Source of the DNA: Pseudomonas fragi
GTDB taxonomy: Bacteria; Pseudomonadota; Gammaproteobacteria; Pseudomonadales; Pseudomonadaceae
Direction of reading: 5' to 3'
DNA length: 64,000 nucleotides
NCBI RefSeq assembly: GCF_900105835.1
Contig: NZ_LT629783.1
Span: 3,804,501 to 3,868,500 of the forward strand
The translations under genes and the position numbers were made by a program. This document shows positions 1 through 64,000 of the stretch, one piece after another. Numbering within the stretch: position 1 is the stretch's first letter; each line of letters starts with the position of its first letter. The notes under the pieces are model-generated. The model was not told the origin of the DNA and searched no databases. It worked only from the letters and a program-made list of their open reading frames with translations.

Positions 1-1402
1 AAACCCACTTGGCTTTACCGGTCGATGCATCCACAGCTACAACCGCCGAGCCATATTTTTCCTTGGCCGCGTTGCGATCACCCCCCCAGTAGTCCGGTGG
101 GCCATTGCCTGTTGGCAGGTAGACCAGGTTCAACTCTTTATCGTAAGTAGGAATAGTCCATACGTTAGGCGTTTCCAGCGTGAACTGATGGTCGTCGGCA
201 GTAGCGTCCTTACCCTCAGGTGCGCCTATGTCCCATGCCCAGACCAAATCACCGGTCAGCACGTCAAATGCACGCACGGCCCCTGAAGGCTCGCCCGCTA
301 CAATGTCACGCACCCAGCCGCCGACCACGGTCAGATGCCCCATCACAACCGGCAGAGAGGTTGGGTGATAGCGTTTGCTCTTCTCGGTTGGGCCCATGCC
401 TTTCTTGAGATCGACGTAACCGTTCTCACCAAAGCTCGAACACAGGGCGCCGGTGTGCGCGTCAAGCGCAAACAGACGGGCATCTACCGACGACACCAGA
501 ATGCGCTGACGGCATTGTTGGTCGTTGTCGTGCGAAGCCTTGACCTCAGCACTCAGGCTGTCGTCTTTATCGATGTCGTAATAACCCACGCCGCGGCAGG
601 TGACGTGTTCTTCGGTTTTGGCTTTAGGGTCGAACTTCCAGAGAGGTGCCCCAGTATCACCATCCAGTGCGGTGATCAGATTCTCCGGTGTGCATGAATA
701 CAGCACGTTGCCAATCTGCAACGGCGTGTTTTCGTCTACGCCTGCACCAGCCCCGGTCGTTCTGCGCCCTGTTCTGTATGTCCAGGCGACCTGAAGGTCC
801 TTGACGTTTTCTGGGGTGATCTGTGTGTAAGGCGCAAACCGGGTACCCGATGCGCTGCGACCATAGTATTCCCAATTTTCAGGCGCATCGGCAGTAGGTT
901 CCTTCGGCTCGGATGCCTTCGACGCGACCACAGGATTTGAAATCGCACCGTGAGGGTAAAACGCAGCAATAAAGGTGGCGATCAACGCGGCAAACACCGC
1001 AAAGCCAAACCGGTTAGCCACGCGCTGAGTCGTCACGGATGTACCCGGGAACGTCGCGCCCACCCACAAACTAAGTGTCAGGATAATGGCTGGAACGACA
1101 AGCCGTGGCAGCAGTTCCCAATAACTGAACTGGCCTACCTCATAAAATGCCCAGACGCATGTAGCAAGGAATATAAGTGCCGAAAATATAATGCTGAAAC
1201 GTTTACGCCATAACAATAACGGGGTGAGTGCCAAATAAGCCAGCCCGGCTATTAGATAATAACTTGATCCGTCCAGAGCCAATAACATGACCCCGCCGTA
1301 TATCAATGTCAGTGCAACAGCAAAAACGAAGAGAGAAAATACTATTCTCACGAGCGAGCTTATTGCCCGTCTTTTAGTGGGTGATTGATGGTCATCCGTC
1401 AT
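1..1402 (-). CDS. gcd: Membrane-bound PQQ-dependent glucose dehydrogenase, N-terminal part (cut by window edge)
   Basis: Oxidises glucose to gluconolactone in the periplasm and passes electrons to ubiquinone. I translated the minus strand from the ATG at 1402; 467 codons are present of about 800 usual for the family, so the C-terminal half lies outside the window. The first ~150 residues form about five membrane segments, as expected for the anchor of this enzyme. The beta-propeller then starts with the family pattern NWEYYGRSASGTRFAP, followed by QITPENVKDLQVAW. Cys-containing blocks typical of the propeller follow (LYSCTPENLITALDGDTG). It is divergent from an OprB porin, a usual pairing for periplasmic glucose oxidation. 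No strong ribosome site precedes the ATG. The family call is firm; the exact start is less so. Confidence 0.93.
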   Translation of the reverse strand, partial: MTDDHQSPTKRRAISSLVRIVFSLFVFAVALTLIYGGVMLLALDGSSYYLIAGLAYLALTPLLLWRKRFSIIFSALIFLATCVWAFYEVGQFSYWELLPRLVVPAIILTLSLWVGATFPGTSVTTQRVANRFGFAVFAALIATFIAAFYPHGAISNPVVASKASEPKEPTADAPENWEYYGRSASGTRFAPYTQITPENVKDLQVAWTYRTGRRTTGAGAGVDENTPLQIGNVLYSCTPENLITALDGDTGAPLWKFDPKAKTEEHVTCRGVGYYDIDKDDSLSAEVKASHDNDQQCRQRILVSSVDARLFALDAHTGALCSSFGENGYVDLKKGMGPTEKSKRYHPTSLPVVMGHLTVVGGWVRDIVAGEPSGAVRAFDVLTGDLVWAWDIGAPEGKDATADDHQFTLETPNVWTIPTYDKELNLVYLPTGNGPPDYWGGDRNAAKEKYGSAVVAVDASTGKAKWV

Positions 1403-2025
1403 TTTAATGAATGCTCTATGGGTGAATACAAAACTGTTCGTCGTCGGTGCGAACAGCCCGGCCGAATGATCCATTCGGACGTAATGGGTTGGGCGTAAAT
1501 CCTCTGGCACCTCGTGATTCAGGCGTTAAAGCGCCGAAAAACCAGGCCGTTACCCGGTGAGTCGGTTGCTGAACGCGCAGTGGCACGCAAAGGACTGAAG
1601 GTTCTACGAAACCTGGAGCGGAGCATCAGTGCTCTATAGGGTTGGGTTTTGTGACTTTGTTTGCGCCAGCAGGCTTATTTTAATCGGAGGGTGTCTCGGA
1701 TAAATCCAGCGTATTGGAAAACAATATTGATGAAACAGTAACAATCAAGTCGCCATGAGCGACTCAATAGGTGCAGTACGTCATCGGTTCAGGTTCGGGC
1801 TTGTTAGTTCAAGAGCTGGCTTTAAGGCGAATTGTTACGAACGCACCAACAATGTTTCTTGCAGAGTTGGATGTATTCCAAAAAAGCGAATGCTTAAACT
1901 TATACGTTGCGACTAACGTCAGGCGACGTTATCCAATCCAGTCCTTACACCCTGACGCAAGCAGTATAAGGCGACGTGCAAAACAGCCTTGATCATCTGC
2001 GTTTTTTCAACGGAGCACCTTTCGA
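1403..2025. other. Divergent intergenic region between gcd and oprB
   Basis: This 623-base spacer separates two divergent genes and must hold both promoters. Short open frames inside it have no ribosome site and no recognisable protein. The only clear structure is the palindrome at 1914-1931, described separately. I see no riboswitch, terminator or repeat. Confidence 0.6.
1914..1931. promoter_or_regulatory. Palindrome upstream of oprB, candidate operator
   Basis: TAACGTC and GACGTTA form a perfect 7-base inverted repeat around AGGC, about 95 bases before the oprB start. The size and symmetry suit a dimeric regulator. I do not recognise the regulator. It could be a glucose-responsive repressor, but that is inferred from position only. 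Confidence 0.4.
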
Positions 2026-3315
2026 ATGTTTTTTTCTTTCCGCGCGCTGACTACCAGCCTGTGCAGCGGTTTGTCGTTCTGTATGTTGGCCCCTGCTCCA
2101 GCGTTGGCAGATTCTACGGACTTGATGAGTCGCTCAACACTCACCGGCGATTGGGGAGGGGAGCGACAGAAGCTGCTCGACAAGGGGGTTAAGCTGACGG
2201 GTGAATACAGCTCCGAGACGATTTCGAACCTGCACGGCGGAATAAAGCGCGGCACTCGCTATGCACAACAAATACGCATTGGCGCGCAGTTTGATCTGAG
2301 CAAGTTACTCGACACTCCGGATGCTGGCGTGGTGCAGATCATTATCAATGACCGTCGTGGCCATAGCGCCACGGAAGATTTGCTCGGTAACCGCTTGTCA
2401 GCTCAGGAAAACTATGGGGGTGAATACACCCGGCTGACCGAGTTCAGCTATCAACGCAATCTGTTTTCCAAAGACCTGTCGGCCAAGGTCGGATATATGG
2501 TCATGGGCACCGAATTTGGGGGGATGCCCATTTTGACCAACTTTGTGAGCGCCGGTTTTTGTGCACACCCGTTAACCATGTCCAGCGGCAGTGGATGGGG
2601 TAACTATCCGACGGCACACTGGGGGGGAGAACTGCGTTACGACGTTAACCCGTCTCTAACGCTGCAAACCGCTGTGTTTCAAGTCAACCCGGAGCACAAC
2701 GCACGCCCTTCTGAAGCGTTTTCCATGCCCAGCAACGATACCACCGGGGCTATTTTGCCTCTTGAGGCGATTTTTAATAATCATGCCTTTCTGGATGGTC
2801 AGTACAAAGTCGGTTGGTATTACGACACGTCCAATTACCAGAAAATTGGCAGCACAGAAAAGAGCAGCAACCGTACCGGGGCTTACGTGTTGTTTGATCA
2901 GGCTATCTGGAAGGACGAGCAAGACCCTGAAAGCGTATTGCGCCTTTTCGGGCAAGCGGCCACCAGTAACGCTGCGACTTCACCGATGCGTCGTTGGTAT
3001 TCGGTGGGTCTGGTCAAGCAGAAGCCTTTTGCAAACCGCCCCAAAGATACTATCGCCTTTGGTTATGGCCGCGCCGTGATCAATTCGCGCACGCGCTATG
3101 AGCAAGAAGCGGCTGCAATCAATTTTGGGGAGTCAGACATGATCGCCAGCCTCGACAACGGCGAGCAGATGCTTGAACTCAACTATGGCGCGCAAGTCAC
3201 GCCCTGGCTGCTGGTGCGACCGGACATGCAGTACTACATCGAACCGGGCGCGTTCTTCGGTAAAAAAAGAGGAAACGCATTGGCTGTAGGGCTACAGATC
3301 AAAGCGACTTTTTAA
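2026..3315 (+). CDS. oprB: Carbohydrate-selective outer-membrane porin, OprB family
   Basis: A beta-barrel porin that lets glucose and related sugars cross the outer membrane. The 429-residue length fits the family. Residues 1-28 form a signal peptide ending APALA-DS. The mature start contains LTGDWGGERQKLLDKGV, the typical opening of OprB proteins, and the chain ends in KATF, with the terminal Phe used by the outer-membrane assembly machinery. A GGAGCA ribosome site lies about 10 bases before the ATG. It stands divergent from gcd, so both deal with periplasmic glucose. The neighbouring biosynthetic cluster is convergent to it, with 65 bases between the stop codons and no clear terminator. 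Confidence 0.9.
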   Translation: MFFSFRALTTSLCSGLSFCMLAPAPALADSTDLMSRSTLTGDWGGERQKLLDKGVKLTGEYSSETISNLHGGIKRGTRYAQQIRIGAQFDLSKLLDTPDAGVVQIIINDRRGHSATEDLLGNRLSAQENYGGEYTRLTEFSYQRNLFSKDLSAKVGYMVMGTEFGGMPILTNFVSAGFCAHPLTMSSGSGWGNYPTAHWGGELRYDVNPSLTLQTAVFQVNPEHNARPSEAFSMPSNDTTGAILPLEAIFNNHAFLDGQYKVGWYYDTSNYQKIGSTEKSSNRTGAYVLFDQAIWKDEQDPESVLRLFGQAATSNAATSPMRRWYSVGLVKQKPFANRPKDTIAFGYGRAVINSRTRYEQEAAAINFGESDMIASLDNGEQMLELNYGAQVTPWLLVRPDMQYYIEPGAFFGKKRGNALAVGLQIKATF

Positions 3316-3380
3316 CAGACGGGCTGGCGCTTTGTGCGTTACGAACCTGAAAGCGCAGGCTATTAAGCGATCTCCGCGAC

Positions 3381-4982
3381 TCAGGCAAGCACAGATTGAC
3401 CATTGACCATGCGCCACAGTTCGAGTGGATTGCCATCCTGTAACGCTTCAGGCATCAAGGCTGCAGGCAGGTCCTGATAACACACCGGCCGCAAGAACCG
3501 GTCGATGGCACTGGCGCCGACGGCGCTGCTACGACTGTCCGAGCTGGCCGGGAACGGGCCGCCGTGCACCATCGCATGAGATACCTCGACATTGTTCGGG
3601 TAACCGTTCGCCAGGATCCGGCCCGCCTTGCGCTCAAGGATGGGCAGCAGTTTTCTGGCCAGCGCATGATCAGCGTGATCCAGTTGCAATGTCGCCGTCA
3701 GTTGTCCTGACAGATGCTCGGCGACCGCCAGCATTTCATCTTCATTCTTGCAGGCGACGATCAGCGAGCTGGGGCCGAATATTTCGTCGCCCAGTCGTGG
3801 CGTCGTCAGAAAAGTGGCTGCATCCGTTACGAACAAGGTGGCCTGCGCTGCACATGGCGTTTGAGCAGGGCAACCTTGCCCCAGCGTTGTAACGCCGTTG
3901 ATAGTGCCCGTCTCTTCGATACCGGCGAGGTAGGCACGATGAATCCCCGGGGTCAGCATGGTGGTCGCCGCCTTTTTGCACAGGGCGTCCTGGGCCGTGC
4001 TGCAAAACTGGGTCAGGGGCTGACCTTCCAGGGCAATCACCAGGCCCGGATTGGTACACAGTTGCCCCGCACTCATCGTCAGAGCCTCAACGAATCCACG
4101 GCTGATTTCGCTGGCGCGTATCGACAGTGCATGGGGCAACAGGAACACGGGATTGATACAGCTCATTTCGGCGTATACCGGGATCGGTTCACTGCGTTGC
4201 GCCGCTGTACGCATCAGCGCCAGGCCGCCCTGGCGCGAACCGGTGAATGCGACTGCCTTGATCGCGGGATGGCTGACCAGGGTCTGGCCGAACAGGTTAG
4301 CGTCGCCGATAAGCAGGGAAAACACGCCCTCGGGCAAGTGGTGAGCAGCGGCTGCCTGTTGAATCACCTGGCCTACCAGTTCAGACGTACCCAGGTGAGC
4401 CTCGTGCGCCTTGACCACTATCGGGCAGCCAGCGGCCAGGGCGGCGGCGCTATCGCCGCCGGCAACCGAAAACGCCAATGGAAAGTTGCTTGCACCAAAT
4501 ACAGCCACCGGGCCGAGGGCGATCTTGTGCAACCTCAGGTCGGGGCGAGAAGGGATGCGCGTCGGCAAGGCGCAGTCCAGGGTGGCGCCGAGATAGTGGC
4601 CGTCGCGCAACACTTGCGCAAACAGCCGCAACTGGCTCACGGTGCGGCTCCGTTCGATAATCAGGCGCGCGGCAGGTAATCCTGTTTCGAGAGAGGCGCG
4701 CCCGATCAGGGTGACCCCCAACGCCAGGATGCCCGTGGCAATCGATTCCAGGAATTGAGCGCGCTGCTCTGGCGTGGTCGCGCGGTAGGGATCGCAGGCT
4801 TGCTGCGCCAGCGTGCAGGCCTGATCAATGTCAGCGATACCGCCGACGCCGAAGTCGGGACTGAGCTTTTCATGGGTGGCAGGGTTGATTGCAGCCAGCG
4901 ATCCTTTGTCGCCACGCACTGCCGACTGGCCGATAAGCATTTTGCCGGTAATCATCATGTTTCCTATCGCTTGCTGTGCCAT
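3381..4982 (-). CDS. Aldehyde dehydrogenase, 2-oxoglutarate semialdehyde (2,5-dioxovalerate) dehydrogenase type
   Basis: Family members oxidise 2,5-dioxopentanoate to 2-oxoglutarate with NAD(P)+ at the end of sugar-acid or hydroxyproline breakdown. The 533-residue length and the block AEMSCINPVFLLP are typical of this subfamily. Catalytic Cys309 sits in SAGQLCTNPGLV and the general base Glu272 in AEMS. It is the last gene of the 18-gene minus-strand cluster, 47 bases after the FAD oxidase. No sugar-acid dehydratase or hydroxyproline gene is nearby, so the enzyme may serve the cluster's own chemistry by handling a C5 2-oxo aldehyde, or another aldehyde. The subfamily is well supported; the substrate here is inferred. 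Confidence 0.85.
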   Translation of the reverse strand: MAQQAIGNMMITGKMLIGQSAVRGDKGSLAAINPATHEKLSPDFGVGGIADIDQACTLAQQACDPYRATTPEQRAQFLESIATGILALGVTLIGRASLETGLPAARLIIERSRTVSQLRLFAQVLRDGHYLGATLDCALPTRIPSRPDLRLHKIALGPVAVFGASNFPLAFSVAGGDSAAALAAGCPIVVKAHEAHLGTSELVGQVIQQAAAAHHLPEGVFSLLIGDANLFGQTLVSHPAIKAVAFTGSRQGGLALMRTAAQRSEPIPVYAEMSCINPVFLLPHALSIRASEISRGFVEALTMSAGQLCTNPGLVIALEGQPLTQFCSTAQDALCKKAATTMLTPGIHRAYLAGIEETGTINGVTTLGQGCPAQTPCAAQATLFVTDAATFLTTPRLGDEIFGPSSLIVACKNEDEMLAVAEHLSGQLTATLQLDHADHALARKLLPILERKAGRILANGYPNNVEVSHAMVHGGPFPASSDSRSSAVGASAIDRFLRPVCYQDLPAALMPEALQDGNPLELWRMVNGQSVLA

Positions 4983-5029
4983 CGTCAGGCCCGATTTATC
5001 TTTGAAATGAACGGCGCAGGAGGTGGGTT

Positions 5030-6454
5030 TTAGGTGTAGCGGTAGCGGCCCAGCACCGCCTGCGGGTCCATCAACTGCTGCATGGCCCTGCTGATTGCCT
5101 GCACCCCAGGGGGTGTGTACTTGCTGTAATAAGCGGCATTCATAGGCCCGACGCCATGCTCTGCACTGAAGCAGCCGCCGTTTTCGGACACCAGCTTGTA
5201 GAGGCCGCTACGCACCGCGACTAGCTTGGCGATGCCGTACCGGGCGATATGGGCGTGCGGCACAAGCACAATCAAATGGCAGCCGCCGTCGGCAAAATGG
5301 CCGAAATCGTAAAGCTGCAGCAGCGGATGTTCGTGCTCAAGCCACTGTGCAGCCAGATCGCGGAAAGCGACCAATCGCGAGCGCGAGAACGCCACGTCGA
5401 ACGAGAGCGGGATACCTTCCTGGGCAATGGCCAGCGGCAGGTTGTCTCGCAGCGGCCAAAAGCTGCTGGCGTTGCCCAGGACGGCGTCGAGAATCCGGCC
5501 GCTTTCATACAACTGTTCCAGCACCTGCTCGGTTCGTTGCGCAAAGATCGTATGCAAGCCTGGCATGCTGCTGGCGATCTCTATCAGGGCATAACAGCTG
5601 GCCTGCGATTGGCCAAACGGGTGGCGCAGCGTGGGGAAGTTGCGCACGGTAAGGGCGAGTGCCGCTTCGGATATCACTTCGAAAGCGCACAGCAAATCGC
5701 CAAACTGATGCTCGAAGGCATCCAGTACCTGCAGCGCTGTCGCGTGGTCAGGCAAGGCCACAAACACGCTTTGCGTCGACTGGTCGATGCGTCTTAGATC
5801 AAGCGTCGCCGCCGTAATGATTCCGAAGGCGCCGCCGGTGCCCACAAACATCTGCTTGAGGTCGAGCCCGGTATTGTTCTTGCGCAACGGCGCGAGCAGT
5901 TGCACCACGGTGCCGTCGCCATCGGCCAGCACCACCTCGATACCGAGCAGGTTATGACGCATGTCGCCATGCTTGAGCAAGCGGCTGCCGCCGGCATTGG
6001 CGCCGATTAATCCGCCTATCGCCGGGTCGCTGCCGATATCAATAGGGAAGTACAGCGAATGGGTTTCCAGCTGGCGATTGAGCTCTGACAAGAGCGCGCC
6101 AGCTTCGACAATGACCGTGCGGTTCAAGGGATCAATCTCGCGCACTCGGCGCAAGCGCGAAAGGGAAACGATCACTTGCGTGCCGGAGTTGTCGGTGACG
6201 GCGCCACCCACCAATCCGCTGCGGTTGCCCTGGGCGACCAGCCGTATGCGATGGCGCACAGCGATGCGCATCAGCGCGCTGACAGCGTGGGTATCACGCG
6301 GGAGGACGACCGCCGCCGCTTTGCCACGGTAATGAGTGACGTCGATTTCATAGGGGGCACAGGCCGCTCCGGTCAGCAGCGACTCCTGCCCCAGCACTTC
6401 GGCGACTTCGGTCAGGAACGCGTGGAGTCCCGATGCAGGTTCCAGGTTGCTCAT
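5030..6454 (-). CDS. FAD-linked 2-hydroxyacid dehydrogenase-like oxidase (GlcD / D-2-hydroxyglutarate dehydrogenase family)
   Basis: A vanillyl-alcohol-oxidase-fold flavoprotein of 474 residues. The N-terminal FAD domain shows VAQGNRSGLVGGAV near residue 75 and a glycine-rich IGGLIGANAGGSRLLKHG stretch near 145-165. The C-terminal cap ends with FSAEHGVGPMNAAYY, the conserved SxEHGxG motif of GlcD, D-lactate dehydrogenase and D-2-hydroxyglutarate dehydrogenase. It probably converts a D-2-hydroxyacid to the 2-oxoacid. Its ATG overlaps the stop of the upstream membrane-protein gene by 4 bases, which indicates translational coupling. Next to a 2-oxoglutarate semialdehyde dehydrogenase-like gene, a C5 2-oxoacid link is tempting but unproven. 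Confidence 0.85.
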   Translation of the reverse strand: MSNLEPASGLHAFLTEVAEVLGQESLLTGAACAPYEIDVTHYRGKAAAVVLPRDTHAVSALMRIAVRHRIRLVAQGNRSGLVGGAVTDNSGTQVIVSLSRLRRVREIDPLNRTVIVEAGALLSELNRQLETHSLYFPIDIGSDPAIGGLIGANAGGSRLLKHGDMRHNLLGIEVVLADGDGTVVQLLAPLRKNNTGLDLKQMFVGTGGAFGIITAATLDLRRIDQSTQSVFVALPDHATALQVLDAFEHQFGDLLCAFEVISEAALALTVRNFPTLRHPFGQSQASCYALIEIASSMPGLHTIFAQRTEQVLEQLYESGRILDAVLGNASSFWPLRDNLPLAIAQEGIPLSFDVAFSRSRLVAFRDLAAQWLEHEHPLLQLYDFGHFADGGCHLIVLVPHAHIARYGIAKLVAVRSGLYKLVSENGGCFSAEHGVGPMNAAYYSKYTPPGVQAISRAMQQLMDPQAVLGRYRYT

Positions 6455-6993
6455 GGCGTCGCAACCACGCGTTTGAGCAACTGGCTGCGTGTGAGCACCA
6501 GCGCGACGATTGGCAATACGCCTCCCAGCAGCGTGTTATGGCGAAAAGCCAATGACACCGCGACGGCGATAGCAGCCGTAATCAGCAGCATCACCGAGAG
6601 TTTTCTAATCAACCCATGATCGCTGCTGGTTTCGCCGATGAAACCGAGTGGAGAAAGCTGGGTGGCCCCCATACCAATCACCAATACGCACGCCAGCACG
6701 GGCGCAGCACCCAGCTCCTGCCCCCACACTTGCAGAGCAGCGGTAGATACCGAAGCCAGCAGGGCGCCAATCATCAGGTACAGGTCGACGGCCAGTGCGA
6801 TCCAGTGGCCAGGACGGTAATTGAACAGCCAGACCATGTGGGCAATGCTCAGAATACCGCTGAGCAGATACGCAGTCTCCCAGCGCACGCCTGCCTCACC
6901 GGGGCCGAAACGGCCATACAAGAGGAACACGATGACCGGAATGAATGCGCTGGCATTCGACAAATAGGCACGGCCTAGCTTGCTGATAGACAT
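6451..6993 (-). CDS. Small multi-pass membrane protein of unknown function
   Basis: 180 residues, mostly hydrophobic, with about five predicted membrane segments (for example AFIPVIVFLLYG, WIALAVDLYLMIGALL, LACVLVIGMGATQL and MLLITAAIAVAVSLAF). I do not recognise the family. A clear AAGGAA ribosome site precedes the ATG. It lies between the ABC permease gene (46 bases upstream) and the FAD oxidase (4-base overlap), so it belongs to the same operon. It could assist export or immunity, or be an electron-accepting partner of the oxidase; the sequence does not decide. Confidence 0.6.
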   Translation of the reverse strand: MSISKLGRAYLSNASAFIPVIVFLLYGRFGPGEAGVRWETAYLLSGILSIAHMVWLFNYRPGHWIALAVDLYLMIGALLASVSTAALQVWGQELGAAPVLACVLVIGMGATQLSPLGFIGETSSDHGLIRKLSVMLLITAAIAVAVSLAFRHNTLLGGVLPIVALVLTRSQLLKRVVATP

Positions 6994-7039
6994 GCTGGTT
7001 TCCTTGAATAGAGATGCAATGAAATGCCCGGGTCGGGGC

Positions 7040-8131
7040 TTAACTTTTGTGCCAGCGGAACATGAAGGTCGCGGCAGTGAGAAACAACGTGGTCCAGCCT
7101 GCCAGGGTCAACAAGGGCAGCCACAGCGTTGTCAGGGACGCTCCGTCGAGCATCACTTGGCGCAGTACCGAGACAAACTGGTTGATCGGAACCACCGAGA
7201 GAATGCTTTTGATCCAGGCTGGCGCATCGTTCAACGGGATGGTCAGGTTGCCGAAGAACAGGGCCGGGTAATGGATCAGATGGCACAACAATTCGGTTTC
7301 TTTTATCGAGGCGGTACGACTGGCCAGCAGGGTGCCGAGGCACAGCAACATGACCCCGCCCAGCACAATGACCGGCAACGCACGCAAGGTCTGCAAACTC
7401 CACAGCGAGATGTCGATGCCGTATCCGTACCGCGCCACCAGCAGCAAGGTGCCCACCGAAATCAGCATCATGACCACCCGCGACAAGAGGATAGAGGCCA
7501 GAAAAACCAGCTTCGGCACTGGAAAACAGGCGTAGATCTTGAGGGCGTTGTGTTCACGCAAGCTGGCAATCGACAAGGCGGTGGACATGATGCCGAGTGA
7601 CATCAAACAGATGACCAAAATGCCGGTGGTAAAAAACTGGCCGTAGTCGAAGGGCTTGGCGCCGGAGGCCGTATCTTCGAAACGCACCAGGTCTGTCGAC
7701 ACAATGCCGCGCTTGGCCGCTGAACACCTGACCGCGGCGATCTCGATCACGCGTGCTGCGGCGCGTACCGCCAGCTGACCCTTGAAGTCATAGCGCACCT
7801 GCATCGGTTCGTCGCCGGCCGCAAAGACGATGCGCACCGTGTCTGCTGCGATGGGGGCAGTGCTGCTGACGGTTGAAAAATTGGCCTTTACGGGATCGCC
7901 GCCAGCAAATGCCTGCTCAATCGCCAACGGGCAGCGGGTGTCCGAACTGGCCTGGGTACCAGCTTCCTGAAACTCGACATTGACCGTACCCAGTGAGCCT
8001 GGATGACCGAAAGCCATCAGCATCACGGTCAGCAGCAGGATGGGGAAGGCCAGCGCCCAGAACAGCGCCGACTTGCTGCGGAAAAAGCCCAGCAGCTCGT
8101 TGCGCGTCAATATCGCCAGTATGCTAAACAT
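7040..8131 (-). CDS. ABC-2 type transporter permease
   Basis: A 363-residue membrane subunit of an ABC exporter. One cytoplasmic start and one long extracytoplasmic loop (about residues 40-180) are followed by a block of five or six membrane segments, the ABC-2 layout. I chose the ATG at 8131 (MFSILAILTRNELLGFFRSK) because the longer frame would extend far into the ATPase gene, while this start overlaps it by only 8 bases. With the ATPase it likely exports the cluster product and may give self-protection. The specificity is unknown. Confidence 0.85.
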   Translation of the reverse strand: MFSILAILTRNELLGFFRSKSALFWALAFPILLLTVMLMAFGHPGSLGTVNVEFQEAGTQASSDTRCPLAIEQAFAGGDPVKANFSTVSSTAPIAADTVRIVFAAGDEPMQVRYDFKGQLAVRAAARVIEIAAVRCSAAKRGIVSTDLVRFEDTASGAKPFDYGQFFTTGILVICLMSLGIMSTALSIASLREHNALKIYACFPVPKLVFLASILLSRVVMMLISVGTLLLVARYGYGIDISLWSLQTLRALPVIVLGGVMLLCLGTLLASRTASIKETELLCHLIHYPALFFGNLTIPLNDAPAWIKSILSVVPINQFVSVLRQVMLDGASLTTLWLPLLTLAGWTTLFLTAATFMFRWHKS

Positions 8132-9128
8132 CCTGTTCTCCCTGGGCGCAGATGTGCAACATATCGCGGTAGTGGGTGGGGCCGAATTCAAAGTGCTGGA
8201 ACGCAACATGACCGATCAGGGCGCGTATCAACGGATCCAGTGCCTGCGTGCCATAGACGCTGATTTCATTGCTGGATGGCCTCGACAGCCGCAGCGTGGC
8301 GCTTTCGCGTTCCAGCTGGCGATAGATGGCGTTGATCTGTTCACTGTCGTCCAGTTGCAGACGAGCATGGAAGGTGCCGACCAGACGGTTCTTCAGTGCT
8401 TCTTTATCGCCCCGATACTCAACCCCGCCATTGCACACCCACACCACATCGCTGGCGGCATCCAGTTCTTCCTCCGAGTGGCAAATCATGATGATGGTCA
8501 GGCCAGCCAGGTCGTAGCGCAGCAGGTGTGCGACGCGCTCGATATAAGCGCGGTCAAGCCCGGTAAACGGTTCATCAAGTACGACAAGTTCCGGATGATG
8601 GGCCAGCGCCACGAACAAATCGAGCCGCTGCTTTTGACCGCGTGACAGTGCCCGATAGGGCAGTTTGCGCAGCGCTTCGATGTCCAGTGCCTGCGCCACC
8701 AGCGGGTCTTGTTTGCCGTACAGGGCCTGATGCAAATCGAGGATTTCCCTGACATTCGACGAGTCTTCATATTCGACCCGTTGCAATTGCACCCCCAGCC
8801 GCTTGCGGTGGCGGGTGCTTTGCAGAAAGCGCGCCGCCGCAACCCCCAGAATCTGCGCGTCTTCCAGATGTGCCTGACGGAAGCCGAGCAAGGCTTCGAC
8901 CAGGGTGGTCTTGCCGGCGCCATTGGGGCCGATGATGGCGGTATGCCGACCGCGGCGAAACTGCAGATCGCGGACCTCGAAGCGGAAACTGCCGGCGCTG
9001 ACCCGGATCAGTTTGGCCGCCGCCGCATAGGGTTCCTCAGTACGCGTGGGTGCCAAGTGCATCCCGGGATCCACGGCGGGTTCGGACAGCCCGTGTTTGT
9101 CGTCTGTCAGCAGGATTTGACTGTTCAT
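8124..9128 (-). CDS. ABC transporter ATP-binding protein
   Basis: The energy subunit of the exporter encoded with the downstream ABC-2 permease. It shows Walker A GPNGAGKTT, signature LSRGQKQR and Walker B LVVLDEPF, then the ICHSEEELD switch region. About 40 residues precede the nucleotide-binding core, and a roughly 80-residue C-terminal tail follows it. The ATG at 9128 is preferred over a TTG six bases upstream. It begins 2 bases after the stop of the dioxygenase gene, so translation is probably coupled. Confidence 0.88.
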   Translation of the reverse strand: MNSQILLTDDKHGLSEPAVDPGMHLAPTRTEEPYAAAAKLIRVSAGSFRFEVRDLQFRRGRHTAIIGPNGAGKTTLVEALLGFRQAHLEDAQILGVAAARFLQSTRHRKRLGVQLQRVEYEDSSNVREILDLHQALYGKQDPLVAQALDIEALRKLPYRALSRGQKQRLDLFVALAHHPELVVLDEPFTGLDRAYIERVAHLLRYDLAGLTIIMICHSEEELDAASDVVWVCNGGVEYRGDKEALKNRLVGTFHARLQLDDSEQINAIYRQLERESATLRLSRPSSNEISVYGTQALDPLIRALIGHVAFQHFEFGPTHYRDMLHICAQGEQDV

Positions 9129-9130
9129 GT

Positions 9131-10192
9131 TCAATCGAACAACGCGACTTGGACATCGCGTTGGCCTTTGAAGGGATTGCGACCATGGGCGACGGCAATG
9201 TTATCGATCAACAGCAGGTCACCGCTGTGCCAGGGAAACGCGATCTCCTGCGCCTCAAGCGCGTCGTAAATCGGCGCGATATCAGCCTCCGGGATCGGCG
9301 TACCGTCGCCCAGCCGCACCTCGTAAGGGCGTGCCGGTTTGTCCTGATAGGCGCGCTGGATATAGGCGTAACCCGGCTTGCCGAGGGAGCGGGCATTGTT
9401 GTGTTGGGTCGACAGTTGATTGAACCAGATGGATTCGCCCGTCAGCGGATGTTTCAACATGGCGTCACCGGTATGCGACACCGTGATGCTGCCATCGTCG
9501 AGCCATTGGTAATCGAGGTGTGTGTCGCGGCACAGCTGTTCCACCTGCTGCGGATCATCGGTCAGGAACGCTTCATTCCAGGGGCGGTGGTATTCGCGCA
9601 TATGGGTGTTGCGCGGTTCATTCCCGGGCGTGCTGGGGGCACGGAAGTTGCGCAAGTACTGGATGCGCGCGCCGCTGAAGCGTTCGATCAAGTGCGGCGG
9701 CAGGCGACGGGTAACGGCTCGCATGTCGCACAGGATGGTTTCGCCGCCTTCTGCTGAGGGCTGTTTGCAAAAGAAGGCGAGTTTCTATGGATAGTGGGCC
9801 ATGTAGGCCTTTTCCTGATGCAGGCCGATTTTCAGGGTGGGCGGGATGCGGGTCGATTCGTAGACTCTGCCCTCGATATTGTTGCGTGGCGTGGCGCCGC
9901 CGATATAACCGAATGCATGCTCAGGATACTGTTGCGCAATGGCCTGGAAGTCCGCGCTTTCGCGCAGTGCAAAACCACGGAACAACAGGCAACCGAACGC
10001 CAGCAGCATGCTGTCGAAAATCGACTGGTGGTGGCGATACCACGTCGCAAACGCTTCGCTGTCATCGCTTAGCGTGCGGTCCACGGGCGTTATAACGAGT
10101 GGCATGGGCCCGTGTGGCAGGAAACCACACTGCACCTGCGAGCTGCCCAGCATTGCCTGAAAGTGCTCAACCCGATCTGTACGTTGATCCAT
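9131..10192 (-). pseudogene. TauD/TfdA-type Fe(II)/2-oxoglutarate dioxygenase interrupted by an in-frame amber codon
   Basis: A non-haem iron oxygenase that would hydroxylate, desaturate or otherwise oxidise the product. Codons 1-135 and 137-353 are in the same frame and join into one normal-length protein, broken only by TAG at 9787-9785 (codon 136). The iron ligands lie on both sides: His125 and Glu127 in GLHQEKAY before the stop, His336 in AVAHGRNPFKGQR after it. The conserved block right after the stop, KLAFFCKQPSAEGGET, is typical of the family and continues without a break. A single base change from several sense codons would create the TAG. Possible readings are recent inactivation, amber suppression or a sequence error. 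A downstream restart at Met157 would lack two iron ligands. Confidence 0.85.
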
Positions 10193-10217
10193 AGCCTTTT
10201 CCCCGGCGAGTTGCGTA

Positions 10218-10880
10218 TCAAACCAACAAAGGCTTTTTAATGAGGATTTCGAAACCCAGTGCGCCCATGCCCGAACGAGGGCTGGTCACCACCGTGCAAT
10301 GCTCCAGACCCGCCTCGATGACCAGTTCGCGCGCTTCTTGCAGGGTGACCTTTTCTTCAACATGGGTCGGTGGATAGCCCACCGATGCGCGCATTTGAGT
10401 GAATTTCTCCAGCAAGTCGGGGGCCACGTCGCGGCGCATGTCGTGTACCAGGCCGACTCCGCCCGGCTGCAGGACGCGGTACATCTCGGTCAGGCTTTTC
10501 ACCTTGTCCGGCAAGTGATGCAAGGTGGCGCGGCTGACCGCCATGGTCAGGCTGTTGTCCGCGAAGGGCAGGTCCAGGGCGTCGCCCACCTTGAGTTCGA
10601 TGGTGTCGCTCAGGCCGAGCGCTTCGATACGCGGTCGGCCACCGTCGAGCATGGTTTCGTCCAGATCGAGGCCGATGAAATGCCAGCCTTTCAATACCGG
10701 GTCGGCCGCCAGGCGCACCGGCACCACGACGGTGGCCGTGCCGATATCGACCAGGGCGCCGGCGGGCAGGTCGCGGGCAATCTGGCGGATGCGGGTGACG
10801 AACATCACGTCCCAAGGCTCCAGTGCTTGCGAGGCAAAGCGATCGTATTCGTCAGCAGGGCGTAGATTTTTCAATAACAT
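10218..10880 (-). CDS. Class I SAM-dependent methyltransferase
   Basis: A 220-residue Rossmann-fold methyltransferase of the UbiE/Methyltransf_11 type. Motif I is ALVDIGTATVVVPVRLA near residue 42, slightly unusual in having GTAT where GxGxG is common. The acidic motif FIGLDLDETML follows, then GDALDLPFADNSL and the motif LHHLPDKVKSLTEMYRVLQPGG. The C-terminal part has a small lid region. It precedes the dioxygenase gene by 25 bases and likely methylates an oxygen, nitrogen or carboxylate of the cluster product. The substrate cannot be read from sequence. Confidence 0.82.
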   Translation of the reverse strand: MLLKNLRPADEYDRFASQALEPWDVMFVTRIRQIARDLPAGALVDIGTATVVVPVRLAADPVLKGWHFIGLDLDETMLDGGRPRIEALGLSDTIELKVGDALDLPFADNSLTMAVSRATLHHLPDKVKSLTEMYRVLQPGGVGLVHDMRRDVAPDLLEKFTQMRASVGYPPTHVEEKVTLQEARELVIEAGLEHCTVVTSPRSGMGALGFEILIKKPLLV

Positions 10881-10955
10881 TTATAAGTTCCCGTATGAAA
10901 TGGCGTTACAAGGATTCCGCGTTGGCATAGCAATGGCGGTCTGCGTCTGGCTGCC

Positions 10956-13900
10956 CTACAGCCAACCCACTGGAACGGTGGCCAGCAACTTGCGCGCGGC
11001 TTTGCTGCTGACACCGAAAGCAGGACGATCACGCCGCTCGATGGCATGCGCGACGATTGCCGCCACCCGGCCACAGAGCCCCAGGCCGACACTCCAACGG
11101 GCTTGCGTTACACCGAGATCAAGCAGGGCTGCAGCGGTGATGAAATCAATATTCGGACGCAGGCCTTTACGCTCCAGGACGTGGGCACAGACGACGTCAA
11201 AAATCTCCAGGTAGCGCCCCCCGAAACCCCATTGAGCAAACAGGGCCCTGATATGCGGCGGCCGTGGATCCTGCACAAACAGCGGATGGCCGAAACCAAA
11301 CAACAGGTTGCCGGGCTGATCCAGCGCGTGGTCGACCGCTTGCCGTATGTCGGCATGGCTGGCTTGTGCACTGATGGTCTTGAGCCAGCTCATTGCTTCT
11401 TCTGCTGCGCCGACATGTTTGGGGCCGCTGGCCATAAACCCGGCCGCTACGGCCTGCGCAAGGCTGACGCCGGTGCCGATGGCGGTGCGTGGTACCAGCA
11501 CCGTCGGCGTGATGTAGCCGAAATCGGCGTGCCAGGCCACCAGCAGGGCGTCAACGACACGAATGGATAATGCATCGATGTTGCTCGCGCCCATTGCCGC
11601 CAACACCCCCTCGGCGTGTTGGCCCGGCGCTGCGTCGGGGGCTTGATGACCGAGCGCCGCGTGCAAAAAGTGCGGCGCTGAGGCAACGCTGACCAGGCCC
11701 TGGATAAAGTCCTGATGGGTGGGTAAGCCGCGCGCGGTTGCTTCGCGCAGGGCGATATTTTCCAGCGCGCCCAGATCGCCGAGAAAGCCGCAGGCGGCTG
11801 CCTGCACCATGCCGGCACCGCTGTCGGCCACCGCTTCGATGCCGCGTCGATAGGCTGGCGCCTGCGACAGGTGGCGAGCAATGTGTACCAGGACAGCGTC
11901 AACGGCCTGGCTCTCGGCAGGGGACGGCAGGCTGCCAAACCACGCCAGCCACAGCGCCGTGGGGAAGTCGACAATGCCGATCAGGTCATTGAGGTTGCGA
12001 CCCCTGACCCACAGGCCTTCATTGGGCTCAAGCGTGGCACCGTCGATATTGGTGCCGCGATACAGGCTGCGCGGTCCGCCAAACAGGCTCTGCGGCGGTG
12101 CGGGTGTGGGCGTGTCGGCCTGTACCAGTTCATCAAGCGTAATGCCGCAGTGGGCGACCAGCAGGTTTTCTATGGCCTGTGCGTGTTGCGTCACAGTCGG
12201 CAGGATGTTGGCGAAAAAATACTGCGCGGTCTTGACCTTGCCCCGGTAAAAAGCGGCTTCTTCGGCACTCGGTTGCTGGTGCAGCTGGCGCTCTGCCAGG
12301 CAGGCCGATTCCAGCAAGACCCAGGCGCTGGCGGTGAGACCGAGCATTTCCAGGAAGCGGGTAAAGAACTGGCTGGTTTCGTGGGTGCGACCTGCACGCA
12401 CGTGCTCATTGATGAGTGCAAGCGCCTGCTCAACAGCGAGCATGGCGTTTTCCAGCAGCGGGAATTTAGCTTGCAGCTCAGTAGCGACCCCCATTTTGCT
12501 GCTCAAAAAGGCATCAAGCTCTTCGCGCAGATATTTGATCAGGCGTGAGTTTCGGCCAAATCCCAGCTTGTCGCGCACCAGATCCTGGGACTGGATATAG
12601 TTGGTGCCTTCCCAGATCGACAGGATTTTCACGTCGCGGGCATTTTGTTCCACAGGGTAAGCATCGGTGTAGCCGATGCCGCCATGCACCTGGATCGCCA
12701 GTTCGCAGATTTTCCAGGCCTGGTCCGAGACGAACGCCTTGCAGATCGGCGTGAACAGCAGCACCAGCTTGCGGTACTTTTCGACCCGGGCTTCGTCCAG
12801 TACCGGCTCGGCTTCCAGGGCATACGCCTGGGTCGATGCGCCGGTCAATTTGCCGAGCAGCCCGCGGCAGCCCTCTACCCGCGCCTTCATTTCCAGCAGC
12901 ATGCGCTGTACGTCGGCGTGTTCGATGATGGGCACAGCGGGTGCGCTGGCATCGGACGTGCGACTGATGGCGCGGCCCTGGAGCCGTTTACCGGCGAAAT
13001 CGACTGAGTGCAGATAGGCACTGGACGCCAGGCCCAGGCCGATAATCGCCGTGCTCATACGCGCCTGGTTCATCAAGGGCACCAGTTGCAGCAACCCGGC
13101 ATTCTTGCGATCACCCAGCAGGACGGCGCGGGTGGTGCCGCTTCGACCAAACACCAGCTGGGTATTGGCGCAGCCCTTCAAGCCCATTTTGTGCAGCAAT
13201 GACGTGCACTCGACATGGTTGTCTTCCAGCTCGCCGGTCTCTGGATTGGGCCAGAAGCGCGGCACCAGCAGGCAGGACAGCGAGTAGGAAGTCGAGGTCG
13301 AGGTATTAATGCGGCCCAGGACAAAATACACGGTGTTTTCGGTCAGCGTATGCATCCCGGCCGAGATGTAGACTTTTTCGCCGCTGACGGCGTATTCGCC
13401 GTTTTCAAGGGGTTTTGCGAGGGTGGTGACCGCCGTCAGGTCGCTGCCGGCCTGTTGCTCGGTGGCGCAGAAACACGCGTCCCAGTCGTAGCGTTGAAGC
13501 TTGCGCAGGTAAGTGGCCTTTTGTGCTGCAGTACCGTGCAGCTTTAGCAGCTTGATGGCCGGAAAGTTGAAGCCGCCGTAGGTCATAAACGCCGGATTGG
13601 CACCCATGAACATTTCCTGGATGGCTTGCCGGATCAGGGGGGGCAAGGCCGGTTGCTGGGATTCGCTGTCGTTGCCCAGCACCTGAATCCACTCATCCTT
13701 GTAGCGTTGCCAGAGTGTGTGGAACTCCTTGGGGATTTCGACGTTGCCGTTTTCCAGCAAGCGGCATCCCTGGCGGTCGGAGGCTTGATAGGCCTTGCCT
13801 AACTCATCAGCGAACGCCCTGGCGCGCTCCAGCAAGGCATCGTAATAGGCGCGACTCTTGTCGTTGAACGGCGCCCGAGAGAGAAAATGCTGGTCGGTTT

Positions 13901-13958
13901 TATGCAATTCCCACAAAAAAAAGCGAAGCTCACGCAGGCTGACTTTATAAGCAGACAT
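10956..13958 (-). CDS. Fusion protein: acyl-CoA dehydrogenase (N) and citrate-synthase-like domain (C)
   Basis: A 1000-residue protein. Residues 1 to about 610 form a long FadE-type acyl-CoA dehydrogenase, with FAD-contact blocks CFCATEQQAGSDL and AWKICELAIQVHGGIGYTDAYPVEQ and the active-site region ILSIWEGTNYIQSQDL. From about residue 625 the chain is a citrate-synthase/citryl-CoA-lyase fold and keeps all three catalytic positions: His near 848 in KHVGAAEEA, His near 891 in FGFGHPLF, and Asp near 938 in LRPNIDF. So one chain could desaturate an acyl thioester and condense, or cleave, it with a 2-oxoacid. I know of no standard enzyme with this arrangement. The frame is unbroken and a GGAAAAC ribosome site precedes the ATG. 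The domain calls are firm; the reaction is inference. Confidence 0.85.
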   Translation of the reverse strand: MSAYKVSLRELRFFLWELHKTDQHFLSRAPFNDKSRAYYDALLERARAFADELGKAYQASDRQGCRLLENGNVEIPKEFHTLWQRYKDEWIQVLGNDSESQQPALPPLIRQAIQEMFMGANPAFMTYGGFNFPAIKLLKLHGTAAQKATYLRKLQRYDWDACFCATEQQAGSDLTAVTTLAKPLENGEYAVSGEKVYISAGMHTLTENTVYFVLGRINTSTSTSYSLSCLLVPRFWPNPETGELEDNHVECTSLLHKMGLKGCANTQLVFGRSGTTRAVLLGDRKNAGLLQLVPLMNQARMSTAIIGLGLASSAYLHSVDFAGKRLQGRAISRTSDASAPAVPIIEHADVQRMLLEMKARVEGCRGLLGKLTGASTQAYALEAEPVLDEARVEKYRKLVLLFTPICKAFVSDQAWKICELAIQVHGGIGYTDAYPVEQNARDVKILSIWEGTNYIQSQDLVRDKLGFGRNSRLIKYLREELDAFLSSKMGVATELQAKFPLLENAMLAVEQALALINEHVRAGRTHETSQFFTRFLEMLGLTASAWVLLESACLAERQLHQQPSAEEAAFYRGKVKTAQYFFANILPTVTQHAQAIENLLVAHCGITLDELVQADTPTPAPPQSLFGGPRSLYRGTNIDGATLEPNEGLWVRGRNLNDLIGIVDFPTALWLAWFGSLPSPAESQAVDAVLVHIARHLSQAPAYRRGIEAVADSGAGMVQAAACGFLGDLGALENIALREATARGLPTHQDFIQGLVSVASAPHFLHAALGHQAPDAAPGQHAEGVLAAMGASNIDALSIRVVDALLVAWHADFGYITPTVLVPRTAIGTGVSLAQAVAAGFMASGPKHVGAAEEAMSWLKTISAQASHADIRQAVDHALDQPGNLLFGFGHPLFVQDPRPPHIRALFAQWGFGGRYLEIFDVVCAHVLERKGLRPNIDFITAAALLDLGVTQARWSVGLGLCGRVAAIVAHAIERRDRPAFGVSSKAARKLLATVPVGWL

Positions 13959-13994
13959 AGGTTTTCCTGATTAATAAGCGGTTTGCATCCGGGT

Positions 13995-14990
13995 TCAGGC
14001 GCCAGCCTGGATCTCGGCCACAATGGCACCGGCGGTGCCGCACAAGGCTGCATCCCACAGCAGGGCGGTGACCGTTTTACCGGGGGGCAGGGTGGCGCGC
14101 AGGCGCATAAGCGACAGCAAGGGAGCCGCGCTCGACTGATGGCCTCGGACACCGAATTCGAAATGTCGGTCTTGTGCAATGCCCAGTTCGCGGCTGACGC
14201 CGAGGGTGAAGCTGTCGCTGAACCCTGCCGGCAGCACCCAATCGATGTCGCTGGCTTGCAGGCCCGCCCGCTCGATCGCCGTTTGCGCTGCACTCACCGC
14301 CAGCGGATGCAGGCGTTCAGCCAGGGCGGCAGGCGTCAGCCCCCAGGGATTGTCGATGGCCGTGCCATAGTGCATGGCCGAGGCGCGTATCGCCCCCCAG
14401 CCTGGTGCAGGCTGACTATCGCCATCGAGCAAGATGGCGGCGGCGCCGTCGCCGTACACCACCAGATCACCCCAGGCGCGAAAGAAGGGGTAGAGCCACT
14501 TATCGGACGCCACCAACAGCACCTTGCCGCCGAGGCTGACCAGCGCTTCGATCATGCTCAGGGCATTGAACACGCCGGCAGTACCCGCTTGGCCGATGGC
14601 GAATGGCAGCGCTTTGGGCAAGCCCAGTGCGTGCTGGATGCGGCCGGCGACCGATTCATTAATGCGTTGGTTAAGGGCGGCATTGGTCACCACAATGTGG
14701 GTTATCTGTGCCAGGGTTTCTGCCGGAATCTGTTGGCGCAATTGTGCGATCGCTTCCAGCGCCAGGTCGGCGCCGCTTTGCAAGGGGGGTGCTACCGGCA
14801 GGGCGATGCTCGCCGTGGGCAGCAGCCGAAGCGCTTCTTCGGCGTCGACCCTGCCCCTGGCGCGAGGCATGGAAAAGACCGCGGATTTGTACAACAGATG
14901 GCCATAGCCGATGTTTTTTTCCTGGGCTTGGACCGCCCGGAACGGGGTCGTGTCAGGGACGTGGGAAGCGATAGCGCGGATTCGAAGCAT
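13995..14990 (-). CDS. Ketosynthase-III-like (thiolase fold) enzyme lacking the usual catalytic cysteine
   Basis: 331 residues with the KAS III layout. A glycine-rich N-terminal half carries DKWLYPFFRAWGDLVVYGDGAAAILL, and the C-terminal half carries AERAGL-type helix text and RGHQSSAAPLLSLMRL where the Asn-containing loop normally lies. Where KAS III has A-C-A-G, this protein reads IGQAGTAGVFNAL (residues 132-143), with no cysteine. It may therefore be an acyltransferase with another nucleophile, a scaffold, or a decarboxylating partner. It starts 4 bases after the ligase gene stop. It is one of three different KAS III-like genes in the cluster. Confidence 0.75.
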   Translation of the reverse strand: MLRIRAIASHVPDTTPFRAVQAQEKNIGYGHLLYKSAVFSMPRARGRVDAEEALRLLPTASIALPVAPPLQSGADLALEAIAQLRQQIPAETLAQITHIVVTNAALNQRINESVAGRIQHALGLPKALPFAIGQAGTAGVFNALSMIEALVSLGGKVLLVASDKWLYPFFRAWGDLVVYGDGAAAILLDGDSQPAPGWGAIRASAMHYGTAIDNPWGLTPAALAERLHPLAVSAAQTAIERAGLQASDIDWVLPAGFSDSFTLGVSRELGIAQDRHFEFGVRGHQSSAAPLLSLMRLRATLPPGKTVTALLWDAALCGTAGAIVAEIQAGA

Positions 14991-14994
14991 GAGG

Positions 14995-16569
14995 CTATTC
15001 CGTGACCGTAAGTGGGGTGGAGAAAAACTCGGAAAACTGCTGCTTCAACTGCTTGCGGTCGATCTTGCCGTTCGGGTTGCGCGGTAAAGGCGAGTCATGG
15101 AAGGACACATGCAGCGGCACCATATAGGTCGGCAGTTTGTCCCTGCACAGCTTGATCAGTGCCTGGGCGGTGAGCTGTGTCTGCGGGTGGGCGAGCAGGC
15201 TGATGATGATGGCCTCGCCCTGTTGCGGATGCGGCACGCCAAACGCCGCTGCTTCGGTGATTTCATCCACGGCAAAGAGGATTTCCTCGACTTCGGTGGG
15301 GCTGACGCGGTAGCCGGAGGTCTTGATCATGTCGTCGCTGCGCGCAACGAAATACAGAAAGCCGTCGCTGTCGCGGTAGACGATATCGCCCGACCAGACC
15401 GCTGTTTCGGCGCGCGGAATCTGCCCGTTCGGGTGTAGCCAGGGACGAAAGCGTTGAGCGGTCAGCTCGGGGTCATTCCAGTACCCGAGCGTGACAAACG
15501 CGCCGCGGTGAACCAGTTCGCCGTGCTCTCCAGCGGCACATTCGCTGCCGTCCTGGCGCATCACGCGGATATCGGCGTTGGGCACCGCCTTGCCGATGGA
15601 GTCGGGCCGCGTGACGGCGGCTTCCGGGGCCAGGTAGGTCGAGCGGAAAGCCTCGGTCAAGCCGTACATCAGATAGGGCAGCGCATCAGGGAATGCGTTT
15701 TTGAGTTTTTCCAGCAAGGGCGGTGGCATATGCCCGCCGGTATTGGCAAAGCAGCGAATGCGTGCGCCGGCAGGCTGTGGCCATTGCACTGACGCCAGTT
15801 GCATCCATAGCGGCGGCACACCGGTAATCACGGTGACGCCATGGGCTTCGCAGAACGTCGGGACTTCGCCCGCTTGCAGGAAATCCAGCGGCGCGTAGCA
15901 CGCACCGCTGACCAGCGCTGTGGTCAGTTGACTGAACCCGGCATCGAAGCTCAGCGGCAATATTCCGAGGATGACGTCATCGGCCCGCAAGCGCAGATAG
16001 TGAGCGACGCTATAGGCGCCAGACACCAGGTTACGTTGCGACAGCACCACGCCTTTGGGCCGGCCCGTTGAGCCGGAGGTGTACAAAATGGCGGCAGGAT
16101 CACTGTCGGTGACTGCGCTGGCTGCGGTGACAAGCGCCGCATCGGTCGGTGTGTCCAGGTTATCGGCCTGTAGTTTTTCCAGCTGCCAGGTATCGAGCCC
16201 GATGTCCTGCACCATCGCCTCGATACGCCTGAGGCGCGGGCCCGTGCTGATGAGCAAGCGAGCACCGCTGTCCAGCAGGATATGGCGTACCTGTTGTTCT
16301 TTGAGCTGAGGATTGATGGGCACCAGGATCGCACCCCGGGCATTGATCGCCAGAAACATGACGATGGTTTCGTACTGCTTGCCCGCATACACAGCGACGC
16401 GTTCGCCCGCTTGCACACCGCTATCGGCCAGCCTCTTTGCCGTCAGGCGCACGTCTTCCAGCAGCTCGGAATACGTCGCCATCTTTGCGCCTTGAGCGAA
16501 CGCACGGCGCGCGCCTTGGTGGTGGGCGCTGTCTTTCAACAGGTCATACAAACTGATGTGGGCGGTCAT
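14995..16569 (-). CDS. AMP-dependent acyl-CoA synthetase/ligase
   Basis: A 524-residue ANL-superfamily enzyme that activates a carboxylate as the adenylate and probably loads CoA or a carrier. The P-loop ILYTSGSTGRPKGV lies at residues 161-174, the A5 motif LMYGLTEAFRSTY near 300, the A7-like SGDIVYRDSDGFLYFVARSDDMIKTSGYR near 395-425, and the A10 lysine in PRNPNGKIDRKQL near the C terminus. It differs from the fatty-acyl-AMP ligase at the start of the cluster, so the pathway appears to activate two acids. It lies 10 bases after the PLP decarboxylase gene. The acid it uses is unknown. Confidence 0.87.
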   Translation of the reverse strand: MTAHISLYDLLKDSAHHQGARRAFAQGAKMATYSELLEDVRLTAKRLADSGVQAGERVAVYAGKQYETIVMFLAINARGAILVPINPQLKEQQVRHILLDSGARLLISTGPRLRRIEAMVQDIGLDTWQLEKLQADNLDTPTDAALVTAASAVTDSDPAAILYTSGSTGRPKGVVLSQRNLVSGAYSVAHYLRLRADDVILGILPLSFDAGFSQLTTALVSGACYAPLDFLQAGEVPTFCEAHGVTVITGVPPLWMQLASVQWPQPAGARIRCFANTGGHMPPPLLEKLKNAFPDALPYLMYGLTEAFRSTYLAPEAAVTRPDSIGKAVPNADIRVMRQDGSECAAGEHGELVHRGAFVTLGYWNDPELTAQRFRPWLHPNGQIPRAETAVWSGDIVYRDSDGFLYFVARSDDMIKTSGYRVSPTEVEEILFAVDEITEAAAFGVPHPQQGEAIIISLLAHPQTQLTAQALIKLCRDKLPTYMVPLHVSFHDSPLPRNPNGKIDRKQLKQQFSEFFSTPLTVTE

Positions 16570-16579
16570 GGTGACGTCC

Positions 16580-17755
16580 CTAGGACTGGTGGATATAGGT
16601 GTGTGCCGGGCTTTGCGAGAGAAAAGCGCTGACGCTATACGTCTGGTTATAGGCGCCGCAGTTGTCGAAGATCACCAGATCGCCCACGCTCGGCGGGGCC
16701 GACACGTCATGGCTCCAGCCGATCACGTCGGCGCGGCTGCAGGTGCTGCCCACGAACTGGGTCGGCAACAGGGGCGCGTCAACCGGTGCCTGCTGGCGCC
16801 GCAGCAGGCGCGGTTGCGCGTAGTTCTTCAACATGGATTCGGTTTTGGCCAGCAGGAAATTGTGGCTCAGGCCACCGTCGCAGACGGCAACGTAGCGTTC
16901 ACCCAAGGCTTTGACTGAACGCACGCGGGTCACGAAGGTACCTGCGCCAGCGAAGACGCCGCGTCCGGACTCGTGGACGACCTTGAAGTCTTCGTGCAGT
17001 GGGGCAATACGCTGGCGATACGCGTCAAACGTCTGTGCCTGGTTGTGCAAGTGCTCGGAGAAACCGCCGCCGACGTTAAGAAACGTAACGGGCAGGCCGG
17101 TCAGTCGTGCGACTTGTGGCGCAAAGGCAGCGAGCGCATGGGCAAGGGCGGCGGCATCGGCGCCCTTGTCATCTATGTGGAAACTGTTGGAACCCGCAAA
17201 CGTATGGAGGCCGACGATGGGCACGTTGGCCTGGGTCAATGCAGCCGTCGTCAGCAAGGCGTCGTGGCGGCTCATGCCGAAATGGTCCGCCATGTGTTTG
17301 CCCGAGCTGAGCAATTGACCCGCGTTCAAGCGCAATACCGTTTGCGGGGCGGCCTGTTTACCGATGACGCGAATCAGTCGCTGCGCCTGCTCCAGGCTGT
17401 CGATGATGAACGTGCAACGTGAGGCCAGGGCCGCGCGCATGAACTCTTCATCCATGGACGGATTGTTCACGTATTTGGGGGCGTTGATGCGACCCGCGAC
17501 AATATCGAGTTCGCCCTGGCTGGCCAGCTCCACACCGTCGATGAAGGCGTGGCCGCAGCGGATCAACAAGTCCAGATTGGGGTTGGCCTTGAGCGACACA
17601 ATCAGCGGTGTACCCAAGCGCTCACGTAAGTCAGCGTAACGGGCCATTACGACGGTGGGGTCCAGTACATAGCACGGCGTTTTCAGATTCAGCAGCCATT
17701 CTTCGGTCTTGGCGTCGTCGCTCCTGACCGGCGGAGAAGCGTTGGTCATGGTCAT
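16580..17755 (-). CDS. Type III (alanine-racemase fold) PLP-dependent decarboxylase
   Basis: 391 residues of the ornithine/diaminopimelate decarboxylase family. The PLP lysine is Lys56 in VSLKANPN. His187 lies in LHTFAGS, the phosphate-binding loop is NVGGGF at 227-232, and HESGRG at 261-266 replaces the usual EPGR. Cys339 and Asp343 (GSTCSRAD) provide the residues that close the partner active site. FDNCGAY at 363-369 matches the late family motif. BtrK (butirosin) and SbnH (staphyloferrin B) show that such enzymes can decarboxylate carrier-bound or conjugated amino acids, and an ACP gene is present here. It starts 1 base after the preceding stop. The substrate is unknown. Confidence 0.87.
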   Translation of the reverse strand: MTMTNASPPVRSDDAKTEEWLLNLKTPCYVLDPTVVMARYADLRERLGTPLIVSLKANPNLDLLIRCGHAFIDGVELASQGELDIVAGRINAPKYVNNPSMDEEFMRAALASRCTFIIDSLEQAQRLIRVIGKQAAPQTVLRLNAGQLLSSGKHMADHFGMSRHDALLTTAALTQANVPIVGLHTFAGSNSFHIDDKGADAAALAHALAAFAPQVARLTGLPVTFLNVGGGFSEHLHNQAQTFDAYRQRIAPLHEDFKVVHESGRGVFAGAGTFVTRVRSVKALGERYVAVCDGGLSHNFLLAKTESMLKNYAQPRLLRRQQAPVDAPLLPTQFVGSTCSRADVIGWSHDVSAPPSVGDLVIFDNCGAYNQTYSVSAFLSQSPAHTYIHQS

Positions 17756-17756
17756 G

Positions 17757-18734
17757 TCAATTCACCGGATGAAGGGTCAATGCCGAGAATGAACCGTTGT
17801 CCGATTCCGTTATATTCATCAGGTGCGCCCCGCCATCGACCTTGCTCAGGCCCCTATCGGCCAGGTTGATCGCCAGGTCCGAGCCAAAGGAATGACCCTT
17901 GTTCAGGATGTTGTCGCTATAGAGCGTGGTGGCGGGAATCGCCATGGCGCCACAGAAGGCGTTCCAGCCAGAGTGGTTGGAGTTGTAAGGCAAAATGCAG
18001 GTGAAATCGCTGAGCGCCATGCCGCAGTCGGCCACGGCTTCCATCATGACTTTGCGGGTGTAGTGCCACTCCAGGTTGAACATGGCCTGTTTCACCGCGT
18101 TATTGGTCACGGAGCCCAGGTACCAGCTGCCATAATTGCGCACGGCCGTCGCGCCAACCCGGTTACGGCGGCTGTTACGGGTCACCAGCAGGCACCCCGC
18201 GCCATCACTTAATATGCTCGCCTGCAGCACCCGGTAACGCTCGATAAAGACACGATCGGACGAGACGATCAGCACCGAATTCAGTTGGCTATGCACCTTC
18301 ATCAGGGCCTGGGCCATTTGAATGGCAACACTGATCGACGAACAATTGAGCTGTGCGATCGACCCGGCCCAGACAGGCTTTATGCCGAATGCCGCGGCCA
18401 CTTCCAGCGGCAGGCTGCGTGGCGCCGGCGGTACGCTGAACAGCCCGGTATGCACATGGATCACTGCACCGATGTCGCTGCCCTTGAAGCTTTGCTCCTC
18501 TTGCAGGCGGGCAACAGCGCGCTTGGCCAGCTCGACCTCGTCGATGTCCGGTGCCACATGGAAATATCGGCAACCCGCATTGCGGATCATCTCAAAGCGC
18601 TCGGCGGGCAACTTGTGGTGCTGAGCCCAGTCATTGAGGTCCTGGCGTTCGCCGGGCAATTCGTATGCGGCGGCTTCAATACCGATCGTGAAGGGGGCGG
18701 GGCTGTTTGTTGCCGCGATAGTTGGGGGCGTCAT
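17757..18734 (-). CDS. Ketosynthase-III-like enzyme with active-site cysteine
   Basis: 325 residues from the ATG at 18734, chosen because it follows an AGGAAG ribosome site and avoids overlap with the di-iron gene. It has the thiolase fold of KAS III: the probable nucleophile is Cys131 in SIAQLNCSSISVAIQMA. The usual histidine region reads LPYNSNHSGW rather than HQAN, and the late loop reads NKGHSFGSDLAINL rather than GNTSAAS. This GH-F-GSD variant is shared with the KAS III-like protein encoded at 20309-21187, so the two are probably related in function. It could do a Claisen condensation or transfer an acyl group from the ACP. Confidence 0.8.
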   Translation of the reverse strand: MTPPTIAATNSPAPFTIGIEAAAYELPGERQDLNDWAQHHKLPAERFEMIRNAGCRYFHVAPDIDEVELAKRAVARLQEEQSFKGSDIGAVIHVHTGLFSVPPAPRSLPLEVAAAFGIKPVWAGSIAQLNCSSISVAIQMAQALMKVHSQLNSVLIVSSDRVFIERYRVLQASILSDGAGCLLVTRNSRRNRVGATAVRNYGSWYLGSVTNNAVKQAMFNLEWHYTRKVMMEAVADCGMALSDFTCILPYNSNHSGWNAFCGAMAIPATTLYSDNILNKGHSFGSDLAINLADRGLSKVDGGAHLMNITESDNGSFSALTLHPVN

Positions 18735-18747
18735 GACTGTCTTCCTG

Positions 18748-19737
18748 TTAAGCCGGCATTGGCATGGCGGCGTAATCCAGCACTTTGAGCTTTTCAAAGG
18801 CATCGCTTACACGGGGCGTCAGCAAACCCATTTCGCGGATGGTTGGCACCAGCCGCCGGAAAATGGAACGGCGCATGGAGTTGGCCACTTCCGAACTCCT
18901 GACCAGATGGCTGCACTCTTTTTTGGATAGGCCCATCGGCTCCCATATGTCGTCGGCGCACAGGTGTTCGTACAAGGTGTAAGCCCCTTCAACCACAAAC
19001 TCTTCGCGTTCCTTGCGTTCAGTGCTGCTCATTTCCTTGTACACACTGCCCAGCGTGATGCGGCCAATGGCGAAGTGGCGCGCCTCATCGCGCTGAATGC
19101 GCGTCATCAGGTCTTTGATAAAAGGGTCTTTGGTGTAGGCGACCATGCTTTGAAACAGTGACAGCGCAATACCCTCCACCAGCACTTGCATACCCAGGTT
19201 GGTCATGTCGAGCTTGCTGGTGGTAATGGTCTCTTCCAGCAGGCCTTTGAGCGCCTTGCTCATGGGGTAGCTGATCGGCAGCTTGTTATTGACCAGGCGA
19301 CCGAAGGCTTCGATATGACGGGCTTCATCGATGATTTGCCCGGCGGCACAGAGACGGGCCGAGAGGCTTTCTTCGGCCACCGCCAGTTTCGATGCGCAAA
19401 TCAGGGCCGCCTGTTCACCGTGCAGTACCTGTGACAGGGTCCAGCCTTGGGAGTGATGGCGAATTTCGGCACGGTTTTTTTCATTCATTTTGTTCCAGAC
19501 ATCGGTGCCGTAGATCAGCAGTGTGCCGTCCGGCATGCCCAGTGGATTGTCCGGGTTGAGCTCGTAGCTCCAATCAATGTCGGTATTGACATCCCACTGG
19601 TTGGCCTTGGTTTTCTGATACAGCGCATTCAAGCTGTCATTGCTGAAATCGTAGGTCTGCGACATGAACGCATCGACCGAGAAATTCCACTTGATCGGCT
19701 CGCCATCATCCAGTGCCTGTTTGTGCTCTTTTTGCAT
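18748..19737 (-). CDS. Ferritin-like di-iron oxygenase/desaturase-type protein
   Basis: 329 residues from the ATG at 19737, which follows an AGGGGTG ribosome site 2 bases after the upstream stop. The four-helix iron site is readable: Glu108 (HGEQAAL), Glu138/His141 (IIDEARHIEAF), Glu188 (VEGIAL) and Glu218/His221 (QRDEARHFAIG). Four Glu and two His fit R2-like oxidases, acyl-ACP desaturases and related monooxygenases. The extra histidine of AurF-type N-oxygenases is not seen. It probably uses O2 to hydroxylate or desaturate a carrier-bound or free intermediate. No dedicated reductase or ferredoxin is encoded in the cluster. Confidence 0.8.
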   Translation of the reverse strand: MQKEHKQALDDGEPIKWNFSVDAFMSQTYDFSNDSLNALYQKTKANQWDVNTDIDWSYELNPDNPLGMPDGTLLIYGTDVWNKMNEKNRAEIRHHSQGWTLSQVLHGEQAALICASKLAVAEESLSARLCAAGQIIDEARHIEAFGRLVNNKLPISYPMSKALKGLLEETITTSKLDMTNLGMQVLVEGIALSLFQSMVAYTKDPFIKDLMTRIQRDEARHFAIGRITLGSVYKEMSSTERKEREEFVVEGAYTLYEHLCADDIWEPMGLSKKECSHLVRSSEVANSMRRSIFRRLVPTIREMGLLTPRVSDAFEKLKVLDYAAMPMPA

Positions 19738-19739
19738 GA

Positions 19740-20312
19740 TCACCCCTGTACGTGCGTGCATTTCGGTTGAGATGTGGTGAACGGCCCATGCACAGGTGAT
19801 GGGTGCACCTGCGCCACGAAGTAGTCCAGGTCGGGCAAGAACCACTCGGTGATGGCTGGGGTGTGTGCGGTATTCCAGGCGGCGATATGCAGGCGGTTAT
19901 CGCCGCCGTCCCACAGGTCGCGCCGAATCTGTTCGGCGCTGATCCAGACCACCGGCGTCTCTAGCTGGCGTGCCCAGAACAGGGCTTCATTGGATAAATG
20001 GGCGCCCAGGGTTACGCGTGGATCGAGCAGGTTTTTTGGCAACGCAAGGTCGATGGACGGCATGCGTACCTGCGCCAGGAGCCGCGTGTGTTCGCCGCAG
20101 CGGTCCCAAATGTGTTGGGCCAGCGTCGACAGCAGGGTGTAGTACTGCTGGTTGTTGACCAGCACCGGCGTGGGGTTGTGGTGTGCGTAAACACTTCGGC
20201 GTGCATAGTCTTGCGTTTCGAACAGTGGCAGGTTGCGAGCCGAACAAGGGACAGGCCGGCTGTGATCCGGATTGCGCTGCAACAGCAGCGAACAGGTTTG
20301 CGCGCTCTTCAC
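19740..20312 (-). CDS. Protein of unknown family within the biosynthetic operon
   Basis: 190 residues; I do not recognise it. It starts at GTG with a 4-base GTGA overlap with the preceding stop and ends 2 bases before the next gene, so it is tightly embedded and probably real. The text is soluble with no membrane segment. Distinct stretches are VLVNNQQYYTLLSTLAQHIWDRC, LGAHLSNEALFWARQLETPVVWISAEQIRRDLWDG and EWFLPDLDYFVAQVHPSP. The several conserved-looking Trp and His residues suggest an enzyme or partner protein. It sits between a KAS III-like gene and the di-iron gene and may work with one of them. Confidence 0.6.
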   Translation of the reverse strand: MKSAQTCSLLLQRNPDHSRPVPCSARNLPLFETQDYARRSVYAHHNPTPVLVNNQQYYTLLSTLAQHIWDRCGEHTRLLAQVRMPSIDLALPKNLLDPRVTLGAHLSNEALFWARQLETPVVWISAEQIRRDLWDGGDNRLHIAAWNTAHTPAITEWFLPDLDYFVAQVHPSPVHGPFTTSQPKCTHVQG

Positions 20313-21187
20313 ATTTCACCTTCCAGTGCATGGTGCAGATCGGGCGCGAGGGTTATCTGGGCAATCGAAAAATAGCCGTTCATGGCCAGCGACGACACGA
20401 TGCAGTCGCTGCCGGGGTGCGCGGAGCCCGCGCCAAGCTCGCCCAGTAGTGAAAGCCAGGGGTCGCTGCCGAAGGAATGACCGAATCGCTGATAATGGTC
20501 GGCGTGTACGCAAGCCGTGTCGAAGCACTTGAACAGGGCGCGGCGCGACATCTCGGGGAAAAACGGTACGGCGATACCCAGGCCAGGCCGGCTTTCGGTG
20601 AAACTGCGCAGGCCTCGCCCTAATTGCAGCAGCGCATTGGCCTGGCTTGCAGTGCCGATGAACAGCATGTTTTGAGCCTCTGCAATTACATCAATCACTA
20701 AGGTGCAGATGCCAAACCCGGATTTGCCCCAACGGTTGTTGCCTAGCCAGTAAGTAAAATTGTGGATGTCTGTGTCGACAATCTGCAGCAACAGCCTGCG
20801 ACGCCCGTTGAACTGCGCCTTGCCCTGGATATAGCGCAGGATGAAACCCCAACCCGTGCATTCATAGGCGTTGGTTATCCAGTCAGGACGGCGCCCGTAA
20901 TGGCTGGTTATCGCCTCCTGGAAATAGTCTGCATGGGGCGAACCGTCAGCCAAAAACTGGGACAGCACGGTCGAGCTCACCACGTAATCGTCGATAGGCC
21001 CTGCGTCGCTTGCATAACGGCACGCCTCATCGCCTACCCGCTGCCCCAACGCCAACGCTGCATCCTCCAGGCTCACCTGGGGCGACACAAAGGGTGTTTC
21101 TGTGCGCAGGTAAGCCAGCGTATGGACCGTGAAAGCCGGAACGGTGCCAAGTGACGGCGTTGATGCAAAGGGCGGCGAGTTCGACAT
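20309..21187 (-). CDS. Short ketosynthase-III-like enzyme
   Basis: 292 residues, shorter than the usual 310-330 for KAS III. The probable nucleophile is Cys110 in WITNAYECTGWGFILRY. The late loop reads RFGHSFGSDPWLSLLGEL, the same GHSFGSD pattern as the protein at 17757-18734. The usual HQAN histidine block is not evident. It lies 31 bases after the ACP gene and overlaps the next gene by 4 bases. It may form a pair with the other cysteine-bearing KAS III-like protein, or use the ACP-bound acyl chain in a condensation or transfer. This is inferred from family and position. Confidence 0.75.
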   Translation of the reverse strand: MSNSPPFASTPSLGTVPAFTVHTLAYLRTETPFVSPQVSLEDAALALGQRVGDEACRYASDAGPIDDYVVSSTVLSQFLADGSPHADYFQEAITSHYGRRPDWITNAYECTGWGFILRYIQGKAQFNGRRRLLLQIVDTDIHNFTYWLGNNRWGKSGFGICTLVIDVIAEAQNMLFIGTASQANALLQLGRGLRSFTESRPGLGIAVPFFPEMSRRALFKCFDTACVHADHYQRFGHSFGSDPWLSLLGELGAGSAHPGSDCIVSSLAMNGYFSIAQITLAPDLHHALEGEM

Positions 21188-21218
21188 GGTGAGCTTCTGG
21201 TATGAGGGTGGCTGGCGA

Positions 21219-21470
21219 TCAGGCGACTTGTTGCTGATGCAACTGGGTGTCGATTTGCTCCAGGGTGGTGTACTGCGTGATGTTCAGTTGCTCAGGGTCA
21301 ATGGATCCGTAGAGCTGTTCGCAATAGACGATCAGCTCAACCACATTGAGTGAATCAATACCCAGTTCACCCAAGCCGACGTGGGTATCGACGGATTCGA
21401 TATTGAGAATCTTGGCGGCTTCTTTCTTCAGAAGTTCCAGGGTGTTGAGGGTTTCAGTCGTCGTTGTCAT
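21219..21470 (-). CDS. Acyl carrier protein
   Basis: An 83-residue carrier that holds the growing acyl or aminoacyl group on phosphopantetheine. The attachment site is Ser40 in ELGIDSLNVVELIVY. The protein has the short acidic four-helix pattern of stand-alone ACPs. The ribosome site AGGAG before the ATG is strong. It lies 27 bases after the acyl-CoA-dehydrogenase-like gene and 31 bases before a KAS III-like gene, between enzymes that would load, oxidise and transfer its cargo. No phosphopantetheinyl transferase gene is in the cluster, so a housekeeping one must act on it. Confidence 0.93.
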   Translation of the reverse strand: MTTTTETLNTLELLKKEAAKILNIESVDTHVGLGELGIDSLNVVELIVYCEQLYGSIDPEQLNITQYTTLEQIDTQLHQQQVA

Positions 21471-21497
21471 AGGTGCTTCTCCTGGGGGTAGAGCGGA

Positions 21498-22589
21498 TTA
21501 AAGTGAGTCGGATTCAGGCTTGGCCACGCGCATGCTTGCGCGCAATTCGTGGTAACAGCGGTAAGAGCTGCCTTCCATTTTGGTAAACGCCAACAGGTCA
21601 CGCTGGTCGAGAAAACTCGGCACGGCGCCGCGGCTGACCAGATGCAAAAGCAGTTCATTGGAGGCGAGTTTCAGTGCCAGTACGCGCTGCACGTCTTCGC
21701 TCTCGTAGCGGTCGGAGAGCGTCTTGGTGCGGGCGGCGGCGGCGATGAAATCGCGGGACGCGCGTTCGTCCGGCGTCAGTTCGAGGCGCCCCTGACTAGC
21801 CAGCCAGTCAAGATGGGCCATCAGTGCACGCACCAGAAAAGGCCGTACCGTCGTCAGGTATTTTTTGAGTACCGCGGGGCCGCCCACTGTCAGGCGATCC
21901 TCCTGGGAAACCTGCACCGTGCCCTTGACGTTCCCCAACTGCACGACATCGCCGAGAAAGGGCTCGCCGCAGAGCGTTCGCTTGAGGGTCTTGTATTGCT
22001 CGGGCCAGACCAGGAAGGCCGACGGGAAAAACGAGCCCGGCGTGCGGGCGGCGACGATGGCCATACCGTCAAGGTTGGCGTACATGCCCCAGACCTTGTC
22101 GATATGCAGCTTGAAACCCTCACCTTCCGGCTGGGCGACCGTGCGCCAGCTCGTGAGGGTTGGGCCGCCGGCATCACTCATCAGGAAACGCAGGGCGCTG
22201 CCGGCATCAATGCTGGCGCGGGCCCGTGCATATTGATCCGGCGTCAGGAACAGCGAAAACAAATGGGCGAAGTTCTGCATGAAGGATCGGTAGTGCAACG
22301 CCAGACCGTCTTGCTGAATGCGCTCCAGAATATGTTCCAACTCGTGGGTCGGCTGCGACAGGGCCACCGAGGGTCGGTTCAATTGTTCGGCAAACTCGTA
22401 GTTGTGCATCGTCTGCAAAATCAACATGTCTGAATCCATCAATCGCACGCAAGCGCGCGAGATAATCTGGATCAAGTGAGCAGGCAGTTCGCCATATATG
22501 GATAAGCGATGAACAACCGGTTGTGCACAAAGATTCAATAATGAATGACGTGACGAACGAGCATCCATACCTTGCGTCAAGGTTTGCAT
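21498..22589 (-). CDS. Acyl-CoA dehydrogenase-like flavoenzyme
   Basis: A 363-residue protein with the three-part acyl-CoA-dehydrogenase build: an N-terminal helical region, a middle beta region around ALRFLMSDAGGPTLTSWRTVAQPEGEGFKLHIDKVWG (about residues 135-170), and C-terminal helices. The usual FAD motifs are weakened, and no clear catalytic Glu is seen in the last part. In tambjamine-type pathways a dehydrogenase of this class oxidises a carrier-bound fatty acid after loading by an acyl-AMP ligase, and the same trio (ligase, dehydrogenase, ACP) is encoded here in a row. That role is inferred. The ATG at 22589 lies 67 bases after the ligase stop. Confidence 0.75.
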   Translation of the reverse strand: MQTLTQGMDARSSRHSLLNLCAQPVVHRLSIYGELPAHLIQIISRACVRLMDSDMLILQTMHNYEFAEQLNRPSVALSQPTHELEHILERIQQDGLALHYRSFMQNFAHLFSLFLTPDQYARARASIDAGSALRFLMSDAGGPTLTSWRTVAQPEGEGFKLHIDKVWGMYANLDGMAIVAARTPGSFFPSAFLVWPEQYKTLKRTLCGEPFLGDVVQLGNVKGTVQVSQEDRLTVGGPAVLKKYLTTVRPFLVRALMAHLDWLASQGRLELTPDERASRDFIAAAARTKTLSDRYESEDVQRVLALKLASNELLLHLVSRGAVPSFLDQRDLLAFTKMEGSSYRCYHELRASMRVAKPESDSL

Positions 22590-22656
22590 AGTGAGTGGTC
22601 CAGTATTTAAAAGTTGCAGTGCGTCAGACGATCGGTGTCACTGGTTGGCAGGTACT

Positions 22657-24384
22657 TTAAATAACAAGCTGCTCTATATCGGTTGTGTCTTTATTGTCCA
22701 TTACTGTTTGGAGATAAATTGTCCGACACTCCAGGCGTTTAAGTTTGTTGCTGGTGGTGCGTGGCAAACTTCCGGGTGCAACGAAGGTGATGGCGTGGGC
22801 ACCAAATCCAAACTTGTCGCGCAACTGGTTTTGAAGTTGGGTGCGCAGCTCGATTTGAGCCTGTTTCGCGTCAAGCTCGATCATAATCGCCAGGCTTTCG
22901 GTTCTCTGCGCTTCGTCGTAGATACCGAAGGCCGCAACGGCATTACCGCCGCTGGCCAATAAAGGGTGTGAGGCAATGACATCTTCAATTTCATGGGGGA
23001 AATAATTACTGCCACGGATGATGATCAGTTCTTTCTTGCGGCCGAGTACAAACACATGTTCATCCACTCGATAACCTATATCCCCGGTCGCAAACCAGTC
23101 GCCGCTTTGGTACGGCTCGGCCTGGCCTGCGGCGGGTAAATAGCCGGACATGACCGAGGTGCCGCGTATAAAGATTTCGCCTACTTCGCGGTCCTTGGCG
23201 TCGGAACGGTCCAGGGCTTTGACGGCAACTTGCATGCCCTCAATCGGCCGGCCCATCGACAGTACGGTTTCTACCCTGCGAGTGTTCTCGTCCGCGCGGC
23301 GAGCCTGCCAATGGTCGATCACCGCGCCGGAATCGATACGGTCAGCAATGACGTAGGCGAGCGCCTGCTTGTCGTAATTGAAGTTCGTATTGTGCATGGT
23401 CACCGCCAGCGTCGATTCCGCCATGCCGTAACAAGGCTGCAGCGCAGACCGTGAAAGCCCGTGCGGAGCGAATGTCTGTGCAAAGTCCCGCAGGCAAACT
23501 TCATCCACCCTTTCGGCGCCGACAAAGATATTGCGCAACTTGTGCAGATCCACCTCTTTCATGGACGCTTCGCGGTAACGGCGAATGCAATACTGCAGGG
23601 CGAACGTCGGCGCCGCCGTGGTGGTTGCGCCAAAGCTGGACATGCGCTTGAGCCAGCCCAGCGGGTTGCGAATAAAGCTGGCCGGCTGCATCAACAGCAG
23701 GGGTGCCTGGTAATACAGGTTCGACAGAAGCGTCACCAGGCCCATGTCGTGATGCAGCGGCAGCCAGGAAGCAGAGGCGTCGCCGCGCTCGGCACTGTAG
23801 CCAACCACACCGCCGATACCGCGCACATTGGCGATGACATTGCGATGGCTGAGGATGGCGGCCTTGGGGCGACCGGTCGAGCCCGACGTCAGTTGCACAT
23901 GATGGCCGCTGTCTGGTTGGCAGCGTTCCACGCGCACTGGAAACCCTGCGCTGGCAGCGACCCTTACCTCTGCGCTTGAGACCACACGCACAGGCATGCG
24001 AGCCAGCAAACTCTGGAGTGCGGGGGTGTTGCTTTCGGATGCGATCAGCAGGCGCGGTGCAAACAACTGACAGGCAACATGTATCTGGTTGCGCGGCGAG
24101 TCTGCCATCAGCCTTCCAGGCAGCGCGACGGTGCAAGGCAAGGCGCCAATCAACACGCATCCAGTCAGTAGCAACAAATGATCGATGGATGCCGGCAGGG
24201 CAAGAGTAACCAAGTCATTACGAACAACCCCCAGTTCGGTCAGGGCTGAAGAAACAGCCAATGCTTGTTGTGCCAATGCCGCATAGGAAATGCTCTTTTC
24301 TTCCCCGTTCTCTTCTATGACAGTAATCTGTCGCAGTGCGCTTTGCTGTGGGTTATCCAGGGCAGACAAAATAGCATCGATCAT
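22657..24384 (-). CDS. Fatty-acyl-AMP ligase (FAAL-like)
   Basis: A 575-residue ANL enzyme, the first gene of the cluster. It has the P-loop HVQLTSGSTGRPK at 162-174. The block SWLPLHHDMGLVTLL and then LMQPASFIRNPLGWLKRM is characteristic of fatty-acyl-AMP ligases. FATGDIGYRVDEHVFVLGR, ELIIIRGSNYFPHEIEDV and, near the end, LPRTTSNKLKR follow. It would activate a fatty acid and load it on the adjacent ACP without CoA. I chose the ATG at 24384 rather than a TTG nine bases upstream. The first residues have only a weak GGAAA ribosome site. The chain length accepted is unknown. Confidence 0.87.
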   Translation of the reverse strand: MIDAILSALDNPQQSALRQITVIEENGEEKSISYAALAQQALAVSSALTELGVVRNDLVTLALPASIDHLLLLTGCVLIGALPCTVALPGRLMADSPRNQIHVACQLFAPRLLIASESNTPALQSLLARMPVRVVSSAEVRVAASAGFPVRVERCQPDSGHHVQLTSGSTGRPKAAILSHRNVIANVRGIGGVVGYSAERGDASASWLPLHHDMGLVTLLSNLYYQAPLLLMQPASFIRNPLGWLKRMSSFGATTTAAPTFALQYCIRRYREASMKEVDLHKLRNIFVGAERVDEVCLRDFAQTFAPHGLSRSALQPCYGMAESTLAVTMHNTNFNYDKQALAYVIADRIDSGAVIDHWQARRADENTRRVETVLSMGRPIEGMQVAVKALDRSDAKDREVGEIFIRGTSVMSGYLPAAGQAEPYQSGDWFATGDIGYRVDEHVFVLGRKKELIIIRGSNYFPHEIEDVIASHPLLASGGNAVAAFGIYDEAQRTESLAIMIELDAKQAQIELRTQLQNQLRDKFGFGAHAITFVAPGSLPRTTSNKLKRLECRTIYLQTVMDNKDTTDIEQLVI

Positions 24385-25057
24385 TGTTTCCAATTTCCGA
24401 ACTCCGGGAAGTCAGTCAAGTAAGACTGTTAAATGTTACAAATTCAATACAGCACTCGAATGAGCATACAAACCTGTAGTGCCCGGTGTGGCGGGCTCTA
24501 GGGGATGAAATAGTGTTTGTAAATATGTCAGGTGAAACTTTCATAATCTTTCATGTTGGTTTGCGATCTGCGGTATTGGCTGGTTTTGAACTGGGTGTGC
24601 AGCTGTTTAACGTTCTAAACATTGAGTGCTCCGGGTTGGGTGTTTTGTATTTAAATGGCGTGAGCAGTTGTTTGCTTTTGTAGTACGTGGCGACGTTATA
24701 AGTCAGTCGTGCGGTCTTAACTAAGTCTTGGGGTGAGGCAGAATAAACCGAGTTTTAAAGTTTTCGTTTATCGAGGCGCTCGAACTATTTTAATAATAGT
24801 GATGCCTGTCACTTATTGAGAGCTTGATTTTCTTCTGGTCGTTTATTGCGGTGCTGAAGGCAGCTTTTTTGATTACACATTTTGTCTGGTTGTGTATGCC
24901 AGGGCGGTAACTTCAGTTAGGCCTCGACCGATTATTTCCGGCAGCTGACGTGACATTGACTATGCTGCACTTGATCGAAAACGCAGGCGCGCCCCGTATC
25001 GAGCCTAATCCCTTCGATTCGGCTGGCCTGTCAAGGATACTCAGGAGGCCCCCGGGT
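24385..25057. other. AT-rich divergent intergenic region between the cluster and mscS
   Basis: A 673-base spacer, visibly richer in A and T than its flanks. It must hold the promoter of the 18-gene minus-strand cluster. On the minus strand TTGTAT and TATTGA about 16 bases apart (24436-24464) could be -35/-10 elements, but this is weak. GCCCG and CGGGC form a short inverted repeat at 24480-24495. A 65-residue open frame inside has no support. No regulator gene is encoded beside the cluster. Confidence 0.45.
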
Positions 25058-27172
25058 TTGTTCAAATTCAAAACGTTGATTTTGCTGTTCGTCGTGTTGT
25101 TTTCAGGCAACGGCCTGCTCCATGCCGCGCCCACACTGGCTTCCGTGATCAAGGCCGAAGAGGCGGATGGCAAACCGCCTGTTCTGGTTGATGGCGGCCT
25201 GCTGGGGGCTTTGGGTGCTGGCATGGATGAGGTTAAGGACAAACTGGGCCTGAGCATGCACCTGCTGGACACCTGGGGGCTGCGTACCGAGCGTGCGGCT
25301 GATGAAGTGGGGGCACTGGTCGAGCAGGCATCCAGCCATCCGTCATGGAGCGGGCTGGCCGATTTCTTCCTGTTGTCGGTCATCTGGTTTGGCGCATTTT
25401 TCGGGCTGATGTTTGCCGGGCGATGGCTGGCGCGTTATCTGCTCACAACCCGACCGATTGCTGGCAGGCCGCGCATTCAGGCGCTGGTCAAGTATGTGGC
25501 GCCGTATATGGTGCCCGCGCTGCTGTCCTTGTTGCTGACCCTGTATGCCAGCCGATTCTTGCAAGACACGCTGGGCCGCTCGTTCGGCCTGAGCCTGACG
25601 TATGCCGGCAGCGGCGGGGTGTTTTGCGTGGCGCTGGTGCTGTCCCTCAGCACCTTGTTCGATACGGGGCACAAGCGGCGCGCGGTGCAGATCATTCGCC
25701 AGTACTCCAGGCGCCCGCTGTTTTTGATCGGTTTCTCTTCAGCCCTGAGTGATGCGATGGGCAGCCCGCAAATCGCCCGGCAAATTGGTGGCAATATCGC
25801 CAGTTGCCTGTCGGTGTTTGCCGGGCTGCTGGCGTGCTGTGTGTTTGCCTGGCTGGTGGTGCGGGTGCGGCGCCCGGTGGCCCACCTGATTCGCAATCGG
25901 GCCCTGGCGCAGCGGCTCGGGCAGCCGGCCTTGCAGGAGTCCTTGCGGATTTTTTCGGTGCTCTGGTACTGGCCTGTGCTGCTGATGTTGCTGGTGAGTG
26001 CGCGTAATTTGCTGGGGGTGGGCGAGGGCAGTGAACGCGCCTTGCGCAGTGCCTTGCTGACATCGGGCCTGCTGATCGGTACGGTTTTTTTGAGCACGGT
26101 GCTGCACCATTCGTTTCGAACCCGAACCCAGCGTGCGGGGGCCTACCAGGAGCGGTTTATAGGCGTGGTCTACGCACTGCTGCGTATTGCCCTGGCCGTG
26201 ACCTTTATCGAGTTGCTGGCCAAAGTCTGGGGTTTTTCGTTGCTGGCCTTTGCGTCAGACAGCAGTACCGGCAAGGTCATCAGCGACTCACTCGGCCATA
26301 TCCTGTTGATTCTGCTGGTGACCTGGCTGACCTGGGTGGTGCTCGATACGGCCATTCAACAAGCCCTGGAACCGGCCACCAACCGCCGTGGCAGCCATGA
26401 GCCCAGCACGCGGATCAAAACCATCCTGCCGCTGGCGCGCAATGCGATCAAAGTGATTCTGGTGGTGATTTGCACCATCACCACAATGGCCAATCTGGGC
26501 GTCAACGTTGCGCCTTTCCTGGCGGGGGCCGGGGTCATCGGCCTGGCCATCGGTTTTGGCTCCCAGCAACTGGTACAGGATGTGATCACCGGGCTGTTTA
26601 TCATTATTGAAGACACCATCTCGGTCGGCGACTGGGTGGTGATCGACTCCGCCCACGCGGGGACGGTGGAGGGGCTGACCATTCGCACCTTGCGCCTGCG
26701 GGATTCGCGTGGCTTTGTCCACTCGGTTCCGTTTGGGCAGATCAAGGCGGTGATCAATCATTCGCGCCAGTTTGCCTATGCCTTTTTCTCAGTGCAGTTC
26801 ACCTATGACACTGACATGGACAAAGCCACTGCCCTGATCCGCGAGGCCGGCAACCAGATCAGCAACGACCCCTTGCTCAGGCTCAGCCTGCAAGGTTCGC
26901 TGACGATTTTCGGGGTCGACAGCATGAACCTCGACGGCGTGACCATCACCGCGCAGTTCCGCACCATGTCCGGGGCGCAGAACACCGTGAGCCGGGCGTT
27001 CAACGACCGGCTGAAAAAGCTTGTGGATAAATCGGCGGATGTTCATTTCGCGCAACATTATCCACAGGGGTTTCTGATGCCCGTGCGCGAGACGGAACAA
27101 ACGCCGCCCGCGCAGGCTTTGGCGCAACGGTCTGGGGTATTACTGACGGATATTCCGCCCGGATCCCAATGA
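25058..27172 (+). CDS. Large mechanosensitive channel of the MscS family
   Basis: A 704-residue inner-membrane channel that opens on osmotic down-shock. I place the start at the TTG at 25058. It follows a perfect AGGAGG at 25043-25048 with 9 bases spacing, and the protein then begins directly with a signal-peptide-like MFKFKTLILLFVVLFSGNGLLHA. Longer frames from GTG at 24950 or ATG at 24962 have no ribosome site. An N-terminal periplasmic region and about ten membrane segments lead to the MscS pore and vestibule start (VAPFLAGAGVIGLAIGFGSQQLVQDVITG) near residues 485-515, then the beta and alpha-beta C-terminal domains. The length and layout resemble the MscM/YbiO group. Confidence 0.88.
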   Translation: MFKFKTLILLFVVLFSGNGLLHAAPTLASVIKAEEADGKPPVLVDGGLLGALGAGMDEVKDKLGLSMHLLDTWGLRTERAADEVGALVEQASSHPSWSGLADFFLLSVIWFGAFFGLMFAGRWLARYLLTTRPIAGRPRIQALVKYVAPYMVPALLSLLLTLYASRFLQDTLGRSFGLSLTYAGSGGVFCVALVLSLSTLFDTGHKRRAVQIIRQYSRRPLFLIGFSSALSDAMGSPQIARQIGGNIASCLSVFAGLLACCVFAWLVVRVRRPVAHLIRNRALAQRLGQPALQESLRIFSVLWYWPVLLMLLVSARNLLGVGEGSERALRSALLTSGLLIGTVFLSTVLHHSFRTRTQRAGAYQERFIGVVYALLRIALAVTFIELLAKVWGFSLLAFASDSSTGKVISDSLGHILLILLVTWLTWVVLDTAIQQALEPATNRRGSHEPSTRIKTILPLARNAIKVILVVICTITTMANLGVNVAPFLAGAGVIGLAIGFGSQQLVQDVITGLFIIIEDTISVGDWVVIDSAHAGTVEGLTIRTLRLRDSRGFVHSVPFGQIKAVINHSRQFAYAFFSVQFTYDTDMDKATALIREAGNQISNDPLLRLSLQGSLTIFGVDSMNLDGVTITAQFRTMSGAQNTVSRAFNDRLKKLVDKSADVHFAQHYPQGFLMPVRETEQTPPAQALAQRSGVLLTDIPPGSQ

Positions 27173-27316
27173 AGGCCTTTTAGCATGAGGCAGTTTGTCA
27201 GTGACGTGTGGGCCAGAAACCCGCAAAATGCGGCTATCTTGATTAGGGTCAGCAGCTTTCACGGCTGATTTTCTGGTATACATCACCGTTCTGAATAGAC
27301 TGAGCCTGCATACTTT

Positions 27317-28201
27317 ATGCGAATGCGCCTTATGTTATTGGGCGGCGGAAATGCCCTCGGGCAGGCGCTGATTCGTCTGGGAGCCGAGGAAGACATCAAT
27401 TTCCTAGCCCCGCGCCCGCCGCAAGACGGTTGGGACGCCGCGAGCCTCACGCAACTGCTCGATGACACCCGCCCGGATGCGGTCATCAACCTTGCGTACT
27501 ACTTCGACTGGTTTCAGGCGCAGTCAGTAAGCGAGGCCCGGCTTGCCAGCCAGGAGCGCGCTGTCGAGCGTCTGGCGGAGCTGTGCCAGCACCACAACAT
27601 CATCTTGTTGCAGCCTTCCAGCTATCGGGTGTTCGATGGCTCGCGGGCGACGGCCTACAGCGAAAAAGACGAACCCGTCCCGCTTGGGTTGCGCGGCCAG
27701 GCGTTGTGGCGCATTGAACAAAGTGTTCGGGCCATTTGCCCGCAACATGTACTGCTGCGTTTTGGCTGGCTGCTCGATGACAGCCCCGATGGCACTCTGG
27801 GACGGTTCCTGGCCCAGGCCGAGAAGCCGGGCGAGTTGCTGATGGCCGATGACCGACGGGGCAACCCGACACCGGTGGATGATGCTGCGCGGGTGATTAT
27901 CTCGGTACTCAAGCAGCTTGATTGCGCGGCGCCACTGTGGGGCACCTACCACTACGCCGGGCATGAGGCGACAACGCCGCTGGCGCTGGGGCAGGCGATC
28001 CTGGCCGAGGCCCGCAACCTGCACCCGCTGGCAATTGAAGCGCCGACACCCCAGGCGCACGCCGCACGGCCCGATGCGGCAGAAGAACCCCAGCACGCGG
28101 TGCTGGCCTGCAAAAAAATTCTACACACCTTCGGGATCAAGCCTCGCGCCTGGCGTGCGGCTCTTCCCGCTTTACTGGACAGGTTTTATCGTCATGGCTG
28201 A
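27317..28201 (+). CDS. NAD(P)-binding sugar reductase-like protein (RmlD family)
   Basis: 294 residues of the dTDP-4-dehydrorhamnose reductase/SDR fold. The N-terminal dinucleotide motif is modified to LLGGGNALGQALIRLG. VINLAYYFDWFQAQSVSEARLASQ, then the SSYRVFDGS block, matches the RmlD pattern SSxxVFDG. The Tyr-x3-Lys motif is not in its usual place, so activity as a classical reductase is unsure. Its stop overlaps the next gene by 8 bases, so the two form a unit for nucleotide-sugar or surface-polysaccharide chemistry. Confidence 0.78.
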   Translation: MRMRLMLLGGGNALGQALIRLGAEEDINFLAPRPPQDGWDAASLTQLLDDTRPDAVINLAYYFDWFQAQSVSEARLASQERAVERLAELCQHHNIILLQPSSYRVFDGSRATAYSEKDEPVPLGLRGQALWRIEQSVRAICPQHVLLRFGWLLDDSPDGTLGRFLAQAEKPGELLMADDRRGNPTPVDDAARVIISVLKQLDCAAPLWGTYHYAGHEATTPLALGQAILAEARNLHPLAIEAPTPQAHAARPDAAEEPQHAVLACKKILHTFGIKPRAWRAALPALLDRFYRHG

Positions 28202-29123
28202 TGCCCCCGTTTTAATCACCGGTGGCGCCGGTTTTATCGGCTCCAACCTGGTACCTGCCTTATTGGCCAATGGCCATTGCGTGCGTATTCTCGACGACCT
28301 TTCGACAGGCAAGCGCAGCAACCTGCCGCTGGATAATCCCAAGGTCGAGTTGATTGAGGGTGATGTCGCCGATGCAACCGTGGTGGCCAAGGCCATGGCC
28401 GGCTGCAGCGCAGTGGTTCATCTGGCGGCGGTCGCTTCGGTGCAAGCCTCGGTGGATGATCCTGTACGCACCCACCAAAGCAACTTTATCGGTACCCTTA
28501 ACGTGTGCGAAGCCATGCGTGAAGCAGGCGTCAAACGTGTTGTCTTTGCATCCAGTGCGGCTGTGTATGGCAATAACGGTGAAGGCGAGTCGATAGTCGA
28601 AGACACTCCCAAAGCACCGTTGACGCCTTATGCGTCCGACAAGCTGGCCAGCGAGTACTACCTGGACTTCTACCGCCGCCAGCACGGTCTTGAACCTGTG
28701 ATTTTCCGCTTTTTCAACATCTATGGCCCACATCAGGATCCGTCATCGCCGTACTCTGGCGTTATCAGCATTTTTTGCGAACGAGCAGAAAAAGGCCTGC
28801 CGATCACCATTTTTGGCGATGGCGAGCAAACTCGCGATTTCATGTATGTGGGCGATCTGGTCAAGATTCTGGTGCAAGCCGTCGAGACCGATAAAGCTGA
28901 AGAGGGTGCGATCAACGTTGGCTTGAACAAGGCCACGACACTCAACCAGATGCTTGCGGCACTGAGCGAAGTCGTCGGCGAGTTGCCGCCGATCAGCCAC
29001 GGCCCGGCCCGTTCGGGCGACATTCGCCATTCGCGTGCCGACAACAGCCGTCTGTTGCAGCGCTTCACATTGGGTGAAACCACACCAATGAGTGTCGGGC
29101 TGGCGCGCCTGCTAGGCCGCTAA
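28194..29123 (+). CDS. NAD-dependent nucleotide-sugar epimerase/dehydratase
   Basis: 309 residues of the extended SDR family related to GalE and WbpP. It shows the NAD motif TGGAGFIGSNLV at residues 8-19, the SSAAVYG motif near 120, and the catalytic YASDK (Tyr-x3-Lys) near 146. RFFNIYGPHQDPSSPYSGVIS and the FGDGEQTRDFMYVGDL stretch are typical of UDP-sugar epimerases. The start at 28194 gives the normal length; a longer frame upstream reads out of phase through the preceding gene. It likely supplies a sugar for LPS or exopolysaccharide. The exact sugar is unknown. Confidence 0.87.
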   Translation: MADAPVLITGGAGFIGSNLVPALLANGHCVRILDDLSTGKRSNLPLDNPKVELIEGDVADATVVAKAMAGCSAVVHLAAVASVQASVDDPVRTHQSNFIGTLNVCEAMREAGVKRVVFASSAAVYGNNGEGESIVEDTPKAPLTPYASDKLASEYYLDFYRRQHGLEPVIFRFFNIYGPHQDPSSPYSGVISIFCERAEKGLPITIFGDGEQTRDFMYVGDLVKILVQAVETDKAEEGAINVGLNKATTLNQMLAALSEVVGELPPISHGPARSGDIRHSRADNSRLLQRFTLGETTPMSVGLARLLGR

Positions 29124-29138
29124 TAACCGCCCGCCCAC

Positions 29139-29168
29139 AAAAAAGGCGCCTTTCAAAGGCGCCTTTTT
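29139..29168. terminator. Bidirectional rho-independent terminator
   Basis: A GC-rich stem built from two AAAGGCGCC/GGCGCCTTT arms is flanked by A and T runs on both sides. It lies between the convergent epimerase and oprG genes and can stop transcription from both. Confidence 0.88.
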
Positions 29169-29183
29169 TTATGATTGCCGGGT

Positions 29184-29882
29184 TTAGAACTTGTAGCCCA
29201 GGCCAACCATGTAGACCCACGGATCGACGTCTACGTTGACCTTGGCACGGGTGCCCGGCGCAACGGCGTTGTTTTCCACGGTGGCACGGGTATCGATATC
29301 GATATAGCGTGCCTGGGCGTTGATCATGATGTTGTCGGTCAGCATGTAGTCAGCACCCAGCTGCCAGGCCATGCCCCACGAGTTTTTTGCCTTGAAGTTG
29401 TCGAAACCTTCGGCGCTGGCGCGGCTGCCGACGTGCTCGTCGTAGATCCAAGTGTAGTTGATACCGGCACCGACATAAGGCTGGAATACCGACTTGGAGT
29501 CCAGCGGGTAGTACACAACGCTCAGGGTTGGCGGCAAGTGCTTGAGGGTACCCAGTTTGCCGTTGGCGGCTGCCAGGCCGGTGCCCTTGAGTTTGACGTC
29601 ATGCTCAAACGGTGTGGCTGCCAGCAGTTCGATACCCACATGGTCGGTGATCATGTAGGCGAAGTTGAGACCCAATTGCGTGTCGCTGCTCATGGTTGCC
29701 TTGCCACCCAGGTCGGCACCCGCCAGCGGGCCCTGATCAACCTTGACGCTGGAGCTGTCGGCCTTCGGGTTTACCGTGATGGCACCGGCACGCACGATGA
29801 TGTCGCCTTCCGTGTGTGCGTGGGCCAGAGGGGCGACGACGGCGAGCGCAAGGGCGGCTGCGCTGAGCAAAGACTTGTGCAT
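29184..29882 (-). CDS. oprG: OmpW/OprG family outer-membrane protein
   Basis: A small eight-stranded outer-membrane barrel of 232 residues, the length of P. aeruginosa OprG. Residues 1-22 are a signal peptide ending PLAHAH. Family blocks include GDIIVRAGAITVNP, SDTQLGLNFAYMITDHVGIELLAATPF, FQPYVGAGINYTWIYDE and the C-terminal VDPWVYMVGLGYKF ending in Phe. Such proteins admit small hydrophobic or amphipathic molecules. A GGAG ribosome site precedes the ATG. The promoter region carries an ANR-like box, in line with anaerobic control of OprG. It shares a terminator with the epimerase gene. Confidence 0.9.
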   Translation of the reverse strand: MHKSLLSAAALALAVVAPLAHAHTEGDIIVRAGAITVNPKADSSSVKVDQGPLAGADLGGKATMSSDTQLGLNFAYMITDHVGIELLAATPFEHDVKLKGTGLAAANGKLGTLKHLPPTLSVVYYPLDSKSVFQPYVGAGINYTWIYDEHVGSRASAEGFDNFKAKNSWGMAWQLGADYMLTDNIMINAQARYIDIDTRATVENNAVAPGTRAKVNVDVDPWVYMVGLGYKF

Positions 29883-29947
29883 GGGAGCTCCATTGGGATA
29901 TTTAAAATTTATATAACCAATGGTAATGAGCGCCCCGGCCTGTCCAG

Positions 29948-29961
29948 TTGACCCAGCTCAA
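29948..29961. promoter_or_regulatory. Candidate ANR/FNR box upstream of oprG
   Basis: TTGACCCAGCTCAA matches the TTGA-N6-TCAA core of FNR/ANR sites, though the inner T/A pair of the consensus TTGAT-N4-ATCAA is not kept. It lies about 66 bases before the oprG start. Anaerobic regulation of OprG is known in P. aeruginosa; the site here is inferred. Confidence 0.5.
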
Positions 29962-30003
29962 TGAAAACGTGAAGTTGTGAAAAATTCGTTAATTGCCAAG
30001 AGC

Positions 30004-30115
30004 GCCCTCACCCCAACCCTCTCCCGGAGGGAGAGGGGGCTGATTGGGGGCGTTGCGCAAACCTGCTTTTGCTTTTAGTCCCCTCTCCCTCTGGGAGAGG
30101 GCCAGGGTGAGGGGC
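30004..30115. repeat. Inverted repeat of the CCCTCACCC/GAGAGGG type
   Basis: Two arms, CCCTCACCCCAACCCTCTCC and its near reverse complement GGGAGAGGGCCAGGGTGAGG, each with an inner GGGAGAGGG/CCCTCTCCC palindrome, surround a short spacer between oprG and the DUF3299 gene. It is a dispersed intergenic repeat of a family different from the other REPs in the window. Confidence 0.75.
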
Positions 30116-30123
30116 CTTTGGGT

Positions 30124-30648
30124 TTACTCAGGCAGTTCGTACACCACGATCCGCTGAGCATCCATCTGATACCCCGCATCCGCCAGTTCGCTGGTGCTTG
30201 GCTTGACCTGCAGTGCCCCGACGATCCAGTACGGCTGGTACAGCTCGTCGAGCTTGACCCCCTCTTTACTGGTCACATGCACGATCTGATTCGACGGCGG
30301 TGGCGGCACATGGATGCAGGCGCCGAAGTAGGGCACCAGCAAAAAGTCGGTGGTACGCCCGTCTTCGCTGACTTCAAGGGGCACGATATACCCCGGCAAA
30401 CGAATCAACTGGCCATCCAGCGCCGGGACCACCGGCGCATTGGGCAAGTCCTGTTTGGCTGCCGGAGCGGCTTCCATGCTGCCCATCTGCGACAGGTCGT
30501 GCAGCGGCGTCATGTCCGGTGCTTCAGGCGGTGCATCCGCCGGGATCATCTCCGACCAGGTCAGCTCCTTGGGTTCGGCCGCCCACAGCGGGGTCGCAAC
30601 CAGCAGTAACAGCGCCAGCAGCGCGCGGGACATTGCAGACCTTTTCAT
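30124..30648 (-). CDS. DUF3299 periplasmic protein of the zinc-responsive cluster
   Basis: 174 residues from the ATG at 30648; the longer frame would overlap the permease gene. A signal peptide (MSRALLALLLLVATPLWAAE) is followed by the DUF3299 core with IVPLEVSEDGRTTDFLLVPYFGACIHVPPPPSNQIVHV, in which Cys and His residues could bind metal. It is the last gene of zrgA-ATPase-permease-DUF3299, an arrangement also found in P. aeruginosa as part of the zinc-starvation response. The role is probably periplasmic metal handling or assisting the ABC system. The biochemical function is unknown. Confidence 0.8.
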   Translation of the reverse strand: MKRSAMSRALLALLLLVATPLWAAEPKELTWSEMIPADAPPEAPDMTPLHDLSQMGSMEAAPAAKQDLPNAPVVPALDGQLIRLPGYIVPLEVSEDGRTTDFLLVPYFGACIHVPPPPSNQIVHVTSKEGVKLDELYQPYWIVGALQVKPSTSELADAGYQMDAQRIVVYELPE

Positions 30649-30658
30649 AGACTCAAGC

Positions 30659-31924
30659 TCATAAACGAATGGACAGACCATCGGCCAGCGATTGTCGGTA
30701 GGCGCGCCATGCCGGCACGCAGCCCATCAGCAGGGCTGCAGCCAGAATACCGCCGAGCAGGGTCCATTCATATTCACTTGGCCATGCCAGCGGCAAATAC
30801 AGGCCGTAATTGGATTGCACATAGCCTTGAGCAACGGCAATGCATACATACAGCAACCCTACGCCTGCGATCACCCCGGCCAATGCCAGCGCCAGGGCTT
30901 CGAAAATCAGCAGGGTGGCGATATGCCAGGGCCGGGCGCCCACGGAACGCAGAATCGCCATCTCCCGGCGACGTTCATTAAGGCTGGTCAGGATGGCCGT
31001 GAGCATGCCGATCAACCCGGTCAGCACCACAAACAGCGACACCACAAACAGCGCTTTTTCAGCGGTGCTCATCAGGCTCCACAGCTCCTGCAGGGCCACG
31101 CCGGGCAAAATCGCCATCATCGGCTCACCGCGGAAGTCATTGATCTCCCGTTGCAGGGCAAAGGTCGAAATCTTGCTGTTCAGGCCCAGCATAAACGCGG
31201 TGATGGCCTGGGGCGTGAGGTCCATATTACGGGCCTGGTCGGCGCTGACACGCCCGGCACCGTGGGCTGGCACACCGTTATGCCAGTCGATATGGATCGC
31301 TTCCATGCCGCCCAGGCTGATATGCAGCGTGCGATCTACCGGGGTGCCGGTGCGCGCGAGAATGCCGACCACGGTAAACGGTTTGTCATCGTGCTTGACC
31401 AGGCTGATCGCTGCCACGCCGTGAGCCAGCACCAGCTTGTCGCCCAGTTTGTAATGCAGGGCCTCGGCGACTTCGGCGCCCAGCACCACCTCGAATGGAT
31501 CAGTGGCAAAAGGGCGGCCGCTGGCCAGCTTGAGGTTTTGCTTGCGGCCGTACTGGTAGTGCTCGAAATACGCTTCGCTGGTGCCCATCACCCGATAACC
31601 GCGATGCGAGTCGCCCAGGGACATGGGGATCGCCCATTTCACCTTGGGGTTGTTGGCGAAGTGTTCAAAGCTGTCCCAACGAATATTGTTGGTGGCATTG
31701 CCGATGCGAAACACCGAATACAGTAGCAGATTGACCGAGCCCGAACGGGCGCCGACGATCAGGTCGGTGCCGCTGATGGTGCTGGCAAAACTGGCGCGGG
31801 CTTCGGTGCGCACCCGCTCGACGGCCAGCAGCAGGCATACCGACAGGGCAATGGCGAAAGCGGTCAGCAGTGCGGTAAAGCGACGGTTGGCCAGGCTGGC
31901 CAGCGCTAGACGAAACAGATACAT
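30659..31924 (-). CDS. ABC transporter permease, FtsX/MacB type
   Basis: 421 residues with one N-terminal membrane segment (NRRFTALLTAFAIALSVCLLLA), a large periplasmic domain of about 230 residues and three C-terminal segments including FVVSLFVVLTGLIGMLTAIL. This is the four-segment FtsX/LolC/MacB design that extracts or moves substrates mechanically instead of by a channel. It is 1 base from the ATPase gene and 10 bases before DUF3299. In pseudomonads this cluster responds to zinc limitation; the cargo is unknown. Confidence 0.87.
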   Translation of the reverse strand: MYLFRLALASLANRRFTALLTAFAIALSVCLLLAVERVRTEARASFASTISGTDLIVGARSGSVNLLLYSVFRIGNATNNIRWDSFEHFANNPKVKWAIPMSLGDSHRGYRVMGTSEAYFEHYQYGRKQNLKLASGRPFATDPFEVVLGAEVAEALHYKLGDKLVLAHGVAAISLVKHDDKPFTVVGILARTGTPVDRTLHISLGGMEAIHIDWHNGVPAHGAGRVSADQARNMDLTPQAITAFMLGLNSKISTFALQREINDFRGEPMMAILPGVALQELWSLMSTAEKALFVVSLFVVLTGLIGMLTAILTSLNERRREMAILRSVGARPWHIATLLIFEALALALAGVIAGVGLLYVCIAVAQGYVQSNYGLYLPLAWPSEYEWTLLGGILAAALLMGCVPAWRAYRQSLADGLSIRL

Positions 31925-31925
31925 C

Positions 31926-32636
31926 TCAGACCTCTACCGACAGGGCGGCGCGATTGAGTTCAGACAGCGACAGGTTACGGTCGAATAAAGGCGCCAGGCT
32001 TTGATCATGGCTGACAAACAGCAAGCTGGCGCCTGCCTCGCGGCATTCGGCAAACAGCAACTGGATAAAGGCTTCGCGAGCATCGGCATCGAGGGCTGAG
32101 GTGGGCTCGTCGGCAATCACCAGTTCGGGCTGGCCGATCAGGGCACGGGCGGCGGCCACACGCTGTTGTTGGCCGATGGACAGCGAATCGGCGCGACGCT
32201 CCAGCAGCGCCGGGTCTTTGAGGCCCAGATGCGCGAGCAGGGTTTGCGCGGCGTTATCCACACTGCCATGGCGTTGCACGGCGCGGCTGGCACGCAGCCT
32301 GGAGAAGTGGCAAGGCAGTTCAACGTTTTCGCGTACCGACAAAAACGGCAGCAGATTGAACTGCTGAAATATGTAACCGGTGTGATCAACCCGGAAGCGG
32401 TCGCGGGCGCCTGAACCCAGCTCCCCCAACTCCTGACCCAGCAGGCGGATGGTGCCGCTGTTGGCTTTTTGCACGCCGCCCAGCAGGCCCAGCAAAGTAG
32501 TTTTGCCACTGCCACTGGGGCCTTTGAGAAACAGGGTTTCACCCGGCTCCAGGCGAAACGCCGGAATATCCAGCAGCACGGGGTGGCCCGGCCAGCTGAA
32601 GCTCAGGTCGCTCAGTTCGATAAGTGCTTGGGTCAT
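31926..32636 (-). CDS. ABC transporter ATP-binding protein, LolD/MacB type
   Basis: 236 residues with Walker A LKGPSGSGKTTLLG (residues 36-49), signature DSLSIGQQQRVAAARAL, Walker B ELVIADEPTSALDADAR and switch LLFVSHDQ. It pairs with the adjacent FtsX-type permease. The REP at 32673-32761 separates it from zrgA, so it may have weaker expression than zrgA or its own promoter. Confidence 0.9.
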   Translation of the reverse strand: MTQALIELSDLSFSWPGHPVLLDIPAFRLEPGETLFLKGPSGSGKTTLLGLLGGVQKANSGTIRLLGQELGELGSGARDRFRVDHTGYIFQQFNLLPFLSVRENVELPCHFSRLRASRAVQRHGSVDNAAQTLLAHLGLKDPALLERRADSLSIGQQQRVAAARALIGQPELVIADEPTSALDADAREAFIQLLFAECREAGASLLFVSHDQSLAPLFDRNLSLSELNRAALSVEV

Positions 32637-32672
32637 GGGGGGGAGAATCGCCTGGGAGTGGGGGAATACTGT

Positions 32673-32761
32673 CTGTGGGAGCGGGCTTGCTCGCGATTCA
32701 GACGCTGCGGTCTGTCAGGCACACCGAGGTGATGTCATCGCGGGCAAGCCCGCTCCCACAG
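32673..32761. repeat. REP inverted repeat (GAGCGGGCTTGCTCGCGA family)
   Basis: Outer arms CTGTGGGAGCGGGC and GCCCGCTCCCACAG frame two inner GCTTGCTCGCGA-type stems. It lies between zrgA and the ABC ATPase gene. Copies with the same arms are at 41622, 43679, 54855 and 62636. Confidence 0.88.
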
Positions 32762-32775
32762 GGGGAGGCAGGTGT

Positions 32776-33333
32776 TTAAAACTTCAGCGTAGGTGCCTTG
32801 GCCGTCACTTCCACCGCTTGCTGGCCACTTGGGCCTATCAGTTGCACCTTGAATTTATGCGTGCCCGGGAATGTCTTGAAAAACTGCGACAGATCCAGCG
32901 TTTTCAAAGCGTCCGGCGTGCTGCAGGTAAACGCATAGTGGGCTTCGATATCGCTGTGATGGTGCTCGCCCTTGGCGCTGCCTTCTTCAGGTGCCGGGTC
33001 GAACAGCGGGCTTTTCAGTTCCTGGGCCTCGGCAGTGCAACCGGCGGCCTTGGGAATGCTGAACAGCACCAGCGGGTTTTCCAGTTGCTTGCGCGCCGAC
33101 TCGACCTTGGCCTTGTCTGCCTCAGTAGTGGCCACATGCTCAAAACCCACCAGGTTGATCGACGGACCGTCCAGGTCCAGTTCCAGGGTCTGACCGTCCA
33201 GCGCGACATTCAAACTGCCCACGCCATGCTCGTGGGGTGGCAGGCTGTCGTGCTCATGGTCGTGAGCGTCGGCGGCATGAGCCATCGCCAGCGGCAACAA
33301 GGCAAACGGCAAAGCAAGAAGCAAACGGCGCAT
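32776..33333 (-). CDS. zrgA: Periplasmic zinc-binding protein, ZrgA/DUF2796 family
   Basis: 185 residues. A signal peptide (to about residue 21) is followed by a histidine-rich start, HDHEHDSLPPHEHG, and a second cluster KGEHHHSDIEAH near 125-135; both look like metal ligands. VGSLNVALDGQTLELDLDGP and LSQFFKTFPGTHKFKVQ are family text. Proteins of this group are repressed by Zur and made under zinc shortage, and a Zur-like palindrome lies about 30-50 bases upstream of the start. The ABC transporter genes follow in the same direction after a REP element. Confidence 0.87.
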   Translation of the reverse strand: MRRLLLALPFALLPLAMAHAADAHDHEHDSLPPHEHGVGSLNVALDGQTLELDLDGPSINLVGFEHVATTEADKAKVESARKQLENPLVLFSIPKAAGCTAEAQELKSPLFDPAPEEGSAKGEHHHSDIEAHYAFTCSTPDALKTLDLSQFFKTFPGTHKFKVQLIGPSGQQAVEVTAKAPTLKF

Positions 33334-33363
33334 GGGAGGACTCCGGCAAGAAATGTGAAAATT

Positions 33364-33385
33364 TTGTTATGTGATCTTATAACAA
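33364..33385. promoter_or_regulatory. Candidate Zur box before zrgA
   Basis: TTGTTAT and ATAACAA form a perfect inverted repeat 8 bases apart, overlapping the expected promoter of zrgA. The GTTAT...ATAAC core resembles Zur sites of pseudomonads. The divergent gene at 33468 starts 82 bases away and could share the control. Confidence 0.65.
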
Positions 33386-33467
33386 GTATGCCGAGAGTTT
33401 GCCCGTGTGCTTGGCGTTACGCAAGACGCATGGGAGCATGGCGAGATGAAAATTGAGGAGCACGACG

Positions 33468-33815
33468 ATGGTGCGCATTCGCGGAACAATAGGCGACTGG
33501 CCGGTGGATTTGACGGTGGAGCTGGATGACAGCGATTGGGCGAAGCTGGGCGCGCAGTTGCCTGTGGCTGATGCACCGGTGAGCCAGCCGGCTGCCAGGC
33601 CCGTGAACCAGGATGATGCCGTGTGGGAAGCCACCAAGGACTTGCTGCGCAAGGCCGGGCAAATGACCGGGCCTGAGTTGCTGGGGCAGCTTGAAGCACT
33701 GGCCGGCAGCACAGGCGCAGGCAAACGCCTGTTGGTGCGCTTGCGCCATTGTGCCGAGGTGAAAGTGGTCAGCGGGGCTGACTCACCGATCTATAGCTGG
33801 GTTGACGGGGCGTAA
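33468..33815 (+). CDS. Small soluble protein of unknown function
   Basis: 115 residues from the ATG at 33468, which follows GAGGAG at 33455-33460. The text MVRIRGTIGDWPVDLTVELDDSDWAKL opens the protein, a Pro/Ala-rich linker follows (VADAPVSQPAARPV), and a helical second half contains ATKDLLRKAGQMTGPELLGQLEAL. I do not recognise a family. It is divergent from zrgA across the Zur-like site, but there is no metal-binding pattern. It could be conserved in pseudomonads at this locus; I cannot check. Confidence 0.7.
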   Translation: MVRIRGTIGDWPVDLTVELDDSDWAKLGAQLPVADAPVSQPAARPVNQDDAVWEATKDLLRKAGQMTGPELLGQLEALAGSTGAGKRLLVRLRHCAEVKVVSGADSPIYSWVDGA

Positions 33816-33823
33816 CAAAAAAC

Positions 33824-33973
33824 CTGTAGCAGCTGACGAGCAACGCGAGGCTGCGTTCGGCGGCGAAGCCGTCGTAAACCCGGCAAGCGCGATATAACTG
33901 AAACACCAAGGCTGAATGGTTTTACGACGGCTTCGCCGCCGGACGCAGCCTCGTCCCTCGGCAGCTGCTACAG
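33824..33973. repeat. Inverted repeat (GTAGCAGCTG / GCGGCGAAGCCGTCG family)
   Basis: The outer arms CTGTAGCAGCTG and CAGCTGCTACAG enclose two copies of GGCTGCGTxCGGCGGCGAAGCCGTCGTAAA in opposite directions. It lies between convergent genes and may fold when transcribed. Related copies lie at 45691 and 58718. Confidence 0.85.
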
Positions 33974-33987
33974 ATATGTATCGGCGT

Positions 33988-34863
33988 TTAGTACAGCGCA
34001 GCAAACAGCTTGCGGCGGTAGGTGGTGACCAGCGGGTGATCATTGCCCAGCAGGTCGAACACTTGCAGCAGGGTCTTGTGGGTAATGCCTTCGTTGTAGC
34101 TGCGGTTGCGGGTAAACAGCTTCAGCAGACCGTCCAGTGCCCCTTCATATTGCTGGCGCGCCAGTTGCTGGATTGCCAGTTGATACGCTGCTTCGTCGTC
34201 CTGCGGATTTTGCGCCACGCGGGTCTTCAAGTCGGCTACATCCGGCAGATCAGCTGCCTGGCGCAAGAACGTCAGTTGCGCTTTGGCCCCGGCCAGTTCG
34301 GCTTTGTGCTCGTCGCTTTTGACCGCATCGAGTACCGCTTGCGCTTCAGTCAATTCACCACGCTCGGCCAGGCAGCGGCCATACAGGATCAGCGCTTTGG
34401 CGTTGCTGTTGTCTTCGGTCAGGATGTTTTTGAGCAGGGCTTCGGCATCGGCAAAGCGGCTTTCGGCAAACAGCGCCTGGGCTTGCACCAGCGGGTCTTC
34501 AACCGCGGCTTCGGGCATGACCACGTGAGGCGCGAGCATGGCGCGAATGGCCGACTCAGGCTGGGCTTCCTGGAAACCGTCGACAACTTTGCCGTCTTTG
34601 AACAGCACCACGGTGGGCAAGGTCTGTATGCCGATGCGACCCACAATGTCCTGCTCAACGTCGCAGTTGACCTTGGCCAGCAGCAATTCGCCCTGATAAT
34701 CCTCGGCGATCTGTTCCAGGATCGGCAGCATCACTTTGCACGGTGCGCACCACTCGGCCCAGAAATCCACCAGTACGGGTTGGTCGAAAGACGCCTGGAC
34801 CACCAGTTTGTCGAAGTCAGCGGAGGTTACGTCGAAGCTGAAAGAGGGCGTAGGCTGATTCAT
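33988..34863 (-). CDS. cnoX: Thioredoxin-like chaperone (CnoX/YbbN)
   Basis: 291 residues from the ATG at 34863. Residues 1-110 form a thioredoxin domain with WCAPC (Cys39, Cys42), and the rest is a TPR-like helical region. The E. coli protein has lost the first cysteine (SQHC) while this one keeps both, so it could also be redox active. The family protects proteins from oxidation during hypochlorous stress and hands them to GroEL or DnaK. It precedes cnoX-type neighbours seen in pseudomonads: a methyltransferase gene ends 31 bases upstream. Confidence 0.9.
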   Translation of the reverse strand: MNQPTPSFSFDVTSADFDKLVVQASFDQPVLVDFWAEWCAPCKVMLPILEQIAEDYQGELLLAKVNCDVEQDIVGRIGIQTLPTVVLFKDGKVVDGFQEAQPESAIRAMLAPHVVMPEAAVEDPLVQAQALFAESRFADAEALLKNILTEDNSNAKALILYGRCLAERGELTEAQAVLDAVKSDEHKAELAGAKAQLTFLRQAADLPDVADLKTRVAQNPQDDEAAYQLAIQQLARQQYEGALDGLLKLFTRNRSYNEGITHKTLLQVFDLLGNDHPLVTTYRRKLFAALY

Positions 34864-34894
34864 TATGTGTCTCGAAGCAGGTAAATGAAGGCAA

Positions 34895-35584
34895 CTATAA
34901 AGGCTGTACCAGGCGGCTGAAAGCGCTTGGCTCACGGCACGCGTGATACAGGCTGACGTTGCGAAATTCGTGGGGCTCGGCCAGGTCGGGCAGGGTCAGT
35001 GCCTTGAGCATGGCCAGTTGCCGATAAAGTGGATGCTGGAAGTCGCGCACGCGGGAATCGGCCACCAGGGTTTGTTGCCCGCGGGTGGGGAACTGATCCA
35101 GCAATGGCAGGTTTTCACGGTCGTACAGCACGTCAGCCACCAGGATCAGATCGAACCGGTCGGCTTCGGCAAAAAAGTCGCTGGAATAACCCAGTTGCAC
35201 ATCATTGAGTTGCGCATTGGCCCGGCAGGCCGCCAACGCCAGCGGGTCAAGGTCGCAGGCCACCACTTCCAGCGCCCCGGCCCTGGCGGCAGCAATCGCG
35301 GCAACGCCGGAGCCGGCACCAAAGTCCAGCACGCGCTTGCCCTTGACCCACTGCGGCTGCTCGGCCAGAAAGCGTGCGAGTGCCAGCCCGCTGGCCCAGC
35401 AAAACGCCCAGTAGGGCGGCTCGTAGAGAATGCGCCGGGTCTCGTCGGGGGTGAAAGCGCGATCCATGTTGTGCGCATCGATCAGCCAGAGCTTGAGCGC
35501 AGTACCGGGCAAGTCGGTGGCCACCAGCCGCGCATCACCCAGCAACTCGCTCAACGACTGCTGCAGGCCAAGCGGTGTATTCAT
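34895..35584 (-). CDS. SAM-dependent methyltransferase, protein-lysine/nicotinamide-methyltransferase-like
   Basis: 229 residues. Motif I is VLDFGAGSGVAAIAAARAGA near residue 85, followed by VVACDLDPLALAACRANAQ and then DLILVADVLYDRENLPLL, which resembles the METTL/PF10294 and PrmA-like groups that methylate proteins. The ATG overlaps the stop of the upstream lipoprotein gene by 4 bases. The substrate is unknown. Confidence 0.82.
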   Translation of the reverse strand: MNTPLGLQQSLSELLGDARLVATDLPGTALKLWLIDAHNMDRAFTPDETRRILYEPPYWAFCWASGLALARFLAEQPQWVKGKRVLDFGAGSGVAAIAAARAGALEVVACDLDPLALAACRANAQLNDVQLGYSSDFFAEADRFDLILVADVLYDRENLPLLDQFPTRGQQTLVADSRVRDFQHPLYRQLAMLKALTLPDLAEPHEFRNVSLYHACREPSAFSRLVQPL

Positions 35585-36030
35585 GGTGCCTTGACGAAAG
35601 CCAGGGTACCCAGTGCCTGGGTGGTGGGTTGATTGATGATGCGTGAGGGCAAATGCAGGATCAATTGCCCGGACTGGCTGGCGCGGCCGCGCAGCTCGAC
35701 GCGCATGCCGGTCGGGAAGGCTTGCGGGTTGAAACGCAGCTTGAAGGGCAGGGCCTGGTTGTTGCCGAGAATCTTGCTGCTGGCCATCAGCCCCTGGGGG
35801 CGGCCACGGTCGTCGACGATCAGCATGGCCAACTCCACCTCGGCGCCTGCCGGTACGCCCGTCAATACGCCGCTCAACTCGCGCTGATAGGACGGCAGCG
35901 GACCGAGGTCGGCCGGGGCGTCGGTTTTGGGCTGCGCCAGCACTTGGGGCTGTGCCGATTTAGGTGGCTCACTGCTACAAGCCACCAGCAAACTGGCAAG
36001 GCACAGCAAAACAAGCGTTCGTAGCGGCAT
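35581..36030 (-). CDS. YbaY/YscW-family lipoprotein
   Basis: 149 residues with a lipoprotein signal peptide and lipobox LLVACSS (Cys18). The mature part is one beta-rich YscW/YbaY domain ([50 protein letters not shown]). It is probably anchored in the outer membrane. It is divergent from nrdR over 139 bases. The function of the family is unclear. Confidence 0.85.
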
Positions 36031-36169
36031 ACACGGCTCCAGCGGCAGGTCAGTCGGTGTATCAGATGGTTTAAAACATAGTAGCCCGTCTGTATACCGT
36101 AAAGCCTATGGCTTGTCTTGCCAGTGGGATGCGCTAACATGGCGCTCCCCATTTTTGTTGGCTGCCACC

Positions 36170-36634
36170 ATGCACTGTCCCTTCTGCGGTGCCAACGACA
36201 CTAAAGTCATCGACTCGCGTCTGGTCGCCGAGGGCGATCAGGTGCGTCGCCGGCGCGAATGCCTGGCCTGTGGTGAGCGTTTCACCACCTTTGAAACAGC
36301 CGAGTTGGTACTACCCCGCCTGATCAAGCAAGACGGCAGTCGTCAGCCCTTTGACGAAGAAAAACTGCGCGCTGGCATGCAGCGTGCGCTGGAAAAGCGC
36401 CCGGTGAGTGTCGAGCGCCTTGAAGCCGCGCTGGCCCGGATCAAGCACAAGCTGCGCGCCACCGGCGAACGCGAAGTCAAGTCGCTGGTTGTTGGTGAAC
36501 TGGTCATGGGCGAGCTGCAAAAGCTCGACGAAGTGGCCTATATCCGCTTTGCCTCGGTCTATCGACGCTTCCAGGACTTGAACGAGTTCCGCGAAGAGAT
36601 CGACCGCCTTGCCCGTGAGCCTTCCAAAGAATGA
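36170..36634 (+). CDS. nrdR: Transcriptional repressor NrdR
   Basis: 154 residues. It represses ribonucleotide reductase genes when ATP/dATP levels signal sufficiency. The N-terminal zinc ribbon uses Cys3, Cys6, Cys31 and Cys34, and the ATP-cone domain follows from about residue 49 ([24 protein letters not shown]). The ATG at 36170 gives the standard MHCPFCG start. The stop overlaps ribD by 4 bases (ATGA). The nrdR-ribD pairing is common in proteobacteria. Confidence 0.97.
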
Positions 36635-37764
36635 CCCAGTCCACTGAACAATCGATTTTAGACACCCATTACATGGCACGCGCCATCGAACTGGCGCGCA
36701 ACGGCCTGTACACCACCCACCCCAACCCGCGGGTCGGTTGTGTGATCGTGCGTGACGGGCAGATCGTCGGCGAAGGCTGGCATGTGCGCACCGGCGAGCC
36801 CCATGCCGAAGTCCACGCCTTGCGCGCGGCGGGCGAGCTGGCCCGGGGTGCCACGGCCTATGTCACTCTCGAACCGTGCAGCCATCACGGGCATACCCCG
36901 CCGTGCGCCGAAGGGCTGATCACGGCAGGCGTGGCACGGGTGGTCGCGGCCATGCAGGACCCCAACCCCGAAGTTGCCGGGCGCGGCCTCAAGCGCCTGG
37001 CCGATGCCGGCATTGAAGTGCGCAGCGGTGTGCTCGAAGCCGATGCCCGGGCGTTGAACCCGGGTTTCCTCAAGCGCATGGAACACGGCCTGCCGTTTGT
37101 GCGGGTGAAAATGGCCATGAGCCTTGATGGACGCACGGCGATGGCCAATGGCGAAAGCCAGTGGATCACCGGGCCTGAAGCGCGCTCTGCAGTGCAGCGT
37201 CTGCGGGCGCAGGCCAGCGTGGTGCTGACCGGTGCGGATACCGTGCTGGCCGATGGCGCCCGCCTGACCGTGCGCGGCCCCGAGCTGGGCCTGAGCCCCG
37301 AGCTGACAGCGTTGGCGCTCAGCCGCCCGCCATTGCGGGTGCTGATCGACGGGCGCCTGCGGGTGCCGCTGGATGCGCCGTTTTTCAAGGCCGGGCCAGC
37401 GCTGGTTGCCACCTGCGTGCCGCCTGCCGAGCAATACCGCACCGGGCCGGAGTGCCTGGTGATCCACGGCGCCAACGGCCAGGTCGACCTGCGCAAGCTG
37501 CTGCAGGCGCTGGCTGCGCGTGGCGTCAACGAAGTGCTGGTAGAGGCCGGGCCGCGTCTGGCGGGGGCTTTTGCCGAGCAGGGGCTGGTCGACGAATACC
37601 AGATTTTTGTCGCCGCCAAGTTTTTGGGCTCTACGGCGCGGCCATTGCTGGAGCTGCCGCTGACCCATATGAGCGAAGCGCCATTGCTCAAGATCACGGA
37701 AATGCGCGCAGTGGGCGATGACTGGCGAGTCACAGCCATACCTGTGCCATCAGCCAGCGTATAA
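36631..37764 (+). CDS. ribD: Bifunctional riboflavin deaminase/reductase RibD
   Basis: 377 residues performing the second and third steps from GTP to riboflavin. The N-terminal deaminase domain shows the zinc motif PHAEVHAL (His58, Glu60) and [16 protein letters not shown]. The reductase domain begins near 150 with [26 protein letters not shown]. Its start overlaps nrdR by 4 bases, and ribE follows after 46 bases. Confidence 0.96.
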
Positions 37765-37810
37765 TTCTCAGCCTTCGTTTCAAACAGGCTTTGTTCTCAA
37801 GGGGAACGAC

Positions 37811-38473
37811 ATGTTTACCGGCATTATTGAATCCATCGGCAGCATCCGTGCATTGACCCCCAAGGGCGGTGATGTGCGCGTTTCCATCGACACCGGCAAG
37901 CTCGACCTGAGCGACGTCAAACTCGGTGACAGTATCGCGATCAACGGCGTGTGCCTGACCGCCGTCGAGCTGCCGGGCAACGGCTTTGCCGCGGACGTCA
38001 GCCGCGAGACCCTCGATTGCACCGCCTTCAACGACCTCAAGAGCGGCAGCCGGGTCAACCTGGAAAAAGCCCTGACCCCCACCACCCGCCTGGGCGGTCA
38101 TCTGGTCAGCGGCCACGTCGATGGCGTGGGCGAAGTGATCTCCCGTGAAGAGAACGCTCGCGCGATCGAATTCCGCATCCGCGCGCCCAAGGAACTGGCC
38201 AAGTACATCGCCCATAAAGGCTCGATCACCGTCGATGGCACCAGCCTGACCGTGAACGCGGTCAATGGCGCCGAGTTCTCGCTGACCATCATCCCGCACA
38301 CCCTGAGCGAAACCATCATGGGCGACTACCGCCCGGGTCGCCGGGTTAACCTTGAAGTTGATTTGCTGGCGCGCTACCTGGAGCGTCTGCTGCTGGGCGA
38401 CAAAGCCGCCGAGCCGACTTCGGGTGGTATCAGCGAAAGCTTCCTGGCCGCCAACGGCTTCCTCAAATCCTGA
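37811..38473 (+). CDS. ribE: Riboflavin synthase alpha subunit
   Basis: 220 residues that convert two dimethyl-ribityllumazine molecules into riboflavin. The protein starts MFTGIIESIGSI and has two similar barrels: the first with SIAINGVCLTAVEL and the second with GSITVDGTSLTVNAV, each with the conserved Thr/Cys pocket. AAGGGGAACGAC gives a good ribosome site before the ATG at 37811; upstream extensions are in the tail of ribD. Pseudomonas annotations also call it ribC. Confidence 0.96.
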   Translation: MFTGIIESIGSIRALTPKGGDVRVSIDTGKLDLSDVKLGDSIAINGVCLTAVELPGNGFAADVSRETLDCTAFNDLKSGSRVNLEKALTPTTRLGGHLVSGHVDGVGEVISREENARAIEFRIRAPKELAKYIAHKGSITVDGTSLTVNAVNGAEFSLTIIPHTLSETIMGDYRPGRRVNLEVDLLARYLERLLLGDKAAEPTSGGISESFLAANGFLKS

Positions 38474-38489
38474 CGTAAGGGGGTGCCGC

Positions 38490-39581
38490 GTGGCGCTCAA
38501 CAGCATCGAAGAACTGGTTGAAGACATCCGCCAAGGCAAGATGGTCATCCTTATGGATGACGAAGACCGCGAGAACGAAGGCGACCTGATCATGGCCGCC
38601 GAGTGCTGCAAGGCCGAGCACATCAACTTCATGGCGCGTTTCGCCCGTGGCCTGATCTGCATGCCGATGAGCCGCGAGCGCTGCGAACTGCTCAAGTTGC
38701 CATTAATGGCGCCGCGCAACGGCTCCGGCTTTGGCACCAAGTTCACCGTGTCGATCGAAGCCGCCACCGGCGTCACCACCGGCATCTCGGCCGCCGACCG
38801 TGCCCGCACCGTGCAAGCGGCCGCTGCCAAGGATGCCAAGGCCGAAGACATCGTCAGCCCGGGCCATATCTTCCCGCTGATGGCCCAGGCGGGCGGCACC
38901 CTGGCCCGCGCCGGCCACACCGAGGCTGCCTGCGACCTGGCGCGCATGGCCGGGTTCGAGCCCAGCGGCGTGATCTGCGAAGTGATGAACGACGACGGCA
39001 CCATGGCCCGTCGCCCTGAGCTGGAAACCTTCGCCGCCGAGCACGGCATCAAGATCGGCACCATCGCCGACCTGATCCACTACCGCATGATCCACGAACG
39101 TACCGTTCAGCGGATTGCCGAGCAGCCACTGGACAGCGAACTGGGCCAATTCAATTTGGTGACCTATCGTGATTCAGTCGAAGGCGATGTGCACATGGCA
39201 CTGACCCTGGGCAAGATCTGCGCCGAAGAACCGACCCTGGTGCGTGTACACAACATGGACCCGCTGCGCGACCTGCTGATGGTCAAGCAGCCCGGCCGCT
39301 GGAGCCTGCGCGCCGCCATGAGCGCGGTGGCAGAGGCGGGCAGCGGTGTGGTGCTGTTGCTCGGGCACCCGCTGGACGGCGATGTATTGCTGGCCAATAT
39401 CCGCGAAACCGCGGACCACGCACCGGCAAAAAAACCGACCACCTACAGCATCGTCGGTGCCGGTTCGCAGATCCTGCGTGACCTCGGTGTGCGCAAAATG
39501 CGCCTGATGAGTTCACCAATGAAGTTCAATGCCATATCCGGTTTCGATCTGGAAGTTGTAGAATACGTGCCCTCCGAATAA
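38490..39581 (+). CDS. ribBA: 3,4-dihydroxy-2-butanone-4-phosphate synthase with degenerate GTP-cyclohydrolase-II domain
   Basis: 363 residues. The GTG at 38490 follows TAAGGGGG. Residues 1 to about 200 are RibB, with MDDEDRENEGDLIMAAE and CMPMSRERCELLKLPLM and the metal-site His in AGHTEAACDLARMAG. The C-terminal domain resembles RibA but lacks the three-cysteine zinc site and the RQEGRG active block, so it should not cyclise GTP. That activity must come from the separate ribA at 41846. The gene lies 16 bases after ribE. Confidence 0.95.
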   Translation: MALNSIEELVEDIRQGKMVILMDDEDRENEGDLIMAAECCKAEHINFMARFARGLICMPMSRERCELLKLPLMAPRNGSGFGTKFTVSIEAATGVTTGISAADRARTVQAAAAKDAKAEDIVSPGHIFPLMAQAGGTLARAGHTEAACDLARMAGFEPSGVICEVMNDDGTMARRPELETFAAEHGIKIGTIADLIHYRMIHERTVQRIAEQPLDSELGQFNLVTYRDSVEGDVHMALTLGKICAEEPTLVRVHNMDPLRDLLMVKQPGRWSLRAAMSAVAEAGSGVVLLLGHPLDGDVLLANIRETADHAPAKKPTTYSIVGAGSQILRDLGVRKMRLMSSPMKFNAISGFDLEVVEYVPSE

Positions 39582-39624
39582 AGACCGGTCGTGTCCAGTC
39601 CGAATTCGTGGCCCAATATCCTAA

Positions 39625-39646
39625 AGAGCGCATGCAAATGCGCTCT
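39625..39646 (+). promoter_or_regulatory. Stable hairpin with GCAA tetraloop before ribH
   Basis: AGAGCGCAT and ATGCGCTCT form a perfect 9-base stem closed by GCAA, a GNRA-type loop, 25 bases before the ribH start. A weak T run (CTCTTT) follows. It may be a partial terminator or an RNA-stability element between ribBA and ribH. Confidence 0.5.
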
Positions 39647-39671
39647 GGCTCTTTAATACGAGACATACCGA

Positions 39672-40148
39672 ATGACCCTGAAGACCATCGAAGGTACCTT
39701 CATCGCCCCCAAAGGTCGCTACGCACTCGTAGTTGGCCGTTTCAACAGCTTTGTCGTCGAAAGCCTGGTGAGTGGTGCCGTTGATGCCCTGGTTCGCCAC
39801 GGTGTGAACGAAAGCGACATCACCATCGTCCGTGCCCCTGGCGCGTTCGAAATCCCGCTGGTTGCGCAAAAAGTTGCCCAGCGCAACGAGTTCGCTGCCA
39901 TCATCGCCCTGGGCGCCGTGATTCGTGGCGGTACCCCGCACTTCGAATACGTGGCCGGCGAGTGCACCAAGGGCCTGTCCCAGGTGTCCATGCAGTTCGG
40001 CGTACCGGTTGCATTCGGCGTGCTGACGGTTGATTCGATCGAGCAAGCCATCGAGCGTTCCGGCACCAAAGCCGGCAACAAAGGCGCTGAAGCTGCCTTG
40101 TCCGCCCTTGAAATGGTCAGCCTGTTGGCACAGTTGGAGGCCAAGTGA
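39672..40148 (+). CDS. ribH: 6,7-dimethyl-8-ribityllumazine synthase
   Basis: 158 residues that join the RibB and RibD products to form lumazine. It shows [37 protein letters not shown] and [19 protein letters not shown] with the catalytic His in the last block. NusB overlaps its stop by 4 bases. Confidence 0.97.
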
Positions 40149-40645
40149 TTTCCGACGAAAGCGATCGTTTCAACCCGCGCGATCCAAAACCTGCGGACGC
40201 TGGCAAGCCATCCAAGAGCGCCAAGCGCCGTGAAGCGCGTCAACTCGCGACTCAGGCCCTGTACCAGTGGCACATGGCCAAGCAATCGTTGAACGAAATC
40301 GAAGCGCAGTTCCGCGTCGATAACGACTTCACCGACGTTGACGCTGCCTACTTCCGTGAAATCCTGCACGGCGTGCCTGCGCACAAAGGCGAGATCGATG
40401 CGGCCCTGGTTCCGTGCCTGGACATCACCATCGAAGAACTCGACCCGGTTGAGCTGTCGGTGCTGCGCCTGTCCACCTGGGAACTGATCAAGCGTGTCGA
40501 CGTGCCTTACCGCGTTGTGATCAACGAAGGTATCGAGCTGGCCAAGGTTTTCGGTTCCACCGACGGCCACAAGTTCGTCAACGGTGTGCTCGACAAACTG
40601 GCTCCGCGCCTGCGTGAAGCTGAAGTAAAGGCTTACAAGCGCTAA
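40145..40645 (+). CDS. nusB: Transcription antitermination factor NusB
   Basis: 166 residues of the all-helical NusB fold: [19 protein letters not shown] at the start and [44 protein letters not shown] near the end. It binds boxA RNA with NusE during rRNA transcription. A 4-base overlap with ribH makes it part of the riboflavin operon. Confidence 0.97.
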
Positions 40646-40660
40646 ACCGCGCTGTCGGCC

Positions 40661-41620
40661 ATGGGCGAGTTTGAGCTGATCCGCAACTTCTTCGCTGCCG
40701 CGCCCTGTGCGCAGGGCGGCGAGGGTGTTGCCCTGGGTATTGGCGACGACTGCGCCCTGCTGGATGTTCCCTTCGGGGAACAGCTGGCGATTTCCACCGA
40801 CACCCTGGTAGCCGGGGTGCACTTCGCAGATCCTTGCGACCCTTTCCTGCTCGGTCAGCGCTCGCTGGCGGTGGCGGCCAGCGATCTGGCGGCCATGGGC
40901 GCAACCCCTCTCGCATTTACCCTTGCCTTGACCCTGCCGACGTTCGACGCCGACTGGCTGCAAGCCTATGCTCGCGGTTTGAACCTGATGGCTCAGACCT
41001 GTGGCCTGCGCCTGATTGGTGGTGATACCACGCGTGGGCCGTTGTGCCTGACCCTTACCGTGTTTGGCCGGGTTCCCGCGGGCCGTGCCCTGACCCGCAG
41101 CGGCGCACGCCCCGGTGACCTGTTGTGTGTGGGGGGCGAGTTGGGCAATGCCGCCGGGGCGTTACCGCTGGTGTTGGGCCAACGCAGTGCGCAACCCATG
41201 ATCAGCGAACCGTTGCTGGCTCATTACTGGTCGCCGCAACCGCAGCTGGCGCTGGGCCAGGCCCTGCGCGGCAAGGCCACCTCGGCGCTGGATATCTCCG
41301 ATGGCCTGCTGGCCGATTGCGGGCATATCGCGACGGCATCCGGGGTGGGCCTGGTAGTTGAGCTCGACCGGGTGCCGGTGTCGCTGGCGCTGGAAGAATT
41401 TCTGGGTGAGGCGGGGGCGCAACAGGCTGCATTGAGCGGCGGTGATGACTATGTACTGGCGTTTACCTTGCCAGCCGTTGAATTGCCGACCCTGCTGGCC
41501 GATGGTTGGCCGATCCATGTGGTTGGTCGCGTGGTTGCAGGGCAGGGCGTAACGCTGCTGGATGACGAAGGTCGGGACATTACCCCGGCAGTTCGCGGCT
41601 ATCAGCATTTTCGTGCGTGA
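40661..41620 (+). CDS. thiL: Thiamine-monophosphate kinase
   Basis: 319 residues that phosphorylate thiamine monophosphate to the diphosphate cofactor. Family blocks are GEFELIRNFF, GIGDDCALLD, STDTLVAGVHF and LAASDLAAMGATPLAF, with ALDISDGLLADCGHIA later. It follows nusB by 15 bases. In other pseudomonads pgpA usually comes next; here a REP element and then ribA follow. Confidence 0.95.
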   Translation: MGEFELIRNFFAAAPCAQGGEGVALGIGDDCALLDVPFGEQLAISTDTLVAGVHFADPCDPFLLGQRSLAVAASDLAAMGATPLAFTLALTLPTFDADWLQAYARGLNLMAQTCGLRLIGGDTTRGPLCLTLTVFGRVPAGRALTRSGARPGDLLCVGGELGNAAGALPLVLGQRSAQPMISEPLLAHYWSPQPQLALGQALRGKATSALDISDGLLADCGHIATASGVGLVVELDRVPVSLALEEFLGEAGAQQAALSGGDDYVLAFTLPAVELPTLLADGWPIHVVGRVVAGQGVTLLDDEGRDITPAVRGYQHFRA

Positions 41621-41621
41621 T

Positions 41622-41713
41622 CCCGTGGGAGCGGGCTTGCTCGCGATGGCATCACCGCGTTAAGCCTGATACACCGCATCGTCTGTTTCGCGAGCAAGCC
41701 CGCTCCCACGGGG
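41622..41713. repeat. REP inverted repeat (GAGCGGGCTTGCTCGCGA family)
   Basis: CCCGTGGGAGCGGGCTTGCT pairs with AGCAAGCCCGCTCCCACGGG. It starts just after the thiL stop, and the position would allow it to act as an mRNA 3' stabiliser. Confidence 0.88.
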
Positions 41714-41845
41714 CCTGTGTGTGCCATAAGTCATCAAACTTTTAGATATTTATCCTCGGTAATTCAGCCTAAGCGTCTCCAGGAACCTCCTGTTACAATG
41801 TCGCCTTTGCGAATTTCCAGTACTCAAACTGATCAGGAGCACACG

Positions 41846-42463
41846 GTGCCCGTCGTTTTCGTTGCCGCTTGCAAATTACCCACACCCTTTGCCGAATTCA
41901 CCATGCATGGCTTCCTTGAGAAGGCCACGGGTCGTGAACACGTTGTGCTCAGTCTGGGCGACGTGGCGGATGGCGCGCCAGTTCTGGGCCGGGTGCACTC
42001 CGAATGCCTGACTGGCGATGCCCTGTTCAGCCAGCGTTGCGACTGCGGCTCACAGCTTGAAGCCGCCTTGCAGGCCATTGCCCGTGAAGGCCGTGGCGTC
42101 TTGCTGTACCTGCGTCAGGAAGGCCGTGGCATCGGTTTGCTCAACAAGATCCGCGCCTACGAGCTGCAAGACGGCGGTGCCGATACCGTTGAAGCCAACG
42201 AGCGCCTGGGCTTTGCTGCCGACCAGCGCGACTACGCCATCTGCCTGCCAATGCTGGAGCACGTTGGCGTGCATTCACTGCGCCTGATGACCAACAACCC
42301 GCGTAAGGTCAAAGCCTTGACCGACATGGGCATCACCGTGGCCGAGCGTGTGCCGTTGCACACCGGGCACAACCCGCACAACAAGCTGTACCTGGCGACC
42401 AAAGCCAACAAGCTCGGGCACATGATGGGCAACCAGCATCAGAACGAGGCTGACCCGGCATGA
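41846..42463 (+). CDS. ribA: GTP cyclohydrolase II
   Basis: 205 residues, the family length, from the GTG at 41846 that follows CAGGAGC. It opens the imidazole ring of GTP, the first step to riboflavin. The zinc ligands are Cys54, Cys65 and Cys67, in [11 protein letters not shown] and [30 protein letters not shown] and the NPRKVKAL block complete the site. A longer frame from 41717 has no ribosome site. Its stop overlaps the next gene by 4 bases. Confidence 0.95.
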
Positions 42464-42879
42464 CCCGTGGCCAGCGTCGTCGGCGCCTGAGTTTCAGTTG
42501 GTGGCAGCAACTGCTGCTGACCCTGCTGCCGCTGGTGCTGGTCACCTGGCTTTTCGGCAAGTCCGAGCCGCTGCTGCCTGAGCTGGCGATGCCGTTGTTT
42601 ATCGCGGGCGTTGCATCGATGTTCGTCACGTTGCGCACGTTCGGGCCTTACAAACATGGCCTGATCAACCTGCAAAAAGCCCTCGATACCGCGCAAGAGC
42701 CAGCCGCCTGGGATGAGCTGGCGCGTGCGCGTCAGCGTGCCTTGCTGGCGGCGGGCCTGCCCACCTGGATCGCTACCCTGGCGGTGTTTGTCGGGCTTGA
42801 AGGGGTGCCGCTCTTGCTGCTGGTGCTGTCAACGCTGGTGTTGTTTTACCTCTATCGCATTCCTCGCCAGGTCGGTTGA
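42460..42879 (+). CDS. Small membrane protein of unknown function
   Basis: 139 residues with about four membrane segments: two near 20-60 ([33 protein letters not shown]) and two near 100-135 ([30 protein letters not shown]). A cytoplasmic helix with [15 protein letters not shown] lies in between. It overlaps ribA and the downstream B12-binding gene by 4 bases each, so it is translated with them. I do not know a function. Confidence 0.8.
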
Positions 42880-43673
42880 TGCGCGTCTGGCTGGCGGCAT
42901 TACTGCTGACCGTCGGCATGCCTTCACTGGCGGCCTCTCGTGTCGTCAGTCTGTCTCCGGCCTTATCCGAAATGGTGGTTGAACTGGGCGCCGCCGATTT
43001 GCTGGTGGGGCGTCTGGAGGCGGGCGAACACTTGCCTGAGCTTGCCAGCGTGCCTTCAGTGGGCCGTTACGGGCAACTGGACATGGAGCGCCTGCTCAGC
43101 CTGCAACCTGACCTGCTGTTGCTCTGGCCGGGCAGTGTGGGCGCTGCCCAGCGTGAACAACTGCGCCGTCTGAATATCCCCACCTACACAGCCGAACCGG
43201 CAAGCCTCGACCAGCTGGCCGATCAGGTTGAAGCACTGGCGATGGCCTTGAACCGGCCCGAGCGTGGCCAGGCACTGGCGGCGCAACTGCGCCAACGCCT
43301 GGCGCAATTGCGCGAGCAATACCGGCGCGACCCGCCACTGCGGGCGTTCTATCAGGTGTGGGACCAGCCGCTGTACACCCTCGGCGGCGGGCAAATCATC
43401 AGCGATGCGCTGGCGGTGTGCGGGGCCAGCAATGTGTTTGATGACCTTACGCTGCCGGCGCCGCAGGTCAGTATCGAGGCCGTGTTGCAGCGTAATCCCG
43501 AGGTGATCATTGCCAGTACCCAAGCGCAGCTGGATGCCTGGAAGGCCTGGCCGCAGCTTGACGCGGTCAAGCATGGGCGTTTGCTGCTGTTGGTCGACAA
43601 GGGCCTGGAACGCCCGAGCGGGCAGATGCTGGAAGCAACGGCAAAGCTGTGTGAGCAACTGGCGTCACCCTGA
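42876..43673 (+). CDS. btuF: Periplasmic cobalamin-binding protein, BtuF-like
   Basis: 265 residues with a signal peptide (to about residue 19) and a two-lobed substrate-binding fold: VVSLSPALSEMVVELGAADLLVGRLE, the LLSLQPDLLLLW block and AVCGASNVFDDLTLPAPQVSIEAVL. This matches the BtuF/FhuD group that delivers vitamin B12 to a BtuCD importer. BtuC and BtuD are not in the window. The receptor gene btuB is convergent on the other side of a REP, which supports the B12 role. Confidence 0.83.
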   Translation: MMRVWLAALLLTVGMPSLAASRVVSLSPALSEMVVELGAADLLVGRLEAGEHLPELASVPSVGRYGQLDMERLLSLQPDLLLLWPGSVGAAQREQLRRLNIPTYTAEPASLDQLADQVEALAMALNRPERGQALAAQLRQRLAQLREQYRRDPPLRAFYQVWDQPLYTLGGGQIISDALAVCGASNVFDDLTLPAPQVSIEAVLQRNPEVIIASTQAQLDAWKAWPQLDAVKHGRLLLLVDKGLERPSGQMLEATAKLCEQLASP

Positions 43674-43678
43674 TCCCC

Positions 43679-43769
43679 CCTGTGGGAGCGGGCTTGCTCG
43701 CGATGCAGGCGGTGCGGAGTTTCAGGTAAGTCGCGGTGATGCTATCGCGAGCAAGCCCGCTCCCACAGG
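43679..43769. repeat. REP inverted repeat (GAGCGGGCTTGCTCGCGA family)
   Basis: CCTGTGGGAGCGGGCTTGCT pairs with AGCAAGCCCGCTCCCACAGG. It fills the space between the convergent btuF-like and btuB stops. Confidence 0.88.
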
Positions 43770-43770
43770 T

Positions 43771-45654
43771 TTAGAACGTCGGGGTCCAGGTGATGGCCAA
43801 CTGCAAGCTGCGTCGCTCTTCGCGGTAGCCGTAGTAGTTGCCGTCATAGCTGTAGAGCGCGCGGGTGAAAGTCTTGTCCAGCAGGTTGTCGACTTTCACG
43901 TCCAGGCGCACTTCGGGGCTGGCCTGCCAGTTGCTGCGCAACCCCAGCACCGCGTAACCGGCTATAGGCTGCTGGTTGTTTTCATCATTGAAACTGTTGC
44001 TCACCGCTTGCCAGCTGGCTCCCACGCCCAGCCTGTCAAATTGCCGATCCAGATCCAGGCTCAAGGTCCGGCGTGCGCGGCGGCTCAGGGTATGGCCGGT
44101 GTCGCGATCGCGCGGGTCGATAATCGCAAGGCCCAGGCTGCTCTGCCAGCCGAACCACTCTTGCTGCAAAGCGCTTTCGAAACCGGTGATTTGCGCCGCG
44201 CCGATGTTCTGCTGGATAAAGTCGGCATCGGCCACAATCGCGTCGCGAATATCGGTGCGATACAGCGAAGTTTCCAGGCGACTGGTTTCACTTAGCTGAC
44301 TGCGCCATTGCAGCTCATAGCTTTTCGAATATTCCGGCTTGAGATCGGGATTACCGAATTGCGGGTAGTACAAGTCATTGAACGTTGGTGCGCGAAACCC
44401 TTCGCTGTATGTCAGTAAAACGTCGTTGTCGGCGTTCAGCGGCACAGTCAGGCTGGCGCTCCAGGTGTTGTGGCTGCCAAATTGCTGGTTCTGGTCGTGA
44501 CGCAGGCCCAGCTCGGTCGAGAAGTACTCACCGTGGAAGCGGTGCTGGATAAATCCGGCGCGATTCCAGCGGCTGTCTTCCTCGAAAACGGTGCTGCTGC
44601 GTACACGGTCTTCATAGGCATCGGTGCCGAGGATCAGGCTGTTCTGATCGTCCAGCGTCAGGTTGTTTTGCCAGTTCAGCGAGTCGCGATAGGTATTGAA
44701 GCTGTAAATATCGGTGCTGAGCTTGTCCCGGGTTTTTTCGCGGTTTTCGCTGTGGCCAAACTCCAGTCGCGAGTTCCAGTGCTCATTGAGCTGAGCGTCG
44801 ATAAAGCTGGCAACGCTGCTGATATCGAAATCGCTGTAAAGCTGCTGGCCACTGACGGTAAACGTGTCCGGGTCCCAGCGCCCGAACGAATTGTCGAGTT
44901 CGGTCTTGCCGATGTTCTTCAGCGCCGACACGCCGACTTCAAGGTCATCGCTCAGCGAGTGGCTCAGGTTCAGGCTCAATGACTTGTTGCGATAGGCATC
45001 GTGGTCGCTGTCGCTGGGGAAGGACTCGTGGGTGCGGTTGATCCCGGCAGTCTGCTCCAGGCTGGCGCTCAGGTTGTAGCGTGTTTGCGTATTGCCACCG
45101 GAGATGCCCAGGCTGTTATCGGAGCTGCCATAACTGCCCAGCGCACTGTGAACCCGAAGCTGTGGCGCCTGATCGGCGCCGCGGCGGGTGAAGATCTGAA
45201 TCACCCCGCCAATGGCATCGCTGCCATAGATCACCGAGCGCGAGCCGCGTAGCACTTCTACGCGCTCGATCTGGTCCATGGCCAGGTACTGCAGGTTGCT
45301 GTCGGCCGAGGTGGCATTGGCCATGCGCTGGCCATCGACCAGCACCAGGCTTTGCGCCGACTTGGTGCCGCGGATGTAAATCCCTGGCAGGCCGCCACGC
45401 CCGCCGCTGCGCGCCACTTGCACGCCCGGCACCCGGCCCAGCAGGTCGGTCAGGCTGGTGGGTTGCAGACGGTCGATATCATCGCGGGTGAATACGCTGC
45501 TGGCGCTGCTGCTGTCCGAGCGTGCCTCGACCTGGCGGTTGCCGGTGATCAGGGTTTGCGGGAGTTTGAGCGCTTCTTCGCGTTCCAGGGAGTCGGCGAG
45601 TACAGGGCTGGCGGGCATGCAGCCCAGAATCAGGGCAATGCGAAGGTGTTTCAT
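43771..45654 (-). CDS. btuB: TonB-dependent vitamin B12 receptor
   Basis: 627 residues: a signal peptide ending PVLA-DS, a TonB-box-like stretch LPQTLITGNRQ, a plug domain (DLLGRVPGVQVARSGGRGG, SLVLVDGQRM, VEVLRGSRSVIYGSDAIGGVIQI) and a beta barrel ending in WTPTF with terminal Phe. Its convergence on a BtuF-like gene supports cobalamin as substrate. The upstream spacer of 184 bases is mostly a repeat element, and I see no cobalamin riboswitch. Confidence 0.9.
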   Translation of the reverse strand: MKHLRIALILGCMPASPVLADSLEREEALKLPQTLITGNRQVEARSDSSSASSVFTRDDIDRLQPTSLTDLLGRVPGVQVARSGGRGGLPGIYIRGTKSAQSLVLVDGQRMANATSADSNLQYLAMDQIERVEVLRGSRSVIYGSDAIGGVIQIFTRRGADQAPQLRVHSALGSYGSSDNSLGISGGNTQTRYNLSASLEQTAGINRTHESFPSDSDHDAYRNKSLSLNLSHSLSDDLEVGVSALKNIGKTELDNSFGRWDPDTFTVSGQQLYSDFDISSVASFIDAQLNEHWNSRLEFGHSENREKTRDKLSTDIYSFNTYRDSLNWQNNLTLDDQNSLILGTDAYEDRVRSSTVFEEDSRWNRAGFIQHRFHGEYFSTELGLRHDQNQQFGSHNTWSASLTVPLNADNDVLLTYSEGFRAPTFNDLYYPQFGNPDLKPEYSKSYELQWRSQLSETSRLETSLYRTDIRDAIVADADFIQQNIGAAQITGFESALQQEWFGWQSSLGLAIIDPRDRDTGHTLSRRARRTLSLDLDRQFDRLGVGASWQAVSNSFNDENNQQPIAGYAVLGLRSNWQASPEVRLDVKVDNLLDKTFTRALYSYDGNYYGYREERRSLQLAITWTPTF

Positions 45655-45690
45655 AGGGGATCTACAGGACTTGAGGCAAGCTCGAAATCC

Positions 45691-45821
45691 GTAGCAGCTG
45701 CCGTAGGCTGCGTCCGGTGGCGCAGCCGCCGCAAACCCATACGCCTCGGTGTATCGGTCATACCGAGGGGTCAGGGTTTACGATGGCTTCGCCACCGGAC
45801 GCAGCCTGCGGCAGCTGCTAC
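45691..45821. repeat. Inverted repeat (GTAGCAGCTG family)
   Basis: GTAGCAGCTGCCGTAGGCTG pairs with CAGCCTGCGGCAGCTGCTAC, with inner copies of CGTCCGGTGGCG and CGCCACCGGACG. It lies between the btuB start and the dxs stop. Confidence 0.85.
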
Positions 45822-45838
45822 GAGTTGGTGATGTCTCT

Positions 45839-47737
45839 TTACAGCCCCAGCAGTGCCATGCGCTGGCGCACCGAGGCTTCGATGCCGGCAGCGTCCAGGC
45901 CGCACTCGGCCAGCATCTGGCTCGGCTTGGCGTGCTCGACGTATACGTCCGGCAAGCCCAGGTGCAGTACCGACTTGAGCACGTTTTCACGGGCCAGGAA
46001 CTCGCTGACGCCTGCGCCTGCGCCACCCATGATGGCGTTTTCTTCGATGGTCACCAGCAGCTCATGGCTGGCAGCCATTTCGCGAACCAGTTCTTCATCC
46101 ATCGGTTTGACGAAGCGCATGTCGACCACGGTGGCGTCGATTTTCTCAGCCACTTGCAGCGCTTCGGCCAGTTGCACGCCGAATACCAGCATGGCGACTT
46201 TCGAACCCTGGCGACGAATCACGCCCTTGCCGATTTCCAGCGGCTCGAGGTTTTTTTCGATCGCTGCATTCGGCCCGGTACCACGCGGGTAACGCACGGC
46301 CGCCGGGCCGTTGTAGAGGTGGCCGGTGGTGAGCATTTTGCGCAGTTCGTTCTCGTCGCTCGGGGTCATGATGACCATGCCCGGAATGCAACGCAGGTAC
46401 GACAGGTCGTAACTGCCAGCGTGGGTCGGGCCGTCTTCGCCCACCAGGCCCGCACGGTCGATGGCAAACAGCACGTCCAGATTTTGCACGGCTACGTCAT
46501 GCACCAACTGGTCGTAGCCGCGTTGCAGGAATGTCGAATAGATCGCCACTACCGGCTTGGAACCTTCGCATGCCATGCCGGCCGCAAAGGTCACCGCGTG
46601 TTGCTCGGCAATCGCCACGTCGAAGTAGCGCTTTGGATAACGCTCGCTGAAAGCGATCAGGTCCGAGCCTTCTTTCATGGCCGGGGTGATGCCTACCAGG
46701 CGCTCATCGGCCGCAGCCATGTCGCACAACCATTCGCCGAACACAGCTGAGTACTTCGGCCCGGTCGGTGCTTTTGGCGGTGCTTTCGGCGCATTCAACG
46801 GCTCAAGCTTGGTGATGGCGTGATAGCCGATCGGGTCCGCTTCGGCCGGGGCGAAGCCTTTGCCTTTTTTGGTGACGATATGCAGGAACTGCGGCCCCTT
46901 GAGGTCGCGCATATTGCGTAGCGTTGCGATCAGGGTCGGCAGGTCGTGGCCATCGATCGGGCCGATGTAGTTCCAGCCCAGCTCTTCAAACAGGGTGCCG
47001 GGTACCAGCATGCCTTTGGCATATTCTTCGGTACGACGGGCAATTTCCCACGCGCCAGGCAGACGCGAGAGTACCTTCTTGCTGCCTTCGCGCATGCTGG
47101 CGTAAGTGCGGCTCGACAGGATCTTGGCCAGGTAATTGGACAAACCCCCGACATTGCGCGAGATCGACATGTCGTTGTCGTTGAGGATAACCAACATGTT
47201 GGCATCCACTTCGGGCGCGTGGTTCAGCGCCTCGAAGGCCATGCCGGCAGTCAGGGCGCCATCACCGATAACGGCAATTGCCTTGCGCTCGCTTTTTTGC
47301 AGGCGGGCGGCAATGGCCATGCCCAGCGCTGCGCTGATCGAGGTGCTGGAGTGGCCGACGCCAAAGGTGTCGTATTCGCTCTCGGAGCGGCGCGGGAAAG
47401 CGGCAATGCCGTCTTTCTGGCGCAAGGTGGCCATCTGCTCGCGACGCCCGGTGAGGATTTTGTGCGGATACGCCTGATGGCCCACGTCCCACACCAGCCG
47501 GTCGTCCGGGGTGTCGAACACGTAGTGCAACGCGATGGTCAGCTCAATGACACCCAGGCCGGCACCAAAATGCCCGCCCGTCTGGCCGACGGTATAGAGC
47601 AATTCCAGGCGCAACTCATCGGCCAGGGTTTCCAGCTCGGCTTCGGCCAGGCGGCGCAGGCCCGCAGGCGTGCCCGTCCGGTCAAGCAGGGGCGTAGTCG
47701 GACGGTTGCGGGGAATCTCTTGAAACGTCGTTGGCAT
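45839..47737 (-). CDS. dxs: 1-deoxy-D-xylulose-5-phosphate synthase
   Basis: 632 residues joining pyruvate and glyceraldehyde 3-phosphate, the entry of the MEP isoprenoid pathway. The thiamine diphosphate site is [15 protein letters not shown] with NDNDMSIS, and the early block is [19 protein letters not shown]. The transketolase-like C-terminal half contains [18 protein letters not shown]. It lies 132 bases after ispA in the same direction. Confidence 0.97.
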
Positions 47738-47869
47738 CAGGCGAATCGTTATAGGTATAAGAAGAGGCGGCAGTTTACCTTATGGAACGTAAGCTGCCCA
47801 CGCAGTCTGGCACTCGTTAGTAAGACCTTGGCATTAGACCTGTCAGAAATCGTTACTGAAGAGCGGCTT

Positions 47870-48757
47870 TTAGTGGCGGCGTTCAACGATATATCGTGCC
47901 AATTCGCGCAGCGGCTCGGCAGCTGCATCAAAATGTCGCAGGGCGTTGAGCGCCTGGTCGCGCAGTTCCAGTGCATAGCCTTTGGCCTGCTCCAGACCCA
48001 TCAGCGCCGGGTAGGTCGGCTTGTCCCGCGCGATGTCGGCACCCTGGCGTTTGCCCAGGGTCGCGGTATCGCTTTCAACATCGAGGATGTCGTCCTGCAC
48101 CTGAAATGCCAGGCCAATGGCGCGTGCGTAGACATTCAATGCCTGCAGGTTTTCAGCGGTTGCGTTGCCGCTGGCCAGGGCGCCCAGTTGCACGCTGGCT
48201 TCGATCAGGGCGCCGGTTTTGTGCCGGTGCATGTTTTCAAGGGCAGCCTGATCGAGCTTGAGGCCAACCGAGCCCAGGTCGATTGCTTGCCCGCCCACCA
48301 TGCCCGCCGGGCCTGCAGCCAGGGCCAGGGCCGTCACCATGCGCAAGCGCGTATCGGCATCCAGGTCGCTCAGGCGCGGGTCGAGCAGTGCGCTGAACGC
48401 CAGGCTTTGCAGGCCGTCGCCCGCCAGGATGGCGCAGGCTTCGTCGAAGGCTTTATGGGTGGTTGGCTGGCCGCGACGCAGATCGTCATCGTCCATTGCG
48501 GGCAAATCATCATGCACCAGCGAATAGGCGTGGATCAGCTCCACGGCACAGGCCGCACCATTGGCTTGTTCAGGTGCGCTGCCCAGAGCCTGGCAGGCCG
48601 CATAGGCCAGCAGCGGGCGAACCCGCTTGCCACCGTTCATGACGCTGTAGCGCATGGCCTCGTAAAGGCGCGCCAGCTCCGGTGCCGGAGCGACAAACAA
48701 GAGTTCAAGCGCCGCGTTGACACGGGCCTGGCTGCTGATTTGATAAGCATCAATCAT
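47870..48757 (-). CDS. ispA: Farnesyl diphosphate synthase (short-chain polyprenyl synthase)
   Basis: 295 residues that extend dimethylallyl diphosphate to farnesyl diphosphate. The two aspartate-rich motifs are [14 protein letters not shown] near residue 82 and DDILDVESD near 220. The xseB stop overlaps its ATG by 4 bases, and dxs follows, the classical xseB-ispA-dxs operon. Confidence 0.96.
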
Positions 48758-48996
48758 TCGGACTGTTCCGCATCAAAAGGCTCTTGGGCCAGTTCACCAT
48801 CGCGTTCAAGCAGGATCTGCACTTTCTGTTCGGCCTGGGCCAGTGCGCCCTGGCAATCACGGGTCAGGCGGATGCCTTGTTCAAAGGCAGTCAGAGAGTC
48901 TTCCAGCGACAGCTCGCCATTTTCCAGACGCTCGACCAGTGTTTGCAGGTCAGCAAGTGACTGCTCGAAATCCAGGGAAGCTTTTTTGCGGGCCAT
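48754..48996 (-). CDS. xseB: Exodeoxyribonuclease VII small subunit
   Basis: 80 residues with the family text [37 protein letters not shown]. It forms the small subunit of the single-strand nuclease with XseA, which is encoded elsewhere. Confidence 0.95.
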
Positions 48997-49261
48997 GGCG
49001 GCATTCTCGGTAGGCGTTAAAACCGGCTGACACTAGCAGACGGCGGGTTTTGGGGCAAATCGACAGGGCCCCCATGTATTCAGATGAAGGTGTTTTCTAA
49101 GGGGTACCCAGGCGCCGACCGGCAACTTTCCGGTGGCGGGCAACCCTGGCAGGCGCGGGTGAGCGGCGAACAATCGTGCCCTGCATCAATAGGTCTTTTG
49201 CTCAGTGGTCTATGGTAAAGGCCGGCTGGACTCTGACCTATTGTTGAAAGGAAACCAACGA

Positions 49262-50041
49262 ATGAAACTCTCAGGAAAGATTGCATTGGTAACAGGGGCG
49301 GCCCAGGGCATTGGTCGCGGCATCGCACTGCGACTGGCCAGGGATGGCGCCGACATTGCACTGGTTGACCTGAACCTGGACAAGCTGCGCCACGTTGCCG
49401 AAGAAGTGCAGGCACTGGGGCGCAAGGCCGTCACCTTTGTGGCCGACGTGGGCGACCGCGAACAGGTGTTCTCGGCAGTTGATTACGCCCATAACCAGCT
49501 TGGCGGGCTGGACATCATGGTCAACAACGCGGGTATCTCCCAGGTCAAACCGTTGGCCGATGTCACCCAGGAAGAAGTCGAGCGCATCTACCGCATCAAC
49601 GTGCAGGGCACCTTGTGGGGGATTCAGGCGGCGGCCGAGAAATTCCAGGCGCTCAAGCGCAAGGGTAAAATCATCAATGCCAGCTCCATTGCCGGTCACG
49701 AAGGCTATGCCCTGCTAGGGGTGTATTCCTCCACCAAATTCGCCGTGCGTGCCCTGACCCAGGCGGCGGCGAAAGAACTGGCAGTACACGGCATCACCGT
49801 CAACGCCTACTGCCCGGGTGTGGTGGGGACCGATATGTGGGTGGATATCGACAAGCGCATGTCGGAAATCACCGGCGCACCGATTGGCGCGACTTACGAG
49901 AAATTCGTCAGCGGCATTGCCCTGGGCCGGGCTGAAACCCCGGAAGACGTAGCGGCGTTCGTGGCTTACCTCGCCAGCCCGGATGCGGACTATATGACCG
50001 GTCAGGCGCCACTGATTGATGGCGGGTTGGTGTTCCGCTAA
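49262..50041 (+). CDS. Short-chain dehydrogenase, acetoin(diacetyl) reductase/2,3-butanediol dehydrogenase type
   Basis: 259 residues from the ATG at 49262, which follows GAAAGGAAACC. It has TGAAQGIGRGIA (NAD motif) at 11-22, NNAGIS near 88, and catalytic Ser in SSIAGHEGY with YSSTKFA (Tyr-x3-Lys) near 155. VTQEEVERIYRINVQGTLWGIQAA and YCPGVVGTDMWVDIDKRM resemble BudC-type meso-2,3-butanediol dehydrogenases. It likely interconverts acetoin and diacetyl or butanediol with NADH. No other acetoin gene is adjacent, and no clear promoter was identified in the 240-base spacer before it. Confidence 0.82.
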   Translation: MKLSGKIALVTGAAQGIGRGIALRLARDGADIALVDLNLDKLRHVAEEVQALGRKAVTFVADVGDREQVFSAVDYAHNQLGGLDIMVNNAGISQVKPLADVTQEEVERIYRINVQGTLWGIQAAAEKFQALKRKGKIINASSIAGHEGYALLGVYSSTKFAVRALTQAAAKELAVHGITVNAYCPGVVGTDMWVDIDKRMSEITGAPIGATYEKFVSGIALGRAETPEDVAAFVAYLASPDADYMTGQAPLIDGGLVFR

Positions 50042-50061
50042 GCCTCGCAATTGCATTCCTT

Positions 50062-50108
50062 GTGCAGGAGCGGGCTAGAGGTTGGAGCAGGCCCGTTCCC
50101 TCCTGCAC
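50062..50108. repeat. Short inverted repeat after the dehydrogenase gene
   Basis: GTGCAGGAGCGGGC and GCCCGTTCCCTCCTGCAC (one-base bulges) form a stem about 20 bases after the stop codon. It looks like a degenerate member of the GAGCGGGC REP family or a transcript-end hairpin. Confidence 0.55.
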
Positions 50109-50293
50109 CTGGTGTTAACGCCAGATCAGGTTACGGGCCGAGTCGAAAATTCTCGGACGCTTCACTGGAGTGAAAGCGAAGCTTCGTACAAAAAAGCTGA
50201 GTTTGAAGGCTTATTTTGTGCGCCCTGCCAGCGATTGCATCTGTGCCCTGCAGATGTCTCAAGCACGCTGGCGTGGCCACGAGAGAAAAAGCC

Positions 50294-51346
50294 ATGCGTG
50301 AAATTCCTGTTGGTTTGAGTGCGCAGCCCGAGGGTTACAGTGACTGGTTGAGCGACCTTAAAGGCCGCATTCATGGCGCCCAGCAGCGCGCCACTTTGGC
50401 GGTGAACCGCGAGCTGGTGCTGCTGTACTGGCAAATCGGTTACGACATTTTGACCCGCCAGACGCAGCAAGGGTGGGGCACGAAAGTGATTGAACGTCTG
50501 GCGCTGGATCTGCGTGCAGCCTTCCCGGACATGAAAGGCTTCTCGCTGCGCAACCTCAAATACATGCGTGCCTTTGCCCAGGCATGGCCTGACACGGCAA
50601 TAGTGCAGCAGGCTGTTGCACAATTGCCTTGGGGGCACAATCTGGTGCTGCTGGACAAACTCCCCGGCCCCGAGACCCGCCGCTGGTATGCCGCCAAGGC
50701 CATCGAGCATAACTGGTCGCGAAATACGCTGGTCATGCAGATCCAGAACCGTTTACTGGAGCGCAGCGGCAAGGCCGTGAGTAATTTTGAAATCTTTTTG
50801 CCCAAACCCCAGTCCGATCTGGCCCGTGAGTCGTTGAAAGATCCCTATCGCTTTGACTTTCTTGGTCTTGGCGCTGATGCCCATGAGCGAGAGATTGAAA
50901 GAGCTCTGGTCAGGCATGTGACTGATTTCTTGCTGGAGCTGGGCGCAGGATTTGCCTTCGTCGGCAAACAAGTGCTTTTGAATGTGGGAGGTGATGAGTT
51001 TTTCATCGACCTGCTGTTCTACCACCTCAAGCTGCGCTGCTATGTAGTGGTTGAACTCAAGGCCGGTAAATTCAAACCGGAGCACCTTGGGCAGTTGGGT
51101 TTTTATCTGGCCGCCGTGGATGGGCAAGTCAAGGATCCCCAGGACAGCCCCACCATCGGCCTGTTGCTGTGCTCCAGCAAGAACAAGGTGGTGGCCGAGT
51201 ACGCCTTGCGCGATAACACCCGGCCCATTGGCGTAGCCGAGTACCAGTTGGTGGACTCCCTGCCGGCAGAGTTGCAGACCAGTTTGCCCAGCATCGAACA
51301 AATCGAGCGTGAGCTGGCAGGTGATGGCATCGCTATCGAGGAATGA
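50294..51346 (+). CDS. yhcG: YhcG-type PDDEXK nuclease domain protein (DUF1016)
   Basis: 350 residues from the ATG at 50294 after GAGAGAAAA. The N-terminal DUF1016 helix domain contains ELVLLYWQIGYDIL and GWGTKVIERLALDLRAAFPDMKGFSLRNLKYMRAF. The C-terminal nuclease domain shows GDEFFIDLLFYHLKLRCYVVVELKAGKFKPEHLGQLGFYLAAV, with the Asp and Glu-x-Lys of the PDDEXK fold. The biological role is unsettled; members occur beside restriction systems or in mobile DNA. Here it is a lone gene, with no restriction partner, between the dehydrogenase and the S24-like repressor. Confidence 0.88.
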   Translation: MREIPVGLSAQPEGYSDWLSDLKGRIHGAQQRATLAVNRELVLLYWQIGYDILTRQTQQGWGTKVIERLALDLRAAFPDMKGFSLRNLKYMRAFAQAWPDTAIVQQAVAQLPWGHNLVLLDKLPGPETRRWYAAKAIEHNWSRNTLVMQIQNRLLERSGKAVSNFEIFLPKPQSDLARESLKDPYRFDFLGLGADAHEREIERALVRHVTDFLLELGAGFAFVGKQVLLNVGGDEFFIDLLFYHLKLRCYVVVELKAGKFKPEHLGQLGFYLAAVDGQVKDPQDSPTIGLLLCSSKNKVVAEYALRDNTRPIGVAEYQLVDSLPAELQTSLPSIEQIERELAGDGIAIEE

Positions 51347-51594
51347 TGGTGGGTGATCGAGGGTTTTTTCAGGCATTAAAAAGCCGGCTTGTGGCCGGCT
51401 TCTCGGGGGCGGGTTTGGTTTATTTTTGGTAAACCGTACTCGCCTTCAATCGGGACATCCAGTGCAGTGCAGCTGGGTGTGGGGCGGGGCGGCTTTTTGC
51501 TGCCGGGCCCTGCATTCCGGCTCGCTGGCTGCGAGGGGGATGCGCAAGTGCGGCGAATCATACTGGGGTTTGCGGACTTTTCCCAGACCCAAGG

Positions 51595-52332
51595 CTATTC
51601 GTCCAGCGTGCAAGGCACTCGCGGTCGTCTGCTGTTAAGCGTGGACCACCAGAATACCCAACCCAGTATCCGTATCTGCTGGGACTGCACTTGCACGGCA
51701 TTGAACACTTCGTCCGGATACTCCCGGCTGCTGTGGCAGCGCAAACGCAGGCCATTGCCGGGCAGGCGGTAAACGTAGCGGATGCGCAGCATGCCATCCT
51801 GCTCAAGGGCATAGATTTCGCCGTCGACGATTTGCGTCAGGCTGCGGTCGATGGCCACCGTGGAGCCGTCCTGGATTCGGTGGGCCATGCTATTGCCGAT
51901 CATGGGTGCGCAAATGGCCTGGTCGGGGCTGACGTCCAGAGCCTGTAAGGTTGAACAACTGAGCCGCACGGTGCAATCGGGCATTCTCACCACCCGGGTC
52001 TTGCCTGAGCCATCGGGGTGCAAGGACTCATTGTAGAGCGGCACCTCAATGTCATCGGCAGCAGCCGGTTTGTGTTGCCCTGGCACCTGGTCCGGCGAGG
52101 TTTCGTCGTTGCTGCTGGCAAGGCCCGGATGCTTGACGCCTTCACCCGTGCGCAACCAGCGGCTGTTGACGCACAGCAGCTCGGCGATTTCGTCCAGGCG
52201 AGCCATGGGGATGCCCCGTTTGAACCAGTTGTTGACGTGCTGCGGCGTAACGCGGCGATTGGCTGCGAAGTCCGAAGCGGTTAAATGGCACTCCCGCAGG
52301 AGGGCTTTCAGGCGATCACCGGATGTATTCAT
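51595..52332 (-). CDS. XRE-type repressor with S24/LexA-like C-terminal domain, catalytic lysine missing
   Basis: 245 residues from the ATG at 52332 (a TTG seven codons upstream is an alternative). Residues 1-60 form a helix-turn-helix (LTASDFAANRRVTPQHVNNWFKRG), then a linker, then a LexA/phage-repressor-like C-terminal domain. The nucleophile Ser148 is present in MIGNSMAHRIQDGSTVAID. The lysine that should follow in GEIYALEQDGMLRIRYVYR is Arg185. Self-cleavage on DNA damage is therefore doubtful. The gene it controls is not obvious: no phage or bacteriocin gene lies next to it. Confidence 0.82.
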   Translation of the reverse strand: MNTSGDRLKALLRECHLTASDFAANRRVTPQHVNNWFKRGIPMARLDEIAELLCVNSRWLRTGEGVKHPGLASSNDETSPDQVPGQHKPAAADDIEVPLYNESLHPDGSGKTRVVRMPDCTVRLSCSTLQALDVSPDQAICAPMIGNSMAHRIQDGSTVAIDRSLTQIVDGEIYALEQDGMLRIRYVYRLPGNGLRLRCHSSREYPDEVFNAVQVQSQQIRILGWVFWWSTLNSRRPRVPCTLDE

Positions 52333-52502
52333 GAACACAGAGTCTACGGGCAAGCCAAGCCCGTTTAAATAAACTAAGCGTTCAATAAAAGCAGAATAAA
52401 ACTAGAAAATTCCTAGGGTTGCAGAGTTATTTCCTACATCGGTTGACTGGTCATCTGTGTGTCGTAAACAGGCTGTGTTATTGCGTTTATGCGGGCATAA
52501 AA

Positions 52503-52526
52503 AAACCCCGGCGAGCCGGGGTTTTC
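52503..52526. terminator. Bidirectional rho-independent terminator after ppa
   Basis: AAAACCCCGG and CCGGGGTTTT form a perfect stem around CGAG, with A and T tracts on both sides, 13 bases beyond the ppa stop. It serves ppa (minus strand). Confidence 0.9.
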
Positions 52527-52538
52527 TTGACCGTTTGC

Positions 52539-53066
52539 TTAGCCTTTGTAGGCAGCAACCGATTTGGTGATTTCGGCACGGGCAGCTTCAGCGTCGCCCC
52601 AACCTTCGATCTTCACCCATTTGCCTTTTTCGAGATCTTTGTAGTTCTCGAAGAAGTGCTGGATCTGCTGGATCAGCAGAGGTGGCAGGTCGGTGTACTC
52701 TTTCACGTCAACGTACAGCTGGGACAGCTTGTCGTGAGGCACTGCAACCACTTTGGCATCGCCGCCGCCGTCGTCAGTCATGTGCAGGATGCCAACCGGG
52801 CGAGCACGGATAACCGAACCTGGAGCTACCGGGTAAGGGGTCACTACCAGCACGTCCAGCGGGTCACCGTCGTCTGCCAGGGTGTTAGGGATAAAACCGT
52901 AGTTGGCCGGGTAGAACATCGGGGTGGCCATGAAGCGGTCAACGAACAGGCAATCGCTGTCTTTGTCGATTTCATATTTGATCGGCGCGTGGTTAGCCGG
53001 AATCTCGATAGCGACGTAGATGTCATTCGGCAGGTCTTTGCCAGCCGGAATCTTGCTGTAGCTCAT
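52539..53066 (-). CDS. ppa: Inorganic pyrophosphatase
   Basis: 175 residues of the soluble family I enzyme. The metal site reads [25 protein letters not shown], with [16 protein letters not shown] before it. It drives biosynthetic reactions by removing pyrophosphate. A terminator follows directly. Confidence 0.97.
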
Positions 53067-53167
53067 TGGGCGGTGCCCCCGTTAGTAGGCCAGTTTGGTT
53101 GGCCGATTTGGCCAAAAAGTGGCGGCGATTATAGGCGTATTCCTATAAGGACGTCACCCTTGGGCGA

Positions 53168-53980
53168 TCAGTGCTGCGCGCGGTATTCGGGGTGTTCGGT
53201 TTGCAGCTGCCTGAGGCGGGCAAGCGTGTCCTGACGATAGAACAGGCTCAACTGTTGATAGACCAGCGGGTAGGCATGGCTCAACAGGTCTGGCGCGCTG
53301 AAAAAATACTCGCTGGTCACCGCAAAGAACTCCGCCGGGTTTTCGGCCGCATAGGGGTCGATAGGCGCGTGATCGGGGTTATGGTGATCCAGGTAATGGT
53401 TGAGGTGGTCGTAGGCCTGTTGCATGGCCTGGGTCCAGTCTTTGACCTGCATGCTGCTGTGCAAGGGCGGCATGCCATTGGCGGCGCCATTGAGCATGTC
53501 GAGCTTGTGCGCCAGTTCGTGGATCACCAGGTTGTAGCCTTCCCAGCCGCCGCTGGCCAGCACGCCCGGCCACGCCAGAACAACGGGGCCGTGCTGCCAG
53601 GCTTCGCCGCTGTGATGACCTTCCCATTCGTGTTCGACTCCGCTGGAGTCGCGATGGCGCTGGGGGCTGATGAAGTCGTCGGGGTAGAGCACGATTTCGT
53701 GAAAGCCCTGATACCAGTCCAGATCACCCAGGTTAAGCAGCGGCAGTTGTGCCTGAGCGGCCAGCAACAGCCGGCCCTCTTCAGTCAGTTCAACCCCGGG
53801 CATGGGGGTCAGGTGCTTGTCTTGCAGAAACAATACGCTGCTGTCGCGCAGCCATTTGTCCTGCTCGTCAGTCAGCCCGTCGAGAATGCTCAGATGCTGG
53901 CGCACGGTGTGCCAGACGTCAGACGCGACCGGGTGTTGCGCCAGGATTCGCTGGCGCCGCCATTCACTTAGAGACCACAT
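53168..53980 (-). CDS. mtfA: Zinc-dependent peptidase of the MtfA family
   Basis: 270 residues. The zinc motif is HELAH at 154-158 in VIHELAHKLDMLNG, with a likely third ligand Glu in NPAEFFAVTSEYFF. In E. coli MtfA links to glucose uptake control through Mlc; a Mlc-like role here is not shown. Long family lead text is VLYPDDFISPQ. It lies 101 bases from ppa and 16 from dedA. Confidence 0.9.
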   Translation of the reverse strand: MWSLSEWRRQRILAQHPVASDVWHTVRQHLSILDGLTDEQDKWLRDSSVLFLQDKHLTPMPGVELTEEGRLLLAAQAQLPLLNLGDLDWYQGFHEIVLYPDDFISPQRHRDSSGVEHEWEGHHSGEAWQHGPVVLAWPGVLASGGWEGYNLVIHELAHKLDMLNGAANGMPPLHSSMQVKDWTQAMQQAYDHLNHYLDHHNPDHAPIDPYAAENPAEFFAVTSEYFFSAPDLLSHAYPLVYQQLSLFYRQDTLARLRQLQTEHPEYRAQH

Positions 53981-53996
53981 GGTGGCGCCGTCCCGA

Positions 53997-54659
53997 TCAG
54001 GCTTTGGCTTTGACTGGGGTTCGGCCCAGGCGGCTGCGGATCACGCCAATGATCATCGGTACCAGCGACAGCAGGATGATGCCCACCACCAGCAACGACA
54101 GGTTCTTCTTGATAAAGGGCACGTTGCCGAAGAAGTAACCCAGGGTCACCAGGCCGCCGACCCACAAGATCGTGCCAAACACGCTGAACATAAAGAAGCG
54201 CGGGTAGAACATGCGTGCCACACCGGCAACAAACGGGGCGAAGGTGCGGAAGATCGGCAGGAAGCGCGCCATCGTTACGGTTTTGCCGCCATGACGCTCA
54301 TAGAAGTCGTGGGTTTTTTCCAGGTAGTCGCGACGGAAAATTTTCGAGTTCGGGTTACTGAACAAGCGTTCGCCTGCCGTTCGTCCGATAACGTAGTTGG
54401 TACTGTCGCCCATGATCGCAGCCAGCATCAGCAAGCCTGCGAGCAGTACCGGGTCCATGCCGCCACCTGCAGCTACGGCGCCCGCGATAAAGAGCAGCGA
54501 ATCACCCGGCAAAAAAGGCATCACTACCAGGCCGGTTTCGCAAAAAATCACCAGAAACAGGATGGCGTAGATCCATGGCCCGTAATTGTTTACCAGCATG
54601 TCGAGGTACACATCGAGGTGCAGGATAATGTCGATCGGGTTGAAATCCATGTGAAGCAC
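53997..54659 (-). CDS. DedA-family membrane protein
   Basis: 220 residues with about five membrane segments and the VTT/SNARE-associated motif region. PFLPGDSLLFIAGAVAAGG and the block GRTAGERLFSNPNSKIFRRDYLEKTHDFYERHGGKTVTMARFLPIFRTFAPFVAGVARM carry the conserved acidic and arginine residues. DedA proteins act in membrane homeostasis, some as undecaprenyl-phosphate flippases. Its partner mtfA is 16 bases downstream in the same direction. Confidence 0.92.
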   Translation of the reverse strand: MLHMDFNPIDIILHLDVYLDMLVNNYGPWIYAILFLVIFCETGLVVMPFLPGDSLLFIAGAVAAGGGMDPVLLAGLLMLAAIMGDSTNYVIGRTAGERLFSNPNSKIFRRDYLEKTHDFYERHGGKTVTMARFLPIFRTFAPFVAGVARMFYPRFFMFSVFGTILWVGGLVTLGYFFGNVPFIKKNLSLLVVGIILLSLVPMIIGVIRSRLGRTPVKAKA

Positions 54660-54854
54660 CTGTGTTGATGACCCGGCTCTGCAGGTCTGTGCGGGTAGGG
54701 ATGCGTAGTTAACTACAACAATTGTAGTTTTTTCGTACTTTTTTGAAGAATCGGATTATACGGATTGAGACAAATTCTGCAGGTTGAGTTTGTAGCGAAG
54801 CGTGTATTGAGGGTGACAGGGTACTCAATTGACCGTTAATCACGGCGTGAATGA

Positions 54855-54940
54855 GTGGGAGCCTGGCTTGCCAGCGATGCAGGCCCCTGGTCTCGATAGC
54901 AACCGCGTTGATGCCATCGTGGGCAAGCCCGGCTCCCACA
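54855..54940. repeat. REP inverted repeat, variant arms
   Basis: GTGGGAGCCTGGCTTGCCAG pairs with GGGCAAGCCCGGCTCCCAC. It is a variant of the GAGCGGGCTTGCTCGCGA family (GCCTGGCTTGCC in place of GCGGGCTTGCTC), next to the eutC stop. Confidence 0.8.
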
Positions 54941-54944
54941 GGAA

Positions 54945-55742
54945 TTACTCGCCCTTTAGCAGGAAGTTTTCGCTGGGCGCCTCCATATCCAGCGTCTGCA
55001 CCTGCGCTTCATCCTTCAGATTCACCCCCGATAATTGCCGACGGCAGGCTTCGCGCATCAGGTACGCCAGCCGATGAGCGGCCATGCCGTAGCTCAGGCC
55101 TTCAAGCCGTACATTGGAAATACAGTTGCGATACGCATCGGTCAGGCCGATTTTTGGCGCATAGGTGAAATACAGCCCCAGGCTGTCGGGGGAACTCAGG
55201 CCGGGACGTTCGCCGATCAGCATCACCACCATGCGGGCGCCCAGCAGTTCGCCAATTTCGTCGGCCACCGCGACACGGCCTTGCTCCACCAATATCACCG
55301 GCGACAACGACCAGCCGTCGGTCGCCGTATGTTCCTCCATGCGCGCCAAAAAAGGCAGGGTATGGCGATGCACGGCCAGCGCTGACAAACCGTCGGCCAC
55401 CACCACAGCTACGTCGATGCCGCCCGGGTTGGCTGCGGCGTAGTCGCGTAGTCGCTGGGCAGAATCGTCGTTGAGCTTGCGCCCCAGGTCCGGACGCTGC
55501 AGATAGCTATGGCGGTCAGCTGCGGCACTGTGCAACAGCAGGCTTGCGCGGCCGCGCTCGGCCAACTGTGTACTCAGGCCCGGATGATCAAACGGCAAAT
55601 GCACCGCATCTCGTGCCTGGGCGTGGGCAAACTGGAAGTCGAGCTGGGCCTGGGTCGGCAGGCTGGTGCCGGTGCGGCCCAGGGCAATCCGCGCCGGGGT
55701 CAGGCGGCGCAGCTCCAGCCACGGGTTAAGGTTGTCGGCCAT
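54945..55742 (-). CDS. eutC: Ethanolamine ammonia-lyase small subunit
   Basis: 265 residues from the ATG at 55742, 2 bases beyond the eutB stop. It binds adenosylcobalamin with EutB and converts ethanolamine to acetaldehyde and ammonia. Family text includes [37 protein letters not shown] and [39 protein letters not shown]. Longer frames start inside eutB and are unlikely. Confidence 0.95.
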
Positions 55743-55744
55743 AT

Positions 55745-57145
55745 TTAGCGCCCTCCCAAATGAGCCAGTGCCTGGCGAAATGCCGGCGGCAGTTGCTGGC
55801 CGAACTCGATGCGGCCATCGCTCTGGGTAAAAATGCCGACCTTGCTCAGCCACTGTTCAAACTCGGGTGCTGGCTTGAGCCCCAGGGTTTTGCGCGCATA
55901 CAGCGCGTCATGGAAGGACGTGGTCTGGTAGTTGAGCATGATGTCGTCCGACCCCGGGATGCCCATGATGAAGTTGATTCCGGCTACGCCCAGCAACGTC
56001 AACAGGGTGTCCATGTCGTCCTGGTCGGCTTCGGCGTGGTTGGTGTAGCAGATGTCACAGCCCATCGGCACGCCCAGCAGCTTGCCGCAGAAGTGGTCTT
56101 CAAGGCCCGCGCGGATGATCTGCTTGCCGTTGTACAGGTACTCGGGGCCGATAAAACCGACCACGGTGTTGACCAGAAACGGCTTGAAATGCCGTGCCAC
56201 AGCGTAAGCGCGGGTTTCGCAGGTTTGTTGATCCACGCCGAAATGGGCATTGGCCGACAGCGCGCTGCCTTGCCCAGTCTCGAAATACATCAGGTTATTG
56301 CCCAGCGTGCCGCGGTTGAGGCTCAAGCCGGCGTCGTAGCCTTCCTGCAAAATATTCAGATTGATGCCAAAACTGGCGTTGGCCGCTTCGGTGCCAGCTA
56401 TCGATTGAAATACCAGGTCCAGCGGCACACCGCGGTTGATCGCTTCGATCGAGGTGGTGACGTGGGTGAGCACGCAGGACTGAGTGGGGATTTCATAGCG
56501 CTGGATGATCGCATCGAGCATGTTCAGCAAATCGCAGATTGAAGCAATGCTGTCGGTGGCCGGGTTGATGCCGATCATGGCGTCGCCGTTGCCGTAGAGC
56601 AGGCCGTCGAGAATGCTGGCGGCAATCCCGGCCGGATCATCGGTGGGGTGGTTGGGTTGCAGGCGGGTCGACAGGCGGCCGCGCAGGCCCATGGTGCCGC
56701 GAAATTGGGTGACCACACGAATTTTCTGGGCCACCAGAATCAGGTCTTGCACGCGCATGATTTTCGACACGGCGGCGGCCATTTCCGGGGTCAGGCCCGG
56801 CGCCAGGGCGCGCAGGCTGTGCTCGTCGGCGGCGTCGCTGAGCAACCAGTCGCGAAACCCGCCAACGGTCAGGTGGCTGACCGTGGCGAAGGCTTGCAGG
56901 TCATGGCTGTCGATGATCAGCCGGGTGACTTCGTCGGTCTCATAAGGGATCAGCATTTCTTGCAGGAAATAGGCGAGCGGGATGTCAGCCAGGGCCATTT
57001 GCGCAGCGACCCGTTCACCGTCGTTTTGCGCCGCCACACCGGCCAGGAAATCCCCGGATCGCGCCGGGCTGGCCTTGGCCATCACGTCTTTAAGGCTATC
57101 GAAACGGTAGGTCTGGGTGCCAACCGCATGTGAGAAAGTTGCCAT
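55745..57145 (-). CDS. eutB: Ethanolamine ammonia-lyase large subunit
   Basis: 466 residues, the catalytic barrel subunit of the B12-dependent lyase. It shows [34 protein letters not shown] and [25 protein letters not shown], with the substrate-contact Glu and Arg in family positions. No microcompartment shell genes accompany it, so the acetaldehyde must be cleared quickly by ExaC. It depends on cobalamin, which fits the btu genes elsewhere in the window. Confidence 0.96.
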
Positions 57146-57195
57146 TTGGGTGCTCCATGACGCCAGACGCGAAGCGTCTGGCGGATTCTCAGCGG

Positions 57196-58641
57196 TTAGT
57201 GCAAGGCCTTTTCGGCTTGTTGAATAGCCGCAAATTCCTCTTCCGGCGTACCGGCCACTAAATGGTGGCGACTGTAGAAAGCGAAGTAGGCAATTAATAC
57301 TCCATAGATCACCGCGGCGCCAATCACCACGCGTGGATCAACCAGGAAACCGGCTACCACCGCCACACAGGCAAGCACCAAAGCAGTGCCCGACGTGAAA
57401 ATCCCGCCCGGAGTGCGATACGGGCGCTCCATTTTAGGGCGACGAATACGCAGGGTGATGTGAGCAGCCATCATCAGCACATAGGAAATGGTCGCGCCAA
57501 ATACCGCCACCAGAATCAGCAAATCGCCCTGGCCGGTCAGCGACAGGCCAAAGCCGATAATGCCGGGGATGATCAGGGCCAGCACCGGCGCCTTGCTTTT
57601 ATTGGTTTCGGACAGCTTGCGCGGCAAGTAACCCGCACGGGACAAGGCGAAGATCTGACGCGAGTAGGCGTAAATGATCGAGAAGAAACTGGCGATCAAA
57701 CCGGCCAGCCCCACCAGGTTCACAAAGCCGCCCATCCAGGTCGAGCCACCGTAGGCCTTGCTCAGGGCTTCAACCAGCGGGTTGCCCGATGCCATCAAGT
57801 GGTGCGCGCCGGCGCCGCCCGGGCCGATCACCAGAATCAGCAGGGCAAAGGTGGCCAGTACCAACATGGCGCCGATCAGCCCGCGAGGCAGGTCACGCTT
57901 GGGGTTTTTGGTTTCTTCGGCGGCCAGCGGCACGCCTTCCACGGCGAGGAAAAACCAGATCGCGTAAGGGATGGCGGCCCATACGCCGACATAACCGAAC
58001 GGCAGGAAGGTGCTGGCGCCCTTGGCCTCGGTAACCGGGATATCCAGCAGGTTGGCGACGCTGAAGTGCGGCACCATCGCGACCAGAAATACCCCCAGGG
58101 CAATGGCAGCGACGGCGGTGATGATAAACATCAGCTTGAGCGCTTCGCCGACCCCGAAAATGTGGATGCCGATAAAGATGATGTAGAACGCCAGGTAGAT
58201 CATCCAGCCGCCAATACCGAACAGCGACTCGCAATAGGCGCCGATAAAACAGGCAATGGCCGCGGGGGCGATGGCGTATTCGATCAGGATCGCGGTGCCG
58301 GTGAGAAATCCGCCCCAGGGCCCGAAAGCGCTGCGGGCAAAACCGTAGCCGCCGCCGGCCGTGGGGATCATCGAGGACAGTTCGGCCAGGGAAAAGCACA
58401 TGCACAAGTACATGGTGGCCATCAGCAGTGTGGCGATAAACATCCCGCCCCAGCCGCCCTGGGCCAGGCCGAAGTTCCAGCCGGCGTAGTCACCGGAAAT
58501 CACATAGGCCACACCCAGGCCCACCAGCAGGACCCAGCCGGCAGCGCCTTTTTTAAGTTCACGTTGTTGGAAATATTCGGAGCCGACTTTTTCGAAGTCG
58601 ACAGAGGACGCCGCCGCAGCTGCAGTTGGTTCGCTAGGCAT
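57196..58641 (-). CDS. eat: Ethanolamine permease, APC family
   Basis: 481 residues with about twelve membrane segments; QRELKKGAAGWVLLVGLGVAYVISGDYAGWNFGLAQGGWGG is typical of the Eat permeases. It imports ethanolamine for EutBC and is encoded 50 bases before eutB. A repeat element separates it from exaC. Confidence 0.92.
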   Translation of the reverse strand: MPSEPTAAAAASSVDFEKVGSEYFQQRELKKGAAGWVLLVGLGVAYVISGDYAGWNFGLAQGGWGGMFIATLLMATMYLCMCFSLAELSSMIPTAGGGYGFARSAFGPWGGFLTGTAILIEYAIAPAAIACFIGAYCESLFGIGGWMIYLAFYIIFIGIHIFGVGEALKLMFIITAVAAIALGVFLVAMVPHFSVANLLDIPVTEAKGASTFLPFGYVGVWAAIPYAIWFFLAVEGVPLAAEETKNPKRDLPRGLIGAMLVLATFALLILVIGPGGAGAHHLMASGNPLVEALSKAYGGSTWMGGFVNLVGLAGLIASFFSIIYAYSRQIFALSRAGYLPRKLSETNKSKAPVLALIIPGIIGFGLSLTGQGDLLILVAVFGATISYVLMMAAHITLRIRRPKMERPYRTPGGIFTSGTALVLACVAVVAGFLVDPRVVIGAAVIYGVLIAYFAFYSRHHLVAGTPEEEFAAIQQAEKALH

Positions 58642-58717
58642 GGGAATTCACCTGTTCTTTTATAGTTTGAGAAAATATGACAGGGAGATAAGCAAGAGCT
58701 GGGCCACAGGGCCTTGT

Positions 58718-58848
58718 GTAGCAGCTGCCGCAGGCTGCGTCCGGCGGCGAAGCCGTCGCAAGTTCAAACAATGCGGTCGTACAGAAACACCGCATTATCA
58801 GGATTTACGACGGCTTCGCCGCCGGACGCAGCCTTCGGCAGCTGCTAC
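58718..58848. repeat. Inverted repeat (GTAGCAGCTG family)
   Basis: GTAGCAGCTGCCGCAGGCTG pairs with CAGCCTTCGGCAGCTGCTAC, with inner GGCGGCGAAGCCGTCGCAA and TTACGACGGCTTCGCCGCC. It lies between exaC and eat and may partly isolate eat from exaC transcription. Confidence 0.87.
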
Positions 58849-58864
58849 GGGGCGAGCGTAGGGG

Positions 58865-60385
58865 TTAGAAGAAACCCAGCGGGTTGATGTCGTAGCTCAC
58901 CAGCAGGTTTTTGGTTTGCTGGTAGTGGTCGAGCATCATCTTGTGGGTTTCACGGCCAACACCGGATTTTTTGTAACCACCGAACGCGGCGTGGGCCGGG
59001 TACAGGTGATAGCAGTTGGTCCACACGCGACCGGCCTTGATCGCCCGGCCCATGCGGTAGGCGCGGTTGATGTCGCGCGTCCACAGCCCGGCACCCAGAC
59101 CAAACTCGGTGTCGTTGGCAATCGCCAGTGCTTCGGCTTCGTCCTTGAAGGTGGTGATGCTGACCACCGGGCCAAAGATTTCTTCCTGGAACACGCGCAT
59201 TTTGTTGGTGCCCTTGAGCAGGGTCGGCTGGATGTAATAGCCGGTTGCCAGGTCGCCTTCGAGCTTGGCCACGGCACCGCCGGTGAGCAGTTGCGCGCCT
59301 TCTTTTTTAGCGATTTCAAGGTAGGACAGGATCTTGTCGAATTGCTGCTCGGAGGCCTGGGCGCCGACCATGGTGTCGGTGTCCAGCGGGTCACCGCGCT
59401 TGATCGACTCGACCTTTTTCATCACCACTTTCATGAATTCGTCGTAGATCGATTCCTGGATCAGCGCACGGCTCGGGCAGGTACACACTTCGCCCTGGTT
59501 GAAGAACGCCAGCACCAGGCCTTCTGCGGCCTTTTCAATAAAGGTTGGTTCGGCCTGCATGATGTCTTCGAAGAAGATGTTCGGCGACTTGCCGCCCAGC
59601 TCGACGGTGGACGGAATGATATTTTCCGCCGCGCATTTCATGATGTGCGAGCCCACAGGCGTGGAGCCGGTGAACGCGATTTTGGCGATGCGCTTGCTGG
59701 TGGCCAGCGCTTCGCCTGCTTCCTTGCCGAAACCTTGCACCACGTTAAGCACGCCCGGTGGCAGCAGGTCGCCGATCAGCTCCATCAGCACGGTGATGCT
59801 CAGCGGGGTTTGCTCGGCAGGCTTGAGTACGATGCAGTTGCCGGCAGCCAGTGCCGGGGCGAGTTTCCAGGCGGCCATCAGCAGCGGGAAGTTCCACGGG
59901 ATAATCTGCCCGACCACGCCCAGCGGTTCGTGGATGTGATAGGCCACGGTGTTGCCGTCGATCTCGGCGGCGCTGCCTTCCTGGGCGCGGATGCAACCGG
60001 CGTAGTAGCGGAAGTGGTCGGCGGCCAGCGGCACGTCGGCATTCAGGGTTTCGCGCACGGCCTTGCCGTTGTCCCAGGTTTCGGAAACGGCCAGCAGTTC
60101 AAGGTTCTGTTCGATACGATCAGCGATTTTCAGCAGTACCAGCGAGCGCGCCTGCACGCTGGTGGCGCCCCAGGCATCAGCAGCGGCATGGGCGGCGTCG
60201 AGGGCCTTGTCGATGTCTTCGGCGGTCGAGCGCGGGAATTCGGCGATGGCTTTGCCGTTTACAGGCGAGGTATTGGTGAAGTACTGGCCTTTGACGGGCG
60301 CCACGAATTCGCCGCCGATGTAGTTACCGTAGCGGCTCTTGAACGAGACGATCGAGCCTTCAGTACCGGGTTGTGCGTAACGCAT
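58865..60385 (-). CDS. exaC: NAD+-dependent acetaldehyde dehydrogenase
   Basis: 506 residues of the ExaC/AldB-like aldehyde dehydrogenases. Catalytic Cys301 lies in [15 protein letters not shown], the general base Glu262 in VELGGKSPN, and the coenzyme loop is [10 protein letters not shown]. It oxidises the acetaldehyde from ethanolamine or ethanol to acetate. The ATG follows AGGAGACACC. A sigma-54 promoter lies about 65 bases upstream, facing it. Confidence 0.95.
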
Positions 60386-60449
60386 GGTAGGTGTCTCCTG
60401 GCTTTATTGTGCTTATGGGAGGACGCGCTGTGGCGCTGTTACAAGCAGG

Positions 60450-60465
60450 AGCAAGGGCTGGGCCA
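60450..60465 (-). promoter_or_regulatory. Sigma-54 promoter of exaC
   Basis: On the minus strand TGGCCCAGCCCTTGCT matches the consensus TGGCACG-N4-TTGCW, with the GG and GC elements at the required spacing. The -12 GC lies about 66 bases before the exaC start. The divergent gene encodes a sigma-54 activator, which supports the reading. Confidence 0.78.
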
Positions 60466-60529
60466 GAATGGTGAAACCCTTGCTGGCCGGGGCTTTGCGG
60501 GTTTAAGGGGGGCGTTGGGGCAGGGCGGA

Positions 60530-60581
60530 TGTCACCGTTGTGGCACAGTGGCTGTGACAATTTGTACCATCGCTGGTACAA
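60530..60581. promoter_or_regulatory. Candidate activator sites between exaC and eatR
   Basis: Two palindromes lie 65-130 bases upstream of the sigma-54 promoter: TTGTACC-N6-GGTACAA (60562-60581, perfect) and TGTCAC-N18-GTGACA (60530-60559). Their symmetry and distance suit an enhancer-binding activator such as EatR. Which of the two it uses is not known. Confidence 0.6.
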
Positions 60582-60731
60582 GCGATGACCGGCGGGTCAG
60601 TTCGCGATTGCAATGGCCGGTGAGCAAGAGGATGCTGGGTGTTCGGTTTGGACTGGATCCTTGTTGCCGCTGAGGGAAGTTTGCCTCTGATGAGCACGGG
60701 ACCGCCGAGACAGAGCGGAGAACAATAAGAA

Positions 60732-62618
60732 ATGCACAGTACTGATCTGCGCCGTCATGCACGGCAAGTCATTGATGTCACCCAGGGCCGCCCTCAGGGG
60801 TGCGATCCGTCTATCGTCCGCTCCTGGCAGCGCTGCCTGGAGGACTATCACCTCGACCCCACGCAAACCATCGCCCCCACCGTGCTTGAGCAAAGTCGCA
60901 TCCTTGAAGGCCGTGAGCGTTTGCAGCAGGTGCTGAAAATCGCCGGTCACGAAATGAACAGCCTGCACCAGCAGCTCTCCGGTGCCGGGCACGCGGTACT
61001 GCTGACCGATGCCCGCGGCGTGATCCTCAACTGCGTTACTGCCCCCTCCGAGCGCAAGGTGTTCGAGCAGGCCGGGTTGTGGCTGGGCGCGGACTGGAGC
61101 GAGGCGCGGGAGGGCACCAACGGCATCGGCACCTGCCTGGTGGAGCGCCAGGCCCTGACCATTCACCAGGACGAACACTTTCGCGGGCGCCACACCGGCC
61201 TGACCTGTTCGGCCAGCCCGGTGTTCGACCCGCAGGGCGAGTTGCTGGCTGTGCTCGACGTGTCTTCGGCACGGCATGAGGCTTCGCGCCAGAGCCAGTT
61301 TCACACGATGGCGTTGGTCAATCTGTCGGCGAAAATCATCGAAAACAGCTACTTCCTGGGGCATTTCGAAAATCAGTGGCTGCTGCGCTTTCATCTGCAG
61401 GCCGAGTCTGTGGGGTTGTTCAGTGAAGGCATGCTGGCGTTTGATGGCGACGGGGTGATCTGCGCAGTCAACCAAAGCGCCTTGAACCTGTTGGGCCATA
61501 TGCGTGACAGCTTGCTGGGGCTGTCGGTCGACACTGTGTTCGATTGCCCGCGCGATGAGCTGTTCAGCCGGGCCACACCCCAGGCCGGTACCAGTTGGCC
61601 GTTGCGCACCCGCGACGGGCGCCGATTGTTTGCGGCCCTGCGCGGTCAGCCGCGACATGTGCCAGCCCCGGTCGTCGTGCAGGCTGAGCCCACGCGTGCG
61701 CGCCCGAGCGGTATCTGCCTGGGGGATGAGGCGCTGCAGGAGGATTTTCGCCGGGCATTGCGGGTGTTTGAACGCGATGTGCCGCTACTGGTCAACGGTG
61801 AAACCGGTTCGGGCAAGGAGGCGTTTGCCAAGGCCGTGCATGAGGCCAGCTTGCGTAGCAGCAGGCCTTTTGTGGCGCTCAATTGCGCGTCGATCCCCGA
61901 AAGCCTGATCGAGAGTGAGCTGTTCGGCTATCGCGGCGGCAGTTTTACCGGAGCGCGCAAGGAGGGCATGCAGGGCAAGTTGCAGCAGGCCGATGGCGGC
62001 ACCTTGTTCCTGGACGAAATCGGCGATATGCCGCTGGCGTTGCAGACCCGCCTGTTAAGGGTGCTGGAAGACCGGCTGGTGGTGCCCATTGGTGGCGAGC
62101 CGCTGGCAGTCAACGTGCGCATCATCAGTGCCACCCACCGCAATTTGCAGGAGCGTGTGGCCGACGGCAGTTTCCGCGAAGACCTTTTTTACCGCCTCAA
62201 CGGGCTGGAAGTCGGCTTGCCGGCGTTGCGCGAGCGCACGGACAAATCCCAGTTGCTGGACTTTTTACTGGCTGAAGAGGCGGCCGGGCAAAGGCTGCGG
62301 ATCACACCTGCGGCGCGTGAGGCGCTGCTGGGGTTCTCGTGGCCGGGCAACGTGCGCCAATTGCGCACGGTGCTGCGTACCCTGGCGGCGCTGTGCGAGG
62401 GCGACGTCATCCAGTTTGAGGACTTGCCGGCCGTTATTCGCCTGGCGCCGGTCAAGGCGCCCGAGCCCTGTGAACACCCGCTCGAAGATGCCGAAAAACA
62501 GGCGTTGATCCTGGCACTGGAGCTGCACCGCTGGCACATGACCCATACCGCCCTGCAACTGGGGGTGAGCCGCAATACGCTGTATAGAAAGCTGCGCAAG
62601 CATGGGATTGAACGCTGA
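60732..62618 (+). CDS. eatR: Sigma-54-dependent enhancer-binding activator of ethanolamine catabolism
   Basis: 628 residues. The N-terminal sensing region carries a GAF-like domain (AVLLTDARGVILNC, GTNGIGTCLVERQALTIHQDEHF). The AAA+ domain has Walker A GETGSGKEAF near 356 and the sigma-54 contact loop near 402 as GSFTGA in place of the usual GAFTGA. Walker B-type FLDEIGDM follows. A Fis-type helix-turn-helix ends the chain (LQLGVSRNTLYRKLRKHGIE). It resembles AcoR and is the counterpart of P. aeruginosa EatR. It is divergent from exaC over 346 bases with the candidate sites. A GGAGAACAA ribosome site precedes the ATG. Confidence 0.9.
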   Translation: MHSTDLRRHARQVIDVTQGRPQGCDPSIVRSWQRCLEDYHLDPTQTIAPTVLEQSRILEGRERLQQVLKIAGHEMNSLHQQLSGAGHAVLLTDARGVILNCVTAPSERKVFEQAGLWLGADWSEAREGTNGIGTCLVERQALTIHQDEHFRGRHTGLTCSASPVFDPQGELLAVLDVSSARHEASRQSQFHTMALVNLSAKIIENSYFLGHFENQWLLRFHLQAESVGLFSEGMLAFDGDGVICAVNQSALNLLGHMRDSLLGLSVDTVFDCPRDELFSRATPQAGTSWPLRTRDGRRLFAALRGQPRHVPAPVVVQAEPTRARPSGICLGDEALQEDFRRALRVFERDVPLLVNGETGSGKEAFAKAVHEASLRSSRPFVALNCASIPESLIESELFGYRGGSFTGARKEGMQGKLQQADGGTLFLDEIGDMPLALQTRLLRVLEDRLVVPIGGEPLAVNVRIISATHRNLQERVADGSFREDLFYRLNGLEVGLPALRERTDKSQLLDFLLAEEAAGQRLRITPAAREALLGFSWPGNVRQLRTVLRTLAALCEGDVIQFEDLPAVIRLAPVKAPEPCEHPLEDAEKQALILALELHRWHMTHTALQLGVSRNTLYRKLRKHGIER

Positions 62619-62635
62619 GCAGAGTGACTTGAGCA

Positions 62636-62722
62636 TGTGGGAGCGGGCTTGCTCGCGATGGTATCAGCGCGGTCTGTCAGGCAAATCGCGGTGATGCCTT
62701 CGCGAGCAAGCCCGCTCCCACA
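62636..62722. repeat. REP inverted repeat (GAGCGGGCTTGCTCGCGA family)
   Basis: TGTGGGAGCGGGCTTGCTCG pairs with CGAGCAAGCCCGCTCCCACA, between the eatR stop and mpl. Confidence 0.88.
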
Positions 62723-62812
62723 ACAGCGATGTGTGTGAGCGTCGATCAGAATCATCAGGTGCTAAAACAACCCTCCTACGCTACCCTTCCTCGATGATTT
62801 ACGAGGTCGACT

Positions 62813-64000
62813 ATGCACATTCATATTCTTGGTATTTGCGGCACTTTCATGGGCTCGCTGGCGGTGTTGGCCAAAGAACTGGGCCATCACGTTACAGGTT
62901 CTGACGCCAACGTCTATCCGCCGATGAGCACCCAGTTGCAGGCTCAAGGCATTGAGTTGACCCAGGGCTACGATCCTGCGCAGCTCGATCCGGCCCCTGA
63001 TTTGGTGGTCATTGGCAACGCGCTGTCCCGTGGCAACCCGGCGGTGGAGTACGTTCTCAACAAGGGCCTGCCTTATGTGTCCGGCCCGCAATGGCTGGCC
63101 GACCATGTGCTGCAGGGCCGCTGGGTGCTGGCCGTGGCCGGTACCCACGGTAAAACCACCACCAGCAGCATGCTGGCCTGGGTGCTGGAGCACGCGGGCA
63201 TGGCCCCGGGGTTCCTGATCGGCGGCGTTCCGCAGAACTTTGCCGTGTCGGCCCGTTTGGGTGACACGCCGTTTTTTGTGGTGGAAGCCGATGAATATGA
63301 CAGTGCCTTCTTCGACAAGCGCTCCAAGTTTGTTCATTACCGCCCGCGTACGGCGATCCTGAATAATCTTGAGTTCGATCATGCGGACATCTTTCCGGAT
63401 TTGCCGGCCATTGAGCGGCAATTCCACCATCTGGTGCGTACCATTCCGAGTGAAGGGCTGGTGATCCACCCGACCACCGAGCCTGCATTGCAGCGCGTGA
63501 TCGAAATGGGTTGCTGGACCCCGGTACAGACCACGGGCGTTGACGGCCAATGGCAAGCCAGGTTGCTCAGCGACGACGGATCACGTTTTGACGTGCTGTT
63601 TGAAAGCGTGCTGCAAGGTACCGTCGAGTGGGACATGACCGGCCAGCACAACGTCGCCAATGCCCTGGCGACCCTGGCAGCTGCCCGCCATGTAGGCGTA
63701 GTGCCGAGCATGGCCATTGACGGGCTGAGTGCTTTCAAAAGCGTGAAACGGCGCATGGAAAAGGTTGCCGAAGTTCACGGTATTACCATCTACGACGACT
63801 TTGCCCACCACCCGACGGCGATCGCGACCACCCTTGATGGTCTGCGCAAGCATATTGGTGATGCACCGCTGATTGCAGTGATCGAGCCGCGTTCCAACTC
63901 CATGAAGCTGGGTGCCCACCGTGATGGCCTGCCGCAAAGCGTGGTGCAGGCCGATCACGTGGTCTGGTACGCCCCGGCGAATCTTGGCTGGGATCTGGCA
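62813..64000 (+). CDS. mpl: UDP-N-acetylmuramate:L-alanyl-gamma-D-glutamyl-meso-diaminopimelate ligase, N-terminal part (cut by window edge)
   Basis: The recycling ligase that attaches the tripeptide released from old peptidoglycan to UDP-MurNAc. 396 codons are present of about 450, so only the C-terminal end is missing. The N-terminal Rossmann part is MHIHILGICGTFMGSLAVLAKELGH, the ATP loop is VAGTHGKTTTSSM near 105-118, and metal/nucleotide residues follow in VVEADEYDSAFFDKRSKF and DDFAHHPTAI. A GAGG ribosome site precedes the ATG. Confidence 0.96.
   Translation, partial: MHIHILGICGTFMGSLAVLAKELGHHVTGSDANVYPPMSTQLQAQGIELTQGYDPAQLDPAPDLVVIGNALSRGNPAVEYVLNKGLPYVSGPQWLADHVLQGRWVLAVAGTHGKTTTSSMLAWVLEHAGMAPGFLIGGVPQNFAVSARLGDTPFFVVEADEYDSAFFDKRSKFVHYRPRTAILNNLEFDHADIFPDLPAIERQFHHLVRTIPSEGLVIHPTTEPALQRVIEMGCWTPVQTTGVDGQWQARLLSDDGSRFDVLFESVLQGTVEWDMTGQHNVANALATLAAARHVGVVPSMAIDGLSAFKSVKRRMEKVAEVHGITIYDDFAHHPTAIATTLDGLRKHIGDAPLIAVIEPRSNSMKLGAHRDGLPQSVVQADHVVWYAPANLGWDLA

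What the first reader, a model, noticed from the sequence alone, without database searches (positions are those of the whole stretch)
3381..24384. Undescribed 18-gene acyl/amine biosynthetic operon without NRPS or PKS modules
Eighteen minus-strand genes follow one another with gaps mostly under 80 bases and several 4-base overlaps, from a fatty-acyl-AMP ligase to a semialdehyde dehydrogenase. The set has two acid-activating ligases, a free-standing ACP, three KAS III-like enzymes, two acyl-CoA-dehydrogenase units, a citrate-synthase-like domain, a PLP decarboxylase, a di-iron protein, a 2-oxoglutarate dioxygenase, a methyltransferase and an ABC exporter. I know of no described pathway with this combination. 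Inference: an exported acyl-derived amino acid, amine or keto compound, built by condensing an ACP-bound acyl group with an amino-acid or 2-oxoacid unit and then oxidised and methylated.
Basis: partly seen in the sequence, partly recalled or inferred. Interest (0 to 1): 0.95.

Follow-up and report, generated by a model that had tools for sequence, protein, structure and literature searches.

The report
Pseudomonas version of Burkholderia antifungal cluster
This run of 18 bacterial genes is not an unknown pathway but a compact Pseudomonas version of the Burkholderia 'afc' cluster, which makes the antifungal lipopeptide AFC-BC11 without a normal peptide synthetase; the new parts are the host, a fused enzyme, some missing genes and one gene interrupted by a stop codon.

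Summary
In detail: 18 closely packed minus-strand genes lie at 3381-24384. The claim 'no described pathway' does not. Seventeen of the 18 match, in the same order, the afc cluster of Burkholderia, whose product AFC-BC11 and core enzymology were published in 2025 (PMC12186527). Key residues fit: carrier Ser40, the L-Asp-orienting Arg of AfcQ, and Cys/His/Asp of AfcL. The whole genome has no match to the NRPS condensation domain. So the locus most likely makes an acyl-(dehydro-beta-alanine)n-lysine-type lipopeptide.

Differences: dehydrogenase AfcE and citrate-synthase-like AfcS are fused in the window and 6 of 6 other Pseudomonas loci, but separate in 8 of 8 non-Pseudomonas loci. Queries for AfcC, AfcD, FtsX, LolA, outer-membrane and ShvR genes found nothing in the window. 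An aldehyde dehydrogenase is added. afcU (dioxygenase) has an in-frame TAG here but is open in 12 of 12 relatives tested. The cluster sits in a variable site, empty in 2 of 6 relatives. Searches of one open-access library found no report of afc in Pseudomonas. Verdict: new variant of a known kind.

The parts
22657..24384 (-). afcA: fatty acyl-AMP ligase (575 aa)
   Evidence: AMP-binding/FAAL families, NCBIfam scores below their cut-offs; 52-53% to B. cenocepacia/B. arboris afcA
21498..22589 (-). afcJ: ACAD-like protein (by position)
   Evidence: no Pfam or NCBIfam match; 50-51% to the gene at the afcJ position
21219..21470 (-). afcK: carrier protein, Ser40
   Evidence: PP-binding; 69% to afcK; Ser40
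20309..21187 (-). afcL: KAS III-like acyltransferase
   Evidence: 44% to afcL; Cys110/His237/Asp242 = Burkholderia Cys111/His238/Asp243
19740..20312 (-). afcM: 190-aa protein of unknown fold
   Evidence: 35-41% over part to the afcM position; fold search inconclusive
18748..19737 (-). afcN: AurF-like di-iron protein
   Evidence: PF11583; 70-71% to afcN; start by alignment
17757..18734 (-). afcO: KAS III-like protein
   Evidence: ACP_syn_III; 47%; Cys/His/Asp kept
16580..17755 (-). afcP: PLP decarboxylase
   Evidence: Orn/DAP decarboxylase families; best PDB matches are BtrK; 50-51%
14995..16569 (-). afcQ: stand-alone adenylation enzyme, predicted for L-Asp (side-chain carboxylate)
   Evidence: TIGR03098 above cut-off; 61% to B. 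arboris; Arg309 and Lys502 match AfcQ Arg311/Lys503
13995..14990 (-). afcR: degenerate KAS III-like protein
   Evidence: ACP_syn_III_C; 43%
10956..13958 (-). afcE-afcS fusion: acyl-CoA-dehydrogenase-like plus citrate-synthase-like
   Evidence: Pfam; 62-63% to AfcE and 48% to AfcS, two genes in Burkholderia; one 1000-aa frame; fusion survey of relatives
10218..10880 (-). afcT: SAM methyltransferase
   Evidence: Methyltransf_11; 66-68%
9131..10192 (-). afcU: TauD-like dioxygenase gene interrupted by an in-frame TAG at 9785-9787
   Evidence: TauD clear on the C-terminal piece, weak (E 0.06, below cut-off) on the N-terminal piece; both match one Burkholderia gene; 12 of 12 relatives tested are open
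8124..9134 (-). afcV: ABC exporter ATPase
   Evidence: ABC_tran; 45-46%
7040..8131 (-). afcW: ABC-2 permease
   Evidence: ABC2_membrane_3; 46-48%
6451..6993 (-). afcX: small protein, membrane-associated according to the afc paper
   Evidence: no family; 47-48% to the afcX position; paper
5030..6454 (-). afcF: FAD-linked oxidase (GlcD type)
   Evidence: FAD_binding_4/FAD-oxidase_C; 51-52%
3381..4982 (-). aldehyde dehydrogenase; no match in the Burkholderia or Trinickia stretches held
   Evidence: Aldedh; none in L029/L030 or L078; after afcF in 5 of 5 Pseudomonas stretches held, in one of them (G283) only residues 1-320 align; also in C. sinusclupearum

Best explanation
An afc-type biosynthetic cluster in a Pseudomonas of the P. 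fragi group. By homology to the characterised Burkholderia enzymes: AfcQ adenylates L-Asp on its side-chain carboxylate and loads it on AfcK; AfcP decarboxylates it to beta-alanyl-AfcK; repetition gives a short beta-alanine chain; the FAAL AfcA caps it with a fatty acid; AfcE dehydrogenates the beta-alanines; AfcL takes the chain as a thioester and passes it to lysyl-CoA; AfcS, AfcF and AfcT install an O-methylated malate at the far end of the acyl chain; AfcV/W export it. For Burkholderia, the steps of AfcQ/K/P, AfcA and AfcL were reconstituted in vitro (AfcL with synthetic surrogates), AfcS/F/T were assigned by knockouts, and the role of AfcE is that paper's expectation from the bolagladin homologue BolQ (PMC12186527). 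The export role of V/W and everything for this strain are inferred. No AfcC homologue was found, so the terminal lysine is predicted to stay saturated, as in the published afcC mutant (m/z 736.41), if chain and repeat number are the same. Because afcU is interrupted here, this strain may make an altered product or none.
For: Colinear 17-gene match with two Burkholderia afc loci; 22 of 32 returned loci, in four genera, hold the A-to-E core in order; catalytic and specificity residues kept; BtrK as best PDB relative of AfcP; no condensation-domain match in the whole genome, while the control rings in 4 of 14 genomes, over the cut-off in 3; published mechanism.
Against: afcU has an internal stop. 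Genes for AfcC, AfcD, FtsX, LolA-like, outer-membrane protein and ShvR were not found in the window, so product, export or regulation may differ. The empty AfcC genome search has no positive control, and three generic desaturases exist elsewhere. AfcR has Ala where the Burkholderia, Chromobacterium and Trinickia rows have Glu or Asp. AfcM is only 35-41% identical over part of its length. PMC6301696 reports that the citrate synthase gene BCAS0207 and the ABC transporter gene BCAS0204 are dispensable for antifungal activity in B. cenocepacia (passage), so parts of the scheme are not essential to activity. No metabolite data.
Confidence: 0.88

Rival explanations
1. A different, undescribed acyl/amine pathway that merely shares enzyme families with afc.
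For: Added ALDH; missing desaturases and one transport system; several genes only 35-50% identical to Burkholderia.
Against: Colinearity over 17 genes, conserved Arg309/Lys502, Ser40 and Cys/His/Asp sites, and bridging Chromobacterium clusters at 54-84% mean identity over the genes compared.
Confidence: 0.04
2. A bolagladin-type pathway: the citrate-derived acyl and dehydro-beta-alanine starter feeds a modular NRPS.
For: The afc paper calls BolR, BolE, BolQ and BolS homologues of AfcS, AfcF, AfcE and AfcT.
Against: No condensation-domain match anywhere in this genome; the run carries AfcL/M/O/R in the afc order. The bolagladin proteins themselves were not compared here.
Confidence: 0.03
3. The locus is an afc cluster that is decaying or silent in this strain, so no finished product is made. 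This does not exclude the best explanation: it concerns this strain only.
For: In-frame TAG in afcU, open in 12 of 12 relatives tested; no ShvR-like regulator found in the window; the site varies between relatives; one other Pseudomonas cluster (G283) also shows damage, in afcM, afcV and ALDH.
Against: The other 17 reading frames are open, with 85-97% mean identity to 6 Pseudomonas loci for the 13 of them compared, afcV only in part; the stop could be a sequencing error; no afcU mutant appears in the text I read.
Confidence: 0.3

Closest known systems
afc cluster of the Burkholderia cepacia complex (AFC-BC11; PMC12186527, PMC6301696)
   Same: 17 of 18 genes in the same order; key residues of AfcK, AfcL and AfcQ; no condensation domains
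   Different: AfcE and AfcS fused; the four genes between afcA and afcJ (ABC ATPase, FtsX-type, LolA-like, outer-membrane) and the divergent AfcC/AfcD/ShvR side not found in the window; ALDH added; afcU interrupted; one gene run instead of two divergent operons
Chromobacterium afc-like clusters (L049-L052; no report)
   Same: Same compact A-J-K-L-M-N-O-P-Q-R-E-S-T-U-X order where the contig reaches; ALDH after afcF in C. sinusclupearum
   Different: E and S separate; no ABC pair V/W between U and X in the three that reach X; C. sinusclupearum has a diaminobutyrate transaminase between afcF and ALDH
Bolagladin cluster of B. gladioli (PMC7756342, passages)
   Same: Citrate-derived fatty acid, beta-alanine dehydrogenation and O-methylation enzymes, as reported
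   Different: Bolagladin uses a modular NRPS; none here
BtrK / VinN-type aminoacyl-carrier loading
   Same: AfcP nearest in PDB to BtrK; AfcQ keeps the Arg that the paper equates with VinN Arg331
   Different: According to the afc paper, iterative peptide formation instead of one starter unit

Membership tests
afc (AFC-BC11) biosynthetic cluster | Colinear core A, J-T and F with homologues of each gene | tested here: met
afc (AFC-BC11) biosynthetic cluster | AfcQ with the Arg that orients L-Asp and a single carrier with conserved Ser40 | tested here: met
afc (AFC-BC11) biosynthetic cluster | KAS III-like AfcL with Cys/His/Asp | tested here: met
afc (AFC-BC11) biosynthetic cluster | No NRPS condensation domain | tested here: met
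   whole genome, 0 matches; control rings in 4 of 14, over the cut-off in 3
afc (AFC-BC11) biosynthetic cluster | AfcC lysine desaturase in the cluster (needed for the dehydro-lysine of AFC-BC11 itself) | tested here: not met
   so the locus is afc-type and is not claimed to make AFC-BC11 itself
afc (AFC-BC11) biosynthetic cluster | ShvR regulator beside the cluster | tested here: not met
   (query: the LysR protein at the ShvR position of B. arboris)
afc (AFC-BC11) biosynthetic cluster | Production of an acyl-(dehydro-beta-alanine)3 peptide | not testable with these tools
   needs culture and LC-MS
Bolagladin cluster | Modular NRPS | tested here: not met
Exosortase A-associated ligase TIGR03098 | Score above curated cut-off | tested here: met
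   AfcQ 627.4 bits against 592.35
Exosortase A-associated ligase TIGR03098 | Exosortase system nearby | not tested
   no search for an exosortase was made

The most novel reading that the evidence does not exclude
The Pseudomonas clusters make a new congener family: an acyl-(dehydro-beta-alanine)n peptide with an unmodified or ALDH-altered terminus. Their natural AfcE-AfcS fusion shows that the dehydrogenase and the citrate-synthase-like enzyme work on the same intermediate, so AfcE may act during building of the malate-fatty-acid end as well as, or instead of, on the beta-alanine chain.
Probability: 0.25. Interest if true: 0.6.

Novelty: new variant of a known kind. Interest (0 to 1): 0.4.

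Why it matters
It takes a very unusual, condensation-domain-free way of making peptides beyond Burkholderia and Trinickia into Pseudomonas species of the P. fragi group and Chromobacterium. It gives, by comparison, a core shared by the 22 loci examined, and a natural enzyme fusion bearing on the step the 2025 paper left open, how the citrate-derived unit joins the acyl chain. It also gives carriers outside Burkholderia in which the chemistry could be studied.

Full report
What was checked. The 18 minus-strand genes at 3381-24384 are real, tightly packed and have the claimed families. Three proteins without any Pfam match could be named only by synteny.

What it is. tblastn of the ACAD-citrate-synthase protein against plasmid records matched 877 records, but only two, Burkholderia cenocepacia and B. 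arboris megaplasmids, over 80% of the query or more: 57% identity over 99%. The 190-residue protein hit the same two records and no others. Gene-by-gene comparison gave 17 of 18 genes in the same order, 35-70% identical, with four further genes between afcA and afcJ in Burkholderia. This is the afc cluster. Its product AFC-BC11 is an acyl-(dehydro-beta-alanine)3-dehydrolysine lipopeptide, made by a carrier protein, a stand-alone adenylation enzyme, a PLP decarboxylase, a FAAL and a KAS III-like acyltransferase, without condensation domains (PMC12186527, main text parts 1-4 of 5 read; PMC6301696, passages; bolagladin paper PMC7756342, passages; other papers seen as search listings only).

Residues. 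Window AfcK has Ser40 as published. AfcL has Cys110/His237/Asp242, aligned to B. arboris Cys111/His238/Asp243, Cys111 being the published number. AfcQ has Arg309/Lys502 for the published Arg311/Lys503; B. arboris has 309/501, the same spacing of 192 as published. In the window plus 23 related loci the Arg, the Ser and the AfcL Cys/His/Asp are kept in 24 of 24 rows; the AfcQ lysine is kept in 23, the remaining row (L061) having a gap there. The genome has no condensation-domain match.

Host and distribution. Neighbouring genes RmlD and MscS are 99% and 95% identical to the P. fragi F1801 locus, so I infer a Pseudomonas of the P. fragi group; the species is not told. Within the genus 5 of 398 genomes sampled (own included) match afcM. 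The AfcN profile scan of GTDB contigs gave 214 candidate stretches and 32 loci: 6 Pseudomonas, 4 Chromobacterium, 11 Burkholderia and 1 Trinickia with the whole A-to-E core, 1 Pseudorhodoferax with a rearranged subset, and 9 distant metagenome loci without the cluster. That scan needs short exact words, so it is a lower bound. A FastTree tree of AfcN, P, O and R from 19 of the 23 afc-like loci plus the window (four Burkholderia left out), rooted on the long Pseudorhodoferax branch, puts Pseudomonas with Chromobacterium, apart from Burkholderia and Trinickia (support 0.988 and 0.999 on the branches concerned). Chromobacterium being a betaproteobacterium (recalled), this suggests horizontal transfer, though the root is weak.

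Differences from Burkholderia. AfcE and AfcS form one 998-1000-residue protein in 6 of 6 Pseudomonas loci and in the window, but are separate in 4 Chromobacterium, 3 Burkholderia and 1 Trinickia locus, all 8 of those tested, and in both reference loci. Queries for the AfcC-like and AfcD-like desaturases, FtsX permease, LolA-like protein, outer-membrane protein and ShvR gave nothing at E 1e-5 in the window, the 6 Pseudomonas or the 4 Chromobacterium loci; the ABC ATPase query hit only two other ABC ATPases in the window. AfcC had no match in the whole genome (no positive control). The ALDH follows afcF in 5 of 5 Pseudomonas stretches, in G283 with only residues 1-320 aligned, and in C. sinusclupearum; it was not found in the 5.1 kb contig of C. 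alticapitis nor in the Burkholderia and Trinickia stretches. afcU is interrupted by TAG in the window and open in 12 of 12 relatives tested.

Genomic site. In two relatives without the cluster the left flank and mscS on the right lie about 250-260 bases apart; in the window a PQQ dehydrogenase gene (gcd-like), oprB and the 18 genes lie between them. Of six mscS neighbourhoods examined two were empty, three held other genes and one did not match on the left side; a seventh stretch (G015) was fetched for its oprB only. It is a variable insertion site.

Mechanism. See Best explanation. Shown for Burkholderia by others: loading, decarboxylation, capping, AfcL transfer, and knockouts. Inferred here: all of it for Pseudomonas, the saturated lysine, the role of the ALDH and the meaning of the fusion.

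Novelty. The kind is known; the host range, the fusion, the trimmed gene set and the ALDH are, within my paper searches, unreported.

Noticed in passing
L147-L163 and window 14995-17755: AfcQ scores above the cut-off of TIGR03098, a ligase model of hypothetical function named after exosortase A systems. Sixteen of 16 other matches at E 1e-150 (8 of them over the cut-off) keep the L-Asp-orienting Arg, and 11 of 16 have an AfcP-like match (24-28% identity) within the roughly 1.5 kb held. This suggests that those loci also load and decarboxylate aspartate on a carrier protein; exosortase genes were not looked for.
   Followed up: partly
L075:13678-16586: The C. sinusclupearum afc-like cluster has a diaminobutyrate-2-oxoglutarate transaminase between afcF and the ALDH, hinting at diaminobutyrate in its product.
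   Followed up: partly
window 13995-14990: AfcR of Pseudomonas has Ala at the acidic position of the published Thr/His/Glu triad (7 of 7 Pseudomonas rows, window included; Glu or Asp in the 16 Chromobacterium, Burkholderia and Trinickia rows).
   Followed up: partly
window 1-27172: Variable insertion site between a gene left of the window and mscS; three of six relatives hold different genes there.
   Followed up: partly
   Followed up: no
L029:15324-16912: In the B. cenocepacia plasmid record afcQ lies in two reading frames, while it is one frame in B. arboris; possibly a sequencing error.
   Followed up: no
L065: Pseudorhodoferax sp. Leaf274 carries a rearranged set of afc-like genes (Q, V, W, K, P, L, R, O, N) at 28-58% identity, perhaps a distinct related pathway.
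   Followed up: no
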